A stretch of DNA of 64,000 bases, from NCBI GenBank assembly GCA_950295325.1, contig OX485807.1, positions 4,898,501 through 4,962,500 of the forward strand, written 5' to 3'. Below are positions 1-64,000 of this stretch, in pieces; the stretch's first letter is position 1; each line of letters opens with the position of its first letter. Below the pieces are notes generated by a model that did not search any database, was not told the origin of the DNA, and worked only from the letters and a program-made list of their open reading frames with translations. The stretch comes from Polytrichum commune (taxonomy: Eukaryota > Streptophyta > Polytrichopsida > Polytrichales > Polytrichaceae). The translations under genes and the position numbers were made by a program.

Positions 1-887
1 AACCACAAACCACTCAAAATTCGGCTGTCTTACTTAGAAAAACAATCGTGGCCCACTTACCTTATCCTTTATCCACTTTGAACAATGCAGCCCCAAAGTG
101 CTCTGTTTGATGAACAATTATCGCCAGAGTTGAAATACTACTGTAACATAGGTCCACCTTCTGGAAACTAAGGGCTTGACATCTCTCGTAGCTATACATG
201 TGGAATGCATAAGTTCTCTTGCTTTCTCCTTGTCAGTAAGTAGACCTAATGGATACTGTCAGTCTAACAGACGAGTTGGACATACACACATACATACACC
301 TAGCTACCTGCCTGCATTGGAGTGCTTTCCATTTGTGTTTTTATCAGAGTTTCCGACTTTATTTTGCTTGCTTGCGGCTGCTTGGTCTGAAAAGTCAAAG
401 CAGGGGAATTCAAACCTGCGATTTGAATTAGTTGCGCCAAGCGTCGTCCTGGAGGGATAGATGCTTCATCAGAGCATCTCTACCAGACAGTTATGTCATG
501 GTAACAAGATTTACCATGTCAGGAGGGCAGGAATTTCTGAACGGAACCACAGCAGCACTGAGCTCCGGCTCTGCCATGACGGATCCCTTCTTTCCTTCCA
601 GCAGGCTCCTCCATAGTTTACGCAATTAAACCTCACCACATTCATGTCCCCACACCACATAACTCCACCTCATCAGCCTTAGCGGCCATGTCAGGAATCG
701 CAGTAAATTTCCTTCCCGGTCAAGGGTTGAACTATGGACATAAATGGTATCCCGTCACCAAACTCGACCGGAATTCCAATTTCCAACGTATATGCGTACA
801 TACTGGTCAGCAGGGAAGGTGGATGTGGCTCACTAGATGGGTACGTTTCTCTCTGCACCTAGCTACTTCTTGTGGGATATGAAGCCT
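1..887. other. No gene recognised
   Basis: Only short unsupported open frames are present and none resembles a known protein. I see no tRNA, inverted repeat or tandem array here. The stretch looks like decayed intergenic plant DNA. Confidence 0.5.
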
Positions 888-1115
888 CATAATTCTTGGA
901 GCTCCTATAAATATCTTATTCATCATCAAAGTGAAAATTCTTATGTTCATTAAGTGGTCATATGGGTCCCCCCAATCATGTTGACTATTGAGCCTAAAAT
1001 AGTTAGCATCTTATGACCATGCATACTAGTCTCTTCAAAATACACGTCTTTTTGGTTCCCGTTCTTAGATCTACACCTAATCACATACCACTCAAATCCA
1101 GGTGTCCATATTGTA
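888..1115 (+). repeat. Dispersed repeat family A, copy 1
   Basis: About 230 bp that recurs, diverged, at 18691-18945 in the same orientation and inverted at 6822-7045 and 10185-10437. Shared landmarks are TTGGAGCTCCTAT near one end, AGTGAA with GTTCATTAAGTGGTCATATG in the middle, and ACCACATACCACTCAAAT with GGTGTCC at the other end. No coding capacity and no clear terminal inverted repeat can be seen, so the class is open; a non-autonomous DNA element or a terminal fragment of a larger element is most likely. Confidence 0.6.
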
Positions 1116-2432
1116 ACCCCAAGCCATTATTGTCCATCGACCAAGTATCTCAAGGCCGCACCTATGGATAAATGTTCACAACACCTAACAAGGGGGAGGG
1201 TGAAAATGTTGTTTACTACGTACAACCTAGGGATTGTTCTTTTAAACCAAATTGACACCTAAATTGGGTCTACAAATACCAAATTAGTCTATTGAGGTTA
1301 ATCTACAATGAATAAGCAATAAACCTATAGGGCCCAAGCAAGTTAGTGCCGAATTTCCCATGGTAGGTGTTGGGAAACAAAGTCCATTCTCTATTTTGTA
1401 AAATGAATGCCTTCGTAAGATTGTGGGTAGTTCATTCCAATTGGATCTCCTTGACCTACTTTGGAGCCCCAAGTGTTGTCAGATCAACACCCAAAAAAGT
1501 AAAGATCATGTTAGAAATTCATTTACTACGTTTTCATTGTCATGCTAGGCCCTTGTCATGCCCCCGTTATATACCCACCTCCATCCCCTAGGTAAGAAGT
1601 CTTCCATTGCACGTTATGTTTAATAAGCCAATGACAACAGTGTAACACAATGTGGACCTTCGATGTCCAGTGTTGTGGGTTGGTGAGTAGTGTGCACGCA
1701 CAATATTATCCTCAATGTTTAAGAGTGGAAATGAGTTTAGTACACCATTTATGTTATTTTGTGTCACTTGCTTTCTGGAACTAGGCAATCCTATAACTTC
1801 TTACTATAGGTTTCATTTTATACCAACAAAGATTACATAGGTTGTAAGGACATCATACAATATAGTTGACTTTACTTGATAAAAATTACATCATTAGCAA
1901 GAAGTTATAACAACATGTAACACCGAATAATAAGTGACACTAAACATTATAAACGTTGTAGTGTGGCTCAAAATATTTACCATAACCTGTGCACCTATTT
2001 CACTACATTTGTACAATCTAGGATGGGTGTATTATAAATGACCCAAATCACATTGCCAGTATATGGAGATGTGAGGGTAATAGAAGCTACCTTTTACACT
2101 CGGGTTACACCATCCAAATGGGTGAGGTTATAAAGTACACTAAATATGATATATATTATCACTTACTATTTGGAGTTACACATTCCTATACCCTTTTATT
2201 ATTGACGTTTTTTAACAAGTAAAGATTTCAATGTTCTATACTGTCCAAACAACCGATTCGACCTTTGTTGGTAAAAAATGAGATGTACAATAAAAGAATA
2301 TAGCATGCATAATTCCAAATAGTAAGTGACATTAAATGTCATATTTTGTGTACCCATTCCATTAGTTTTCCACTGTTATGTGGGTGAGGTTGCAAGTAGT
2401 GTTGGACTAGTATCTTCTTCTTCTTTTGATTA
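1116..2432. other. Non-coding, short recurring motifs
   Basis: No gene is recognised. A loose motif, CACTACGTTTTCATTGTC followed within about 20 bp by AGGTGAGGTT, or parts of it, recurs around 1520, 1985, 2115, 2375, 2790 and 2840. This suggests an old, eroded tandem or segmental repeat. Confidence 0.4.
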
Positions 2433-2475
2433 TGTGTGTGTGTGTGTGTTATTATTATTATTATTATTATTATTT
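2433..2475. repeat. Compound microsatellite (TG)n-(TTA)n
   Basis: A TG dinucleotide run passes directly into a TTA trinucleotide run. Open frames across it on both strands are low-complexity artefacts. Confidence 0.9.
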
Positions 2476-3844
2476 TTAAATAATAAATTTCAAAGTTTTG
2501 ATGCCAATTTGGTATGGGTATTTGATTTTTTTTTGTTTTTTTTGTTTTTGGGGTGATATTACTCGGGTCTATATACCATGCAAGAACCTTCATACCTAGA
2601 TAAAGTTGCCCGAGTATCAGTGTAATATGCAATAATATTTACCAAATAATAATTAGATATATAAAAATTTCTGACCTTGAGATATCCAAGGTAGGTTCTT
2701 TGATGCCATGTTAACGATTATTATCAATATCATGCATTCACCTATTTCACCTATACACTGGTCCCATATTGATTGTAGTTCACCATTTCACTATGTTTTC
2801 ATTGTCCAGATAGGTGAGGTTGTGAACCACCTATGTCACTACGTTTTCACCGGTGTCCAAGGAGATTTGTGGTGAAGATCCAAGTGTTTCCAAGTCCAGC
2901 TAGTTACATGTTGACACCTTCCAGGTTGTTGCTATTAAAATGAAAGGCATATTCAAAATAGTCCTCTGAAATGATCGGTCATTGGCCTCATGTCCTGAAC
3001 TTGAACTGGTCGTCTATCAAACTGAACCGGCTTTATCTGTAAGTAGTGGCCGGAATTCCCCATTCGTGGGTTCTCACTGTCAGGATGGACAAAGTCTTGC
3101 CATCAGACAGGAAAGCGGCCAAGGTTTGGACCTCTTCCTCCTCCTCCAGTGTCCAGGGAGCCTTTTTGGGTGCCATCGGTCAAAACCCTAGTGCTTCCAA
3201 GTTCAGCTGGTTACACGTTACGATCTCCCTGTTCTCATCTGCATTCATTAAGCATGTTCCATAGATTCATCAAAAAAGATCAGTCATCTTCCTGAAGTCT
3301 TGATGAACTTCAACCGGTTTATTATCTCCCAAACTTCAACCGGTTATCTCCCAAACTCGGCCGGTTAGGTCTGAAGCTCAACCGGTTCATGTGTAACTAG
3401 CAGACAGTTCTCGCCCCCTGCCCGCCGGTCCGTTTATTGTCCTGGTCGATGGTCGAAAGAGCAGCGATCCCATGGGTGCCATGAAAGGGCAACTTCATTT
3501 CCCTTCCCTTCCCTTCCCTTCCCTTACAAACAACTGAGCGCATGGTGGCATCATGGTATGGGCGGTGCCTGACTGCTCCAAATGGGGTGGGGGTGGGGGT
3601 GGGTTGATGGGCAGGAAGGGGGGGGGGGGGGGGATGGGGACCGGAGGAGGACGCCGTTTGGGGGGGGAGTCAAACAACCGGTGGGGGCCCTGCCTGCCTG
3701 CCTGGGGGTGTCAGGAGGAGTCTGCGTGTGAGGCCAGGACCACCAGTCCTTTCTCCTTCCACCCCTTAACTTCTTACTTAGTTAATTTCCCCGGCCTCGC
3801 TCTGTAAGTAATGAAGTACCACTTGCATCCCCGTTGAATACGAT
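2476..3844. other. Non-coding, low-complexity blocks
   Basis: No gene is recognised. AACCGGTT, itself a palindrome, occurs three times between 3308 and 3390 with a fourth variant GGCCGGTT, mostly after a CTTC or CTC lead. A CCCTT pentamer run lies at 3499-3526. A very G-rich strand follows at 3584-3668, with runs of G up to about 17, able in principle to form G-quadruplexes. Confidence 0.5.
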
Positions 3845-4110
3845 TCCCCACTTTTGGGGGACAAAATCCAAATTCACATAAATGGGCCTCCACCCACGTT
3901 ATTATCGAACCCACCCGCGCCCGCCCTAAAGAGCGAGGGGGCGAGGGGGAGGCTTCAATGGAGGCGTGGTAATTATGCTCGACCTACTTATTTATTCACT
4001 AAATGCTCCCTTGCATTCACTTGCTGCAGCACAACATACATGCTCAGGATTTGGGAAGGTGGTCGGCCAGTCTGCGCGCGCGGACCGGGAGAGACTTGCT
4101 AGGGAATTAT
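3845..4110 (+). repeat. Dispersed repeat family B, copy 1
   Basis: Diverged direct copy of 5990-6215. Both share AATTCACATAAATGGGCCTCCA-type sequence, a GCTTCAATGGAGGYG block, TTTACTAGATRCTC-like sequence and GGAAGGTGGTCGGYCAG. No coding capacity is visible. Confidence 0.5.
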
Positions 4111-4681
4111 CGTATACAAGCGTACCCCCTCATTCATCAAACATTAAGGCCCGTCTGAAGTAGTAAGCAGCCCGGAGGTTACCTTTTTAAAAAGTTGATT
4201 TGACGCCGGGATCAGTTTTAAAGACTCAATAGTCGAGTCCAAGTCATTTACGATGAATCGGCCACAAACCTATTGGGAGGTTTATTTTTTTTGTTGGATG
4301 AATGGAAGGTACACTCACATGCAATAATTCCCTCTTTCCGACTACGCGTGGGTGGAGGGGGAAGCTTGTGTACAAGCCCTTTATCTAGAATTTCAATGTT
4401 ATAAATGATTCCCAACGTTTCCCAGTGGGGCGTAGACCTGCACTTGTTGTATGTAATAACTCCTTGCAACCCTAAATGAAGTCGGTCTTCTCGAGATGTA
4501 GTTACTAAATATCTAGAACGCGCCTCGTTGTTCATGTTGTGATTTGACCAAGGAGTTCAATATCTTTTAATCTTGTGTTTTTAGGGTGTTTGTTTTTTTT
4601 GATCTTCACCTAACCACACACCAATCAAGGATAGGTGTCTGCTGAAGAAAAGTAACCGAATAACACCCCGCATACCTTAAT
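4111..4681. other. Non-coding; diverged outer unit of the 68-bp repeat
   Basis: No gene is seen. Around 4465-4545 a block with CGGTCTTCTCGAGATG and CGCCTCGTTGTTCATGTTGTG resembles the 68-bp unit that starts at 4682, so it may be an older outlying copy. At 4600-4670 a short stretch resembles the terminal part of family A. Confidence 0.4.
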
Positions 4682-4885
4682 GAAGTTGGTCTTCTCTAGA
4701 CGTGATAGCCGACTGGATATTTGGAAGGCATCTCGTTGTTAAAATTGTGGAAGTGCGTCTTCTCTAGACGTGATAGCCTACCAGATGTCTGGAAGGCATC
4801 TCGTTGTTAATATTGTGGAAGTGCGTCTTCTCTAGACGTGATAGCCTACCGGATGTTTGGAAGGCATCTCATTGTTAATATTGTG
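4682..4885 (+). repeat. 68-bp tandem repeat, three full units
   Basis: Units begin with GAAG at 4682, 4750, 4818 and 4886, giving a period of exactly 68 bp. Each holds CTTCTCTAGACGTGATAGCC and GGAAGGCATCTCRTTGTTAA. The second and third units are most alike, so the array grew recently. The fourth unit, from 4886, is truncated. Confidence 0.9.
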
Positions 4886-5636
4886 GAAGTGCATCTACTC
4901 TCGGCTCATGTAATCAATGGTATTTGAACGACACTAAACTTATGGTCTAGTTGCACATCCTGGTTAAGGCTCCGGTTAGAGTAAGTAACCACTTAAATTA
5001 GTTATATTATGCCCACATTGCCTAGTAAATGGAGTTAGCTAACATATGAGGTAGCTAACCTATTTGAGAGCTAACCTATCTCACACCCACACCACCTAGT
5101 TAAAATTAAGGTTTAAATAGAAATATTCAAAACAAAAGTTAGCTAACTTTTGGGACCTTGCTTTTGTGAAGAAATCTTAACTCATCCATACCCTTAATGC
5201 TAACTAATTTTTACAAATGAGTAGCCTGAGTTTCTGTCTTGAATGCCTCCCTCTAATTCTCCCCATCACTTCTTTGTTCCGCTATGTGGTGGACCACACT
5301 GTTTCTTACATCATCCTAAATTAGCACACATTTTGAATTATAGAATACTTTTAGAATATGATTTTCAATGTTCAAGTTTTAGATCAAATACTAGTATTTA
5401 TTTGGAACTAGAATACTTTATTCTATTTTAATCAAACTGAAACACAAATGGTGTGGGTCACGCAATTATAATGTATCATACTTATTATCACGTTCAAAAC
5501 TTGGGCAACTTGAGCAAAACTTTGGTCGGTCAACCTTAACTCTCTCTTAAATTAGTCAACCTTCGGTTAGTGTAACCGGGATGCGTGGCTATGCGATCGG
5601 TTAGCTCGCAAGTGAGTTACCGTACAAGGCTCCCTA
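4886..5636. other. No gene recognised
   Basis: AT-rich sequence with short repeated words such as AGCTAACCTAT and TAGCTAAC around 5030-5200. No protein or RNA gene can be supported. Confidence 0.45.
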
Positions 5637-5765
5637 TTTCATCTTCACAGGTGCCGGAATGTCGTTTCCACATGGGACACAAGTGGGTCATGACGAATGT
5701 GAGCATGACACGTGGCACATTCTGAGGGGGAAATAATTATTCTGTGTTGGAATAGACCACCCTCT
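5637..5765 (+). repeat. Dispersed repeat family C, copy 1
   Basis: Diverged direct copy of 7915-8056. Landmarks common to both are CTTYACAGGTG-like sequence, CACRTGGGAYACAAGT, GTGACGAATGTGA, CACGTGGCA and TTCTGTGTTGGAATAGA followed by CCCTCT. It could be an LTR or element end; no partner structure is seen. Confidence 0.5.
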
Positions 5766-5989
5766 TACAACAGTTGGTTTCACTAACTCACATGTGTTAG
5801 CTAATTCTCCCAGCTAGGTGGTGCGGCCACGAGTTCACGAATGACTAAACATTTCGGTAGCGAATCCTCACTACCGCGTAAGTTAGTTAATTCTCTTAAC
5901 TAGGGTGGTGTGGCTGGAGCCTTATGTTAGGTAGGTGTTTGAGGAAGCACACGCCATGGCAGGGCCTTGCTGCAGCAGCAGCGCCATTT
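5766..5989. other. Non-coding
   Basis: Short duplicated words such as GTTAGTTAATTCTC are present. No gene is recognised. Confidence 0.4.
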
Positions 5990-6215
5990 TCAATGTTCCC
6001 CAGATTCACATAAATGGGCCTCCAAGTCCTGTCCTGCACTTACGGTGGGTAGCTATTATCAAACTGGCCCGGGCCTGCCTACGAGTAACTTAGTGGAGCT
6101 CCCTGGCTTGAATGGAGGTGCTTAATTATTTTCATATTTACTAGATACTCCTCACATTATGAAGCTCGCAGCATAGGAAGGTGGTCGGTCAGCTTTGCAT
6201 GTGTCTCAGTAACTT
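5990..6215 (+). repeat. Dispersed repeat family B, copy 2
   Basis: Direct diverged counterpart of 3845-4110, in the same order and orientation. Confidence 0.5.
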
Positions 6216-6448
6216 TCATTGAACATTCGATCTCCCCACAGGTACACTTCCTGGACGGCATCTCAGTTTGTTGATGTTCTGTTATTATTCCAAAGAGTCC
6301 ACTAGGTGCCTATCACCTACTCTGCTTTTGTGGACAATTCCCTCCGTTCCATATATATATCCACCCTCCAGATGCCAGGACTAGGGTAGACGTGCCTACC
6401 TCCGACATAGCCACAAGGGCGAGCGTTTCCATGTAGGCCGCTTGCCCA

Positions 6449-6815
6449 CTAGATTTTAGATAATAGTGGGTTGGAGGTGTTCTCATGTAGATAAGCACAA
6501 GTCGTCAACCAATCGCATTTTGGTGGTGGACTAGAATGTGGAGGGCCGTGAACATGGGCTGCTAGATTTCCGTGCACCTACTAAAGCTTTTTTTAACCTA
6601 CAAGTGTCGGTCACCGAAGGATTGAAGGAGGAAGTCCGTCCTTGGTAACCTGGAGGAGGAGGAGGAGGTTAGTAGGTGGGCCTAGATTTGAGAAGATGAG
6701 AGTAGTTAGTTGGCACATTCGAACCCTACCCCACCAGATTCCATCCATATTTGGTGGAGTTTGTCGTTATGCCCACTAGAACATGGTGGGCGAGTGGCCT
6801 ACATGGAAACTCACC
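6449..6815 (+). repeat. Dispersed repeat family D, copy 1
   Basis: Diverged copy of 21325-21585 in the same orientation. Shared blocks are GATAATAGTGGRTTGGA, GTGTTCTCATG, GAATGTGGAGGG, GAACYCTACCCCACCA and GTGGRCGAGYRRCYTACATGG. It lies directly against an inverted family A copy, so the two may be one composite element. No coding sequence is seen. Confidence 0.5.
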
Positions 6816-6821
6816 TTTATT

Positions 6822-7045
6822 TGGATACCTATATTTGAGTGGTATTTGGTTAGGTGTGGATCTAAGAATAGACACCGATAAGCCATGTCTTTAAAGGAGA
6901 CTATATCGTGTGCTCAAAATTTGCTAACCGTTTTAGGTTCAATAGCCAACATGATTAGGGGGGCCTATATGATCACTTATTATGCACGAGAGAATCTTCA
7001 CTTTGATAACGAGTAAGATATTCATATGAGCTCCAAAAATGATGA
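6822..7045 (-). repeat. Dispersed repeat family A, copy 2 (inverted)
   Basis: Reverse-orientation copy of the unit at 888-1115. It begins with ACCTATATTTGAGTGGTAT and ends with GAGCTCCAAAAATGAT on the plus strand. Confidence 0.6.
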
Positions 7046-7914
7046 GGCAAATGGTACCAAACAAAACATGTGCACAAATGCTCTGGCCAAACAATAGGAG
7101 CAAAGTTTCTAATAATACACTACACCCTAGAAATTTTGGGAGATGAAAAAGAAAGTCACATCCATTTGTTTGTATTCATAAGAGTTATCCATAAATTCCC
7201 TCAAAGAGATCAAAGAGGGATGAAATGGTGGGTTTGATCCATTTTGAGCTTGCTAGCTCATCGTGTTTCGGAGCCTATTTTGAAAGTTGGGTGTGAATTT
7301 GGGGACCTTCTCTTTCCACCTCTCTAACTTTGAGAGAATCTTAGGATCTTAAAAAGGATATGCACATGGGACCCATTGTCGTAGATCTTGAATCAGCCTA
7401 TGCAATGTTACCTTGGCCCACCCATCCTAGTAGGACAACTTAGAAAGCCGATTTTTAATAGTCCGACACCAATCCTTGTGGATGATGATTACGCATTAAG
7501 AAAACTTGGGTGACTATGTGTTAATTCTCATAAACTCATGGTTCCATCCACTTTACTTTACAAATAACTCTATTATGTAGCAAACCCATCCGCACAACTT
7601 TGGACCTCGTGGCGTTAGGTAAACTCATCCATTGTGAAAGAGAATATATGTCACTCTGTTACAAACAAACCACTTGTGACTTGAAGGTTGATTGATTTAT
7701 TCCCAGAGGACCATTCTAGAACAATTCGGGATCGTTGATGCCATTTTTGAAATCAAATAATATAAATAGAACAAACTGCAAGCTATAGAATACTTCATGG
7801 CGTCTTCATCTTTCCAATGGATGGGTTTATTTAGGTCCTAGACATCATGAAGTTCTAGCCCACGAACATGGCAATGTATGCTTTGGTCGCATTTGTAAGA
7901 AAATACATATCGTA
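7046..7914. other. No gene recognised
   Basis: Reads as eroded intergenic DNA. No open frame has family resemblance. Confidence 0.45.
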
Positions 7915-8056
7915 AAGAGCTCCCTACTTTGTCTTTACGTGTGTTGGAATGTAGCTTCCACGTGGGATACAAGTCGATCGTGACGAATGTGAACGTGCCA
8001 CGTGGCAAATATTGAGGAAAAAATAATTCTTTTGTGTTGGAATAGAGAGCCCTCTA
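7915..8056 (+). repeat. Dispersed repeat family C, copy 2
   Basis: Direct diverged counterpart of 5637-5765; it ends in the same GTGTTGGAATAGA...CCCTCT block. Confidence 0.5.
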
Positions 8057-8188
8057 TGGCACCTACTTTATCACAGATTGAGACTCTTGTAGGTTGACAT
8101 GGTCATCTTTCTTCACCTCACTTTGTGCTTGGGCTAACTGATCCATGGCTCATCCATGGCCATGAATCAAAAGAGACAAAAACAGAAA

Positions 8189-8260
8189 TGGAGAAGACGG
8201 GCATTGATCCCGTTACCTCCCGTATGCGAAACGGGCGCTCTACCATTTGAGCTACTCCCC
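8189..8260 (-). tRNA. tRNA-Ala(CGC)-like gene
   Basis: On the minus strand a cloverleaf can be drawn: acceptor GGGGAG pairs with CUUCUCC, D arm GCUC/GAGC, anticodon stem CCCGU/ACGGG around loop UUCGCAU (anticodon CGC, alanine), and T arm ACGGG/CCCGU. Box A (TAGCTCAAATGG) fits the Pol III consensus; box B (GATCAATGC) is a weaker match. A run of five T lies about 7 nt past the 3' end (8178-8182 on plus), a proper Pol III terminator. At 72 nt it is one base short between the acceptor and D arms compared with usual plant tRNA-Ala, so one acceptor pair is lost or shifted. It could be a slightly worn gene, a tRNA pseudogene or the head of a SINE, but no SINE body is seen. Confidence 0.75.
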
Positions 8261-10184
8261 CATTGACATTCAGGCCTCATTTTAATTATAACATAAAGAA
8301 ACAATCTTTAGAAACATTAAATCCTAAAATAAGAAATTGCTTCATCATATATGAATATGCACGATTTGTGTTACTTCTCAATGGGTGCCAATCTTAGGAA
8401 ATTTTTCAAATTCAAAAATTGCTTATCAATCATATTTGATTGGATGGAGTGATGATTCGAGTATGAATTTTAGTATATGGGATTGATTAAAATTGCTTGT
8501 CTGCACCATTCGTGTTTGTTGAATCTATGACTTGAAACGCTTAGAGTGGTTGTCTCACACATCTACAATTTTAGGCACTATAGATTTACAATGTTGCAAT
8601 TACTATCACTTACTAAGTGATTTTTCATCCAAATTTCAATCATCCATGACAGTTTTTGAAAACTTCATCTTAAAAAGTATCACTAGAAAAGTTACCACAA
8701 TGACGTACATACCATATGACACTAAATACAATATTCGGTGTAGTATTACATTGAGGAGAAACTGCACTGAAACTAGACAGCTATATCACCAAAAGCATTG
8801 GTGAGTACGAAAAATAAAATTTAGTAAACACATGAGGAGCTGTTTGACTTAGACAGTAATATAATACCAAAAAAGAAGAAGAAATATAAGGTAATTAGTA
8901 AACAGCAGTCAGTGCATCATGCACCAACTTGCAAGCATGATGCACGCGTACACTATAAATTTGAAATTTGAGCTGTCTTGGGAGTGGAGTGAGAAATTTA
9001 GAAAAGTCTGTGGGTGAGAAGTTCGTGAACTTCATGACAAGTGAATCAAAAGGATCATGGCATCAAAGAGCCCACCTGACGAGTATCAAAATTGTAATAA
9101 TAGTCAGAAAGTGTTGGTGTTTATCACAAATTGACTATCTCTTGTACACAAAAGTCATTATTTGGATCAATACCATCCGATTACCACATGAAATATCAGG
9201 GTGATTCTACCTAGGTATGATGGCTTCTGGATGGTATATAGACCATAATATTATCAAAGACAAAATTATCTTCGAATACAAGTATCCCATCAGTATCAGA
9301 AAAAGGTAGAATTCTCATAATATATTATACCAAGTGGTATTAGAAAAAAATGTATTTTTCTTCCAGTCCAACAGCGATAACATGTATATTGTGTAATGAC
9401 ATGATGTCAGCAATGTGCACGAGTTCTTATAGAGCCGAGCAACTAAACTTGAAGATGACCCAGTAAATAAAAAACCTGAATTTCAATCAGTACGAGGTTG
9501 AGCAGACTGCAATTTTCCTGCCAGATTGAATCACAATGTCTTCAGTGACTCCCTAAACTAAGCTTTTAAAATCATTGTAAGGGTTGGAAAGAATGCTCCT
9601 TTGAAGATCTCTGGAGAAAATAAAAACCTCCTATGCTTCCCCATTGTCAATATATCGAAGATACCAAATCTTGATCGATATGACGGTTTCGCATAGTCCC
9701 CTGGCTACTCGTCAAAGTGCTGATGGCAATATATATTGTTGTGACAATTGATGATTTGGCCATGGCATCCAGCTACAGCAAAAGAAAGATTCTGGTGTAG
9801 TTAAGATTGAGTGCATTTTGTTTTGTTTTTCTGTTTTTGTATATGATGATGTTGAATGACTTTCAATGGGTTCAACTTGAGCCTACTATGCCTAGTAAGT
9901 CAAACGAGAGACCCCAGCTGCATGGGTTCTGAAATGGAGAAATATTTTTACATTTATTTGGTGCAAAATCTTTTGCTTGCAACAGATGGGGGACCTTGAA
10001 ACCAGAGGATTTTGCAGGTTGAGCTTCGTGGATTTTGTTGAATGTTCCGGCATTCGAAAGAACTTGATTAAAATCAAACAAATGATGATCCAATTAATCT
10101 CTCACACAGCAAAAAGGTGTTACAATCATCTGCAAGCAGCTGAATCATAAAAGTAGACGACCCTTACTCAGTTACTTTTCTTAT
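8261..10184. other. No gene recognised
   Basis: AT-rich sequence with several open frames of 60-90 codons but no recognisable motif, repeat or RNA. I see nothing that can be supported. Confidence 0.45.
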
Positions 10185-10437
10185 CAGGACACCTATACTG
10201 AAGTGGTATGTGGTTTGTCGTGGCTCCAAGAACAGATACCAGAAAGACGTATGTTTAAAAGAGATTGGACTGTTTGCTCAAAATATAAATGCTATTTTAG
10301 GTTCAATAGTTAATATAAGGGGGGGGGGGTGGCTTATGTGACCATTTAATGAGCACAAGAATCCTCACTTTGACAATAAGATATTTGTAAGAGCTCCAAA
10401 AATTACAAGGAAAGGGGCTACGGCCTCAATTTGGATG
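10185..10437 (-). repeat. Dispersed repeat family A, copy 3 (inverted)
   Basis: Inverted relative to 888-1115. It runs from GGACACCTATACTGAAGTGG to GAGCTCCAAAAATTAC and on to GGCTACGGCCTCAATTTGGA, an end also found, reverse-complemented, at 18691 in copy 4. This helps to place the outer boundary of the family. Confidence 0.6.
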
Positions 10438-11169
10438 TACTAACCATGTCATACCAATTGGGTGTTCCATATCCTAGGAGAAGTCGATTTGGAGAATTTG
10501 GAACTATTTCCATGTTGGTTACCATCGGACTTGTCTATAACCTCAATTTTAATATTTTGTGCGGGTGGTAAGTCTTGCAGAATTTCTAATTGCAACAGAT
10601 GACCAAGTGACCAGTATGGCTGCTTGTCATGCATACGATGTCTTCCAATGTGCGCACATTCGATGTCATACTAGGCTGTGACTCCTGCTCTTCTCCACAA
10701 CATCTTGATCGCACCATGTCCTCCATTCTTCTTTTGTTGTACAGGTACACCTGCATAACCCGCAGTGAATTTCACAAAGAAAATGTAATACTTATGACCA
10801 GTGAGAGGGATCAGAGCGATGTGTGGAGTTATGATTCTTCCATATTCTGGTATGGCGTGGCCTGAAATCTATGTATCTTCACATGAAACAAATCTACCTC
10901 ATACAAATGTGACTGTATACCTCTCTCTCCCTCCCTCCTCTCTGGTGTTGCCATGTTACGTTGGGGCCTCTTTTGCAAGGTTTTTGCCGTGGTATTTGGA
11001 TGCTGTCTGTCGCAATAGAGTCCTGCCATTGCAACCCATCTACTTCAAGAAACTAAGGGCACAGAAAGACGGGGTTCCTTCCCAGCACCCTACCCAACAC
11101 ATCAATGAATTCCATGAATCCTTGAGTTCATTCATAATGTGACTCATATTTATAACCCTCGATAATTTG
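10438..11169. other. No gene recognised; upstream of kinase fragment
   Basis: Open frames up to 113 codons occur but none matches a kinase N-lobe or another family I know. The region may contain eroded intron or exon sequence of the kinase fragment that follows. Confidence 0.35.
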
Positions 11170-11400
11170 TTTATTTGCAATTGTTTACAAACAGTGACAG
11201 AGCAAGTTGCGGATTGCATTGGCCACAGCCCAGGGCCTCCTCATGTACTTGCATTGTGATGCAAACCCACGGACCTTTCAAAGGGACATCAGAGCAAATA
11301 ACACCCTATTGGATGCTCATTTTAATGCGAAAGTCGTATATTTTCGGTCTCTCAAGGCTAGCCCCTATGCCCAACCTGATGGGCATTAGTTGGCAGCCAA
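11170..11400 (+). pseudogene. Receptor-like kinase fragment (catalytic and DFG segments)
   Basis: The plus strand encodes the middle of a plant receptor-like kinase domain: IALATAQGLLMYLHCDANPR, then RDIRANNTLLDAHFNAKV, and after a 1-nt frame change FGLSRLAPMPNLMG. This matches the catalytic loop and DFG region of LRR-VIII type kinases (LHxxANPPxFHRDIKAxNILLD, DFGLSRLAP). The HRD histidine is Q, the catalytic-loop lysine is R, and the DFG aspartate is lost at the frameshift, so it cannot be active. It is a single broken exon. The N-lobe-like piece at 13058-13240 is on the other strand, so the parent gene has been rearranged or these are two separate pseudogene pieces. Confidence 0.75.
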
Positions 11401-12219
11401 TTATAGTATGTCTCCTCTGTCATGAAGGGCATGCCGGTGAGTTTCATGAAAGTTTGCATCTCCAAAGCCAATGACGATTTTAGATTATTTGGACCCATAA
11501 GCTGGTATTCACCTTCCTTTGCAGGCATCAAATTGTAGAGAGGGGTGGTGGGTCTCCTCTACAACACTTCTCTCAACATCAATGCATCAATGCAGACATA
11601 TCCACATCGAGTGTATCCTACCTCAACAAACCCTCATGAAATTGAGGTAATAATATCCCTACATTAGGTCAAGCAACGTTAGGCCAACGAAATTTGTTGA
11701 TGTGTCTATTCCTGACTGAATACGAGGAGTCACATAATCACCTACAATTGATGACCCCACCATGGCATGAGCACTGCATCCGGTAATGGACACTTGTTGT
11801 TCTCCTAATGGTTGTAGTAGAGTTCCTAAAGTTGTCAACTATGGGAGTTTGGTAGGCTATGCATCTCCTATATGCCATAGCAAGGCTCCTCGCATTCATT
11901 ACCTAGTTTATAACAATGATAAAGAAAAATAAAGATGACTCCGATGTTGCCACCAACTTGAATTTAAGTTGGTCTAAGTTTATACATAACCTCAAAATGG
12001 GCATTATAAGAACTATAGGTCCCCTGATGACTATTGCTTCCTTTCAAAGGTGAGCAACTTGAACGGGCACGAACAAGTTGGCTGGCACCTATCTCCCCCA
12101 ATGACAAACCCCTCAGTTCCCACATGGTTGGTTGAAAATATATGTTTCACCCGGATAGCCCCATTATGATTGGGTGGACCATAGGTGGTAGGGTGCACTT
12201 GAAATCAAGTGCTAGCACG
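11401..12219. other. No gene recognised
   Basis: Non-coding as far as I can read it; no repeat or RNA is supported. Confidence 0.45.
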
Positions 12220-12559
12220 AGTAGAAAACTATGCCAAAAAGAACTGCAGCCGATACCGCAGCCGAAATCGGCTACAGTTCTTTTGACCAACTTGATCTAC
12301 AGTCGCTCAACGACTACATTTTTTTTTTTTTGGTTTTGTTTTGCGATTGTAGTATCAAAACTTTTAGGGCGTGTAGTATATTATAGAAAAGTTATTTTCA
12401 AGACCTTTCCAATGGTATGTTACACGCCCCAAAATTCCTAAAATTTCAGTTGTTAAATTATAAAAACAAATATGCAGTTGTTTACTGACTGCACATCAGG
12501 TTGGTCAAAAGAACCGCAGCCGATCTCAACTGCGGTTTTTTTTGGCACAGTGTTCTACT
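12220..12559. mobile_element. MITE-like element with about 75-bp inverted termini
   Basis: The two ends are inverted copies: AGTAGAAAACTATGCC at the left against AGTAGAACACTGTGCC on the reverse complement of the right. The match continues through AAAAA, GCAGCCGAT-type blocks and GTTCTTTTGACCAACYTGAT. Total length is about 340 bp. Each arm contains its own smaller hairpin built on AACTGYAGCCGAT. The inner part is AT-rich with a T tract. No open frame, so it is non-autonomous. No clean target duplication is found; a CACTA-like start (CACTGTGCC) is possible but damaged on the left. Confidence 0.75.
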
Positions 12560-13057
12560 TAGTGTAAATAGGAGTTCATACCAACAAAGTGAAGGGGTAG
12601 GGATCATCGCACAAGAGTAGTTACGGTTGTAGTGAGATCGAAGAGTGTCCCCTTTCATAAACACATACACAAACATTTGCATCATAGTTGCACACATGTC
12701 TTCAATTTAGGGTCAACAAAGGTACATTGGACATGCACTCCCAAAAGAGATCACCTATGATAGGAGATAATACTAAGTAGACCTTGTCACTTAACCATTC
12801 TCTTAATCCCACCTCATGATTACATATGAGATTGCAACTTTGATAAGGGGTGAAGCGTCTCTCATTCATGCCAACTTGATGGAGTTCTCTCTCTCTCTCG
12901 CTCTTGCATAACACACACATTCACATAATTTCTGACGTCTATAATTATAATCAAGTAAGTGAATATGTTTGGCACTTGTCACATAGCCTTGCTTGATTAA
13001 CATGGTTCTCGTTCACACATGAGCTCATGGCTATGATAAAGATGAAGTGTTCCTCAT
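12560..13057. other. No gene recognised
   Basis: Contains a short CT run near 12886. Nothing else can be supported. Confidence 0.4.
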
Positions 13058-13240
13058 TCATGCCATTACAGGTTTGGTGCTGTCTCCCTCTCTTAAGTAT
13101 TTTTGTTGTACCTGCTCTCCAACATCATCATAGAGTCCGATAAGCTTCACCAGATTGACATGGTGCACTTGTGACAGAAGCTCAATTTTCACATAAAAAG
13201 CCTGTGAGCCTTGCACTTGGCCCTCGGGGGGGGGGGGCAC
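13058..13240 (-). pseudogene. Receptor-like kinase fragment (helix C to subdomain IV)
   Basis: The minus strand encodes QGSQAFYVKIELLSQVHHVN and then LVKLIGLYDDVGEQ, the classical N-lobe stretch of plant LRR receptor kinases (usually FxxEIELLSRVHHxNLVxLIG). The expected hinge (VYEYMxxG) is replaced by an out-of-frame KYLREGD remnant. The glycine-rich loop and the VAIK lysine are not seen upstream. It belongs to the same subfamily as the fragment at 11170-11400 and the LRR exons at 17940-20075, and shares strand with the latter. Confidence 0.7.
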
Positions 13241-15615
13241 TGGCGAAAAACGTAGGAACTACGTGCGATAAAATATAGGGTCTTGTATAAAAATTTGGCG
13301 TAAAATTTGTAAAATTATTAGATGTAGTATAGGGTGCTCTGGGATTGTGAAACATGATTATATGTAATATAGCATTTGACAAAACATGATTAAATTACCT
13401 AAGTGGTACATATAAAATAGCATGGAGAAAAAACGATAGTTTCAAAAATTAAATACTTTGCCACCAAAATATGGCATGTTCTATATAGGAAGGGTTCAAA
13501 AGATAAGGGTGAAGGTTGGTACTAAGTGGGGCAATTGTTGACAACCCATTGACTTGACGAAACGTGCAGTCCATAACGGAAATAGAGAAATGCTCTTCCC
13601 AACTGCTATGGCTTACCTCCATTGGTTCAAAAAACAGCCGGGTCTCAACAAATATAAGTATGTTGAGAGTGACTGTGTGTGGGTTGATGTGGATGCTATT
13701 ATCTCAACTGTGTCTCTAGTGTATGAATCAACTAGCAAAATCTACACCTTAGATGAGGTAGATGCAAACTCATTGAGTGAGTTCATTTCAAATAAAAAAT
13801 AAAACCTGCTAAATTTGTACTATCTCACACATGTGGAGATATAATTTGGAAGAAGGGTTGAATGATCATTAGTATACCTTGAAATCTGTAGTAGTTATTT
13901 CAGTTCGAGTACCCTCATATCTCCCACATGTGTAAATGGTAGCCTAGCTAGTTTAGGTGGATTTTCTTGCATGGTGTGGGATTTTCCTCCAATGTGTAGG
14001 ATTGGAAGATCAAGGCATCAATTGTAGGGCTTCTGCAAACCTTGTAAATGTGACTTTGAGACACATGTGGCTGGCCTGTTCCCTAAGACCTCAAGGTTTC
14101 TAACTGTGTTATCCAACACAACTTTTATTCGTTGGCTCGTGTTGCTTAATGACATGTAATTGCAATCTTTTGTTGTTATTGTTTAGTGTTCTGCTTTGCC
14201 CGGACTTCAGTGTGACCCTGAACCCTAAACCCTAGTAAATGTTTGTTTCTCTTACTTTGTACACGTGCTTCTAACGAGAATTCTACTGTATCATACACTT
14301 TAAGGAATGGGGGCAATCAGGGGGAAAAAATTACATATAAGTAATATAGGGTACCATAAAATCAACCATCCAAGAATTTATAATTACCAATAGGGTGCAA
14401 ATAATCACAACAATTTACCATTATTTCAAAAATTAGCATCCCTTATAATCCTTTCTCATAGGTAAATAGCCCCCATTTTAATAGGTCATTATCGTAGGTG
14501 TATGCAAAATATACAAGGGAGTGCCCCCCCCCCCCGAGACTTGGCCATGGTGGGTTCGCTTGATGGCCACCTAGCTAGCTTCCATCCTGGAGCCTGCCCT
14601 TGTGCATGTTACCATAGCTAATAAATTGCAGCATATAAAATGCAGGAATTTATCCTCTGATTCACTTGAAGAGGAGATCATAGGTGCAATAAAGAGTATT
14701 TACAAATCATTCAGAAACTCCAGGGGTGGCAGCTACCTATCTGTAACTTAACACTTGCATCGGTCAGCTTCTTTAGAACATGATTTGGAGCTGCTAAAAT
14801 ATTGGAAGAAGCGTTATTTCGGATCTACTTTTGAACTGTGAGCATTTTTAAGACAATATATTCTAAGATTCGTTTCTGAATTTGATTAGATGTGAAAAAA
14901 CATTTAGTAGGGTTTGTAGGTGACTTATTCAATTCTAAAAATATAGACATTTTAAAGTGTCAACTTTTTTGATTCAGACACAAATGGTCGCAATTTCAAT
15001 GCGTAATTGGTGTTCATTCGAAAGTGGGATGTTCTCATTTAGACTCCAATGCCTTTGTCACCATGAACACCAATTACAGTAGGTAACCAACATGAATCGG
15101 ATGAATGACTCGTTGTTTTCATAGTTCGTCATCCACCTCTTCACTTTGGTTACCTAATACATAACTGATCACTCATCCAAGAGCAGAAAGGTTATCAAAA
15201 ATCGTTGCAATTATACATCATGAATGCATAATACTATCCATAATCCTCGCATTCTATCCATGAGTTGATCGACAATGAGTGATAGGCAATGCAAGTAGGT
15301 GGATGGATTGTTGTTCCCGTGGCTCATCATCCACTTTTCTCCTGTTGGTTATCCAATTCACTAATTCATTCCAAGCACGTTGCTCTTCTTTGTGAAATAT
15401 GAGATCATCAATCCGTTAGAAGTATTAGAAAGTGATTTGGAAACAATTGTTGTAAAGGGAAGAGTTGCCACCTTGGGACTGAAATGCTCATCAACAATTT
15501 AACTCACTTAGATGCTTGGTAACTGCAACCAAGTGGCCTCACTTCTAGAGAAGGAGGCAAGCTATTGTGAGTGTCTGTCCACATTGGATGTCCACTTGTT
15601 GGAGGTTGTAGCTGA
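13241..15615. other. No gene recognised; homopolymers and a short telomere-like word
   Basis: G-run at 13226-13237 and C-run at 14524-14535. CCCTAAACCCTAG lies near 14224, at most two telomere-type units, so it is not an interstitial telomere. An 82-codon open frame at 13554-13802 has no recognisable family. Confidence 0.4.
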
Positions 15616-16080
15616 CAAATGAATGTGAATTGTACTTGAAGCAACCATTAACTCCACCACAATGCAAGATCATTGCTACCTACTGCATCTCGAACCATAG
15701 ACTTGTCATTGAAATTGGACGATGGACGACTATCCCTATCTCTAGAGATACTAGAGTATGTCACTTTTGCTCCTACAATGCAATTAAAAATGAGGCACAA
15801 TTTGTGTTGGAATGTCCCCTATATAATCCCATTAGAGATACGTTTTCATCACTGTTTGAGAACATAATTCTAGGAAGCCTTAAGTCTTTCTTTCAATTAG
15901 ACCATCAAGTTGACATTAGCCTCTATCTAATGCAGGCTACTGCACTCCGCCATTCTTAGAGAATTAGTTGATTTGAAACCATCCTAATGCACTTTTAGTC
16001 CCATTAGCCTTTTCAACTTCCCAGACTTTAAAATCAATTCCACGTCATTTCATTTCAGCCTGCACCCGGCCGGGCTGATG
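15616..16080 (+). mobile_element. Non-LTR retrotransposon 3' fragment, copy 1
   Basis: Encodes a reverse-transcriptase zinc-binding-like C-terminus: EIGRWTTIPISRDTRVCHFC, then NEAQFVLECPLYNPIRDTF and DHQVDISLYLMQATALRHS. The usual C-x2-C...H-x4-C knuckle has its histidine replaced by Q. The frame ends in a stop near 15959 and is followed by a non-coding tail with CATTTCATTTCA words. A second, diverged copy with the same end lies at 19410-19960. Reverse transcriptase and endonuclease are absent, so this is a 5'-truncated copy, the normal outcome of target-primed insertion. Confidence 0.7.
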
Positions 16081-17899
16081 CAAGGTAAGGTGAACACTCT
16101 CAAAGATTCCATAACTACAATCGGACATGCTCAATGGCAAACTTCAAACTTGGAATCTTTTCTAAGAAATGTTTATGAACGTTTTGTTATAAGTCCCTCT
16201 TATGTGGAGGCCGCACAAGTTTGGAAGCGCCAATTCCGAAAGGCAGACTAGTGGGCCAAGGTGAAAGAATTATGATCTTGACATGTGCCTAACCTTTGGG
16301 AGCTTGGTTTCAAGATTGGTCCCTCTTTTATTGGGTAGAAACGTCATTTTTAAATCTGATCCAACTCTGAGCATATCAGACTTTTGGACAATGGTACCTT
16401 GTAGGTTTCTGCATATGCAAATTTCCAAGCCCACAGATTGAATGGGCTTCAGTGCTAGATCTGAGAAAAATTGCGGTTTTATGAGCAATTGGTGGGGGAA
16501 TTAAACGGAAGGTGCTACCAGAGCCATCTGAGTGGAGACAAGCTTACACGAGCACCTTCGTTTTGCCGTCCTTGAATATTGATCCTGTCCCGAGAAATCC
16601 AGAAGTGTCGTTTGTGAGGTTATTGTTGTGCAATTGCCTGTCTATGCACCCACATCATCCCCAAATGTACCAAAATTTGAATGTCAATTGGATGTCGAGT
16701 GGACCACGTTAGCTTGAATTCCGCCAAGTGAGAAGGAAAGCCTCTTCACATTGTCAGTCTTTAATGATATTCCTGCATTGATTTTGAGCTTGGTGAATGA
16801 CTTACAAATTACAATGACTAAAAGAATTGGAGAGAGCCCTAGCTGTCGGGCATCGACCCAAACACTTGATTATTCCCCAAGTTTCTTTTTAACTGACAAA
16901 TTTGTCAAACACATATATGATGAAGAATTCAGAAAATTTCATGAGAAATTAAAAAGGTATGCCGAAAGATTCTGCTTGTGTTACAGGATGTAACACTGCC
17001 ATGCATCAAGGGACTGTTGGTGACTATGATAAATATAAAAGCTTCAATGAAAAATGTACCGAAGCCTCTTGAAATCTCTCTGGTTGGCAGAGATAATTTG
17101 GAGAGTCATGTCCGGAGGATGTTGTCAACCGTGCCGATACCTGCTAACCACGGGGAAAATTAATGAAAATCCAAATCTAACCTAGAAAATGTAAGGGAAC
17201 ATTTGATCGCCTACATGTTGAGCATTACTCTCGATAAGTTGTCTGGTAAGGCACCACTAAGGCTGTTGTTGCGCAGATCTCTGCACGGGAGAAAACATTC
17301 AATTGAGCTCTAAATTCAGCACAAACATTCAGATATAATCCATGGAGCAAGAGGAAGGTAAACCAGACGCCAGGTGCTTACAACATACAAGAATCTGAGA
17401 TTTAACGACTGAGCGAGGTTGGGGATGGTGCCATATAAGCCGCAATTCATCATGCTCCCGTATGAATAGTCATGAATATGCTGAGTTTCAGCGTAAGTCT
17501 TAGTACAGGTACAAAAGATTACAGGTCGTCATCATATTGAGGAGCTTCTAGATTAACTGGAAATTCAAGTGAATCTTGCTATGATGGTGGAGACAACAGT
17601 CCCACTGGAAAATGATGGAGACTGCATTTTTCAGTAGTTGGAGTACGTAATAACAAATCAAATGATCTTGATTTGCTGGTGGAGGCAGTCCACTCTGATA
17701 GACTTCAAGAAGAGGAGGAATATGGGATTATGTACTTTTCTTGGCCGCCCTTGTCCTAGATCCCATGTTCCTCCCTCCTCAACGCAATATACTCCTCAGA
17801 TGAAAAATAGGCAACTCTTGAATTTCAGAACTGCGGATGAATTGGATAGAAGAATTTCTTTTGTCTTGAAAGGTTAGAAACGAGTCGTGAAGAATTAGT
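16081..17899. other. No gene recognised; possible eroded exons
   Basis: Open frames at 16512-16712 and 16751-16993 have gene-like composition (for example YDEEFRKFHEKLKRYAERF) but I cannot assign them. They could be remnants of an unrelated gene. No confident splice structure can be drawn. Confidence 0.3.
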
Positions 17900-18690
17900 T
17901 TGAATACATAGGTGCTGGATTATGTGGTTTAAAGAACTTACAGCTGGTAAAGATTGGCATTTGGCCCCAGTCGGTGAAATTGTTGTGTTCAAAGGGTTGC
18001 TGTCACTCTGTGTTTTCAGCAAGAATCCCATCAAGAATCCAGTGAATACAGGAAATGAGAGTTAGAGAATTAGTTCATGGTGAAACCTACTCATCCCCTA
18101 CTCACGTACCTCTCTCACATTCCGATCACCTGAAATCCAAGGTAAGACAGGAAGATCCCCAAGACCTATATATTTGTGCTTACATAGTATTGAGCGGCAG
18201 CGGACCAACAAGCTCATTGTAGTCAAGCAAGCTGTAAAATAAGAACAGTTGAAGGTATGTAAGCAGGTGAAAGGCGTACTAAAAATTAATTGAAAAACTT
18301 AAATTGCATGTAAAGAGCATCCATGTCCAAAAGCTGTAAAACATATCTTACAGAGTAGAGACACAAAATGGAGGTTTTTACAAAGGAAAATTTGCACTTA
18401 CAAATGGAGGAAGTTGGGGAGTCGGCTGAGATCGCTTGGAATCTGACCGCTGAGGGATATATTTTGTGAAGTGTCTGAATTTAGGGCGGACAATGCAGCC
18501 CAGCAAATGAACATTTTATAAGAACATCCAAAAGTACACCAAAATATTTTTCAATGCAGGGTTCACAGATATTCTAAATCTATAGAGCAGGCCACTTATA
18601 GGTAGATGGGTCTTAAATGGTTATGTTTTCCGTCTAGCCCATTTCTCCTAGGGTAGGAAACGTGCAATTAGTACAAGATGATTAGCAAAT

Positions 18691-18945
18691 CCAAATCGTG
18701 GCCGTAGCCACTACCCTCATAATTTGTGGAGCTCATATGAATATCTTAGTCACTAGTGAAGTGAAGATTTTTGTGCTCATTAAATAGTCATATAGGTCCC
18801 TCAAATTATGTTGACCGTTGAACTTAGAATGGTTATCATATTTTGAGCATGTAGTCCAATCTCTCTTGGATGTTTTTTGGATATCCATACTTGGGGCCAC
18901 ACCAAACCACATACCACTCAAATATAGATGTCCCAATAAAAAATA
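18691..18945 (+). repeat. Dispersed repeat family A, copy 4
   Basis: Same orientation as 888-1115. It begins with CCAAATCGTGGCCGTAGCCA and ends with ACCACATACCACTCAAAT. It lies between two LRR-encoding exon remnants, that is, inside a former intron. Confidence 0.6.
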
Positions 18946-19409
18946 ACCGAATAGCAAGGATTGTCTACCTTATAGGTAGACAAGAATGTGTTACGGCACT
19001 ACTACAAGTGTTAGCATTTGGTGAGTTTTCCAAATGTGGGAGGTACACTGTCGGAGAAGTTGTTAGTGTCAATTTAAAACCTTCGCAGTTCTACAAGGGA
19101 GCCGAGGTCCGTGGAGAGCTGCCCAGACAGCTGATTGTTTTTCACCAATCGACTAACCTCCAACAAGAGCACAAAGTAACGAAAAAATTCTGATAGTCAA
19201 TCTTGAAAAATGAATGGATACTAGTTCTTTTCCCCAGAAGATTATGAGGCTTGAGCTACATAGTGCCTGTTGAAAACACAATTTCTAGATAGCTATGGAT
19301 CTTACAGCCTCATGAGGGGCTGGGTTTTCCATATTCGGATGGAATGTTCCCCCGGATTTTGCTAAACAAATTCCTGGAGATAAACAAGTCATTCGTCAGA
19401 GAAGTACTT

Positions 19410-19960
19410 TATCCACAAGCAAGATGAGAACACCTGGTTTGATTGGTATAAAGATGGGTGGTTTGGAAATTGTCTTTCAAATTTTTCTGAAATTATATAC
19501 ACTGGAAGGAAATACATATACTTTCATTTCAGCTGATTCCATGCTTGCAGATTGTCTGCATCACTGCTACATTGCTGCTTACTGCACCTCGAATCATGGA
19601 CTTGCGATTGAAATTGACTAGTGGTTGACTATCCCAATCCTTAGAAATAACAGATTATGTCACTTTTGCTCTTACAAAGTAGTTGAAAACAAGACACACT
19701 TTGTGTTAGATTCTCCCCTTTACAACTCCATTAGAGATAAGATACTGATAAAATCCTTTCATCATTTGAAAATGTAGTATGAGGAAGTTTCAAGTCTTTC
19801 TTCCAATTGGACCATCAAGTTGATATTAGCCTCTATCTTATGGAGGCTACAGAAATCTGCTACTCTAGAGGTTCAGCCAGTTCAGCCATAAGCCTTTTGG
19901 CTTCCGGGACTTTAAAATCCTTTCGTTTCATTTCGTTTCATTTCATTGGGAATGTAGGTG
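19410..19960 (+). mobile_element. Non-LTR retrotransposon 3' fragment, copy 2
   Basis: Frame-broken homologue of 15616-16080. The zinc-knuckle block LCHFCSYK...THFVLDSPLYNSIRD is recognisable; here the histidine is kept but the last cysteine is S. It is followed by DHQVDISLYLMEAT-type sequence and a tail of repeated TTTCATTTCG words near 19920-19950. It sits between LRR exons of the receptor-kinase remnant. Confidence 0.65.
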
Positions 19961-20075
19961 CTGACTGATATCTATGCAGATGCTCACAGTACTGTCAGCT
20001 GTGTGAAGATTTCCAAGCTCAGGTGCCAACGTGCCTCCCAACTGTTTTTCAGGTAGCGTGCTGCACCAAACCCAA

Positions 20076-21324
20076 CACAAGGGAATGTGAGACGAACGTA
20101 CTGGCCGCCATATCAAGGATTTCACAACATGGAACATTCATATTTGAAAATTTCAAATTAGCATATATTTGTATAAATCATGCTTATAAAGCATCGCAAG
20201 CAAAAGTTTCTGTCATCCAGCTTCCATCTATGCATCTTATTAGATTTAGATTTAGATTTCTGTCAGGACGATTCCATTTTCATACGAGATCAGATTGATC
20301 AATTGTTTGCCATGTGTGTAATAAAATGATGCCTCCTTCTTACACGCGAGTTTATTTTGAACTTGACGGACACTGTTAGCAGCTGTGTAATTAGCGGACG
20401 CCTTCCCAGGAACTGCACAGGTCGTCTCACGTCCAGGTTTTGAGAGTGTCATTTCCGTCCACACCCGCTTTGAATGCTTTCATTGCCGCATACAACTGCA
20501 CACATGAATCATGGCATGCATATATATATATCCCATGGATAAATGAAATACTAATAAACGCATATGAGACCTAAGAGAAGAGGATCATATAAAAAACCTA
20601 AGGAGATCGCCGATCGAAGTCTCTCCCTGATTACAAGCTCGCTCAACCCTCGACATGACCAGAATGAAGAAGATCTAGTTATGCCACATAGCACAACGGC
20701 CTCCTTGGACAAAATTCACACGAACCAGCTCCGCTCCTAGGTGTAGAAAATCAATCATGCAGGTTCTGTGATGACTTACTCTCGGTAGGATCCGAAGGCG
20801 GCAGCATCCGGCGGATCAAGGAGCATCAACACCAAATGCATCCTCCGGATTAATCCAGCCACGATCGCAGCTGGAATTCGCCTACGAATCAGAGTTTCTA
20901 GTGGTAGATCCGAAGGCTATGATTTGAATTTGTGGAGCTGGAGATCTTGGAGCGGTGATCTTAATTTTTCGGTTTCTGATTTCCAAGTACTCTTATGAAC
21001 TGGTGTCCCAACTTCAAATCCCATTAGACTGTTGTTATTAGAAGATACTCTAGACTGGAGATCATCTCTGGCTGGCCGGGGGAATTCAGACCATACCAAA
21101 TCATGAGCTTCTGATCAAGTACCGAGAAACTTATGTGCCTATGATGAGCTTTCACCGTAAGAACTAAGTTCCTAGTAACCTGACACGCATGAATCTTAAG
21201 AGGTTCCTTCCAATGTGGGGATGACATGTGTCACAAATCTTGATTAGACATTTAACTAGTGTTGCACCTCATAGGCACATGCCGCGATCTAAGGGTGGGT
21301 TTGCATGTCCGTTCTTGACTCACT
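20076..21324. other. No gene recognised
   Basis: Possible 5' region of the LRR remnant. No signal peptide or other exon is supported. A run of ATTTAGATTTAGATTT lies near 20245. Confidence 0.4.
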
Positions 21325-21585
21325 AGATTCTTGATAATAGTGGATTGGATGTGTTCTCATGAAGATAATAACAATGCAACCAAACAACCACATTTTGGTT
21401 GCATTTACGAATGTGGAGGGTCATGATCATGGGATACTAGACTTGCATGTGTCCACTAATACATAAGAAAACAATGGTTGATTGGCACATCCGAACTCTA
21501 CCCCACCATAGTTCATGTACATTAGTCTTTATTCCCACCAAAGTATAGTGGACGAGCAACATACATGGGAATCCACCCTAATCCA
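21325..21585 (+). repeat. Dispersed repeat family D, copy 2
   Basis: Diverged, slightly shorter copy of 6449-6815; the same blocks occur in the same order. Confidence 0.5.
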
Positions 21586-23508
21586 TGATTTACATCGTTT
21601 TGAGCAACTTACTAAGTAATAGCACCTTGGACATTACTTTGTGCTGCTACAAGTGATTCGGAGTGGTGAGAACTACATGACCTAAATGTTATCCTTACCC
21701 AAATTTGGTTCCTATGAGTATTTATCTAAAATGATCATGGTTTGAGTATGAGAATTTATTCTTTTTCACACCAAATGAATAGACTATAAATTTGACTTGG
21801 TCTTATCCATAAATGATTTATTCATACAAAGTCCAAAAACGACCTGCTAATATTCGTTAAAATCTTCTTTGAACTACCAACGATTCTCAACAAACAAAAA
21901 GTGAGGTGATCTAAGAATAGAAATTGTGCTCAAATGCTTGGAAGGACGAGTATAGGTATAGGTACCATATAGCTCCTGATGTGGTGGCCCTGCTTTTGAT
22001 GACACGGCCCTTGTGGATGCTCATCTCCGTACCTGATCATGTACTAACTTACTTACCTCAACACCACCATTGTTGGCGACTTCCAGTCCTGCCCATGTTA
22101 TTAAAAATCCCAATTACATACCTAATTTTGGGACAATTTGAACCTACCAACAGGGAAATTCAACTACTAGTTAAAGATTTAGCTGGTCGAGTTTGAAATA
22201 TAATTTGTTCAAGTTCAAGAGTTTAGGGAAATTTCCGATCCTTTTAAAGGAATATGTAGAATACACCTCAAATTGATCTAGAAAAAACCGAACAAATTCA
22301 ACATGTAGCCTGTTTGACTTGGAAACACTTGCATTTTGACCAATTTTGCCCAAATTCTCCCCTTGATTTGAAGAGCTTCAGGTTTAGTTCTCGTAGATCA
22401 TCACTTCTTGAGTCCACCTGCAAGACTCAAAATCTGTGCCAGACAACCACACTTTTCATAACAGAAAACCAGCCATCTAGAGTCATAAAGCCTCTTCCAA
22501 TGTCGCAGATGCTAGCTAGGCCAATGCACACACTTCACGAGAAATCTAGTGGGAAATACAACTTTTTGCAAAGCATCGGAGTTTGGGATTATACCTATTT
22601 GTTTTGATTTCGCCTTTTGATGGGATAGGGATTCAGCATGTGCATCGTCCTTTTCCAGTACCTATATTAGGAGATAAGATTGTGCATGCACTTGACATCG
22701 GAAAACAAAAAGGGGGAGCTTCTGCCTTTGAAGTGCTTTGCAAGTTCAATCACCAAACAGATTAAACGTGAACAGGTTTGTGTGAGATTGTCAGGACTTA
22801 ATTTGTAACCTTGCTACTTACATCGGCAAGTGTGTCAAATTTTTGGTGTGATTTCTAAGTTCTGTTTATAACTGATTGTCAAGCCAAGGGTCCAAGGCAT
22901 GCCATCTTGAAACAATCACCTAATTGACATGATCTTCTCGATCTTCTCAACGAATTTCGATATACTGCAGTTGATGACATTTTCATTAATATACTGCACA
23001 ACTTGTTGCCATGAAACAACCAGCATTTACAAATATATCTAGAAGCTTTGACTACTGGTTGCATGTGACATGCATGATAACACTGCACAGTTCATCCTGC
23101 ACATCTGCCGTTTTATGGTAATTTAAACAAGAAAGAAATTACTGAAGAAATCTAGAATTTCACTCAGGCAAATAATAAACCAGCAAGCACAAACAGGGCC
23201 CTGCAATAAGTAGATGACCAAGAAATACCTGTAACCCTATCATGTGTGCATAACATTATTCAGTTGTGTGGTTGTGTTCTATTCTATATTTAGAATATGA
23301 CATGGGCTTCCACTATCTTACCTTTATGGGGAAGTAACTTAGAAACTAGGAAGAAATTAATGCGAGTACAAATAATGAATAATGCCAATATGAATAATAA
23401 GTATAATGTGAATAGTGTCGTTATTTTCAATGTTAGTGTTTCTATGAATAGTAATTTCAAGGAACATTACAAGGATGAATATTGAAACTTGCCGTAGTGC
23501 AAGGAGTA
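21586..23508. other. No gene recognised
   Basis: Open frames of 60-97 codons near 22171-22765 show no known domain. I see no RNA gene or array. Confidence 0.4.
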
Positions 23509-23511
23509 TAA

Positions 23512-23893
23512 GGGTTGGTTCACATGGGGTCTCAAGTCCCAAGTCCCACTCATGTTATCAAGTCCCACACGGAGGCAGAGTCCCGACTTTTGATCCTCAA
23601 GAAACCATTAAAATATGGTTAATTATCATTACAGTTGGATCTTGATTATTTCATGCAAAAATGTTCACAGGACTTGTGTTGAGAATTGGGTCTAGCTTTT
23701 TGCTCGACCCTACTTTCAACGCAAGTCTAGAGCCTCACCTTCAAAAAGTGTTGCCATGGGGGTATCCATGTCATACTTGGGATCCCATGTGAAGTGGTAA
23801 GTCCCAACTTCCATGCTCTCAATGGCTAAGATTGCACGGATTGACCTCAAGTAAATTGGGACTTAGGACTTGGGACTCCGTGTGAACCAGCCC
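23512..23893. mobile_element. Tourist-like (PIF/Harbinger) MITE
   Basis: A 382-bp element with long inverted termini: the left starts GGGTTGGTTCACATGGGGTC and the reverse complement of the right starts GGGCTGGTTCACACGGAGTC. Both continue into CAAGTCC/AAGTCCCA repeats. It is flanked by TAA at 23509-23511 and 23894-23896, the 3-bp duplication expected of PIF/Harbinger and Tourist elements. There is no coding capacity. Confidence 0.85.
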
Positions 23894-23896
23894 TAA

Positions 23897-26767
23897 CCCC
23901 ACCCAAATTCCCAAGTTTAGCCTAAATGTATGAATAGTAAACGAATATTCTCACTTTGTTTGAGGGCCCCATGGAATATGATTGACATATTCCAGGGTGA
24001 TGGAATTGATCCACATAGCTTAATAATGTTCAATGCCGGAGTCAAAAATGATCAATGCAGAATATGTAGCTTACATGTACTATACCTAATGAAAACATTC
24101 CAAAAAGGAAGGCATGGACATAACATTATTAAGTAGCTACATGATGGTCTCTTTCCAAAGAAAGCGTTGCGATTCAAACTTTATGATAATTTATAGTTGA
24201 TTGTTGAAAAGTTAATAATTGTAGCATGTGTGCTCTTCATAAACAAGAAATCCCAGAAATTATGAAGAATAATGCTCATGTGATACACGATCATGTGAGA
24301 CGCAACCAAGGAGCTCTATAATGTTATGGGTGGGATGATGTCTATGACATGTCTAAATGCTTCTATGTAGGTATAGGTTGTGCAATTCTCATATGTTATT
24401 TTGTGCATATTGAGACCTTCCCTAACACATGGACTAATGTTTTATAAGTCTTCCATGTACACTAATTGTGTCAAAATGTTCTTAACCAAAAATAACTCAC
24501 TCGTTAAACACACTTGTTGATATTAAGTTTCATACATGAATCTAGTTGAAATGAAGATTCGGGTTCAAATGCACACAATGGATGTTTTTGGATTCCACTA
24601 CCTGCTTAGCATAATGATCATCAATATCACATATGATTGTATTTTGATTCTCTCCTGTTCCATAAGATAATCATAGGTGTGTCAACAAAGTTTCAAACTT
24701 ATGTCTGAAATGTTATTTCAAGACTTGTCAGCAAGGACTCATAGAAAGTGTGTAAATAAGGTCATATGTCGAGCCTCTCAGACCTTTAAGGATTAATTAT
24801 AAGAGATTTTTCTTCAGGACTGGTCAAATTTATTTGTTGTTGTGTAAATGAAATTCTTGTAAATAAAATGATAAATGTTTCTGCCACAACATGCTTTACA
24901 ACATGATCTAGAGCTTGCAGGTCATGTTCTTGCATTTTGATGTTGAATCAAAAGTTGAAGATGCATTCTGCACCGAAGCTAGGGAAAGACTAACCCCTAA
25001 AAGCTCACTCAAGTATTCTTGTACAACATCATCCATTAGTCACATACTTAGATTTGCATGTAAAAACTTTGTGAATCAAAGTTGTTAGTACAGTGATTAT
25101 CCCAATTAGTGCATCTTGCTATACATAATTACACAGTGCAATAACATCTTATTCATGAGTTTAATTTTTACTAACGAAAGTTCACTAGGTTATTCGGCCA
25201 TTACAGAACATAAATGACTTTGCTTGGTAAAATGTTACATTTTCATTAGATAGTTATAGCACTATGTAACTTTGAATAATAAAGTAGATGCGCCCATAAC
25301 TGATCACTAAGGAGATTTTGCGCCAAATTTGGAGAAGTATAAGGTGGTGCAAAAAAATTATGTGTAGGAAGCTAAATATCAGGAGGACTACACCATAATA
25401 ATAATAATAATAATAATAATTCCTTAAATTAAAATTACAATGAATTTTTGAAGCCTAAAGTTGGCCCAAACATATTACCAATGTCTAGATTCTGCCATAA
25501 CCACTCATTCCTTCTCACTTTAACACTCAAAACCATGACATTTGTCATAGCACTATTGGTTCTGACCTTGTCAAAATTAAGTCCTAGCCTGATCGAATTT
25601 CCAATACCCTACATATTGCCGATGGGGTGATGATCAAGAACATGCGCCTTTACTATAATCAGTATTTTTCATCTACTTAGAAGGTTTCTGAAAGATTACT
25701 GTTGTTATGGGCTTACTCTGTGAACATGTGGTCTTTGACATTGACTATTCTCCTCTTGCTTGCATCTTATAGCTATTTTCTAAAAACGACCTTATTGTTG
25801 TATTTGAGCCATCTCGTATACAACAATTTGAATGTGCCTAAATGTGCCTATTAGCCCTGCTACATGAGCCATCTCGAAGGTGAGCTTTGGATTCACTCAT
25901 TTGAGACTTTGTCTCTTTCATATATTGCATCTGCAGTCATGAATACATTCCTCAATAAATGAGCAGTAAGCAAGTTCAGTTTCTCACATTTATTTTTTCA
26001 ACCAAAAGGTAAAATTGGATTCATTACGACATATGTAGTATTCCACTCTTCATCAGAGTTGTACCTCTTGTAACACATTTTACAGCCATGTCTCGCATAC
26101 ACCTCACACGACACCTAATACTCACCTACATAAGCCACTTCCACGGTTAGTGTACTTAATTTTCCTCAGCTCTTGCCCTTCCCAATGTTAGTACTCATTA
26201 TTGGGGTTCATCTGATCAAAGTAACAACCCACAAGATTGGCTGGATAGGTGGACTATCCTAGTGCCTCCAAGTAATAACCTTTTATACCTTATAATCATC
26301 CAAATGCATAACATTCATCCAACCATTCATCATCCATGCAAACCACCCTAAATTCATCTTAAGTCCATCATTTCATCCATCACAAAATCGTTATTCATCC
26401 AACCTACATCATCCTACTTCATATAAATTTCATTCATCATATCTAGTACATTCATCCATTAGATCGTCCAAGACCAATTAAACTATTCACCTCACCATCG
26501 TTGAATTATTAATTGTCAGGGATAAATTCAATGAATTTGCTACGACCTACGGTAATTTTGGATATAAATTCATATATCCCTCGTTATTATTCATGTATGA
26601 TATACCATTGGAGAACTATTGAGAAAAGCTACTAAATAATCCCAAAACCTTGGCAAAAATCCTACAAGAGTTGGACTGCAGCTAAACACTGCCGTAGTGA
26701 TAATTTCTAGGCAGAACTTTAGAAATTCCTAATTAATTCATTCTAGCTCAGAATTCGGTGTGGAAGA
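23897..26767. other. No gene recognised; microsatellite and CATTCATC-rich stretch
   Basis: An AAT microsatellite lies at 25394-25420. From about 26285 to 26480 the words CATTCATC, CATCCA and TTCATCC recur irregularly. No coding gene, RNA or terminal repeat is supported up to the large element. Confidence 0.45.
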
Positions 26768-26771
26768 TGTT

Positions 26772-26799
26772 AACACTATATTCGTTATTTGGAGACTTT
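26772..26799 (+). repeat. Left terminal inverted repeat
   Basis: 28 bp starting AACACTATATTCG and ending GGAGACTTT; a perfect inverted copy lies at 50509-50536. Similarity continues weakly inward (TTTTGAGACTAT against TTTTGAGACTTT in the right end's own strand). TGTT precedes it. Confidence 0.9.
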
Positions 26800-27105
26800 T
26801 TGTTAATTTTGAGACTATTTAAGGACGTGGCTTTCACATTTATAGGAATGAATACACTACAAATATGCTATGTTCCCAATATGGAAACAAATATGAAACT
26901 CAAATGCATGTAATTACACATATAAAAATAGGGAAATGGGACAATTACAACATTTGCATATAGGAAATGGATATCATATTCATTGAAGAGGGTCAAAATA
27001 CAAAATGCAAGTGGAATATCCACTATTAGGCCAAAGCCCTAGAAACACAAATCCACATCTATATGTATTTTAATATAGCCTATACATTTGGACCATGAAT
27101 AGGCG

Positions 27106-27432
27106 TCACTCTTTTGTTTTTGAAATACTATTATTAGCCTTTGCGGCCGTTTCTTTTTCTTTTGCTTTCATGGCGTCCATGGCTCTAAATATCTCAGCTC
27201 CACGACTGTAACCTTGTTTATTCCCATTCCCAGCCCTCGAATATATGCCATTTTCCCATATTGGCCGACCCCCTACCGAATAAGTGGAATACAAACGTGT
27301 TTGGGAAACCGAATGTCTTGCACTCTTTCGTAGGGCCAAACAACGATCAGACTCGCAAGTCGCAGTCTTCAGTGTTCGCCTATCCAATGACAGAGTGGAG
27401 GATGCACGTCCCACATCCATGTATATTGGGGT
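27106..27432 (-). CDS. Probable third exon of the HAD-like gene
   Basis: A 108-codon open frame ending in TAG-free sequence up to its stop, preceded on the minus strand by a good acceptor (TTGTTTCAG before ACCCC). It reads in phase 0 and would join in frame if exon 2 used the donor CCAAG/GTGCCC about 60 nt before its own stop. The product is basic with a lysine/alanine-rich tail (MDAMKAKEKETAAKANN). If the donor is not used, the HAD protein simply ends at 27540. No domain is recognised. It lies about 300 bp inside the left TIR. Confidence 0.4.
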   Translation of the reverse strand, partial: TPIYMDVGRASSTLSLDRRTLKTATCESDRCLALRKSARHSVSQTRLYSTYSVGGRPIWENGIYSRAGNGNKQGYSRGAEIFRAMDAMKAKEKETAAKANNSISKTKE

Positions 27433-27539
27433 CTGAAACAATGACCATAAATATATATAACGACGTGGGTTAGTATAAGTTACGGATGTAAGTCCGAAAA
27501 ACCCAAGAATTTGAAATGCACTAAATTAATATGCGGACA

Positions 27540-27977
27540 TCATGAACGAAAAACTTGAGAATGCCAATAGTGGGGCACCTTGGCCTTCGGGGCGGCGGTT
27601 TGATCTTCAGGGACATCGAGGGGAGTAGACACAAGCACAACCGGGACGTTCGTAAAGGCCGGGACATCAATGTGGGGTTCATCCATGCAAAGACGCCTGG
27701 TCGACCGTGGGTTTCGAACGTGCTTCTCATTGCGGAGGGGAGATGGGGATGGGGGTAGAGCGTAATTGAGCTTTGCAACCTTTGGAGGAGGGCTATCGAC
27801 AACTCCGTCTTCGAACCACGAGTCTTTGGAGTAATCCACGGCAGAGGCGGCATCGACGGCCGAAAATTGAAATAGTGAAGGCATTGAAACGTCGGTCACA
27901 CCAATGGAAGGGGAGCTGGGGCCCGGCTGAGATGTAGACATGCCATGTCCGAGACTTTGGGATGCTTGGTGAGGCAA
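27540..27977 (-). CDS. HAD-like gene, exon 2 (proline/serine-rich tail)
   Basis: Joins exon 1 across a 99-bp intron with donor GTATGAG (28076) and acceptor CCTTAG (27978), phase 0. It encodes 145 residues, rich in proline, serine and acidic residues (QPGPSSPSIG, DSPPPKVAKL, LPPSPSPLR), likely a disordered tail. No catalytic motif. A degenerate copy of the element's palindrome (TTACGGATGT...TCCG) lies just downstream at about 27478-27500. Confidence 0.6.
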   Translation of the reverse strand: MPHQASQSLGHGMSTSQPGPSSPSIGVTDVSMPSLFQFSAVDAASAVDYSKDSWFEDGVVDSPPPKVAKLNYALPPSPSPLRNEKHVRNPRSTRRLCMDEPHIDVPAFTNVPVVLVSTPLDVPEDQTAAPKAKVPHYWHSQVFRS

Positions 27978-28076
27978 CTAAGGCACAAAAATACATTTAC
28001 AAAATAAGGAGAGAAATGTTAGATATAAACATGGAGAGTCCAAGTACGGAGCCAAAAAGTATCAAAGTTCTCATAC

Positions 28077-28790
28077 CAATTTATTGAGTTCAGCAAAGCC
28101 GTACAACCTCCTAAATTCTGTATCTCTTGGGCCTAGAGGTCTATTGCCAATACGATTTGAGAGGACAAAATCCGGGACACTTCCGGAGTGATGGGCAAGC
28201 CTTCTAATGTAGGGTCCTAATTCTAACTCTAGGAAGTTGTCGTTTCTATCGCCCTCCCAAGGGTTCGGGAAAATGCAGTTGCCCGGGGGGTTGAGAACGC
28301 TCTTCGCCGGGCTGTCGTCAATGAGGAGCGTGTTCTCCGGAGTGGGCCAATAACCTTGGGGGACCCCCTCCAACATTGGGACGCCCACCCAGAGGTTCTT
28401 CCTCAGCACCTTAAGGAATTGAGGTCCGCGGCCTCCTCCGACCTTGGGTACAATGTTGCCGCTACGGTCATAAAGGTCATCGCAGTGTTCTTGACCGAGA
28501 AGCAAGCACGGCATTGCGAGTTCTCGGAAAAGGAAACTGACGACGGCCTTCGTGTTGTCCATCAGCATGGAGCTCCAGATGATGACATGGGCCAAGCCGA
28601 GGACCTCACGAAGGAAGCACCTCAAGCCGGGCCGGACGCGCACAACCTTCTTGTTAATTAGTGTATCGAAGCGCCTGCCGTAATCCATGTCTTGTGGAGT
28701 ACGGTAGGGACCCTTGGACGCACTATTGGAGATATGTGTGGATTGACAAAGCACGCCATTGAGGTCAAATATTATGAAGTTTTTCCTCAT
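28077..28790 (-). CDS. NIF/FCP1-like HAD-superfamily protein, exon 1
   Basis: 238 residues from ATG 28790 (an open frame extends 20 codons upstream without another ATG, so an upstream exon is possible). HAD motif I is FIIFDLNGVL (Asp9, Asn11), motif II VIIWSS (Ser73/74), then LKVLRKNLWVG with the usual lysine, and motif III/IV TLLIDDSPAK (Asp158/159). This is the FCP1/NIF fold, whose members dephosphorylate Ser/Thr in proteins such as the RNA polymerase II tail. The second Asp of the D-x-D motif is Asn, so general acid-base catalysis should be weak or absent; a plant NIF-like subfamily carries the same D-x-N-G pattern. Within the element it is cargo, probably captured from the host and perhaps a phosphoprotein-binding regulator. 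GC-rich compared with the surroundings. Confidence 0.8.
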
Positions 28791-29041
28791 AATATGGCTT
28801 GGTCTTTCGGCGGGGTGGCGACATATCTCCGACGGACCCTGTGATGGCACATACTACCTAGGTGAATGGCACTACCCAGGAAAACCAAATGACAAGCATG
28901 CAAAAACGCAACAAAGAAATGCGAGGCAACAAGTATCCGAAGAACTATGCAGTTCAAAAAATTGTATTAATGTGTTTGGTGATATACATTTCGCGAATAA
29001 TTTACATTGTCACTAAAGGTCTCTCCTAAGATTAATTGAGC

Positions 29042-30458
29042 CTACACTAGCAAAATTGGATCCGCCGCCGCGGGCGAAGTCGAGATTCGAACTCGAAAAT
29101 ATGCACACGCCACGAAAGCTGGCTGACTGGGAACGTCCGGACGCGCGTCCGTAAATTCGCCCTGCGTGTCTTCCACCACCAACAAATCGGCTCCACCTGC
29201 TTGCGACGCTTGCGTGCCGACGAAAGGTTGATCCTCATGCGAGGAGTCTTGGCCCCCCCGCATATGTACATCTTCATCGGCGAGGGGGGCGTCGCCCATG
29301 TTGACATCTTCATCGTCTCCTATGGCGGGAGGGGAGGGCTCTGGAGCGGCAGCAACCTAGGGAGGGGGCGGGACAACCAACGCGGGGGCCGTATAGGTGT
29401 GCTCCGGTATGTACACCGTGTGGCTGCTAGAAGGACTGCGCACCAGAACGGGGGGCACGGACATGGCGGGCTCGGGCGCTGCATACACCACCTGGGGTCT
29501 TGCCTGCAAGCTTGCCATCATGCTCATGAATTGTTGGCTTTGAGCCAAGAATTGTTGATTTTGAGCCATGAGGTCGGCGTGCCTCCGAGCAGACTCCAAC
29601 CTAGCTTGCTCCATCTCAGCTTGGATGGCGGCCATCTTCCTGGCATGCTCTTCGTTGGCCTCCCGGAGCCGCATGTCAAGCTCTTCCTTCATCCTCTTCT
29701 CCATCTTCTCGTCCAGCTCGGAGACGGACATGGGCTCTCTCTTCACCTTGCCTGGCTTGGAAGGCAAGGCGGAGATGGAAGCGTACAGCCTCACCTCATC
29801 CTCGTCTTCATCTGAGAGTTCCAAGACGGCGCCTTCGGGGTATTCGTTGTAAGGCGTCTTGTTCCTCTGCCGCCGGCTTGCACGGTAGGAGTCGATATCG
29901 GGCCTCGATATCAACTCTAGCATATCTCTACCTTCCATGGGCGGGAGCGCCGCCTGCTCACTGGGCTCTCCCCCACCAGAGGACGCCGTGCATCCGGTTT
30001 CTGCAGCAAGGTCCGCATCCCTCTCCGCCATAAGCCTTGCAGCACGAGATGGCCCCGCAGTGGAAGGAAGCCCAACTCGAGAAGTGGGAGTCCCAAAGGG
30101 TGATAGACTAGGCGTATTATGAGGCACCCGAATTGGAGTGACGTTGGGTTGCGCCTCCTCTGCATCCATGTCGTCTTCACCCAGGAGATACGCCACGCGA
30201 TACACTGGATGACGAGCAAGACCGCGCAAGTCTTCCTGCCTGGAGGGCTGTCCCCTTGGAGACATTGGATCATCGTCTCCATCGCTGCCCCACCCGCCTG
30301 CATGAGAAGGCTCCTCTCTAGAGGCAAGAGGAACAACAGGATGTGGGGTAATGATATCCAAGAAGTCATTGAGATCCATTTTCTCTGCAAGCTTCCTGTG
30401 ATCTTTGCACTCATCCATGTCGCCAACCCACAAACGAGTTAACCTACAACCCAAGCAT
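29042..30458 (-). CDS. ParB/MTase-like gene, exon 3: end of the MTase-like fold and coiled-coil tail (broken)
   Basis: Acceptor GGTGCAG at 30459; exon starts at 30458. The frame giving GCRLTRLWVGDMDECKDHRK is reached from exon 2 only if one T at 30448/30449 is removed; as written, translation stops after five codons. After that follow an acidic linker, proline-rich stretches and a predicted coiled coil (ELDEKMEKRMKEELDMRLRE, EEHARKMAAIQAEMEQARLE), then a glutamine-rich segment. An in-frame TAG near 29357 interrupts the frame, which stays open to 29042. A palindrome half-site at 29139-29155 lies in this coding end and reads FTDARP. An independent start at ATG 30418 (353 residues) is the alternative reading. 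Confidence 0.5.
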
Positions 30459-30537
30459 CTGCACCAAATAAAAAAAGTTAGTGGATTGTTGGTATCAAGA
30501 TTGAATTGACGGGGAAGATGGACATACAAACATGATG

Positions 30538-30691
30538 CAGTGTGCATTTTACGGACGTGCGTCCGTAAAATGCACACTGGGTTAGGTTTGATAACTTTAC
30601 GGCCGCGCGGCCGTAAATATGCACTGCAGCGCGGCCGCAAAGTTGAAATGAACTAGGTGGTTAAACTTTACGGTCGCGCGGCCATAAAGTT
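30538..30691. repeat. Palindrome cluster inside intron 2 of the ParB/MTase-like gene
   Basis: Sites at 30548-30569 (one central mismatch; the symmetry extends outward to 30538-30579, 42 bp), 30596-30617 (perfect, GGCC variant of the core), a half-site at about 30628-30642, and 30667-30688 (two changes). All lie in the 272-bp intron 30459-30730. Confidence 0.85.
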
Positions 30692-30730
30692 GCATCAGGT
30701 GGAGGCATGAAAGTTTTTTTAAGTACTTAC

Positions 30731-32050
30731 CAATGCCGCATAAACAAATTTGGTCCCCCCGAAGACGTTGTACACTGTCTCACTCATCACAGTCACAGCC
30801 TTCAATACTCCTATGTAAAAGTCCATTCGGAGCTCGGTTGCCGGGCAGATTGCGAACATCGCCTCGTCCATTAGCTCCTTGGGGTGTGGAGGCGGCAACT
30901 GGTAAATTTTCTTGAACACGCTCTTCGCTTTTACAGGCAAACGCCCACTTGGCGAAGACTTCCGTGTCAAGAAATAGAGACATATAGCGCCGACCTGCTT
31001 TACCCCCCTTGCTTCTTCGATGACGGCGATGCCTTCCGTCTTCGCGGGGACGTATGTGCTGTGGAAGATATTGTATTCGAGATCCATCGTCGAGTTGTAT
31101 AGGTCGACGACCGCTGCGGATCTCTCTTGGTCCACAATCCACAGCCACACGTTTGGCTCCAGAAGTGCAGGGGACCGAAAGCTCTTGAAAGATTTCAGGA
31201 AGCTGTCGTAGAAAGGGGTCCCCGGAGGAGGTTGTTTCCAAGAATTTGGAAATGCACGGAAATCAAAGATAGCAAAAGGACAACCCCGGGGGTCATCTCT
31301 CACAGTGGCCCGCGAAGCATGGGTGTCCCACTTGCCGAACTTGAATTGTGATGTCACAGCGCAAAACCTCGCGACACCCTCGAATTTGGCATTCTTCTTT
31401 CTATCGAGGAAGTGTTTATATAAAGTTGTCTCCCTTTCGTCGATAGAACCTTTCTTCTCGTTCTTCCTTGAGCGCTGGGCCAAGAACGGAGATGCTGCTC
31501 TTATCAATGCCTTCATTGAGACGCCATTGATGTGGTATGCTATTTTCAATTCCCTCCAGTTGTCCCACACAATGTCACCATCTGCATCTGTAAGGTTGTA
31601 GGCGGGTACCAATTTGCCTATCTCCCTCATAGCCAATGTCTTCTTCTTCCTGTATTCGCACCATTCCTTAATATGGTACGTTGAAGGCTTCATAAACCTT
31701 GGTCGTTTGAGGAAGATTTTTGGATACGGCGCTGTCCTTCTCGGAGTCTCCTTAAGAAGGTGTTCTGCCGCCTTGTAAAGCTCGGCATCGAGCAACCCTT
31801 GGAGGGGACGGAAGAACTCTCTGAGGATTGGAGGCACCTTAATCTTCAGGTCCTCTTTGTACTTCTTCTCCGTCTCAATGTTGATGAGTTCTCCGTTGTT
31901 GTGTGCATGGAAGACGCGCATCCAGATAGCCCAGGTCCTACCCGACGAAGTGATGAGCTTCAGTTCGCCCTTTAGATCTTGCACTGTCTTCATGCCGCTT
32001 TGCTTCATGTCAATGCTTGAGAACTTCGTCACAATCGCACTGCTGAATGC
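30731..32050 (-). CDS. ParB/MTase-like gene, exon 2: degenerate methyltransferase-like domain
   Basis: 440 codons in phase 0 between acceptor TACTTGCAG (32051) and donor TTG/GTAAGT (30730). I recognise no exact family, but the layout mirrors the permuted amino-methyltransferase at 54183-55813: a strand-loop PFAIFDFRAFP where motif IV (DPPY) is expected (about residue 690 of the fusion), a predicted strand-helix-strand NVWLWIVDQERSAAVVDLYN, and near the end VYNVFGGTKFVYAAL, which lines up with motif I (DPFxGxGT). Catalytic Asp/Pro and the glycine triad are changed, so the fold is probably inactive. The order IV before I is that of beta-class DNA amino-methyltransferases. Confidence 0.5.
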
Positions 32051-32114
32051 CTGCAAGTAGAGAAACAAATGAGTTGTTGAAATGAGATCAAAAAATGGAA
32101 TGAGAACCGTCTAG

Positions 32115-32210
32115 TTTACGGACGCGCGTCCGTAAACTTGGAGCACACAAAGAATAAAGGGAAAGTTTACAGAAAGAGTGAAGGAGAATTTACGGACGCG
32201 CGTCCGTAAA
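32115..32210. repeat. Two perfect palindromes inside intron 1 of the ParB/MTase-like gene
   Basis: Exact copies of the 22-bp palindrome at 32115-32136 and 32189-32210, 74 bp apart, in the 178-bp intron 32051-32228. The second is flanked by GAA/TTC so symmetry extends to 28 bp. Confidence 0.9.
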
Positions 32211-32228
32211 TTCATTTGGGAATATTAC

Positions 32229-33518
32229 CTGCCATTTGGGATTCTTGACGACTGCGTTGTCCCTCTCTTTTGGTGGACAGCCGTGCTCCTCCCACAAGGT
32301 CCTACCAGCCACGATGTTGGCTGCCCATGACGCCTCAAACGCTTTGATTTTGTTTGTCTGGTTGAGGAAGGCAGATATGGCGATGAGCTGATTGGAGTCC
32401 TCTGAATGCACGAGAAGTACCTTCCAATATCGGATTGTGGATTTCAGAGGGCTCTTCCAATTATCGTCTGCGAGGAGAGCTTTTGCCGCTTCCACGCTAT
32501 GCTGGCCGTCCACGATGTAGAATTCCCCTTGCTTAATAATTGGCCAATGTTCTGGTGTGACCTCCACGATTGGATCCTTTGGGGTCACACATATGGTCTG
32601 CCGGTCAGCTTTCGGGTTGTTCATGATGTTGTTCATCTGCCACCAGACCCCGCTCTCTTCTTGCACCCGAGTATTTATACTCTCGGTGCCCTGGTGACAT
32701 TTATAAACATCCACGTCAAATGTGAAATACCTGCCCATTGGCCAGCAGGCTTTCGTTTTTTCGTCGAACTCTTGTTGAATTTTTGTTGATAGATCAGAGT
32801 TCGGGCGTTCTCCTTTCTTCAGAAGTGGTGCGACAGTAAGGGTGGAGCTGACATCTGGACCTTCGGTAAGTCCAGATGACTCCATCTGTGAATGGGAGCG
32901 TTTACTGGATGGTTTGCTCCCTCTCGATGCTCCACTTTGGGACGGTTTTGGTCCTTCCGGGACTGTCTGTGGAACACGCGGTTGTCGTTCAGAAACGACT
33001 TTCTTCTTCCTTTTCCCCTTTCTGGACTTCAGGACTGCCCCATTCACTCTCGTGACATTGTTGAGGAGTCTTCCAAGCCGCTTACCCGTCCAAGGTGCAT
33101 TGCATGCATAGTCTTGGAATTCAGTTGCAAGATTGAAGCAACCCGCATCCGGGCTGCCATTTTCGCATTCAGCCTTGTGGAATGGATGTTTGTGCTCATG
33201 AAGAAGAATTGTGACTCTGTCATCTTGTTTTTCAAGATCTATGACGACATAGTCACCTTGGGCCACTGCACACTCTACTGACCAATTTTTAACTCTAACC
33301 CATTTATCTACGTCTATATCTTTGGTATTCATTTGATACCCAAATCTAAGTACGAATGTGTCATTCTCAAGTTTCTCTACGTAAACTGTCCAGTTGTCTA
33401 CTGTGTCTTCGACTGGCTTGTAGTGATCGTTGTGGCTTATATCTTTGATGGCGGGTGGAAGTGGAGGCGGAAGAAACTCAAATGCCTGGTCAATTGCAGG
33501 TCTTTTTGTAAATGCCAT
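32229..33518 (-). CDS. ParB/MTase-like gene, exon 1: ParB-like DGQHS domain
   Basis: 430 codons from ATG 33518, which directly follows TTTGCAG, so it may instead be an internal exon start. Donor CAG/GTAATA at 32228. The first 190 residues are unassigned, then comes a basic Ser/Pro-rich linker (RKGKRKKK, SKPSSKRSHSQ). Residues about 290-400 carry FYIVDGQHSVEAAKALL (DGQHS at 337-341), which resembles the ParB/sulfiredoxin-like core (VDGxHRxxAxxxL), where R is usual and S is seen here. Prokaryotic and phage proteins often fuse ParB-like domains to DNA amino-methyltransferases, the same order as suggested here. If the donor is ignored the frame runs into the intronic palindrome and stops as FTDARP. 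Confidence 0.6.
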
Positions 33519-33563
33519 CTGCAAATGCAAAAAACAATGCTTAGCATCATGATCAATGTCAAG

Positions 33564-33997
33564 TTTACAGACGCACGTCCGTAAACTTTCCACAAGTTGT
33601 TTTGAATTATAATGTCAGAATGAACTATCCGAAAAGATTTTGCATATGTCAATACGAAATTTCACATGTAGTTTATGGACGCGCATCCGTAAACTATCAA
33701 CGGGTAGTTGGGGATGAGAATCTCAACTATGAACAAAGATAAGATTTAATAAGATAGTTCTAGTTTACGAACGCACGTCCTTAAACTAGTAGTTGGGTTT
33801 ACGGGGTTAGCACTAATTTACGGACGTGCGTCCGGAAACTAGGAATGGGGTTTACTTGGATGTCACTAGTTTACGGACGCGCGTCCATAAACTAGGAATG
33901 GGGTTTACTCGGATGTCACTAGTTTACGGACGCGCGTCCGTAAACTGGGAGTGGGGTTTACTTGGATGTCACTAGTTTACGGACGCGCGCCCGTAAA
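33564..33997. promoter_or_regulatory. Phased palindrome array upstream of the ParB/MTase-like gene
   Basis: Seven sites start at 33564, 33672, 33764, 33817, 33870, 33923 and 33976. The last five are spaced exactly 53 bp and embedded in a 53-bp repeat with GGGGTTTACTYGGATGTCACTAG. Most carry one to three changes from the consensus; 33923 is perfect. The array lies immediately 5' of the minus-strand gene, where a promoter is expected, and 53 bp is close to five helical turns, so the sites would face one side of the DNA. A binding-site role is inference. Confidence 0.7.
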
Positions 33998-34040
33998 TTA
34001 GGAAAATATACTGTCCATTAGTAATAATATTGTTTTTTAA

Positions 34041-34086
34041 ATATATCCAGAACTTACGGACGCGCGTCCGTAAGTTCTGGATATAT
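34041..34086. repeat. 46-bp perfect palindrome
   Basis: The core (CTTACGGACGC plus reverse complement) is extended by ATATATCCAGAA on the left and its exact complement on the right. No mismatch in 23 base pairs. Confidence 0.95.
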
Positions 34087-34118
34087 GTTGCATGCTTCAC
34101 CCACCTGGTGCGTCAAAG

Positions 34119-34140
34119 TTTACGGACGCGCGTCCGTAAA
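34119..34140. repeat. Perfect 22-bp palindrome
   Basis: Consensus copy flanked by AAG/CTT, giving 28 bp of symmetry. It is the last site before the low-complexity block. Confidence 0.95.
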
Positions 34141-34159
34141 CTTCAAGCCCTACATTGGT

Positions 34160-35110
34160 TAATCTGGTCCTTGTTGAGAGGGTTCCGGATTTTCAGGAAG
34201 GTGGTTTTGTATATGATGCAAAATACAAGCAAACCAGCAAAGAACAAAAAAAACCAAGCAATCAAACAATCAAACCAGCAAGTAAAAAAACAAGAAATAA
34301 ACTAAAACACAATCAAACAAGCAATCTATGTACTTATGCAAGAGGCCAGCAAGTAAACAAACAACCACGCCAGCAAGCAAAGCAAAGCCAAGCAGCAAGC
34401 ACAAGCAAATCAAACAACTGTAAGCAAGCAAGCACACAAGCAAAAGAGAGAAAAAACAATCACAAGCAAGCACATAAACAAAAGATTAAAAAACAATCAC
34501 AAGTAAGCACAAGCAAGCACAACCAGCTAGCAAGCACAAACAATGACACAAGCAGCAGGCAATCAAACAATTAAAAAAGCAAGTCAAAGCAAGAAATTAA
34601 CTAAAACACAATCAAACAAGCAACCTATGTCATTATGCAAGAGGCCAGCAATCAAACAAGCAACCAAGCCAGCACAACAAAACACAAGCAAGCACAACCA
34701 GCAAGCACAAGCAATGCAAAGCAAAGCATAGCAAATCAGCAAAGCAAAGCAAAGCAAAGTAAAGCACAAGCCAAGAAAGCACAAACAAAGCAAAGCAAAG
34801 CAAAAGCAAAGCAAAGCAAACCAGCAAGCACAAGAACAAACACAAACACAAACAACAAACAACCTTGTGAGGTGACCAGGAGCGCCAACAGCAAGAGGAG
34901 CAACGCCACCAGCAAGAGGAGCGCGGAGAGGAGAGGAGCGCCAACAGCAAGAGGAGAGGAGCGCGGAGAGAAGCGCCAACAACAAGAGGAACGCGGGGAG
35001 GAGAGGGTTTAGGGTGACAACAACAAACCCTAGAGAAGCAAGAGAGGAGCGTGATAAGAATGTGAGGAAGGAGAGCGAGAGAGGGGAGGCGGAGAAATGA
35101 GAGGGTGAAA
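34160..35110. repeat. Low-complexity block: CAAGCAAGCAC-type and purine-rich repeats
   Basis: From 34215 to about 34865 the plus strand is built of AAGCAA, CAAGCAAGCACAAG and CAAAGCAAAG words. From about 34880 to 35090 it changes to AGCGCCAACAGCAAGAGGAG and GGAGAGGAGCGC units. Long open frames on both strands here have extreme composition and are not genes. It may be the 5' untranslated or promoter region of one of the divergent genes. Confidence 0.75.
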
Positions 35111-35270
35111 ATGGGCAAATGAAACCCTAAAACCCTTAAGTACTCAAGAGGAGCCCCCCAAACGCCCCGACTCCCAACGTCCCATCCACCCCGCACCCCA
35201 TCGCCACGTGGCTGAACCCTATAGGTTCATATTGGAGAGGTATGTGGCACACCTCTCCCTCTTTAGTAAG

Positions 35271-36928
35271 ACACGTTTGGAAATCACAAAAAATGTCGTA
35301 TTATCGACATGTTGTCTTCTCGTTAATATGACAAACGCTGTAAAATTGTCGTACTATTGAGCGAATAAAAAAACAAAAGAAATATGAGCTTCAAAACACA
35401 CACAACGGATGTAAGCAATTATTATATATATTGTATGAAATAATAACGTATAACTTCAAACAAATACAAGCGTTCTCAATAATTATTGAAATAAGAGTCC
35501 AGTGATCTGAGTCTAGTGTTGCCTACCTAAGTGAAACAAGTTGTCTAATAAAAAATTAGACAACAATGATGCATAACGTTGACGCTTTAATATTGTACGT
35601 GAAAAAACATCATCCAAATGAACCAAATGCAAATTAACATTAAAATCAAAGCCTTCTGCATTATTGATTCCCAAAACGGCATCCACCAACTCAACAACCA
35701 TTATACACACTTCTTGCTCAATATCATATGCATATAAGTATTAGTTGACATGTCACCATCATCCAGTCGCAACATCCAATTACACTAAATATCACTAACC
35801 CTATGAAAGTAAGGTACTTTTAACTGTGAACTCAAACACTAAATTTCAACTATTAATGGTAATAAGTGGAAGTGACATATAATGTGTACCATTAATTATA
35901 TGATTAAAATTTAACAATGACAAAAGGAGAAGGGACATGGTAGTAACATAGCATGTAAGATACAAATTGTAAAAACATAGCACCAGTGACAATTGGGTTC
36001 TGCACCTTGTACTCGAATATAGTCTTTGTTTAAAATAATCTCTTGAAACCCTTATTTTCATTAAATAGTGGCAGGCTCTTGGTCTGAAACCTAAATATCA
36101 CCCTTATTTCATTTTTTCCATGTCGACATAAATATTTATATATTTCACATTTTCATTCGTAGGTTTATTTGGGAATTGTTGTTCTGCCAACCGACTATGG
36201 TGCTAACCCAACTCACACCATATTACTTCATAACTCCACATGATAGATTGTTTGATATTAGTCCTTCAATGTAGCATCATATTTATGACAAAGCCCAACT
36301 AACATAAGGTGAAGATGCATGACCTGGAGTCATATTAGTCACCTTTCATTTATTAATACCCTAACCAAACCCATTCTACAATACAAATCCTAATGTTTAT
36401 TAAGTTCACAATGATAAGCCTAGGGAAGTTTTCGGTATTGAAACTATAGGACAATATGAGGTTGAGTAACTCAAGTGTAACATTTTTTTGTGGAGTTGTT
36501 GCAATATGAAGGTAAGTGGACTTTAAATGACTAGTACACTAACTATCGCTTATTATTACGAATTACGATATGCTACAACTATTTATTGTATGATAGTATA
36601 TCATTGTCCACAATTAAATTACATCAATAAAAAAAATTTAAACATTAAGCATTTTGTAAATACAAACATCGACATATGCCACTCTTTGGACTCCTCTATC
36701 AAGAGTCTTTGAAAATATTTGTATTTGTTTGGAGTTATTAGCTCTTATTTCATATCATCTATATTGCCTATTAAACTTGTTGTATATATATCTTTGCGCT
36801 CATTTTTATTATGATAATTTCGTATTCCCTCAATAATATGACAACTTTACGCCACTTGTCATATGAATGAGAAGACGATACCTAGATAACATGACCTTTT
36901 TGTGTTTCTCACACTTGTCATACTAAAG
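35271..36928. mobile_element. Nested 1.66-kb TIR element
   Basis: About 105-bp imperfect inverted ends: the left starts CTTTAGTAAGACACGTTTGG, the reverse complement of the right starts CTTTAGTATGACAAGTGTGA, and both go on through CACAAAAA, TGTCTTCTCRTT, ATATGACAA and AATTGTCRTAYTATTGAG. The interior is AT-rich with no recognisable transposase. No target duplication found. A small hairpin, GGAGAGGT...ACCTCTCC, lies just outside at 35234-35260. Confidence 0.7.
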
Positions 36929-37375
36929 TGGGTGAACAATAATGACATTCATGTTCGGTTTGGATGAATTTGCATGTTAATCTCTTTAATTCTTGGAGGA
37001 CATAACTCTCGTCCGTCACTTGAGGTCATCCTAAGCCGGTATCAATAACATAACCTCGAAGTGCGAGGCTTGGAAGAAATTTCACCATATTTTGAGAAGA
37101 ACGACATAATACTATGGGTTGAGGGTTTAGGGTTTAAGGGGTTTAGCATGAATGCAAGTCTAGAACCTAGGGTGAGCATTCAACTACCCTACTTTTTGTA
37201 ATCATGAGGCCAAATTGCTTGCCTCTCATTTGAGAGTTTTAATGATAAAATGAGGTAGTGGGGGATATCAATCCAACTACACTCTTTGGAATCTTGTGTC
37301 AAGAGTTCTTGAAAATGTTTGTATTTGTTTGGAGTTATAAGCTCTTATTTCATACCATCTAATAGGGTTGAAGTC
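36690..37375 (+). repeat. 85-bp direct repeat pair
   Basis: CTCTTTGGACTCCTCTATCA...ATATCATCTA at about 36678-36762 recurs as CTCTTTGGAATCTTGTGTCA...ATACCATCTA at about 37284-37370, sharing GTATTTGTTTGGAGTTAT and AGCTCTTATTTCAT. One copy lies inside and one outside the nested TIR element. Confidence 0.6.
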
Positions 37376-38944
37376 ATATACCTATGATATTATCTTGCAC
37401 AACATTACGAATTAATTCAATCCCTTTGAACATAGGTCTAGTAAGCTTGTATTAAAAGTGCACGCAAGGGTATGTATTGAATTTACATCCCTCTTGTACA
37501 TTAAACAACCATCGGGATTCATTGAATCCTTCCACGAGCTTGTATATCACCTACATCAAGTAGTAGCAAACTGTTTTTTATTCTAGAGTTTTGTTTCCAT
37601 GGTGACATGGATTGATGTGTTAAGTACTCCATTAAAGAATACCAATTAATATATAAGATCTTCAAAACCTTTCATCAAAAGTATATGTTAAGAGCAAATG
37701 GCTAAAGCCGGCTTGGAACATAAATATTATAATGATCTTCAATGTTTTGAAGCCTTAATTGTTTCCATATTTGTATCCCTTCATTTCATTTTAAACTTGG
37801 GGTCACATCAAAGGATAACAAGTCCCGGCTAAATCTTCTACTTGCATGTAAAGTACATTTCACCCAAAAAAAGTAAGATTCAAAAAAATGAAAGTTAGGG
37901 TTACATAACCCAAGTTTTATGGCTCTCATTAAAGGATACCAAATGAAGATTTTGTACATGGCAATTAGAATTGTTATTGACAGTTTCATGAATATTTGTT
38001 CAATGTCATATACTTTTTCACCACTTACTCCATCTTGCAAAATAATTGGTGTTGTTCAATAACTAAGAATGCTTGCAACCAAACCCTAAACCCTAAATCC
38101 TACCTAGGTCCATAGATGTTCTACTTTCATGGCCTCACGGAAATCAAAGTTTCTGTATGTATTAATAATTTTTTGTGTAGGTGGGGAAATTAAAAGGGTT
38201 GGATGGTAGGGTGGTGGCCGATTGTATTACAATATTAAATGCAAGATGAGAGGAGAGAACATGATATTTTAATATCATAAGATCGTATGCAAAACAATTA
38301 AATAGTTGCTAGATTATTTCCGAAGCACATATATTTTTATAGTCCATGGACTACAAATATTGTTGTGGTGGTTGATTTTTTATACGATTCTATAATTTTT
38401 TGTCCACAAATTCTACAATGAACTCTTAATATTGGGTACTCCATTAATATAAACCCCCCCTCAACAATGTTTATTGCTCATATAATATTAACCAACTTGT
38501 TTTGTTGTACACCATAAATATATAGATGCCTTTTGCTTTGTCATTATGTGGAGTCATGGTCAAATGCATGTTGGCCGCCATGAATACACATTCCATTGCA
38601 AGGCTGGCATTCTCCATGTTGGAATATTAGGTTTTTGTTTTTATGAAAGAGTTGGCAGCTAGTATCCTATGCTGAAGAAAGGATCCAAGGGAAGACGACG
38701 AGTACTTAAGGGAAATCCCCCCACTAAGGGACTCTTTTTGCATCTCAGATGTGGGTTGCGCTCTTGAGACCCTTGTAGTGTGGTGGATACTTGTTTCACG
38801 CAGGTATAGATCCTATTGCAATGAACCTACCCTAAACCCATATTCGATTTGCACTATCTGGATCTCTGAATGCGATGGATTCTATTTCTGACAGGTATTG
38901 TTCACGCTTCAAGTGTCCTATTATGACGCCGCAAATTACGGAAC
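36929..38944. other. Non-coding centre of the large element
   Basis: No gene or palindrome site. Telomere-like words GGGTTTAGGGTTTAAGGGG (about 37122) and AACCCTAAACCCTAAAT (about 38082) occur in opposite orientation, suggesting another nested insertion of about 1 kb, but no boundaries can be fixed. The stretch separates the two palindrome arrays. Confidence 0.4.
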
Positions 38945-39682
38945 TTTACGGACGCGCATCCGTAAACATTACATCTCTTGACTTATTTGCTTATTGAATA
39001 TCTCATATCTTATTGAATCTCTCAGTGGCTCGTTGCATCATTGAGTATCTTAATCTATTTTCATTGGCTCATTGAGCATTTACAAGTAGGTTTACGGACG
39101 CGCGTCCGTAAACATGCATCCTTTTGGTGTCACATGGTGGTATGTCATCTACAATGTGGGCTGTGAATTATTATCTGTTTTGATAGTATGCATATTTGTT
39201 CTGATGAATATTTACGGGCGCGCGTCCGTAAATCTTGAACCTTTTGCATCTGTTCTAGTAATGAGGTAAAGGTAGGTTTTCGGACGCGCGTTCGTAAACA
39301 TACAAACCTCTTGCATCTGTTCTAGTAATGAGGTAAAGGTAGGTTTACGGATGCGCGTCTATAAACATACAAACCTCTTGCATCTGTTTAGTAATGGGGT
39401 AAAGGTATGTTTACGGACGCGCGTCCGTAAACAGACAAACCGTTGGTATACATTCAAATACATTACTGGTAAGGCCAGGAGGTAAAATTTAGTGTAAATG
39501 TAAATGGGGCTGGGACTTCTTGGTTCCTTGCAACCCTATTTGTTTTGGACACAATTATCATTTGACATAGGGATGTTTACGGACGGGCGTCCGTAAACAT
39601 ACATTGTTTAATTTGCCAAGACGTTTGTGCCTAACCCTGACATCTCTTATCAGATAATGATTTGCGGACGGGCGTCCGTAAA
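38945..39682. promoter_or_regulatory. Palindrome array upstream of the DUF7869 gene
   Basis: Eight sites start at 38945, 39091, 39211, 39277, 39344, 39410, 39576 and 39661. Those at 39211-39410 are spaced 66, 67 and 66 bp in a repeat with CTTGCATCTGTTCTAGTAAT and GAGGTAAAGGTAGG. Copies 39091 and 39410 are perfect. The last site ends 53 bp before the start codon at 39736. The arrangement mirrors the array in front of the divergent gene. Confidence 0.75.
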
Positions 39683-39735
39683 CATACACTGCTTATATTT
39701 TATCTCATTCTTCATTTGGCTCTCTTGTAGTGGCC

Positions 39736-40714
39736 ATGGATTCCGACGTCGGTGAAAGTGCGTCCGATTTCTCCTCGGAACCGTCAAGCTATGCTAGCGA
39801 GTTTGAAGATGTCGTGGAACAGGAAGCTACAAATGGTGTGGCCGATGCAGATGATGAAATCATACCACCATGTGAGGGTTATTCGCGGGAGCAGTGGGTT
39901 GATCTTGATGTTGTACTACTCAATGCATGTGCCGTTCCCGTGGCCAACGGTGTTTGTAGGAACTCGAATCCAACGGATTGTATTGATGCAAAACCCCTCG
40001 GGGAGGACGATGTTGGGGTGTGCATATTGAACTCCTTACTTCCATCGGAAGTGCCTCTTGGTTGGAGGTTCTCTCTCCGTCGATGGCCTTTGCGAAGTGT
40101 TCATCACGATGGTGTGAGCTTGTGGGATCAATCCCGCCGATTTGAGCAACTGCAACAGTCTTTGTTCGCCACAATGCGTCCCAGACAAGGTCGTCGTAAA
40201 TATGATTCCGTTCGTGTGCCTCGTGAACCCACGCAGCGTCGTCGAGATCATACATTGGGAGACACATCTATTAGGTCCGTAGCCACAAAGGATTGTTGTG
40301 CGAAGAAGTGCTGCCAACTATTTCCCCGTGGCAAAATCAAATCTTTGAGGCAAGAGATGTGGCTTGCCGACTTTCGTATGCGGTCTGCCAAGAAACTTGA
40401 AGTACATCGCAACATGCACTTGGATGCCGGAGGTTGTAAGGTTGTGACCTTGGAAAATATAGAAGTTTGTTGCCGGGCATGGTACATTATTCATGCCGTT
40501 TCAAAGGCAGATTTTTATAGGTTCCGGAACTACTCGCTGCAAGGAAGGCGTTCTCGGTTTCATGGCAACTCAGGTACAAAGAAGCCCAGGGAGGCAACAC
40601 TCCAAGCGGCTGCAACTCTGTCAACCATCATTATGCCATTAGCGGATGCGATGCCACACAAGACACGCACTTTGCCGTCGGGGGAAAAGGTTGTTCAGAT
40701 GGTTTTACCCACAG
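39736..40714 (+). CDS. DUF7869-type protein, N-terminal exon part (candidate transposase)
   Basis: Starts at ATG 39736 in a strong context (GCCATGG). The first 50 residues are acidic/serine-rich. Around residue 187 lies CCAKKCC followed by QLFPRGKIKSLRQEMW, a cysteine cluster typical of the N-terminal half of DUF7869 proteins. Coding is cut at 40714 by an LTR retrotransposon and resumes in frame at 47768 after removal of the element and one 5-bp duplication (CACAG). No other stop or frameshift is seen. The full reading frame, with the part after 47768 and exon 2, is 977 residues. Eight palindromes lie upstream. Confidence 0.8.
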
Positions 40715-41687
40715 TGTCGCAACCCTTGCTAGGTCCCTTAACAATCTTGCCAATTTTCGTTTCTAGCAAAGGTTACGAGCGCTAACCATTCGCATTCCGC
40801 CATGCTAATGGTTAGCTCCTCTTACCCCGGACCAATAGTTCATAGGAGGGAACCAACCCTCCTACTTTGCTTTCGGGACTCACCCCTTAATTGGTAACCC
40901 ATTTCCCCAATGTGGACTTCCATCCATGGAAGTCCAATCCTATGTTGATCATCGCGTTGCCGGAGCAACACTACAACAACCCGAACCATACTAGGCAACT
41001 ATGGCCCCACAATGGGCCAATGCCCATGGAGGCCGTGCCGTTCGGCCTCGGGTGGGTGAGGCCACACCACCTCACCCATATAAGCCTCTAGGACTCTACA
41101 CGGAGCCCCTACCCCACCGCCAACCAACCTCTTGTCTCTCTACCAAGAGTTGGGGCCAAGTGGACATTTTCCCTTAGCTGCTGGGCCTAGAACCCCCCCA
41201 GCAGCTTCAGACCATCATAACTTCCTTGTATGATGTCTGATCATAACAACCAACCACTCCATCCTCATCTACGCTTCACGTAGATGCCGATGGACTCCTC
41301 ACTTGCCCCATTCGGGCAAGTCTTGAGGAAGTTATGCGTGTTTGAACCTTGGCAGTCCCGGGAATCACTCCCAGGCACTGCTGTACCAGGGCGCTGTCCC
41401 GGGACAGCGCCCCACTCAAATGGCCATAACTCCTAGCTCACACCTCCGATTGAGGTGTTCTTGAGCTTTCTAGAATCACCACGCCATGAACTACGCATAG
41501 CTCATGGCCTTACCCTTGTGCCTCCTAGTCTTCGTGGGTGGGAGGCGTTCCCAACGCCCGGGGCCCTCACCCACACTAGGATCACTTGGGCCCTCTCACC
41601 AACGGCGCCACAAGTCCCGGGTGTCACTCCGGGGTCCCCCTTGTGCCCATGGTGTTTCGGGCACTCCTCATGGAGAGGTGCGCGACA
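40715..41687 (-). repeat. LTR (3' LTR of the minus-strand element)
   Basis: 973 bp, apparently identical to 46790-47762. Contains small hairpins (GCTGCTGGG...CCCAGCAGC; CTTGCCC...GGGCAAG; GCGCTGTCCCGGGACAGCGC). Part of it (about 41212-41390) is homologous to the spacer at 57053-57392. Confidence 0.95.
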
Positions 41688-41699
41688 CTCACCCCCACC
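41688..41699 (-). other. Polypurine tract
   Basis: On the minus strand TGGTGGGGGTGAG abuts the 3' LTR, the expected primer for plus-strand DNA synthesis. Confidence 0.65.
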
Positions 41700-42964
41700 A
41701 AACGGAGTCGATGCCCTCATCGACTATACTCGTAGTCGGCACACCAATTCTCAAGTTGCCATCCTCTATGGTGCGGCATTGTGTTTACCTTAGGGCGCGA
41801 CCCCCACAATGCATCTTCAAATTTGGCATAGTCCCAAAGGTGTCGTTCCTAGGTGGTCCGTTAGCGACCTTGGATCTCTCCTCCAAGGACCTAACCTATA
41901 CTAGACCCACCTACTTTGGGACTCACTTGGGTTGCCCCTCCTTTGGGGCCTCCCCCGTTAGGCTCCACTAGCCTAACGTGACACATCTAGGCGAGACCTC
42001 AACGCTTCCACTAAGTTGTCTCGGTTGCAACTCCGAGATGGCTTTCCATTGTTAAGCCACGCCTCGATCGCACGGGGGTGATGCCAAGTCCCGCCCGACT
42101 CGGTTCCCACTTTGCTCTTTCGAGACATGGGTTCATGACTCCCATGCGCCAACTTTCGTTAGCTCGCGGGTAGCACTTTTATGAGCACGCGCCATCACCT
42201 TGTCCCCGCCCGGACAAGCCCACAATTAAGAAGTTTCTTGGTTTTATCCAAGGCCCCTCCAAGCCATGGCCCCCAATTACTCGGCTTACCCAACCTAGTT
42301 TGGCATGTCTATTCCCCCTCTTCCATTAACCAAGCACAAGTACAAGACTAGGACCTCATCTCATACTTTTCTCTTTGCACCACTAAAGTTAGGATTTTAT
42401 TCCCTCAAGCCAAAGAACAAGTTCATGTCGTGGAGCAATTAACCTCGAAGCTAAGTGTGCTACTAGCGTCTCTCCCCCACTAAAGGAGATTGATGTCCTC
42501 ATCAATGCCTACGCTTCATTTTATTGGAATCCTTAGCCTTAGTTTCTTCAAAGTGCTTCACCAATTCATTGGTGTTCACCATGTCTCTTGCCGCCACCCA
42601 AGCGGTTTCTTTCTCATGGTATCCTCACCATTTCACCAAGTACTCATTTGTACATTTTGTTTTCATTTTCACTTGGGCTTCCTACACTTGAGGATGCCCT
42701 CCTACCTCATGTTCCAAGTGACCTCCACAAGGTCGGGACGTGGCCTAATCACTTGCTTGTGATCGGGCCACAAGGTGTCGTCCTAAAATGACTTTCGTAA
42801 TGAGACATGAAATGTCGGATGCACTTTGATGTCCGGCGGTAATTCCAACTTATACATGTCCTTGAACACTTGTTGCACAATGGAAAACGAAGTTCCAATT
42901 TTGGACATGAACTTTTGAAGTAAGGCCTTTGGGCAAGGTGAAGTTGTCCACATTCAACAACACC

Positions 42965-43921
42965 TTATTGGCCCACCTCATACTCCACTTCGCGTCTTCC
43001 GGCATTGATTTGCACTCCGTAGCACCTTCGGGCTTTCTCCACCAACAACTTGGTCATCTCCAAGACTTGTTTACCATCCTTGGCCAAGTCCTCACCATCT
43101 TGGTTCAACTCTAGTGTTGAATGTGCCCCCTCGAGAGCTAGGTTAATAGGTTGGAGCGCATCCACTCCATAAGCCACCACCAAAGACCACCCCTTGGTAG
43201 CCAAGTGCGTGGCTACATTGCAATTACACTCCGCTCGACCCACATAGTCCGCCCAATCTCCTTGGTCCGCCCCCACCAAGTTCCTCAAGTATTGCTTCAA
43301 GACTCCATTCACACGCTCCGTTTTCCCAAATATTTGGGAATGCAAGGCCGTGCTAAACCTTAGTTTCATTGCGACCTCCTTAGAGAAATGCATTGAAAAT
43401 GCACTTGTGAACTTTGGATCTTGATCCCACACAATCACTCTTGGCAACCCGTGGTGCCTCAACCATCCTTTGAGAAAAGGCTATGCGGTCTCCAACGCGG
43501 TGGCGGTTCCCACAATCAGCACCATGTGTGCCAACTTGGCAAACCGCTCTACCATCAACAAGATGGCATCATACCCATGTGACTCCGGCAAACTTGTGAT
43601 CAAGTCCATGCACATACTATGCCATGGCGCCGACGGGATAAGCAACGGTTGCAAGAAACCGCCTTGCTTTTGGTAAGAGGCTCGGTTCACTTGGCACTTT
43701 ATTCACGCCTTCACAAAGTGGGTTATATCCTCCTTTATGCACCGCCAATGGTACCTCCATGACACCATTCTATGGCGGTTTTTTCTTTCTCCTCTATGGC
43801 CGGCAATAGGACTATCACATTTTTCCTTCAAAACCGATAGCCTCAACTTGCCTTGAGGCACATACACCCGACTTTGCTTGCACTTGAACAATCCGTCCAC
43901 CAACTTAACCTCTTTGAGCAC
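42965..43921 (-). pseudogene. Integrase remnant of the LTR element
   Basis: Broken into at least three frames. 43703-43921 holds the N-terminal zinc-binding region (VDGLFKCKQSRVYVPQGKLR, AGHRGERK). 43481-43690 starts the core with the first Asp (SMCMDLITSLPES). 42965-43462 holds the second Asp (VWDQDPKFTS) and the Glu (KTERVNGVLKQYLR), followed by the C-terminal part. Stops and frame changes separate them, so no intact integrase is encoded. Confidence 0.8.
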
Positions 43922-44352
43922 CTTGCTCTTGCGAAGCTCACCTAAAAGCTTTTGTGCCTCGGGGTAGTTAATTTACCCCTCCCGTATCTTGCATCACAAG
44001 TTTCCTTCGCCGGCACACATTAGCCACAAGGTTTGGATGGTTCTCATTGCTTGGAACTCATCCGGTCTACTTAGCGCATCCGGCACCACATTTTCATGGT
44101 CCGGTTTGTGGATCAAATCCACCTTCATAAGCGCCAAACTATCATGCCACCGCAATGACTTGGCGCTCACTTGCGCTTGTATATGTTAAAATACTTTTAG
44201 GACACATTGTCCATGTAGACCTTTGCTTTGTGCGACCCCAAATAGTGTCGCCACATCTTCAAGCAATGCACTACGGCAAAGAAGTTCTTTGTCATGAGTT
44301 GGTTGTCTTCTTTGACAACCATCGAGCCTCAAGCCCCCATATGCAAAGGCCA

Positions 44353-45040
44353 TCCATCTTACATTAACAATCCGCCATTGGCAAAGTCATTCACCCCCGT
44401 ATGCACCTCAAAAGGTATGTCAAGCTCCGCGAACTTGAGCACAGGCGGCGAAGAGAACTTGGTGTTAAGCTCCCCAAAGACTCATGACAAACATCATCCC
44501 ACTCTTGGGATAGCCATTTCTTCCACAAGTCGAACCATCGAGCTTCATGCTCTCGTATGCAATGGCCATCCATCTTGCATCAACATCCGCCAATGGTAAA
44601 GTCCTCGCCCCCCGTATGCACCTCAAAAGGTTTGTCAAGCTCCGCGAACTTGAAAACGGGTGGTAAAGAGGAACTTGGTCTTAAGCTCCTCAAAGACTTG
44701 GTGGCAAGGCTCATCCCACTCTTGGGATAGCCATTTCTTGCACAAGTTGGACAAGCTTCTACAACCATGGAGCTTAATGCTCCCATAAGCAATGGTCCTC
44801 CATCTTGGATCAACATCCGCCAATGGTAAAGTCCTTTGCCTTCATGTGCACCTCAACATGCTCATGAAAATCCGAAACTTAACCACATCTTGTGAAGAGA
44901 ACTTTTTCTTGAGCTCCCCAAAGGCTTGGTGACAAGGCTCATCCCACTCTTGGGATAGCCATTTTTTCCAACATGTTGACTAAGGTTCTAGCAACCTTAG
45001 AAAAACCATGAATGAAGTGGTGGTAGTAGTTGGTTAGGCC
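44353..45040 (-). repeat. Triplicated RNase H start within the LTR element
   Basis: The block CCATCTTRSATCAACATCCGCC, CAAAAGG, CTCCGCGAACTTG, ATCCCACTCTTGGGATAGCC repeats three times, with unit starts about 44353, 44570 and 44808 (217 and 238 bp apart). Each encodes the same RT/RNase H junction (FAELDKPFEVHTGGEDFTIG and variants of it). Only one copy is expected in an active element; the catalytic Asp position reads G in at least one copy. Confidence 0.75.
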
Positions 45041-45280
45041 AACAAATGACCTAAGCCCTTTTCTTGAGTCAAGGGCCAATTCTCTTCTTGGATTGCCTTG
45101 ACATTCTTCATGTTCATCCACCAACTTCCTTTGTCACCACATACCTCAAGAACTCAATTTCTCGTTGAGCAAAGTTATTTTTCACTCCTTGGCGGTAACT
45201 TTTTGGGCAACACATTGGTGAATACATCCTTGTATCTCACCAACATCCCACCAATGTGATTTGGAGGAGGCCCATCTTTC
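44939..45280 (-). pseudogene. Reverse-transcriptase remnant with palm deleted
   Basis: The minus strand reads IGGMLVRYKDVF and LPKKLPPRSE, the N-terminal edge of RT, and passes at about 45178 straight into FAQREIEFLRYVV and then GLRSFVGLTNYYHHFIHGFS, the segment after the YVDD motif. The catalytic palm (about 500-600 bp) is therefore missing. Confidence 0.7.
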
Positions 45281-46775
45281 CTAGCCTCTCCATACATTCC
45301 TTGGAGTTCCTCCAATGGAACCATGACCATTATGTTTTCTATTTTTCAGTTGGTCCATTAAGACCAAATTCAACTTGGGTCCTCCTACCATAGGAGTCCT
45401 TGTCAATTTGAACATCAACTCATTGCCATTATGACACATCATAATGCACCGCAAGCACACCGGCTTGCACCTCACATCTTTCATGTGAGTTTCAAAGAAG
45501 GCGGCCTTCACAATGACATGCATTTCATCTATTTCACTTGGTGTGAAATTTTGACAAAAATCCAATGTCCCACATTGAAAGGTTACATGCATCGCGGCCT
45601 CCTTTGTCTCATGCGGTTTGCCCTTTCCAAACCGACCTTGGTGGGCTTGCCCGCTCTACCAATCGGCAAGCCCCAACTCCCTTATGAGTTTTGGGCTCAA
45701 GAAGGCATGGCTTGCCTCTTTGTCAACCCATTAGACGTTTGTCCCATTCATTTGAGCCTCAAGATATAAAATAGTTGGCCTTGGCTTAAGGCTACTAGCC
45801 TTGGCCACAATGCCATCGTCTTACATTTGGTCCTCGGCAACTTGGCTTGGCTTGGTCCGCAAAGCCAACTTTAAACATTTCGTCCGCGGGACAAATTGGT
45901 TTGGTGCCACAAAACCAATTTCTAATAGTTTGTCCGCAAAACAAACATGTTTTGCCTTGGTAGCACAAAGCCACCTTCCCACACTCCGTCCACGGCACGA
46001 ACATGAATTGCCTTGGTAGGACAAACCCACCTCCCAACATTCCGTCCGCGGCACAAGTATGATTTGCTTTGAAAGCATAAAGCCACCTTTCAACATTCCG
46101 TCCGCGGCACCAACATGTTTTGCCTAAGTAAAATGGACCAAACAATTTGCACTCATTTCTTTGGGACCTACTTTGGCTAAAGCCACTTGTGGTGATGCGC
46201 CGCCAAACTTCTCTTTAGGACCATCGGCTTCAATGCTCTTGCAAACTTGATGGTCCCCACCATGTCCTCAAGAAGCCTTAGGGACTTAAACAAGGCATCC
46301 ACCACCCGCTTTTAAAACCCCACCTAAAAGGATGCATTTCTTAGAAAGCTCGTCCGTTTTAGGTGTATCCTTCATTTGTGCGTTTGAATAGCGCACATAG
46401 GCCTTAAGAGACCCCGGGTGCCTCATTAGCACCAAATTCATTCCAACATCAATACCTTCCAGGCATTTCGAATTGGAATTTCAATCCAACATTAATGCCC
46501 TCCAAGGTTTTGGGTGCTTTCGGTATTCTAGGCCCCAAAAGTTTTTTGAGGTTTCCGGGAGCCCTTTTCAAAGCACTCCTCCATTTTCCTTACCAAATCC
46601 ACCCTCATGCCCACCATTGTCATTAGAACCAATGGTATGGTCAAATTCCACTTGCACATGATCCTTGTTCCAATTTGAGCCTCACAACCTTTTGGAAACC
46701 CCGGGCTCACCATCATAACCCGCATTTTTGATAGCCATGTTTCCCTCAAAGTGCGAGCTCAAAATTTGGAACCCT
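45281..46775 (-). pseudogene. Gag/protease-region remnant
   Basis: Short frames only. From about 45836 to 46120 five units of 50-56 bp recur, each with CCGTCCGCGGCAC and GCCTTGGTAGYACAAAGCCA-like sequence, so the gag-like part has expanded in tandem. No zinc knuckle or protease DTG is recognised. Confidence 0.55.
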
Positions 46776-46787
46776 GCTCTGATACCA
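46776..46787 (-). other. Primer-binding site for initiator tRNA-Met
   Basis: TGGTATCAGAGC on the minus strand, two bases inside the 5' LTR, exactly complementary to the 3' end of plant initiator tRNA-Met. It proves the minus orientation of the element. Confidence 0.95.
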
Positions 46788-46789
46788 AG

Positions 46790-47762
46790 TGTCGCAACCC
46801 TTGCTAGGTCCCTTAACAATCTTGCCAATTTTCGTTTCTAGCAAAGGTTACGAGCGCTAACCATTCGCATTCCGCCATGCTAATGGTTAGCTCCTCTTAC
46901 CCCGGACCAATAGTTCATAGGAGGGAACCAACCCTCCTACTTTGCTTTCGGGACTCACCCCTTAATTGGTAACCCATTTCCCCAATGTGGACTTCCATCC
47001 ATGGAAGTCCAATCCTATGTTGATCATCGCGTTGCCGGAGCAACACTACAACAACCCGAACCATACTAGGCAACTATGGCCCCACAATGGGCCAATGCCC
47101 ATGGAGGCCGTGCCGTTCGGCCTCGGGTGGGTGAGGCCACACCACCTCACCCATATAAGCCTCTAGGACTCTACACGGAGCCCCTACCCCACCGCCAACC
47201 AACCTCTTGTCTCTCTACCAAGAGTTGGGGCCAAGTGGACATTTTCCCTTAGCTGCTGGGCCTAGAACCCCCCCAGCAGCTTCAGACCATCATAACTTCC
47301 TTGTATGATGTCTGATCATAACAACCAACCACTCCATCCTCATCTACGCTTCACGTAGATGCCGATGGACTCCTCACTTGCCCCATTCGGGCAAGTCTTG
47401 AGGAAGTTATGCGTGTTTGAACCTTGGCAGTCCCGGGAATCACTCCCAGGCACTGCTGTACCAGGGCGCTGTCCCGGGACAGCGCCCCACTCAAATGGCC
47501 ATAACTCCTAGCTCACACCTCCGATTGAGGTGTTCTTGAGCTTTCTAGAATCACCACGCCATGAACTACGCATAGCTCATGGCCTTACCCTTGTGCCTCC
47601 TAGTCTTCGTGGGTGGGAGGCGTTCCCAACGCCCGGGGCCCTCACCCACACTAGGATCACTTGGGCCCTCTCACCAACGGCGCCACAAGTCCCGGGTGTC
47701 ACTCCGGGGTCCCCCTTGTGCCCATGGTGTTTCGGGCACTCCTCATGGAGAGGTGCGCGACA
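46790..47762 (-). repeat. LTR (5' LTR of the minus-strand element)
   Basis: 973 bp, same length and, as far as compared, the same sequence as 40715-41687. Followed by the CACAG duplication and then by the resumed DUF7869 coding frame. Confidence 0.95.
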
Positions 47763-47767
47763 CACAG

Positions 47768-48193
47768 GGACAAAATGGAAGAACATACTCGTGGATGTTA
47801 ATGAAGTTGGTGAAAATGTTGGATGTGGGCCGATTTCGTTGTCAAAATTGAGTGTGATCAAGAATCAACAGTTCGCTGAATACATTACGAAGAGACCCGG
47901 GGATAAGTTTGCTAGGTGTTCTACTTGTGAAAAATATAAAGGCCTTCGAGACGCACATCCAATAGGGACCGAGTCGCACACCAGACATCAACAGAAATAC
48001 ATTGAGCATGTCAACAACCAGGAGGCACACCGTCAAGACTACTACAAGAATCGCGCCTTATCGATAATGAGGCCGAACGAGGTGTTGACAATCATTCATG
48101 ACAAAATGGACCATGCGAAGACCGCTTGCCCTTGTTATGCGTGGAAAATAAAGGCCACAGATGGATATTTCAAGTTGCCAATATCTGTCACAG
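47768..48193 (+). CDS. DUF7869-type protein, rest of exon 1 after the LTR insertion
   Basis: Resumes in phase at GGACAAAATGG and is open to the donor ACAG/GTTCGT at 48194 (phase 1). It encodes FARCSTCEKYKGLRDAH, a C-x2-C zinc-like motif followed by a basic, helical stretch with HQQKYIEHVNNQEAHRQDYY, the usual segment ahead of the DUF7869 core. Confidence 0.8.
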
Positions 48194-48240
48194 GTTCGTT
48201 GGTTTTCATTTTTTTGGCGTGCCCACATACTCATTTTTAA

Positions 48241-48266
48241 GAGTTACGGATGCGCATCCGTAACTC
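48241..48266. repeat. 26-bp perfect palindrome in the DUF7869 intron
   Basis: GAGTTACGGATGC and its reverse complement, a variant of the element's palindrome, lies within the 168-bp intron 48194-48361 and is its most conspicuous feature. Confidence 0.9.
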
Positions 48267-48361
48267 GTCTGTGCATGGTTGTTCCTTACTTGCGGCAATA
48301 TCATATTTCCTTCATATATATGATATTGGAATGTACTTCTCATTTGTATGTCTTAATTCAG

Positions 48362-49890
48362 GTATGATTGCACATGGCCATGTGGACGTCAAGTATGCAC
48401 ATTATGGCTTGGATTTCTATCCAGGCGACGCAAATCATACCGTAGGGTCTTTTGCAAAACTTCTACGAGATCTTGAGAGTCCGCCAACATCATCCTCGCG
48501 TGCTCTTTTTGTTGGATGTGGAACAACTCCGATTTATGAGGCTGTGCTAGAGGGGAAGGAAGTTTGTCTATCTTCACTTCAAGAACCGCCTGAACAACCC
48601 GTTCTTGCTAAACCTTTGCCTCGAACTCTACACGTGCAACTTGACAATTGTGCCAAAGATAACAAATGTCGATACGTGTTTTGTTTCTGGTCATTGCTGG
48701 TAGCCAAGGGCATTTTCAAAGAAGTGTTTGTGTCTTTTTTGATGGTTGGCCACACGCACGATGACATCGACGCTTCATTTGGACGTTGGAGTATGAAGTT
48801 GCACGAGGAGGATTTTCCGACAATTCCTCTTCTCATGAAATCATATATGGATTTGGACAATGTGCCAGTCATTCCACATTTGATTGAAGAAGTGCCCGAT
48901 TTCAAACGGTTTATAAAACCATTCATTCTTAAGGGGTCTGACCGACTAGTGGGCCACACCAAGGCTCAACAATTCCGATTTTATATGCGTGACGATGGTC
49001 TGCCCGCCATGCAATTCAAAGTTTTGTGCACTTCCCCGAATTGGGGTCCGGAGGAAGGGATACTCATTTGGCGCAAAAACGAAGATGGCAAATGTGTGCT
49101 ACCTGATGGTGAGCCGAAGCCTTGCACACCCAACCCCATGAGGAATGGGCCAGAAATCATCAAAGGTATATCTGGATTCATTGAGTATTGGAAAGAATTG
49201 TGCGAGGAAGACATCACAAGACGTGTTAGGGATACCCACGAACCATTGATTGCGTATTGGGATCGCATTCGCACGGCATTGATAGCACCCGATGTTGATA
49301 CACATTCATGTTTGACACAAGGGTTTTGGCCACAAAGTCGAGTGACAGTCGTGGAATATGAGGCCATGTTGTTCAACAATGGGAACGTTCGTGAAGAGTT
49401 CGCTGTGGACGATCATTATGTTGGCCCTGCTCGCAATCGACCGGAGCCGTCGTTTCGTGTTGGGGTTGATTGCCACGAAGGTTATTTGCTGCTCATACGT
49501 GCTGGGGATGAGGAGCATCCCAAGCCAATTTGGTTGGTGAAAGCATTGTCATCACCAAACTTTGTTTCAACTAGTCCAAATTTTCGCCAAATTGAGGTGG
49601 AATATTGCCGTCCAAGCACCAAAGATCAAAATGTGCTCCGGACATATTTAGGGTGGGACACCAAAAAAGGTTTCAAATGGACAATGGACTCATCATACGA
49701 ACCGGTTTGGATAAACACAGATACCATACTTTGTGCTTGGAAACCACGCAAAGGTTCGAAATCAGAGACAATGACCATCCCGCAAAAATATATAGATTTT
49801 GCCAAAGACAATTTGGCACGTATCGCAGCTGCGGAAAACGATCTTGAAAATGGAAATGAAGTTGAAGATGAAGATGAAGAGAGGGAATGA
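48362..49890 (+). CDS. DUF7869-type protein, exon 2 with the core domain
   Basis: Acceptor TTAATTCAG at 48361; the phase fits. The core carries KYAHYGLDFYPG, then TLHVQLDNCAKDNKCRYVF (about residue 553) and VSFLMVGHTHDDIDASFGRW (about residue 595-612), the hallmarks of DUF7869. Acidic residues at the ends of predicted strands (LDF, QLDN, DID) could be a DDE/D-like triad of an RNase H fold, which is why I propose a transposase role; this is inference. The C-terminus is strongly acidic (EVEDEDEERE). The exon is intact, which together with the fresh LTR insertion suggests the host element was functional until recently. Confidence 0.85.
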
Positions 49891-50508
49891 TATTGACGTA
49901 CGTCGGGACCAAAGTTAGTTGAAATGTGTATTTGTTTGTCATTAATATATGACATTGGGGTTGAATATTATATTAGACACATTTTATAGATTACAACTAG
50001 TATAATATCATTGCATGACTGTATTGATTTACGGATGTGGAATCACCCTTCCCATGCGCTATCAAATGTTTTCTAGTATATGTTTATATTTACGGATGTG
50101 GAATCCAAACTATTTAATATTGCATATTATGTTAATTTGTAAATTCCAATTAACATTGTCAATTTATTTTAAGTATTGTTGCAGTTGGGATGTGCCATTC
50201 AATTCAACCACAATAGGCCAAGAGCTTTATGTTTCGGATGCGATTCCAAGAGTCAATACATATAAAATTAGATGGCTATTTATGGATTCATTACTTTTGT
50301 TCAACACAATCCCAAAAAAACAAATAATCGTGTAATTGTGTGATTTGATTCTCATCCCCATACTTACTATATTTAGTAATATATATAGTTCCATCACATA
50401 TGGATTTCTAAAACATTATGATGTAATTGTTCCCGATGTTCCCGATGTTCCCTACGTTCACAATATTCGCATCCGAAACTATGGGTCCAATTTATTTTGA
50501 GACTTTCC
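49891..50508. other. Right subterminal region of the large element
   Basis: Contains two direct half-palindromes TTTACGGATGTGGAATC at 50028 and 50089 and CCCGATGTTCCC repeats near 50435. No gene is recognised. Confidence 0.55.
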
Positions 50509-50536
50509 AAAGTCTCCAAATAACGAATATAGTGTT
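50509..50536 (-). repeat. Right terminal inverted repeat
   Basis: Perfect inverted copy of 26772-26799, ending CGAATATAGTGTT and followed by TGTT at 50537-50540. Confidence 0.9.
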
Positions 50537-50540
50537 TGTT

Positions 50541-51623
50541 GTTTAAAAGCTATTAAAATGAACTATGTGATTTAAAAAATTAATAACATTAGTAAAAGAT
50601 GTCTAAAAATATACGGAAAACTTGCTATAGCAGGGGGGGATTGGCTCTAAGTACCTAACTTCCACCATTCTTCACACCGGCCACCTTAGGGTGGAATGGC
50701 CAAGTGATGGAAAAAATTATGGTGTCAAACCACCCTTTTGAGGAATAATACTTGAATGCATGATTTTTGTCACCCTCTAAGCCAACTCTCAAACACTATA
50801 ATCAAAGCTAAAGTTAGAGCTTTAGCAACCAACAACTAACCACTAACTGTTATCTATACCTCATGCCTCAAATGACGAAAAACTCACAAACATCCATAAT
50901 ACAACCAATAAAACTTGGAAACGGACAAACGGCCACGAGTCCACACAGTTTTTCTCCAACATGGTTTACAAACCATATTAATCAACATTAATTTTGCTAG
51001 CATTCATACAAGAAGAGAAAGAAAACGTCTACAAGGAGCGTTGCCACTTACATGGAGAGAGAGAGAGAGAGAGAGTAAAAATATATGAAAATAAGTTGTG
51101 GCTAACTCTCGCGAACCACCCCTTTCCAACCACAAGGTTTGCTCGCCAAGCTTAAATCTAACGGTCATCACCTACAACCGATTCCACATTACCTATCATT
51201 TTTCTACATTCCTAAATCCTAAGGTCTTCATTTTCCGTCACCTTGATTGAATGGCCTTTGTCTTCATCCATGCAACGCCTTCATCTGCACCATCTTCATC
51301 GGCAATATTATTGAATATACTTTTACTTTGATCTTTGACACGCCGTGCCAAGTCTTCATGAATTATTTAATCATCTAACAATGCTAACTAATTAATCATA
51401 ATATAACTCCTAACAATTACTTTCTTTTCTTAACTAGGAAGTAAGCCTTAATTTAAACCGCAAGCGATTTAAGTGGCTAACATGTGTCAGCTGTGTGCGG
51501 GATACTCTAGAAGTATAACGAACCAAGAATCTTGCAGTTGTGTTGGCCCAAATAGCATTCCATTCAGTTGCACGGTGATAATTTGGGTAGTAGGCATTAG
51601 ACCTAGTTATCCTGGTATTTTGT
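50541..51623. other. No gene recognised; GA microsatellite
   Basis: A GA run lies at 51054-51075. Otherwise AT-rich non-coding sequence. Confidence 0.45.
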
Positions 51624-52043
51624 AATTAATTAGTTTATGTTACTAATTAACACCATAGTGGGCTTTTGGTATAAAAATACACCATTAGTACGGTGATGAG
51701 AGTGAGGGGGACATGGTTTAACCCTAGAAGAAGTAAAATCCAGGAGTATTATGTGTAAGATAGTTACACCTTATAGGTTTTATAATGTCCGCAATTAGTA
51801 CGGGTTGGGAAGTATATGCCATCCAAAGTGGGCAATTAATTAGTTTATGGTATTAACTAATACCGTAGTGGACTTTTCATGTAAAAGTATACCCTTAGTG
51901 CGGTGATGAGAGTAAGGAGGACATGGTTTGGCACTAGAAGAAGTAAAACACGGGAGTGACATGTGTAAGATAGATTATACCTTGTAGGTTTTACAACTTC
52001 TGCTATTAATGCGGTTTGGGAAGTAAGTGCCATCCAAAGTGGC
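51624..52043 (+). repeat. 210-bp tandem duplication
   Basis: AATTAATTAGTTTATG starts at 51624 and again at 51834. Both copies share GCGGTGATGAGAGT/ACGGTGATGAGAGT, GACATGGTTT, AGAAGAAGTAAAA, TGTGTAAGATAG and CCATCCAAAGTGG. They differ at many positions, so it is not recent. Confidence 0.85.
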
Positions 52044-52814
52044 CAATTGAACGAAGTTTTTGGGGTATGTTTCCATCACCCAATATGGCCCTAGCCAAAG
52101 GACATAAAAAAGGACATCATCCTCTCTCATCCCCCTCCATTTAACTGAGCTATTGTCGCCCTCTTGTTATTTGAAGTTGAAAAAAATATCCATCATTTAG
52201 GTAAATTACAATTAGAAATCTCACCCACCCACGCAATAGCTCATGAACAAAGAGGTTCTTCATTCATACTTGTTTCCAAATAAAATTGACATTTTTATTT
52301 ATCTATCCATCATAATTGTATTTATTGTTTGGGTAAACTCAGTGTCACCCCAAAATCCCACTTGTAGGATCTAGACTCTTTCATACATCTTGGGAGTGGT
52401 TAAACATCCTCTAATAAACTTCTAGGGGGCGAGACCCATGTGACAAATCCAAACTTGGGGATGTTAGCCAGCCTAAGCAATTTGCCTATATTTGCTTAAG
52501 ACTTGTGTTTATAGTAGTGCGAATCAAATTCATTTGATTTTCTCTTCGCAATGCTCGTTTATCCATTTCACTGGACATTATTCACGAAAGATGCACCTTG
52601 GATTCATACCCATTCAAATGTCCTCCTCCATATAATGCATGTCCTTTCTTCCCTAAAATAACTCATTGTGCTGAAATCCATGCAGGGGCATGAATTCAAA
52701 GAAACTTGAATTCACATCAAAAATTCAAAACATCGACACGTGATAATATGAGGTTGGTTGAACACCCCCTAACACAATTACTTAAGGGGCATGTGTGGGA
52801 AAAGCTATTTTGCG
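52044..52814. other. No gene recognised
   Basis: Non-coding, no repeat seen. Confidence 0.4.
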
Positions 52815-52856
52815 AGCGGTGAGCGGTGAGCAGTGAGCAGTGAGCGGTGAGCGGTA
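52815..52856 (+). repeat. Heptamer minisatellite (GAGCGGT)6
   Basis: Six units, of which the third and fourth read GAGCAGT. Confidence 0.95.
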
Positions 52857-52997
52857 AGTTTTGTAGAATATTGAAATTTTGTGTGGTGAAACATGCCCTA
52901 TGACCGCGGTGTAAAGCTAAATATTGAAATATTTATTGACAAAAATAACCTATAACCGTGGTTGAGGAACCTATACTATATTTGCTTGCACATTCTC

Positions 52998-53500
52998 TTA
53001 TAAGGTTTGTAGGTTGGGAATGGGTCTCGGATGGTTACAGGTTGTCATTTGAGGTGGACTAAGTCCCACTTGGAGAAGGCCTGGGATCCGAGGCCTCGTG
53101 GCTGTGGTATCATTTCAGATTGGGTATAAGGTTTAATTTGTAGGTTGGGAATGGGTCTCGGATGGTTACAACTTGTCATTTGAGGTGGACTAAGTCCCAC
53201 TTGGAGGAGGCCTGGGATCCGAGGCCTCGTGGCTGCGGTATCATTTCAGATTGGGTATAAGGTTTGTAGGTTGGGAATGGGTCTCGGATGGTTACAGGTT
53301 GTTATTTGAGGTGGATGAAGTCCCACTGGGAGAAGGCCTCGAACCCGAGGCCTCATGGCTTGAGCCCCTACATTCTGATTGCGTTTAAAGGGTGTGGTTT
53401 CTGGGTGGGTCTCGTCATTTCAAGTGGATGGGCTACTTTGCAGGAGGCCTCGGATCCGAGGTTTGTTGGCCTTGGGGTTTGCTGTCTGATTTGAGGTGAA
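52998..53500 (+). repeat. About 126-131-bp tandem repeat, three clear and one or two worn units
   Basis: AGGTTGGGAATGGGTCTCGG begins at 53011, 53142 and 53268. Each unit goes on with TTTGAGGTGGAC/TGA, AAGTCCCAC, GGCCTGGGATCCGAGGCCTC and ATCATTTCAGATTGGG. The third unit and those after 53390 are increasingly diverged. Confidence 0.85.
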
Positions 53501-54182
53501 GTTTATGGTTTCAGGTTGAATGTAGGCATGCCATGTTTGGGTTTCATGTTTAGCTACATTCAACCTGACTCCATAAATTTGAAATCGAATCATTGGTTTC
53601 AATTTGGGTCTCGACATGTCCAATGGCTTAGATTTCATGTTCGGTCTCGGCATGGCCACTTTGGACAAGGCCTAGGGGTTTTATGTTTAGAATTTAGTGT
53701 CGTTGGTGTACACTTTAGTGAACTTGTAGACCATTGTGTAATATAGGTGTGCACCTCATATCATTGTTGAACATACTCATGCAGAGATATTAGTAAAGAC
53801 ACTTGAATGCCACGTTTCATGAGGTGACAGTAATGGTTTAGGGTCATTTATTCAAACCAGCATTCGCCTAAAATCGCAAGCAATCATTGAAAAAGTGTAT
53901 GAAAACCATAATAGAAGAATAGTGGAAACCCTTAAAGAAACATGAGAATGGTATGAACTAATACGCCGATTATGGAAGTAAGTGATGAACAATAAAATTA
54001 TTCGTTAACTCAAACGTTAACAAGAAACCAAGTGGTGTTCGAAAATATTTTAAACAATATCCCATAAACTCCGAAAGTAATACACATACAATGAATTCCA
54101 TGCGGAATGAGTGCATAAAATGAAAAACCAACGGAAGAAAAAACGGTATATTAGATAGTACACAGACATACACATGAAGCTA
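53501..54182. other. No gene recognised
   Basis: Eroded extension of the preceding tandem repeat up to about 53700, then AT-rich sequence. Confidence 0.4.
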
Positions 54183-55813
54183 TTACATCAAATCCGAATC
54201 ACTATGATCACCTGATGATGAAGACATTCTAGAATCACTAATATTTGAATCAGAGGAGGCATGACCATCAGATTCTAAAGCTTCTATATCCAAAACTCTA
54301 AAACTCTTCCCGGACGATATTTAGATGTAAAAGTCTGATAAAAACCTCCAGCTAGTTGATTAGCAATATCATTTGCATATGTAAGAAGTTGCCAAGACTT
54401 TGGAGGGCTGGGATTGAATTTAGGGTCACAAAAAAAAGGCCGGTGAATAGGATAGCTCAATTTATCGCATCTGCAAATGCCAATGGTACCATGTTCATAA
54501 CTCAACTTTAGAAGAAATGACAGCAAAAAACATAACACTAGTAAGAGAATTTTTATGGACCATACTCACTTAGTAAAGCGAGATCTTTTCACAATCCTCT
54601 CAACGGGGATATCTTCACCCTCATGATCCTCTAAACTAGTGGCACGGTCTTCAATAGTGACTGCAGAGGCTGCTCTAGAGATAAATCAATGGAGCAAGTA
54701 AGGCCTCAAAAATATCAACATCAGCCTCTAATGCCGCAATGTGACGGTGCACATTGCGGCATGCATGAATGGAAGATCCTACAAATAAAGAAGTTGGAAA
54801 AACTTAGTGGAAAAACCACAATAAATTTTCAGAGCAAAAAAATATTAACCATTAACCAACTGAAATGGAAGATTACAAAGACATACCGGTCGATGCCGTG
54901 CAATCTAGAATAATATCCCATGGGGAGCTACATGCTTCAATTAGCATTTGCATTAGAAACACGGACTTTTCACGAGGCCCTCGCCATGGTGTGGATTCAT
55001 TAGTTAGCTAGTCCTCACGAGAGACCAAGTTCTGGAGAATATCATCCCGTGCAACATCCACCCCATAAGGATCCAATTCAGGGACATGGCGAAATGAAAA
55101 CTTCGATGCAGGTGACCCCGGCACGCTCCTGACCGCCAATGAAATAACGAACCTCATGGTCTACAATGTACCCGACATAAAAATCAATATTACTTTACAA
55201 AGTAAACAACACAACTAACTTAAGGATGAAATTGAAACTGAATGCGGTGATGAGAAAGAAGGTTGAAGCTTTATCTTACAGTTGATGCTGGATTTATTGG
55301 GGATGTAAGATGAAGGCGGTTCATTTCCCACCACTCTTTCCGAATTGCAAAACCATACGATTTGCAATATCCAAGAATATTGGACTTCGTACTCATGCGA
55401 AAAGGGTGAAACAAAATAATTGCCCCATCGTCGTGCAAATGTTCGTCGGCAAAGTCAATTAGTGGTTGTAACGACTCTTTCGATTCTTGATTCCAAGCGG
55501 GAATGGACGATGGTGGGTTTGATATGCCAGGAACAGGAAGACTTTCCGGTATATCTGCAAGAATCAAGTCCAAACAGGGATGGTCCTCTGGAGAACCCTT
55601 GTAGTGCCGGGTTTTGTCTTTTGAGTGATGCACAATCACAGGAGATTGTCACAATTTGTACATGACAAATGACTTCAATAAAACTAGGTTAAGGGTGAAT
55701 AGAACAAGCATTCAACTAGTTCCATTCAACGAGGAGTTTAAATCATTTTGAAGTTTACCTACCTCTACAACAACCACAAGACATGAATCTCCCTGATCAT
55801 GTGTGACTTCAAA
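54183..55813 (-). pseudogene. Permuted amino-methyltransferase-like gene, five exons, broken
   Basis: Minus-strand exons with fitting splice sites: about 55813-55763 (donor GAG/GTAGGT), about 55650-55280 (donor ACT/GTAAGA), 55160-54897 (donor ACCG/GTATGT), 54778-54570 (donor CTAA/GTGAGT) and 54470-54183. Exon 2 holds CLDLILADIPE, where motif IV (DPPY) is expected, and DDGAIILFHP. Exons 3-4 hold STPWRGPREKS...LIEACSSPWD, IILDCTASTGSS (motif I) and RHIAALEADVDIFEAL. Motif IV before I marks the beta class of DNA N6/N4 amino-methyltransferases. The tail is acidic and serine-rich. Breaks: an in-frame TAG where CAG would fit (exon 3), a frame change late in exon 4, and an 8-bp tandem duplication (54292-54307) shifting exon 5. 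Confidence 0.65.
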
Positions 55814-55913
55814 AAAAAATTGTTAGCAGTGACTGTCGGACAATAACAAATTTGAGGACCCTTATCAACAGGATTAAAAGAATCCTCGCTTTATACATTG
55901 CCTAGTACTAGAA

Positions 55914-57052
55914 ACACACTCAAATGAAAAAAAAACCCCAACCCCACCCACTAATCTACCACCAGTTCCCCCTCAAAATCACACTTACAAAACATTCAAC
56001 CCATATACATGAGCATCCTCACCCCATCCCATATGGTCTCTCGGTACCGAGACACCCTCAAATGAGAAAAAAAAAACCCCAACCCACCCACTAATCTACC
56101 AACAATTCCCCTTTAAAATGATACTTAGCAAAAATCAACTCATATACATGAGCATCCTCACCCCCTCTCCTATGGTGTCTCGGTATCGAGACACCCTCAA
56201 ATGAGAAAAAAAAAAACCCCAACCCACCCACTAATGCACCACCAATTCCTCTTCCAAATGAGAGTTAGCAAAAATCAAGCCATTCTACATGAGCATCATC
56301 ACCCCCTCTCCTATGGTGTCTCGGTACCGAGACACCCTCAAATGAGAAAAAAAAAACCCCAACCCACCCACTAATCTACCACCAATTCCCCCTCAAAATG
56401 AGACTTAGCAAAAATCAACCCATATACATGAGCATCCTCACCCCCTCTCAAATGGTGTCTCGGTACCGAGACACCCTCAAATGAGGAAAAAAAACCCCAA
56501 CCCACCCACTAATGTACCATCAATTCCCCCTCAAAATGAGACTTAGCAAAAACCATCCCATATACATGAGCATCCTCACCCCCTCTCAAATGGTGTCTCG
56601 GTACCGAGACACCCTCAAATGAGAAAAAAAAAACCCCAACCCACCCACTAATGTACCATCAATTCCCTTTCAAAATGAGACTTAGCAAAAATCAACCCAT
56701 CTACATGAGCATCCTCACCCCCTCTCCTATGGTGTCTCGCTACCGAGACACCCTCAAATGAGAAAAAAAAAACCCAAACCCACCCACTAATGTACCATCA
56801 ATTCCCTTTCAAAATGAGACTTAGCAAAAATCAACCCATCTACATGAGCATCCTCACCCCCTCTCCTATGGTGTCTCGGTACTGAGACACCCTCAAATGA
56901 GAAAAAAAAAACCCCAACCCACCCACTAATGTACCATCAATTCCCCCTCAAAATGAGACTTAGCAAAAACCAACCCATATACATGAGCATCCTCACCCCC
57001 TCTCAAATGGTGTCTCGGTACCGAGACACCCTCAAATGAGAAAAAAAAAACC
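55914..57052 (-). repeat. Satellite array, left (inverted) arm, about 8 monomers
   Basis: Monomers of about 140 bp, reverse complement of those to the right of 57392. Palindromic boxes lie at about 56040, 56176, 56315, 56455, 56597, 56737, 56876 and 57013. Most keep the symmetric core CGGTACCG. The outermost monomer at 55914 is truncated and diverged. Confidence 0.95.
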
Positions 57053-57392
57053 CCTAATATCTTCAGACCTTCATAACTTCCACTTAAAATGTCCAAATCT
57101 AACAAAATACCACTCTATTACTATGTAAATTCAACGTAGATGGCAATGCACACCTCACTTGCCCCATTCAAGCAAGTATTTAAAAAGTTATGCCCCTTCA
57201 AACCTTAGGAGTCTTGGGAGCCACTCCCGGGCCACTGCTAAGGTTTAAAGAGGCATAAGTTTCTGAGTACTTGCTTGAATGTGACAATTATGGTGTGCAT
57301 TGCCATCTCCGTTGAATTTAGATAATAATAGACTGGTGTTTTGTTAGATTTGGACATTCTAAGTGGAAGTTATGAAGGTCTGAAGATATTAG
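57053..57392. repeat. 340-bp palindromic spacer derived from LTR sequence
   Basis: TAATATCTTCAGACCTTCAT at 57053 is mirrored by its complement ending at 57392, with centre near 57222; the arms are roughly 90 percent alike by eye. Each arm resembles the retrotransposon LTR at about 41212-41390 in the same order: CTTCAGACC, CATAACTTCC, CGTAGATG, CTCACTTGCCCCATTC, GCAAGT, AAGTTATG, CACTCCC, GCACTGCT. Confidence 0.85.
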
Positions 57393-60300
57393 GGGGTTTT
57401 TTTTTTCTCATTTGAGGGTGTCTCGGTACCGAGACACCATTTGAGAGGGGTTGAGGATGCTCATGTATATGGGTTGATTTTTGCTAAGTCTCATTTTGAG
57501 GGGGAATTGATGGTACATTAGTGGGTGGGTTGGGGTTTTTTTTTTTTCTCATTTGAGGGTGTCTCGGTACCGAGACACCATTTGAGAGGGGGTGAGGATG
57601 CTCATGTAGATGGGTTGATTTTTGCTAAGTCTCATTTTGAAAGGGAATTGATGGTACATTAGTGGGTGGGTTGGGGTTTTTTATTTCTCATTTGAGGGTG
57701 TCTCGGTACCGAGACACCATAGGAGAAGGGGTGAGGATGCTCATGTAGATGGGTTGATTTTTGCTAAGTCTCATTTTGAAAGGGATTTGATGGTACATTA
57801 GTGGGTGGGTTTGGGTTTTGTTTTTCCTCATTTGAGGGTGTTCGGTACCTAGACACCATAGGAGAGGGGGTGAGGATGCTCATGTAGATGGGTTGATTTT
57901 TGCTAAGTCTCATTTTGAAAGGGAATTGATGGTACGTTAGTGGGTGGGTTTGGGTTTCTTTTTTCTCATTTGAGGGTGTCTCGGTACCGAGACACCATAG
58001 GAGAGGGGGTGAGGATGCTCATGTAGATGGGTTGATTTTTGCTAAGTCTCATTTCGAAAGGGAATTGATGGTACATTAGTGGGTGGGTTGGGGTTGTTTT
58101 TTTCTCATTTGAGGGTGTCTCGGTACCGAGACACCATAGGAGAGGGGGTGAGGATGCTCATGTAGATGGGTTGATTTTTGCTAAGTCTCATTTTGAAGGG
58201 GAATTGATGGTACATTAGTGGGTGGGTTGGGGTTTTTTTTTTCTCATTTGAGGGTGTCTCGGTAGCGAGACACCATAGGAGAGGGGGTGAGGATGCTCAT
58301 GTAGATGGGTTGATTTTTGCTAAGTCTCATTTTGAAAGGGAATTAATGGTACATTAGTGGGTGGGTTTGGGTTTTTTTTTTCTCATTTGAGGGTGTCTCG
58401 GTACCGAGACACCATAGGAGACGGGGTGAGGATGCTCATGTAGATGGGTTGATTTTTGCTAAGTCTCATTTTGAAAGGGAATTGATGGTACATTAGTGGG
58501 TGGGTTGGGGTTTTTTTTTTCTCATTTGAGGGTGTCTCGGTACCGAGACACCATAGGAGAAGGGGTGAGGATGCTCATGTAGATGGGTTGATTTTTGCTA
58601 AGTCTCATTTCGAAAGGGAATTGATGGTACATTAGTGGGTGGGTTGGGGTTTTTTTTTTCTCATTTGAGGGTGTCTCGGTAGCGAGACACCATAGGAGAG
58701 GGGGTGAGGATGCTCATGTAGATGGGTTGATTTTTGCTAAGTCTCATTTTGAAAGGGAATTGATGGTACATTAGTGGGTGGGTTGGGGTTTTTTTTTTCT
58801 CATTTGAGGGTGTCTCGGTAGCGAGACACCATAGGAGAGGGGGTGAGGATGCTCATGTAGATGGGTTGATTTTTGCTAAGTCTCATTTTGAAAGGGAATT
58901 AATGGTACATTAGTGGGTGGGTTTGGGTTTTTTTTTTCTCATTTTGAGGGTGTCTCGGTAGCGAGAGACCATAGGAGACGGGGTGAGGATGCTCATGTAG
59001 ATGGGTTGATTTTTGCTAAGTCTCATTTTGAAAGGGAATTGATGGTACATTAGTGGGTGGGTTGGGGTTTTTTTTTTCTCATTTGAGGGTGTCTCGGTAC
59101 CGAGACACCATTTGAGAGGGGGTGAGGATGCTCATGTAGATGGGTTGATTTTTGCTAAGTCTCATTTTGAAAGGGAATTGATGGTACATTAGTGGGTGGG
59201 TTGGGGTTTTTTATTTCTCATTTGAGGGTGTCTCGGTACCGAGACACCATAGGAGAAGGGGTGAGGATGCTCATGTAGATGGGTTGATTTTTGCTAAGTC
59301 TCATTTTGAAAGGGATTTGATGGTACATTAGTGGGTGGGTTTGGGTTTTGTTTTTCCTCATTTGAGGGTGTTCGGTACCTAGACACCATAGGAGAGGGGG
59401 TGAGGATGCTCATGTAGATGGGTTGATTTTTGCTAAGTCTCATTTTGAAAGGGAATTGATGGTACGTTAGTGGGTGGGTTTGGGTTTCTTTTTTCTCATT
59501 TGAGGGTGTCTCGGTACCGAGACACCATAGGAGAGGGGGTGAGGATGCTCATGTAGATGGGTTGATTTTTGCTAAGTCTCATTTCGAAAGGGAATTGATG
59601 GTACATTAGTGGGTGGGTTGGGGTTGTTTTTTTCTCATTTGAGGGTGTCTCGGTACCGAGACACCATAGGAGAGGGGGTGAGGATGCTCATGTAGATGGG
59701 TTGATTTTTGCTAAGTCTCATTTTGAAGGGGAATTGATGGTACATTAGTGGGTGGGTTGGGGTTTTTTTTTTCTCATTTGAGGGTGTCTCGGTAGCGAGA
59801 CACCATAGGAGAGGGGGTGAGGATGCTCATGTAGATGGGTTGATTTTTGCTAAGTCTCATTTTGAAAGGGAATTAATGGTACATTAGTGGGTGGGTTTGG
59901 GTTTTTTTTTTCTCATTTGAGGGTGTCTCGGTACCGAGACACCATAGGAGACGGGGTGAGGATGCTCATGTAGATGGGTTGATTTTTGCTAAGTCTCATT
60001 TTGAAAGGGAATTGATGGTACATTAGTGGGTGGGTTGGGGTTTTTTTTTTCTCATTTGAGGGTGTCTCGGTACCGAGACACCATAGGAGAAGGGGTGAGG
60101 ATGCTCATGTAGATGGGTTGATTTTTGCTAAGTCTCATTTTGAAAGGGAATTGATGGTACATTAGTGGGTGGGTTGGGGTTTTTTTTTTCTCATTTGAGG
60201 GTGTCTCGGTACCGAGACACCATAGGAGAAAGGGTGAGGATGCTCATGTAGATGGGTTGATTTTTGCTAAGTCTCATTTCGAGAGGGAATTGATGGTACA

Positions 60301-63300
60301 TTAGTGGGTGGGTTGGGGTTTTTTTTTTCTCATTTGAGGGTGTCTCGGTAGCGAGACACCATAGGAGAGGGGGTGAGGATGCTCATGTAGATGGGTTGAT
60401 TTTTGCTAAGTCTCATTTTGAAAGGGAATTGATGGTACATTAGTGGGTGGGTTGGGGTTTTTTTTTTCTCATTTGAGGGTGTCTCGGTAGCGAGACACCA
60501 TAGGAGAGGGGGTGAGGATGCTCATGTAGATGGGTTGATTTTTGCTAAGTCTCATTTTGAAAGGGAATTAATGGTACATTAGTGGGTGGGTTTGGGTTTT
60601 TTTTTTCTCATTTTGAGGGTGTCTCGGTAGCGAGAGACCATAGGAGACGGGGTGAGGATGCTCATGTAGATGGGTTGATTTTTGCTAAGTCTCATTTTGA
60701 AAGGGAATTGATGGTACATTAGTGGGTGGGTTGGGGTTGTTTTTTTCTCATTTGAGGGTGTCTCGGTAGCGAGACACCATAGGAGAGGGGGTGAGGATGC
60801 TCATGTAGATGGGTTGATTTTTGCTAAGTCTCATTTCGAAAGGGAATTGATGGTACATTAGTGGGTGGGTTGGGGTTTTTTTTTTCTCATTTGAGGGTGT
60901 CTCGGTAGCGAGACACCATAGGAGAGGGGGTGAGGATGCTCATGTAGATGGGTTGATTTTTGCTAAGTCTCATTTTGAAAGGGAATTAATGGTACATTAG
61001 TGGGTGGGTTTGGGTTTTTTTTTTCTCATTTTGAGGGTGTCTCGGTAGCGAGACACCATAGGAGACGGGGTGAGGATGCTCATGTAGATGGGTTGATTTT
61101 TGCTAAGTCTCATTTTGAAAGGGAATTGATGGTACATTAGTGGGTGGGTTGGGGTTGTTTTTTTCTCATTTGAGGGTGTCTCGGTAGCGAGACACCATAG
61201 GAGAGGGGGTGAGGATGCTCATGTAGATGGGTTGATTTTTGCTAAGTCTCATTTTGAAAGGGAATTGATGGTACATTAGTGGGTGGGTTGGGGTTGTTTC
61301 TTTCCTCATTTGAGGGTGTCTCGGTAGCGAGACACCATAGGAGAGGGGGTGAGGATGCTCATGTAGATGGGTTGATTTTTGCTAAGACTCATTTTGGAAG
61401 GGAATTGATGGTACATTAGTGGGTGGGTTGGGGTTTGTTTTTTCTCATTTGAGGGTGTCTCGGTAGCGAGACACTATAGGAGAGGGGGTGAGGATGCTCA
61501 TGTAGATGGGTTGATTTTTGCTAAGTCTCATTTTGAAAGGGAATTGATGGTACATTAGTGGGTGGGTTGGGGTTTTTTTTTTCTCATTTGAGGGTGTCTC
61601 GGTACCGAGACACCATAGGAGAAGGGGTGAGGATGCTCATGTAGATGGGTTGATTTTTGTTAAGTCTCATTTCGAAAGGGAATTGATGGTACATTAGTGG
61701 GTGGGTTGGGGTTTTTTTTTTCTCATTTGAGGGTGTCTCGGTAGCGAGACACCATAGGAGAGGGGGTGAGGATGCTCATGTAGATGGGTTGATTTTTGCT
61801 AAGTCTCATTTCGAAAGGGAATTGATGGTACATTAGTGGGTGGGTTGGGGTTTTTTTTTTCTCATTTGAGGGTGTCTCGGTAGCGAGACACCATAGGAGA
61901 GGGGGTGAGGATGCTCATGTAGATGGGTTGATTTTTGCTAAGTCTCATTTGGAAAGGGAATTAATGGTACATTAGTGGGTGGGTTTGGGTTTTTTTTTTC
62001 TCATTTTGAGGGTGTCTCGGTACCGAGACACCATAGGAGACGGGGTGAGGATGCTCATGTAGATGGGTTGATTTTTGCTAAGTCTCATTTTGAAAGGGAA
62101 TTGATGGTACATTAGTGGGTGGGTTGGGGTTGTTTTTTTCTCATTTGAGGGTGTCTCGGTAGCGAGACACCATAGGAGAGGGGGTGAGGATGCTCATGTA
62201 GATGGGTTGATTTTTGCTAAGTCTCATTTTGAGGGGGAATTGATGGTACATTCGTGGGTGGGTTGGGGTTTGTTTTTTCTCATTTGAGGGTGTCTCGGTA
62301 GCGAGACACTATAGGAGAGGGGGTGAGGATGCTCATGTAGATGGGTTGATTTTTGCTAAGTCTCATTTTGAAAGGGAATTGATGGTACATTAGTGGGTGG
62401 GTTGGGGTTTTTTTTTTCTCATTTGAGGGTGTCTCGGTACCGAGACACCATTTGAGAGGGGGTGACGATGCTCATGTATATGGGTTGATTTTTGCTAAGT
62501 CTCATTTTGAGGGGGAATTGATGGTACATTAGTGGGTGGGTTTGGGTTTTTTTTTCTCATTTGAGGGTGTCTCGGTAGCGAGACACCATAGGAGAGGGGG
62601 TGAGGATGCTCATGTAGATGGGTTGATTTTTGCTAAGTCTCATTTTGAAAGGGAATTGATGGTACATTAGTGGGTGGGTTGGGGTTTTTTTTTTCTCATT
62701 TGAGGGTGTCTCGGTAGCGAGACACCATTTGCGAGGGGTGAGGATGCTCATGTAGATGGGTTGATTTTTGCTAAGTCTCATTTTGAAAGGGAATTGATGG
62801 TACATTAGTGGGTGGGTTGGGGTTGTTTTTTTCTCATTTGAGGGTGTCTCGGTAGCGAGACACCATAGGAGAGGGGGTGAGGATGCTCATGTAGATGGGT
62901 TGATTTTTGCTAAGTCTCATTTTGAAAGGGAATTGATGGTACATTAGTGGGTGGGTTGGGGTTGTTTTTTTCTCATTTGAGGGTGTCTCGGTAGCGAGAC
63001 ACCATAGGAGAGGGGGTGAGGATGCTCATGTAGATGGGTTGATTTTTGCTAAGTCTCATTTTGAAAGGGAATTGATGGTACATTAGTGGGTGGGTTGGGG
63101 TTGTTTTTTTCGTCATTTGAGGGTGTCTCGGTAGCGAGACACCATAGGAGAGGGGGTGAGGATGCTCATGTAGATGGGTTGATTTTTGCTAAGTCTCATT
63201 TTGAGGGGGAATTGATGGTACATTCGTGGGTGGGTTGGGGTTTGTTTTTTCTCATTTGAGGGTGTCTCGGTAGCGAGACACTATAGGAGAGGGGGTGAGG

Positions 63301-64000
63301 ATGCTCATGTAGATGGGTTGATTTTTGCTAAGTCTCATTTTGAAAGGGAATTGATGGTACATTAGTGGGTGGGTTGGGGTTTTTTTTTTCTCATTTGAGG
63401 GTGTCTCGGTACCGAGACACCATTTGAGAGGGGGTGACGATGCTCATGTATATGGGTTGATTTTTGCTAAGTCTCATTTTGAGGGGGAATTGATGGTACA
63501 TTAGTGGGTGGGTTTGGGTTTTTTTTTCTCATTTGAGGGTGTCTCGGTAGCGAGACACCGTAGGAGAGGGGTTGAGGATGCTCATGTAGATGGGTTGATT
63601 TTTGCTAAGTCTCATTTTGAAAGGGAATTGATGGTACATTAGTGGGTGGGTTGGGGTTGTTTTTTTCGTCATTTGAGGGTGTCTCGGTAGCGAGACACCA
63701 TAGGAGAGGGGGTGAGGATGCTCATGTAGATGGGTTGATTTTTGCTAAGTCTCATTTTGAGGGGGAATTGATGGTACATTCGTGGGTGGGTTGGGGTTTG
63801 TTTTTTCTCATTTGAGGGTGTCTCGGTAGCGAGACACTATAGGAGAGGGGGTGAGGATGCTCATGTAGATGGGTTGATTTTTGCTAAGTCTCATTTTGAA
63901 AGGGAATTGATGGTACATTAGTGGGTGGGTTGGGGTTTTTTTTTTCTCATTTGAGGGTGTCTCGGTACCGAGACACCATTTGAGAGGGGGTGACGATGCT
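57393..64000 (+). repeat. Satellite array, right arm, about 47 monomers of 139-141 bp, runs off the window
   Basis: Each monomer has TCTCATTTGAGG, the 22-bp box (GGTGTCTCGGT plus complement), GGGGTGAGGATGCTCATG, TTGATTTTTGCTAAGTCTCA, GGAATTGATGGTACATTAG and GTGGGTGGGTTGGGG with a T tract. The box is either symmetric (GGTACC centre) or one-base asymmetric (GGTAGC centre), the latter dominating towards the right end. A variant monomer (GTGTTCGGTACCTAGACACC) occurs at 57841 and 59371, 1530 bp apart, which is an 11-monomer higher-order unit; other shared variants give about 970-bp units near 62250 and 63220. Confidence 0.97.

Follow-up and report, generated by a model that had tools for sequence, protein, structure and literature searches.

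What kind of element occupies positions 26772..50536 of a 64-kb stretch of DNA (the window), probably from a moss nuclear genome, and why does it carry so many copies of one short palindrome? The element measures 23,765 bp in the window copy (features given here without a strand carry none). Its left 28-bp terminal inverted repeat (TIR; 26772..26799, + strand) reads AACACTATATTCGTTATTTGGAGACTTT and the right one (50509..50536, − strand) is the exact reverse complement of AACACTATATTCGTTATTTGGAGACTTT, each being single-copy within the 64-kb window. Directly outside lie the two copies of a TGTT target-site duplication (26768..26771 and 50537..50540). The perfect inverted ends and the TGTT duplication proposed in a sequence-only reading of this DNA were both confirmed at 26772-50536.

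Genome-wide, the first 25 nt of the TIR with at most one mismatch occurred at 349 sites, compared with none for a reversed control pattern, and 83 of the 100 matches listed were exact. Among 12 loci taken as 20-kb stretches, nine contained both TIRs, all with identical 4-bp flanks (9/9), and loci C7b and C4s lacked the right end within their 20-kb stretches. Twelve further exact-TIR pairs, spaced 16.5-43 kb apart, showed identical 4-bp flanks in 11 cases; they include C6:13534688-13577734, which completes a locus whose right end exceeded its 20-kb stretch. Including the window, identical 4-bp flanks accompany 21 of the 22 pairs, with 18 of the 21 distinct, and the pair with differing flanks is C4:8945685-8967844. 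When flank match lengths from 2 to 10 were tested, length 4 was the sole match in 20/22 pairs. Comparison of nine joined loci with the window and the fetched loci gave junction-spanning matches in two. At C1a, the copy lies inside a tandem array whose adjacent unit is an empty site with a single CTTA, and this was counted; the match at C5b (78%, gapped) was left out of the empty-site count. A chance inverted repeat or an assembly artefact is practically inconceivable in the face of the 349 TIR sites, the duplications in 21/22 pairs and the empty site, and was discarded. The element is real and apparently recently active, and the genome search for loci with both TIRs, which the earlier reading had itself called for, yielded the many copies with 4-bp duplications expected of the large TIR DNA transposon it had claimed.

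Eight full-length copies of the same subfamily measure 16.5-17.9 kb, which replaces the earlier estimate of an ancestral size of ~15 kb with one of ~16.8 kb. The window copy is longer because a 7,048-bp LTR retrotransposon (40715..47762), with identical LTRs and a 5-bp duplication, CACAG, has inserted and broken the transposase gene; it is missing at the matching place in the eight full copies. The initial description of 23.8 kb including nested insertions was correct in length, but only one insertion is private to the window copy. A second nested insertion at 34-39 kb was rejected because the stretch from 34.2 to 38.9 kb is present in 8/8 full-length copies compared; the spacer between the divergent genes (34152..38940), devoid of palindromes of the 22-bp kind, is integral to the element. 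The window copy is disabled: a recent retrotransposon sits in its transposase gene, and translation of its ParB-like gene would end early at a stop codon.

The transposase gene lies on the + strand. Its 5' part, encoding the N-terminal region (39682..40714), is interrupted by the retrotransposon and continues at 47763..48193 up to an intron (48194..48361) with one palindrome at about 48242-48264; the last exon (48362..49887) encodes the catalytic core and a C-terminal barrel. The initial assignment to DUF7869 was upheld by PF25273 (E 1.9e-39), the sole Pfam family above the cut-off in this protein. Structure modelling predicts an RNase H fold in which the acids D423, D545 and D585/D587 are conserved, and the protein is accordingly predicted to be a DDD transposase of the RNase H type.

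The ParB-like gene is encoded on the − strand. Exon 1 (32229..33518) contains a ParB/sulfiredoxin-fold domain at about residues 264-390, exon 2 (30731..32050) a methyltransferase-like region recognized by eye, and the probable exon 3 (29042..30458) a low-complexity tail. Intron 1 (32051..32228) carries two palindromes (32115 and 32189) and intron 2 (30459..30730) three (30548, 30596 and 30668), two of them variants. The splice between exons 1 and 2 is backed by database protein P0144, and the in-frame stop near the start of probable exon 3 in the window copy does not occur in the eight full copies compared. The two halves of the gene, originally read as ParB/methyltransferase-like, fared differently: structure prediction supports the ParB fold, and the methyltransferase part, for which the profile library returned no match, has motif-level support by eye. 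A DPPY-type motif is expected at a methyltransferase active site. In the exon 2 region an FGG[ST]K block is conserved and [DN]FR stands at the presumed active-site motif in 7/7 sequences; judged by these residues, the region looks inactive. The element also carries an NIF/HAD-phosphatase-like gene (27540..28790, limits approximate, − strand), composed of two ORFs with a probable intron placed by eye, and a match to PF03031 (E 1.3e-13) sustains its earlier description as HAD-like.

Neither the transposase nor the ParB-like protein had an informative match in NCBIfam or PHROGs; a PDB sequence search returned one weak chain for each, with unrelated names, and Foldseek alone found nothing with E below 0.001 for either model. 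A search of viral contigs yielded neither relatives of the ParB-like protein nor exact matches to the palindrome. Among genome contigs, a single locus (L001) was found; its contig is assigned to a cyanobacterial MAG but is probably a eukaryote contaminant.

Several superfamilies are at odds with the flanks of the 22 TIR pairs. CACTA/EnSpm elements generate 3-bp duplications and have termini starting CACTA; here flanks match at 4, not 3, in 21/22 pairs and the element starts AACACTA. Kolobok duplications are TTAA, a sequence seen in 0/21 duplications, and the 8-bp duplications of KDZ and hAT and the 6-bp duplications of Maverick/Polinton have no counterpart, flank matches of length 8 and of length 6 each occurring in 0/22 pairs.

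The identical 4-bp flanks (21/22 pairs), the DDD transposase indicated by predicted fold and conserved acids, and the gene layout, with a predicted ParB-fold gene opposite the transposase, point instead to Sola1. As summarized in the sections of PMC10741241 on Sola, these elements have a DDD transposase, 4-bp duplications and TIRs of 11-1124 bp, are mostly 2-9 kb and reach >15 kb, and are present in the moss Physcomitrella; part of the same source describes the Ginger transposase as similar to Gypsy integrase. The present element agrees with that account of Sola in transposase type, duplication, TIR length range, size and moss occurrence, and differs in its accessory genes and palindrome arrays, which the account does not include. 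In the portion of PMC12477816 on giant elements, Sola1-1_Ec32 of Ectocarpus is likewise giant and carries, on the strand opposite the transposase, a gene with a ParB-like DNA-binding and a methyltransferase part; it is 21.5 kb long compared with 16.8 kb for the present element, which has D/N-F-R at the presumed methyltransferase site and adds an NIF phosphatase gene. The string 'palindrom' has 0 occurrences in the main text of PMC12477816. The element thus resembles the giant Sola1 transposons of brown algae, by published description rather than sequence alignment.

A new DNA-transposon superfamily unrelated to Sola1 is an improbable alternative. In its favour, Pfam gives DUF7869 no functional label, a full-text literature search found no paper naming it, and the Sola1 likeness is drawn from published descriptions. 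Against it, those descriptions of Sola or giant Sola-1 agree with the element on every point compared: duplications of 4 bp, a DDD fold (here predicted), giant size, occurrence in moss, and a gene of ParB type on the strand opposite the transposase. The element appears Sola1-like rather than a wholly new kind of transposon. Because the predicted DDD transposase, 4-bp duplications and opposite-strand ParB-like gene match giant Sola-1, the original claim of a previously undescribed transposon fails as stated, its list of non-matching superfamilies having omitted Sola; novelty therefore extends at most to this family and its palindrome arrays, the superfamily being already described.

Counts in F1, F3 and F4 elements gave 20-31 copies of the 22-bp palindrome per element, most of them inside introns or upstream of genes. 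Of the 24 copies in the window, 15 are situated within the ParB-like gene or upstream of it, including a cluster at 33564..34141 that is partly a 53-bp tandem array, and nine are at the transposase gene, where the upstream cluster (38945..39683) is partly a 67-bp tandem array. Three lineages each possess a private version, found at matching introns that otherwise seem unrelated, and within each lineage the core letters are conserved beyond pairing alone. A literature search, mostly of open-access text and touching only lightly on the term palindrome, returned no description of such palindromes.

Binding by the N-terminal region of the transposase, for autoregulation, would have a parallel in the subterminal transposase-binding repeats of Spm/CACTA elements and would suit the palindromes at the transposase gene, which cluster upstream of it and include one in its intron, as well as the F4 element, in which 17 of 31 palindromes form a tandem array upstream of that gene. 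This reading is nevertheless doubtful: palindromes do not cluster at the TIRs, the window split favours the ParB-like gene (15/24 versus 9/24), and between F1 and F4 the transposase remains 55-72% identical whereas identity of the ParB-like protein is down to 32-38% and the two palindromes are wholly different. Alternatively, the palindromes could be RNA hairpins in leaders and introns, acting in splicing or small RNAs, or could have arisen incidentally through tandem duplication and mutation templated by hairpins, since arm pairing outside the core (positions 12-15) exceeds expectation, at 133/324 cells against a shuffle mean of 90 across all lineages and, with one unit per tandem array and within-lineage shuffling, at 108/276 against 80, a value reached in 1/10,000 shuffles. 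With tandem units removed, this excess stems from F1 (45/76, expected 26), is weak in F2 (18/40, expected 13) and F3 (33/100, expected 26) and is absent in F4 (12/60, expected 15), for which reason the hairpin reading is rated slightly lower, as unlikely; the conservation of core letters besides pairing also speaks against it.

We propose instead that the ParB-like protein recognizes the palindromes in the manner of parS; the palindromes themselves are observed, and their binding is inferred. Bacterial parS is a palindromic site present in several copies, and the element likewise combines a predicted ParB-fold domain with multiple palindromic sites. It differs in that the site is 22 bp, lineage-specific and located in a eukaryotic transposon, and neither a ParA-like gene nor a parS-binding helix-turn-helix was identified in the element. 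According to the relevant part of PMC12477816 (its refs 50, 51), similar ParB-methylase accessory proteins occur in green and red algal transposons, where each may bind the element that encodes it and modify it; that part of the account names no binding site.

The best explanation overall, with good confidence, is a giant multi-gene cut-and-paste Sola1-type TIR transposon whose palindromes may serve as a self-mark. The ends and duplications are observed; judging from the predicted fold and conserved acids, the DUF7869 transposase would pair the 28-bp ends, excise the element and join it to staggered target cuts, producing the 4-bp duplications. The divergently transcribed accessory gene would supply a ParB-like protein with a seemingly inactive methyltransferase-like region, and an element-encoded protein, most likely this one, may recognize the palindrome as a self-mark, thereby regulating expression, resisting silencing or organizing the element. 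The NIF-like phosphatase gene is a further component. The more specific idea of transposon-borne eukaryotic self-recognition, in which the ParB-like protein and its 20-31 cognate palindromes co-evolve to give each lineage a private address, is offered tentatively.

These results extend the giant Sola1-like architecture to a probable land plant and give DUF7869 a likely function as a transposase. Candidate sites for ParB-methyltransferase accessory proteins can now be seen, in large numbers and with a complete exchange from one lineage to another, and the suggestion that such proteins bind their own element is therefore directly testable. They also raise the question of how ~20-30 dispersed sites change in concert. 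If the proposal is true, the palindrome would be an address by which each family tells its own DNA.

As the sequence-only reading had claimed, the 28-bp inverted ends of the element (26772-50536) are perfect and TGTT stands at both flanks. Genome searches on the window's own assembly (407.8 Mb; window at C5:4898501-4962500) returned 40 scored matches among 674 candidates for the element's left 129 bp, eight of them identical, and 349 sites for the first 25 nt of the TIR at ≤1 mismatch, against 0 for the reversed control. The left breakpoint coincides in other copies: all eight identical-match loci, the window among them, begin at exactly the same base, and their flanks appear unrelated by eye.

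Twelve loci were taken as 20-kb stretches (10 + 2). Both TIRs were present in nine, each with identical 4-bp flanks (CTAA, AAAG, ATTA, CCAG, AGGA, CTTA, CAAA, ATTG and ATTG). The right end was not found within the 20-kb stretch of the other three, among them locus C6a, whose partner TIR lies 43 kb away with TTGT at both flanks. Matching 4-bp flanks were also seen in 11 of 12 additional TIR pairs, that of C6a included. With the window counted, 4-bp duplications flank 21 of 22 TIR pairs (18 distinct duplications, ATTG four times). When flank lengths of 2 to 10 were compared, 20 of the 22 pairs matched at 4 only, one matched at 2 as well and one at none. Copy C1a sits within a tandem array; joined with a single CTTA, its flanks form 119 nt matched gap-free at 98.3% by a neighbouring array unit, which is an empty site, paralogous rather than orthologous.

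Full copies of the window's subfamily, F1 (n=8), span 16.5-17.9 kb and carry, in order, a NIF phosphatase-like gene (-), a ParB-like gene (-), a palindrome cluster, a spacer, a second palindrome cluster and the DUF7869 transposase gene (+). In the window copy, an LTR retrotransposon is nested at 40715-47762 (7,048 bp, identical LTRs, CACAG duplication) and is not at the corresponding place in the eight other full copies. Its LTRs share a 976-bp identical run and contain palindromes, and it has internal tandem repeats; an LTR-like stretch, 79% identical to its LTR, occurs near the right end of C1a. The window copy is also without ~92 bp between two palindromes near 29,145 (29136-29155), present in the other full copies, as if the two palindromes had recombined. 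The splice of exons 1 and 2 of the ParB-like gene is backed by an 863-aa database protein, P0144, which reads through at 68% identity over 98%; the probable third exon has a stop near its start in the window copy, found in none of the eight full copies. Low-complexity CAAGCAAGCA-type repeats (34220-35010) mark where the spacer between the divergent genes begins, and the stretch containing them is kept in all eight full-length copies compared. The NIF/HAD-like gene (28074-28790; first motif DLNGV) is common to F1 and two further lineages, F2 and F3, whose versions are 60-87% identical to the window's. A DUF7869 transposase gene at locus L001, moss-like and in a single open frame, lies on a contig assigned to a cyanobacterial MAG and probably represents contamination of that bin. 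Elsewhere in the window, 55927-64000 holds a 139-bp satellite in a long array that runs to the window end and is inverted around 57.05-57.39 kb, most units bearing a palindrome near GGTGTCTCGGTACCGAGACACC.

Sola transposons are described as having DDD transposases, 4-bp duplications and lengths up to over 15 kb, and as occurring in Physcomitrella (PMC10741241); the giant Ectocarpus element Sola1-1_Ec32 (21.5 kb) carries a ParB and methyltransferase gene opposite its transposase (PMC12477816). Set against these descriptions, the Polytrichum commune element fits on the points compared, except for the methyltransferase part, which is putative. The word stem 'palindrom' has no occurrence in the main text of PMC12477816.

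All 24 core matches to TTTACGGACGCGCGTCCGTAAA and its variants in the window fall within the element: nine are at the transposase gene, and the other 15 lie inside the ParB-like gene or upstream of it; genome-wide, exact copies number 878, against 0 for the control. By eye, several ParB proteins from the database have read-through tails in which a palindrome of this kind is translated (e.g. LRTRVRK, LRPRGRK). Further lineages were found at two of the examined loci. F2 (ParB protein 69-74% identical) has the TTTACGGACGCGCGTCCGTAAA palindrome, type A; F3 (ParB protein 40-53%; transposase not found within the stretch fetched) has TTTACGAACGNNCGTTCGTAAA, type B; and F4 (ParB protein 32-38%, transposase 55-72%) has GTTTGGGTCGNNCGACCCAAAC, type C. 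At ≤2 mismatches, where types A and B, differing by one letter per half, cross-match, the counts for the window and for F1 copies are 20-25 type A and 0 type C. As F2, F3 and F4 were seen in part, their counts are lower bounds: at least 10 type A in an interrupted F2 element, at least 21 type B in F3, and at least 31 type C with 0 A and 0 B in the F4 element, where 17 of the 31 are arrayed in tandem upstream of the transposase gene. Directly adjoining an F4 element, L032 (C3:55654251 on) is an internally deleted F2 copy of 7.4 kb with both TIRs and an ATTG duplication; it is without the ParB-like gene and has 0 palindromes (≤2 mismatches). The first two introns of the ParB-like gene are conserved in position across F1-F4 and bordered by GT...AG, and otherwise align little by eye; each nevertheless contains 1-3 palindromes of its own lineage's type, some of them variants. 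No palindrome was found in the F4 transposase intron.

A simple binding site accords poorly with the bases just beyond the core, which pair in 133 of 324 cells against a shuffle mean of 90 (81 of 96 palindromes retained). When the control was tightened by reducing each tandem array to a single unit and confining the shuffling to lineages, pairing was 108/276 against 80, a value as high arising in 1 of 10,000 shuffles. Because the excess resides in F1 (45/76 against 26), is weak in F2 and F3 and is absent from F4 (12/60 against 15), hairpin formation or hairpin-templated copying is a possibility for F1 and no general rule. Palindrome letters that differ between lineages while their places are conserved favour recognition by a sequence-specific partner, which the element itself would encode. 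The best candidate, with lineage history as a confounder, would be the ParB-like protein, since its divergence keeps step with that of the site.
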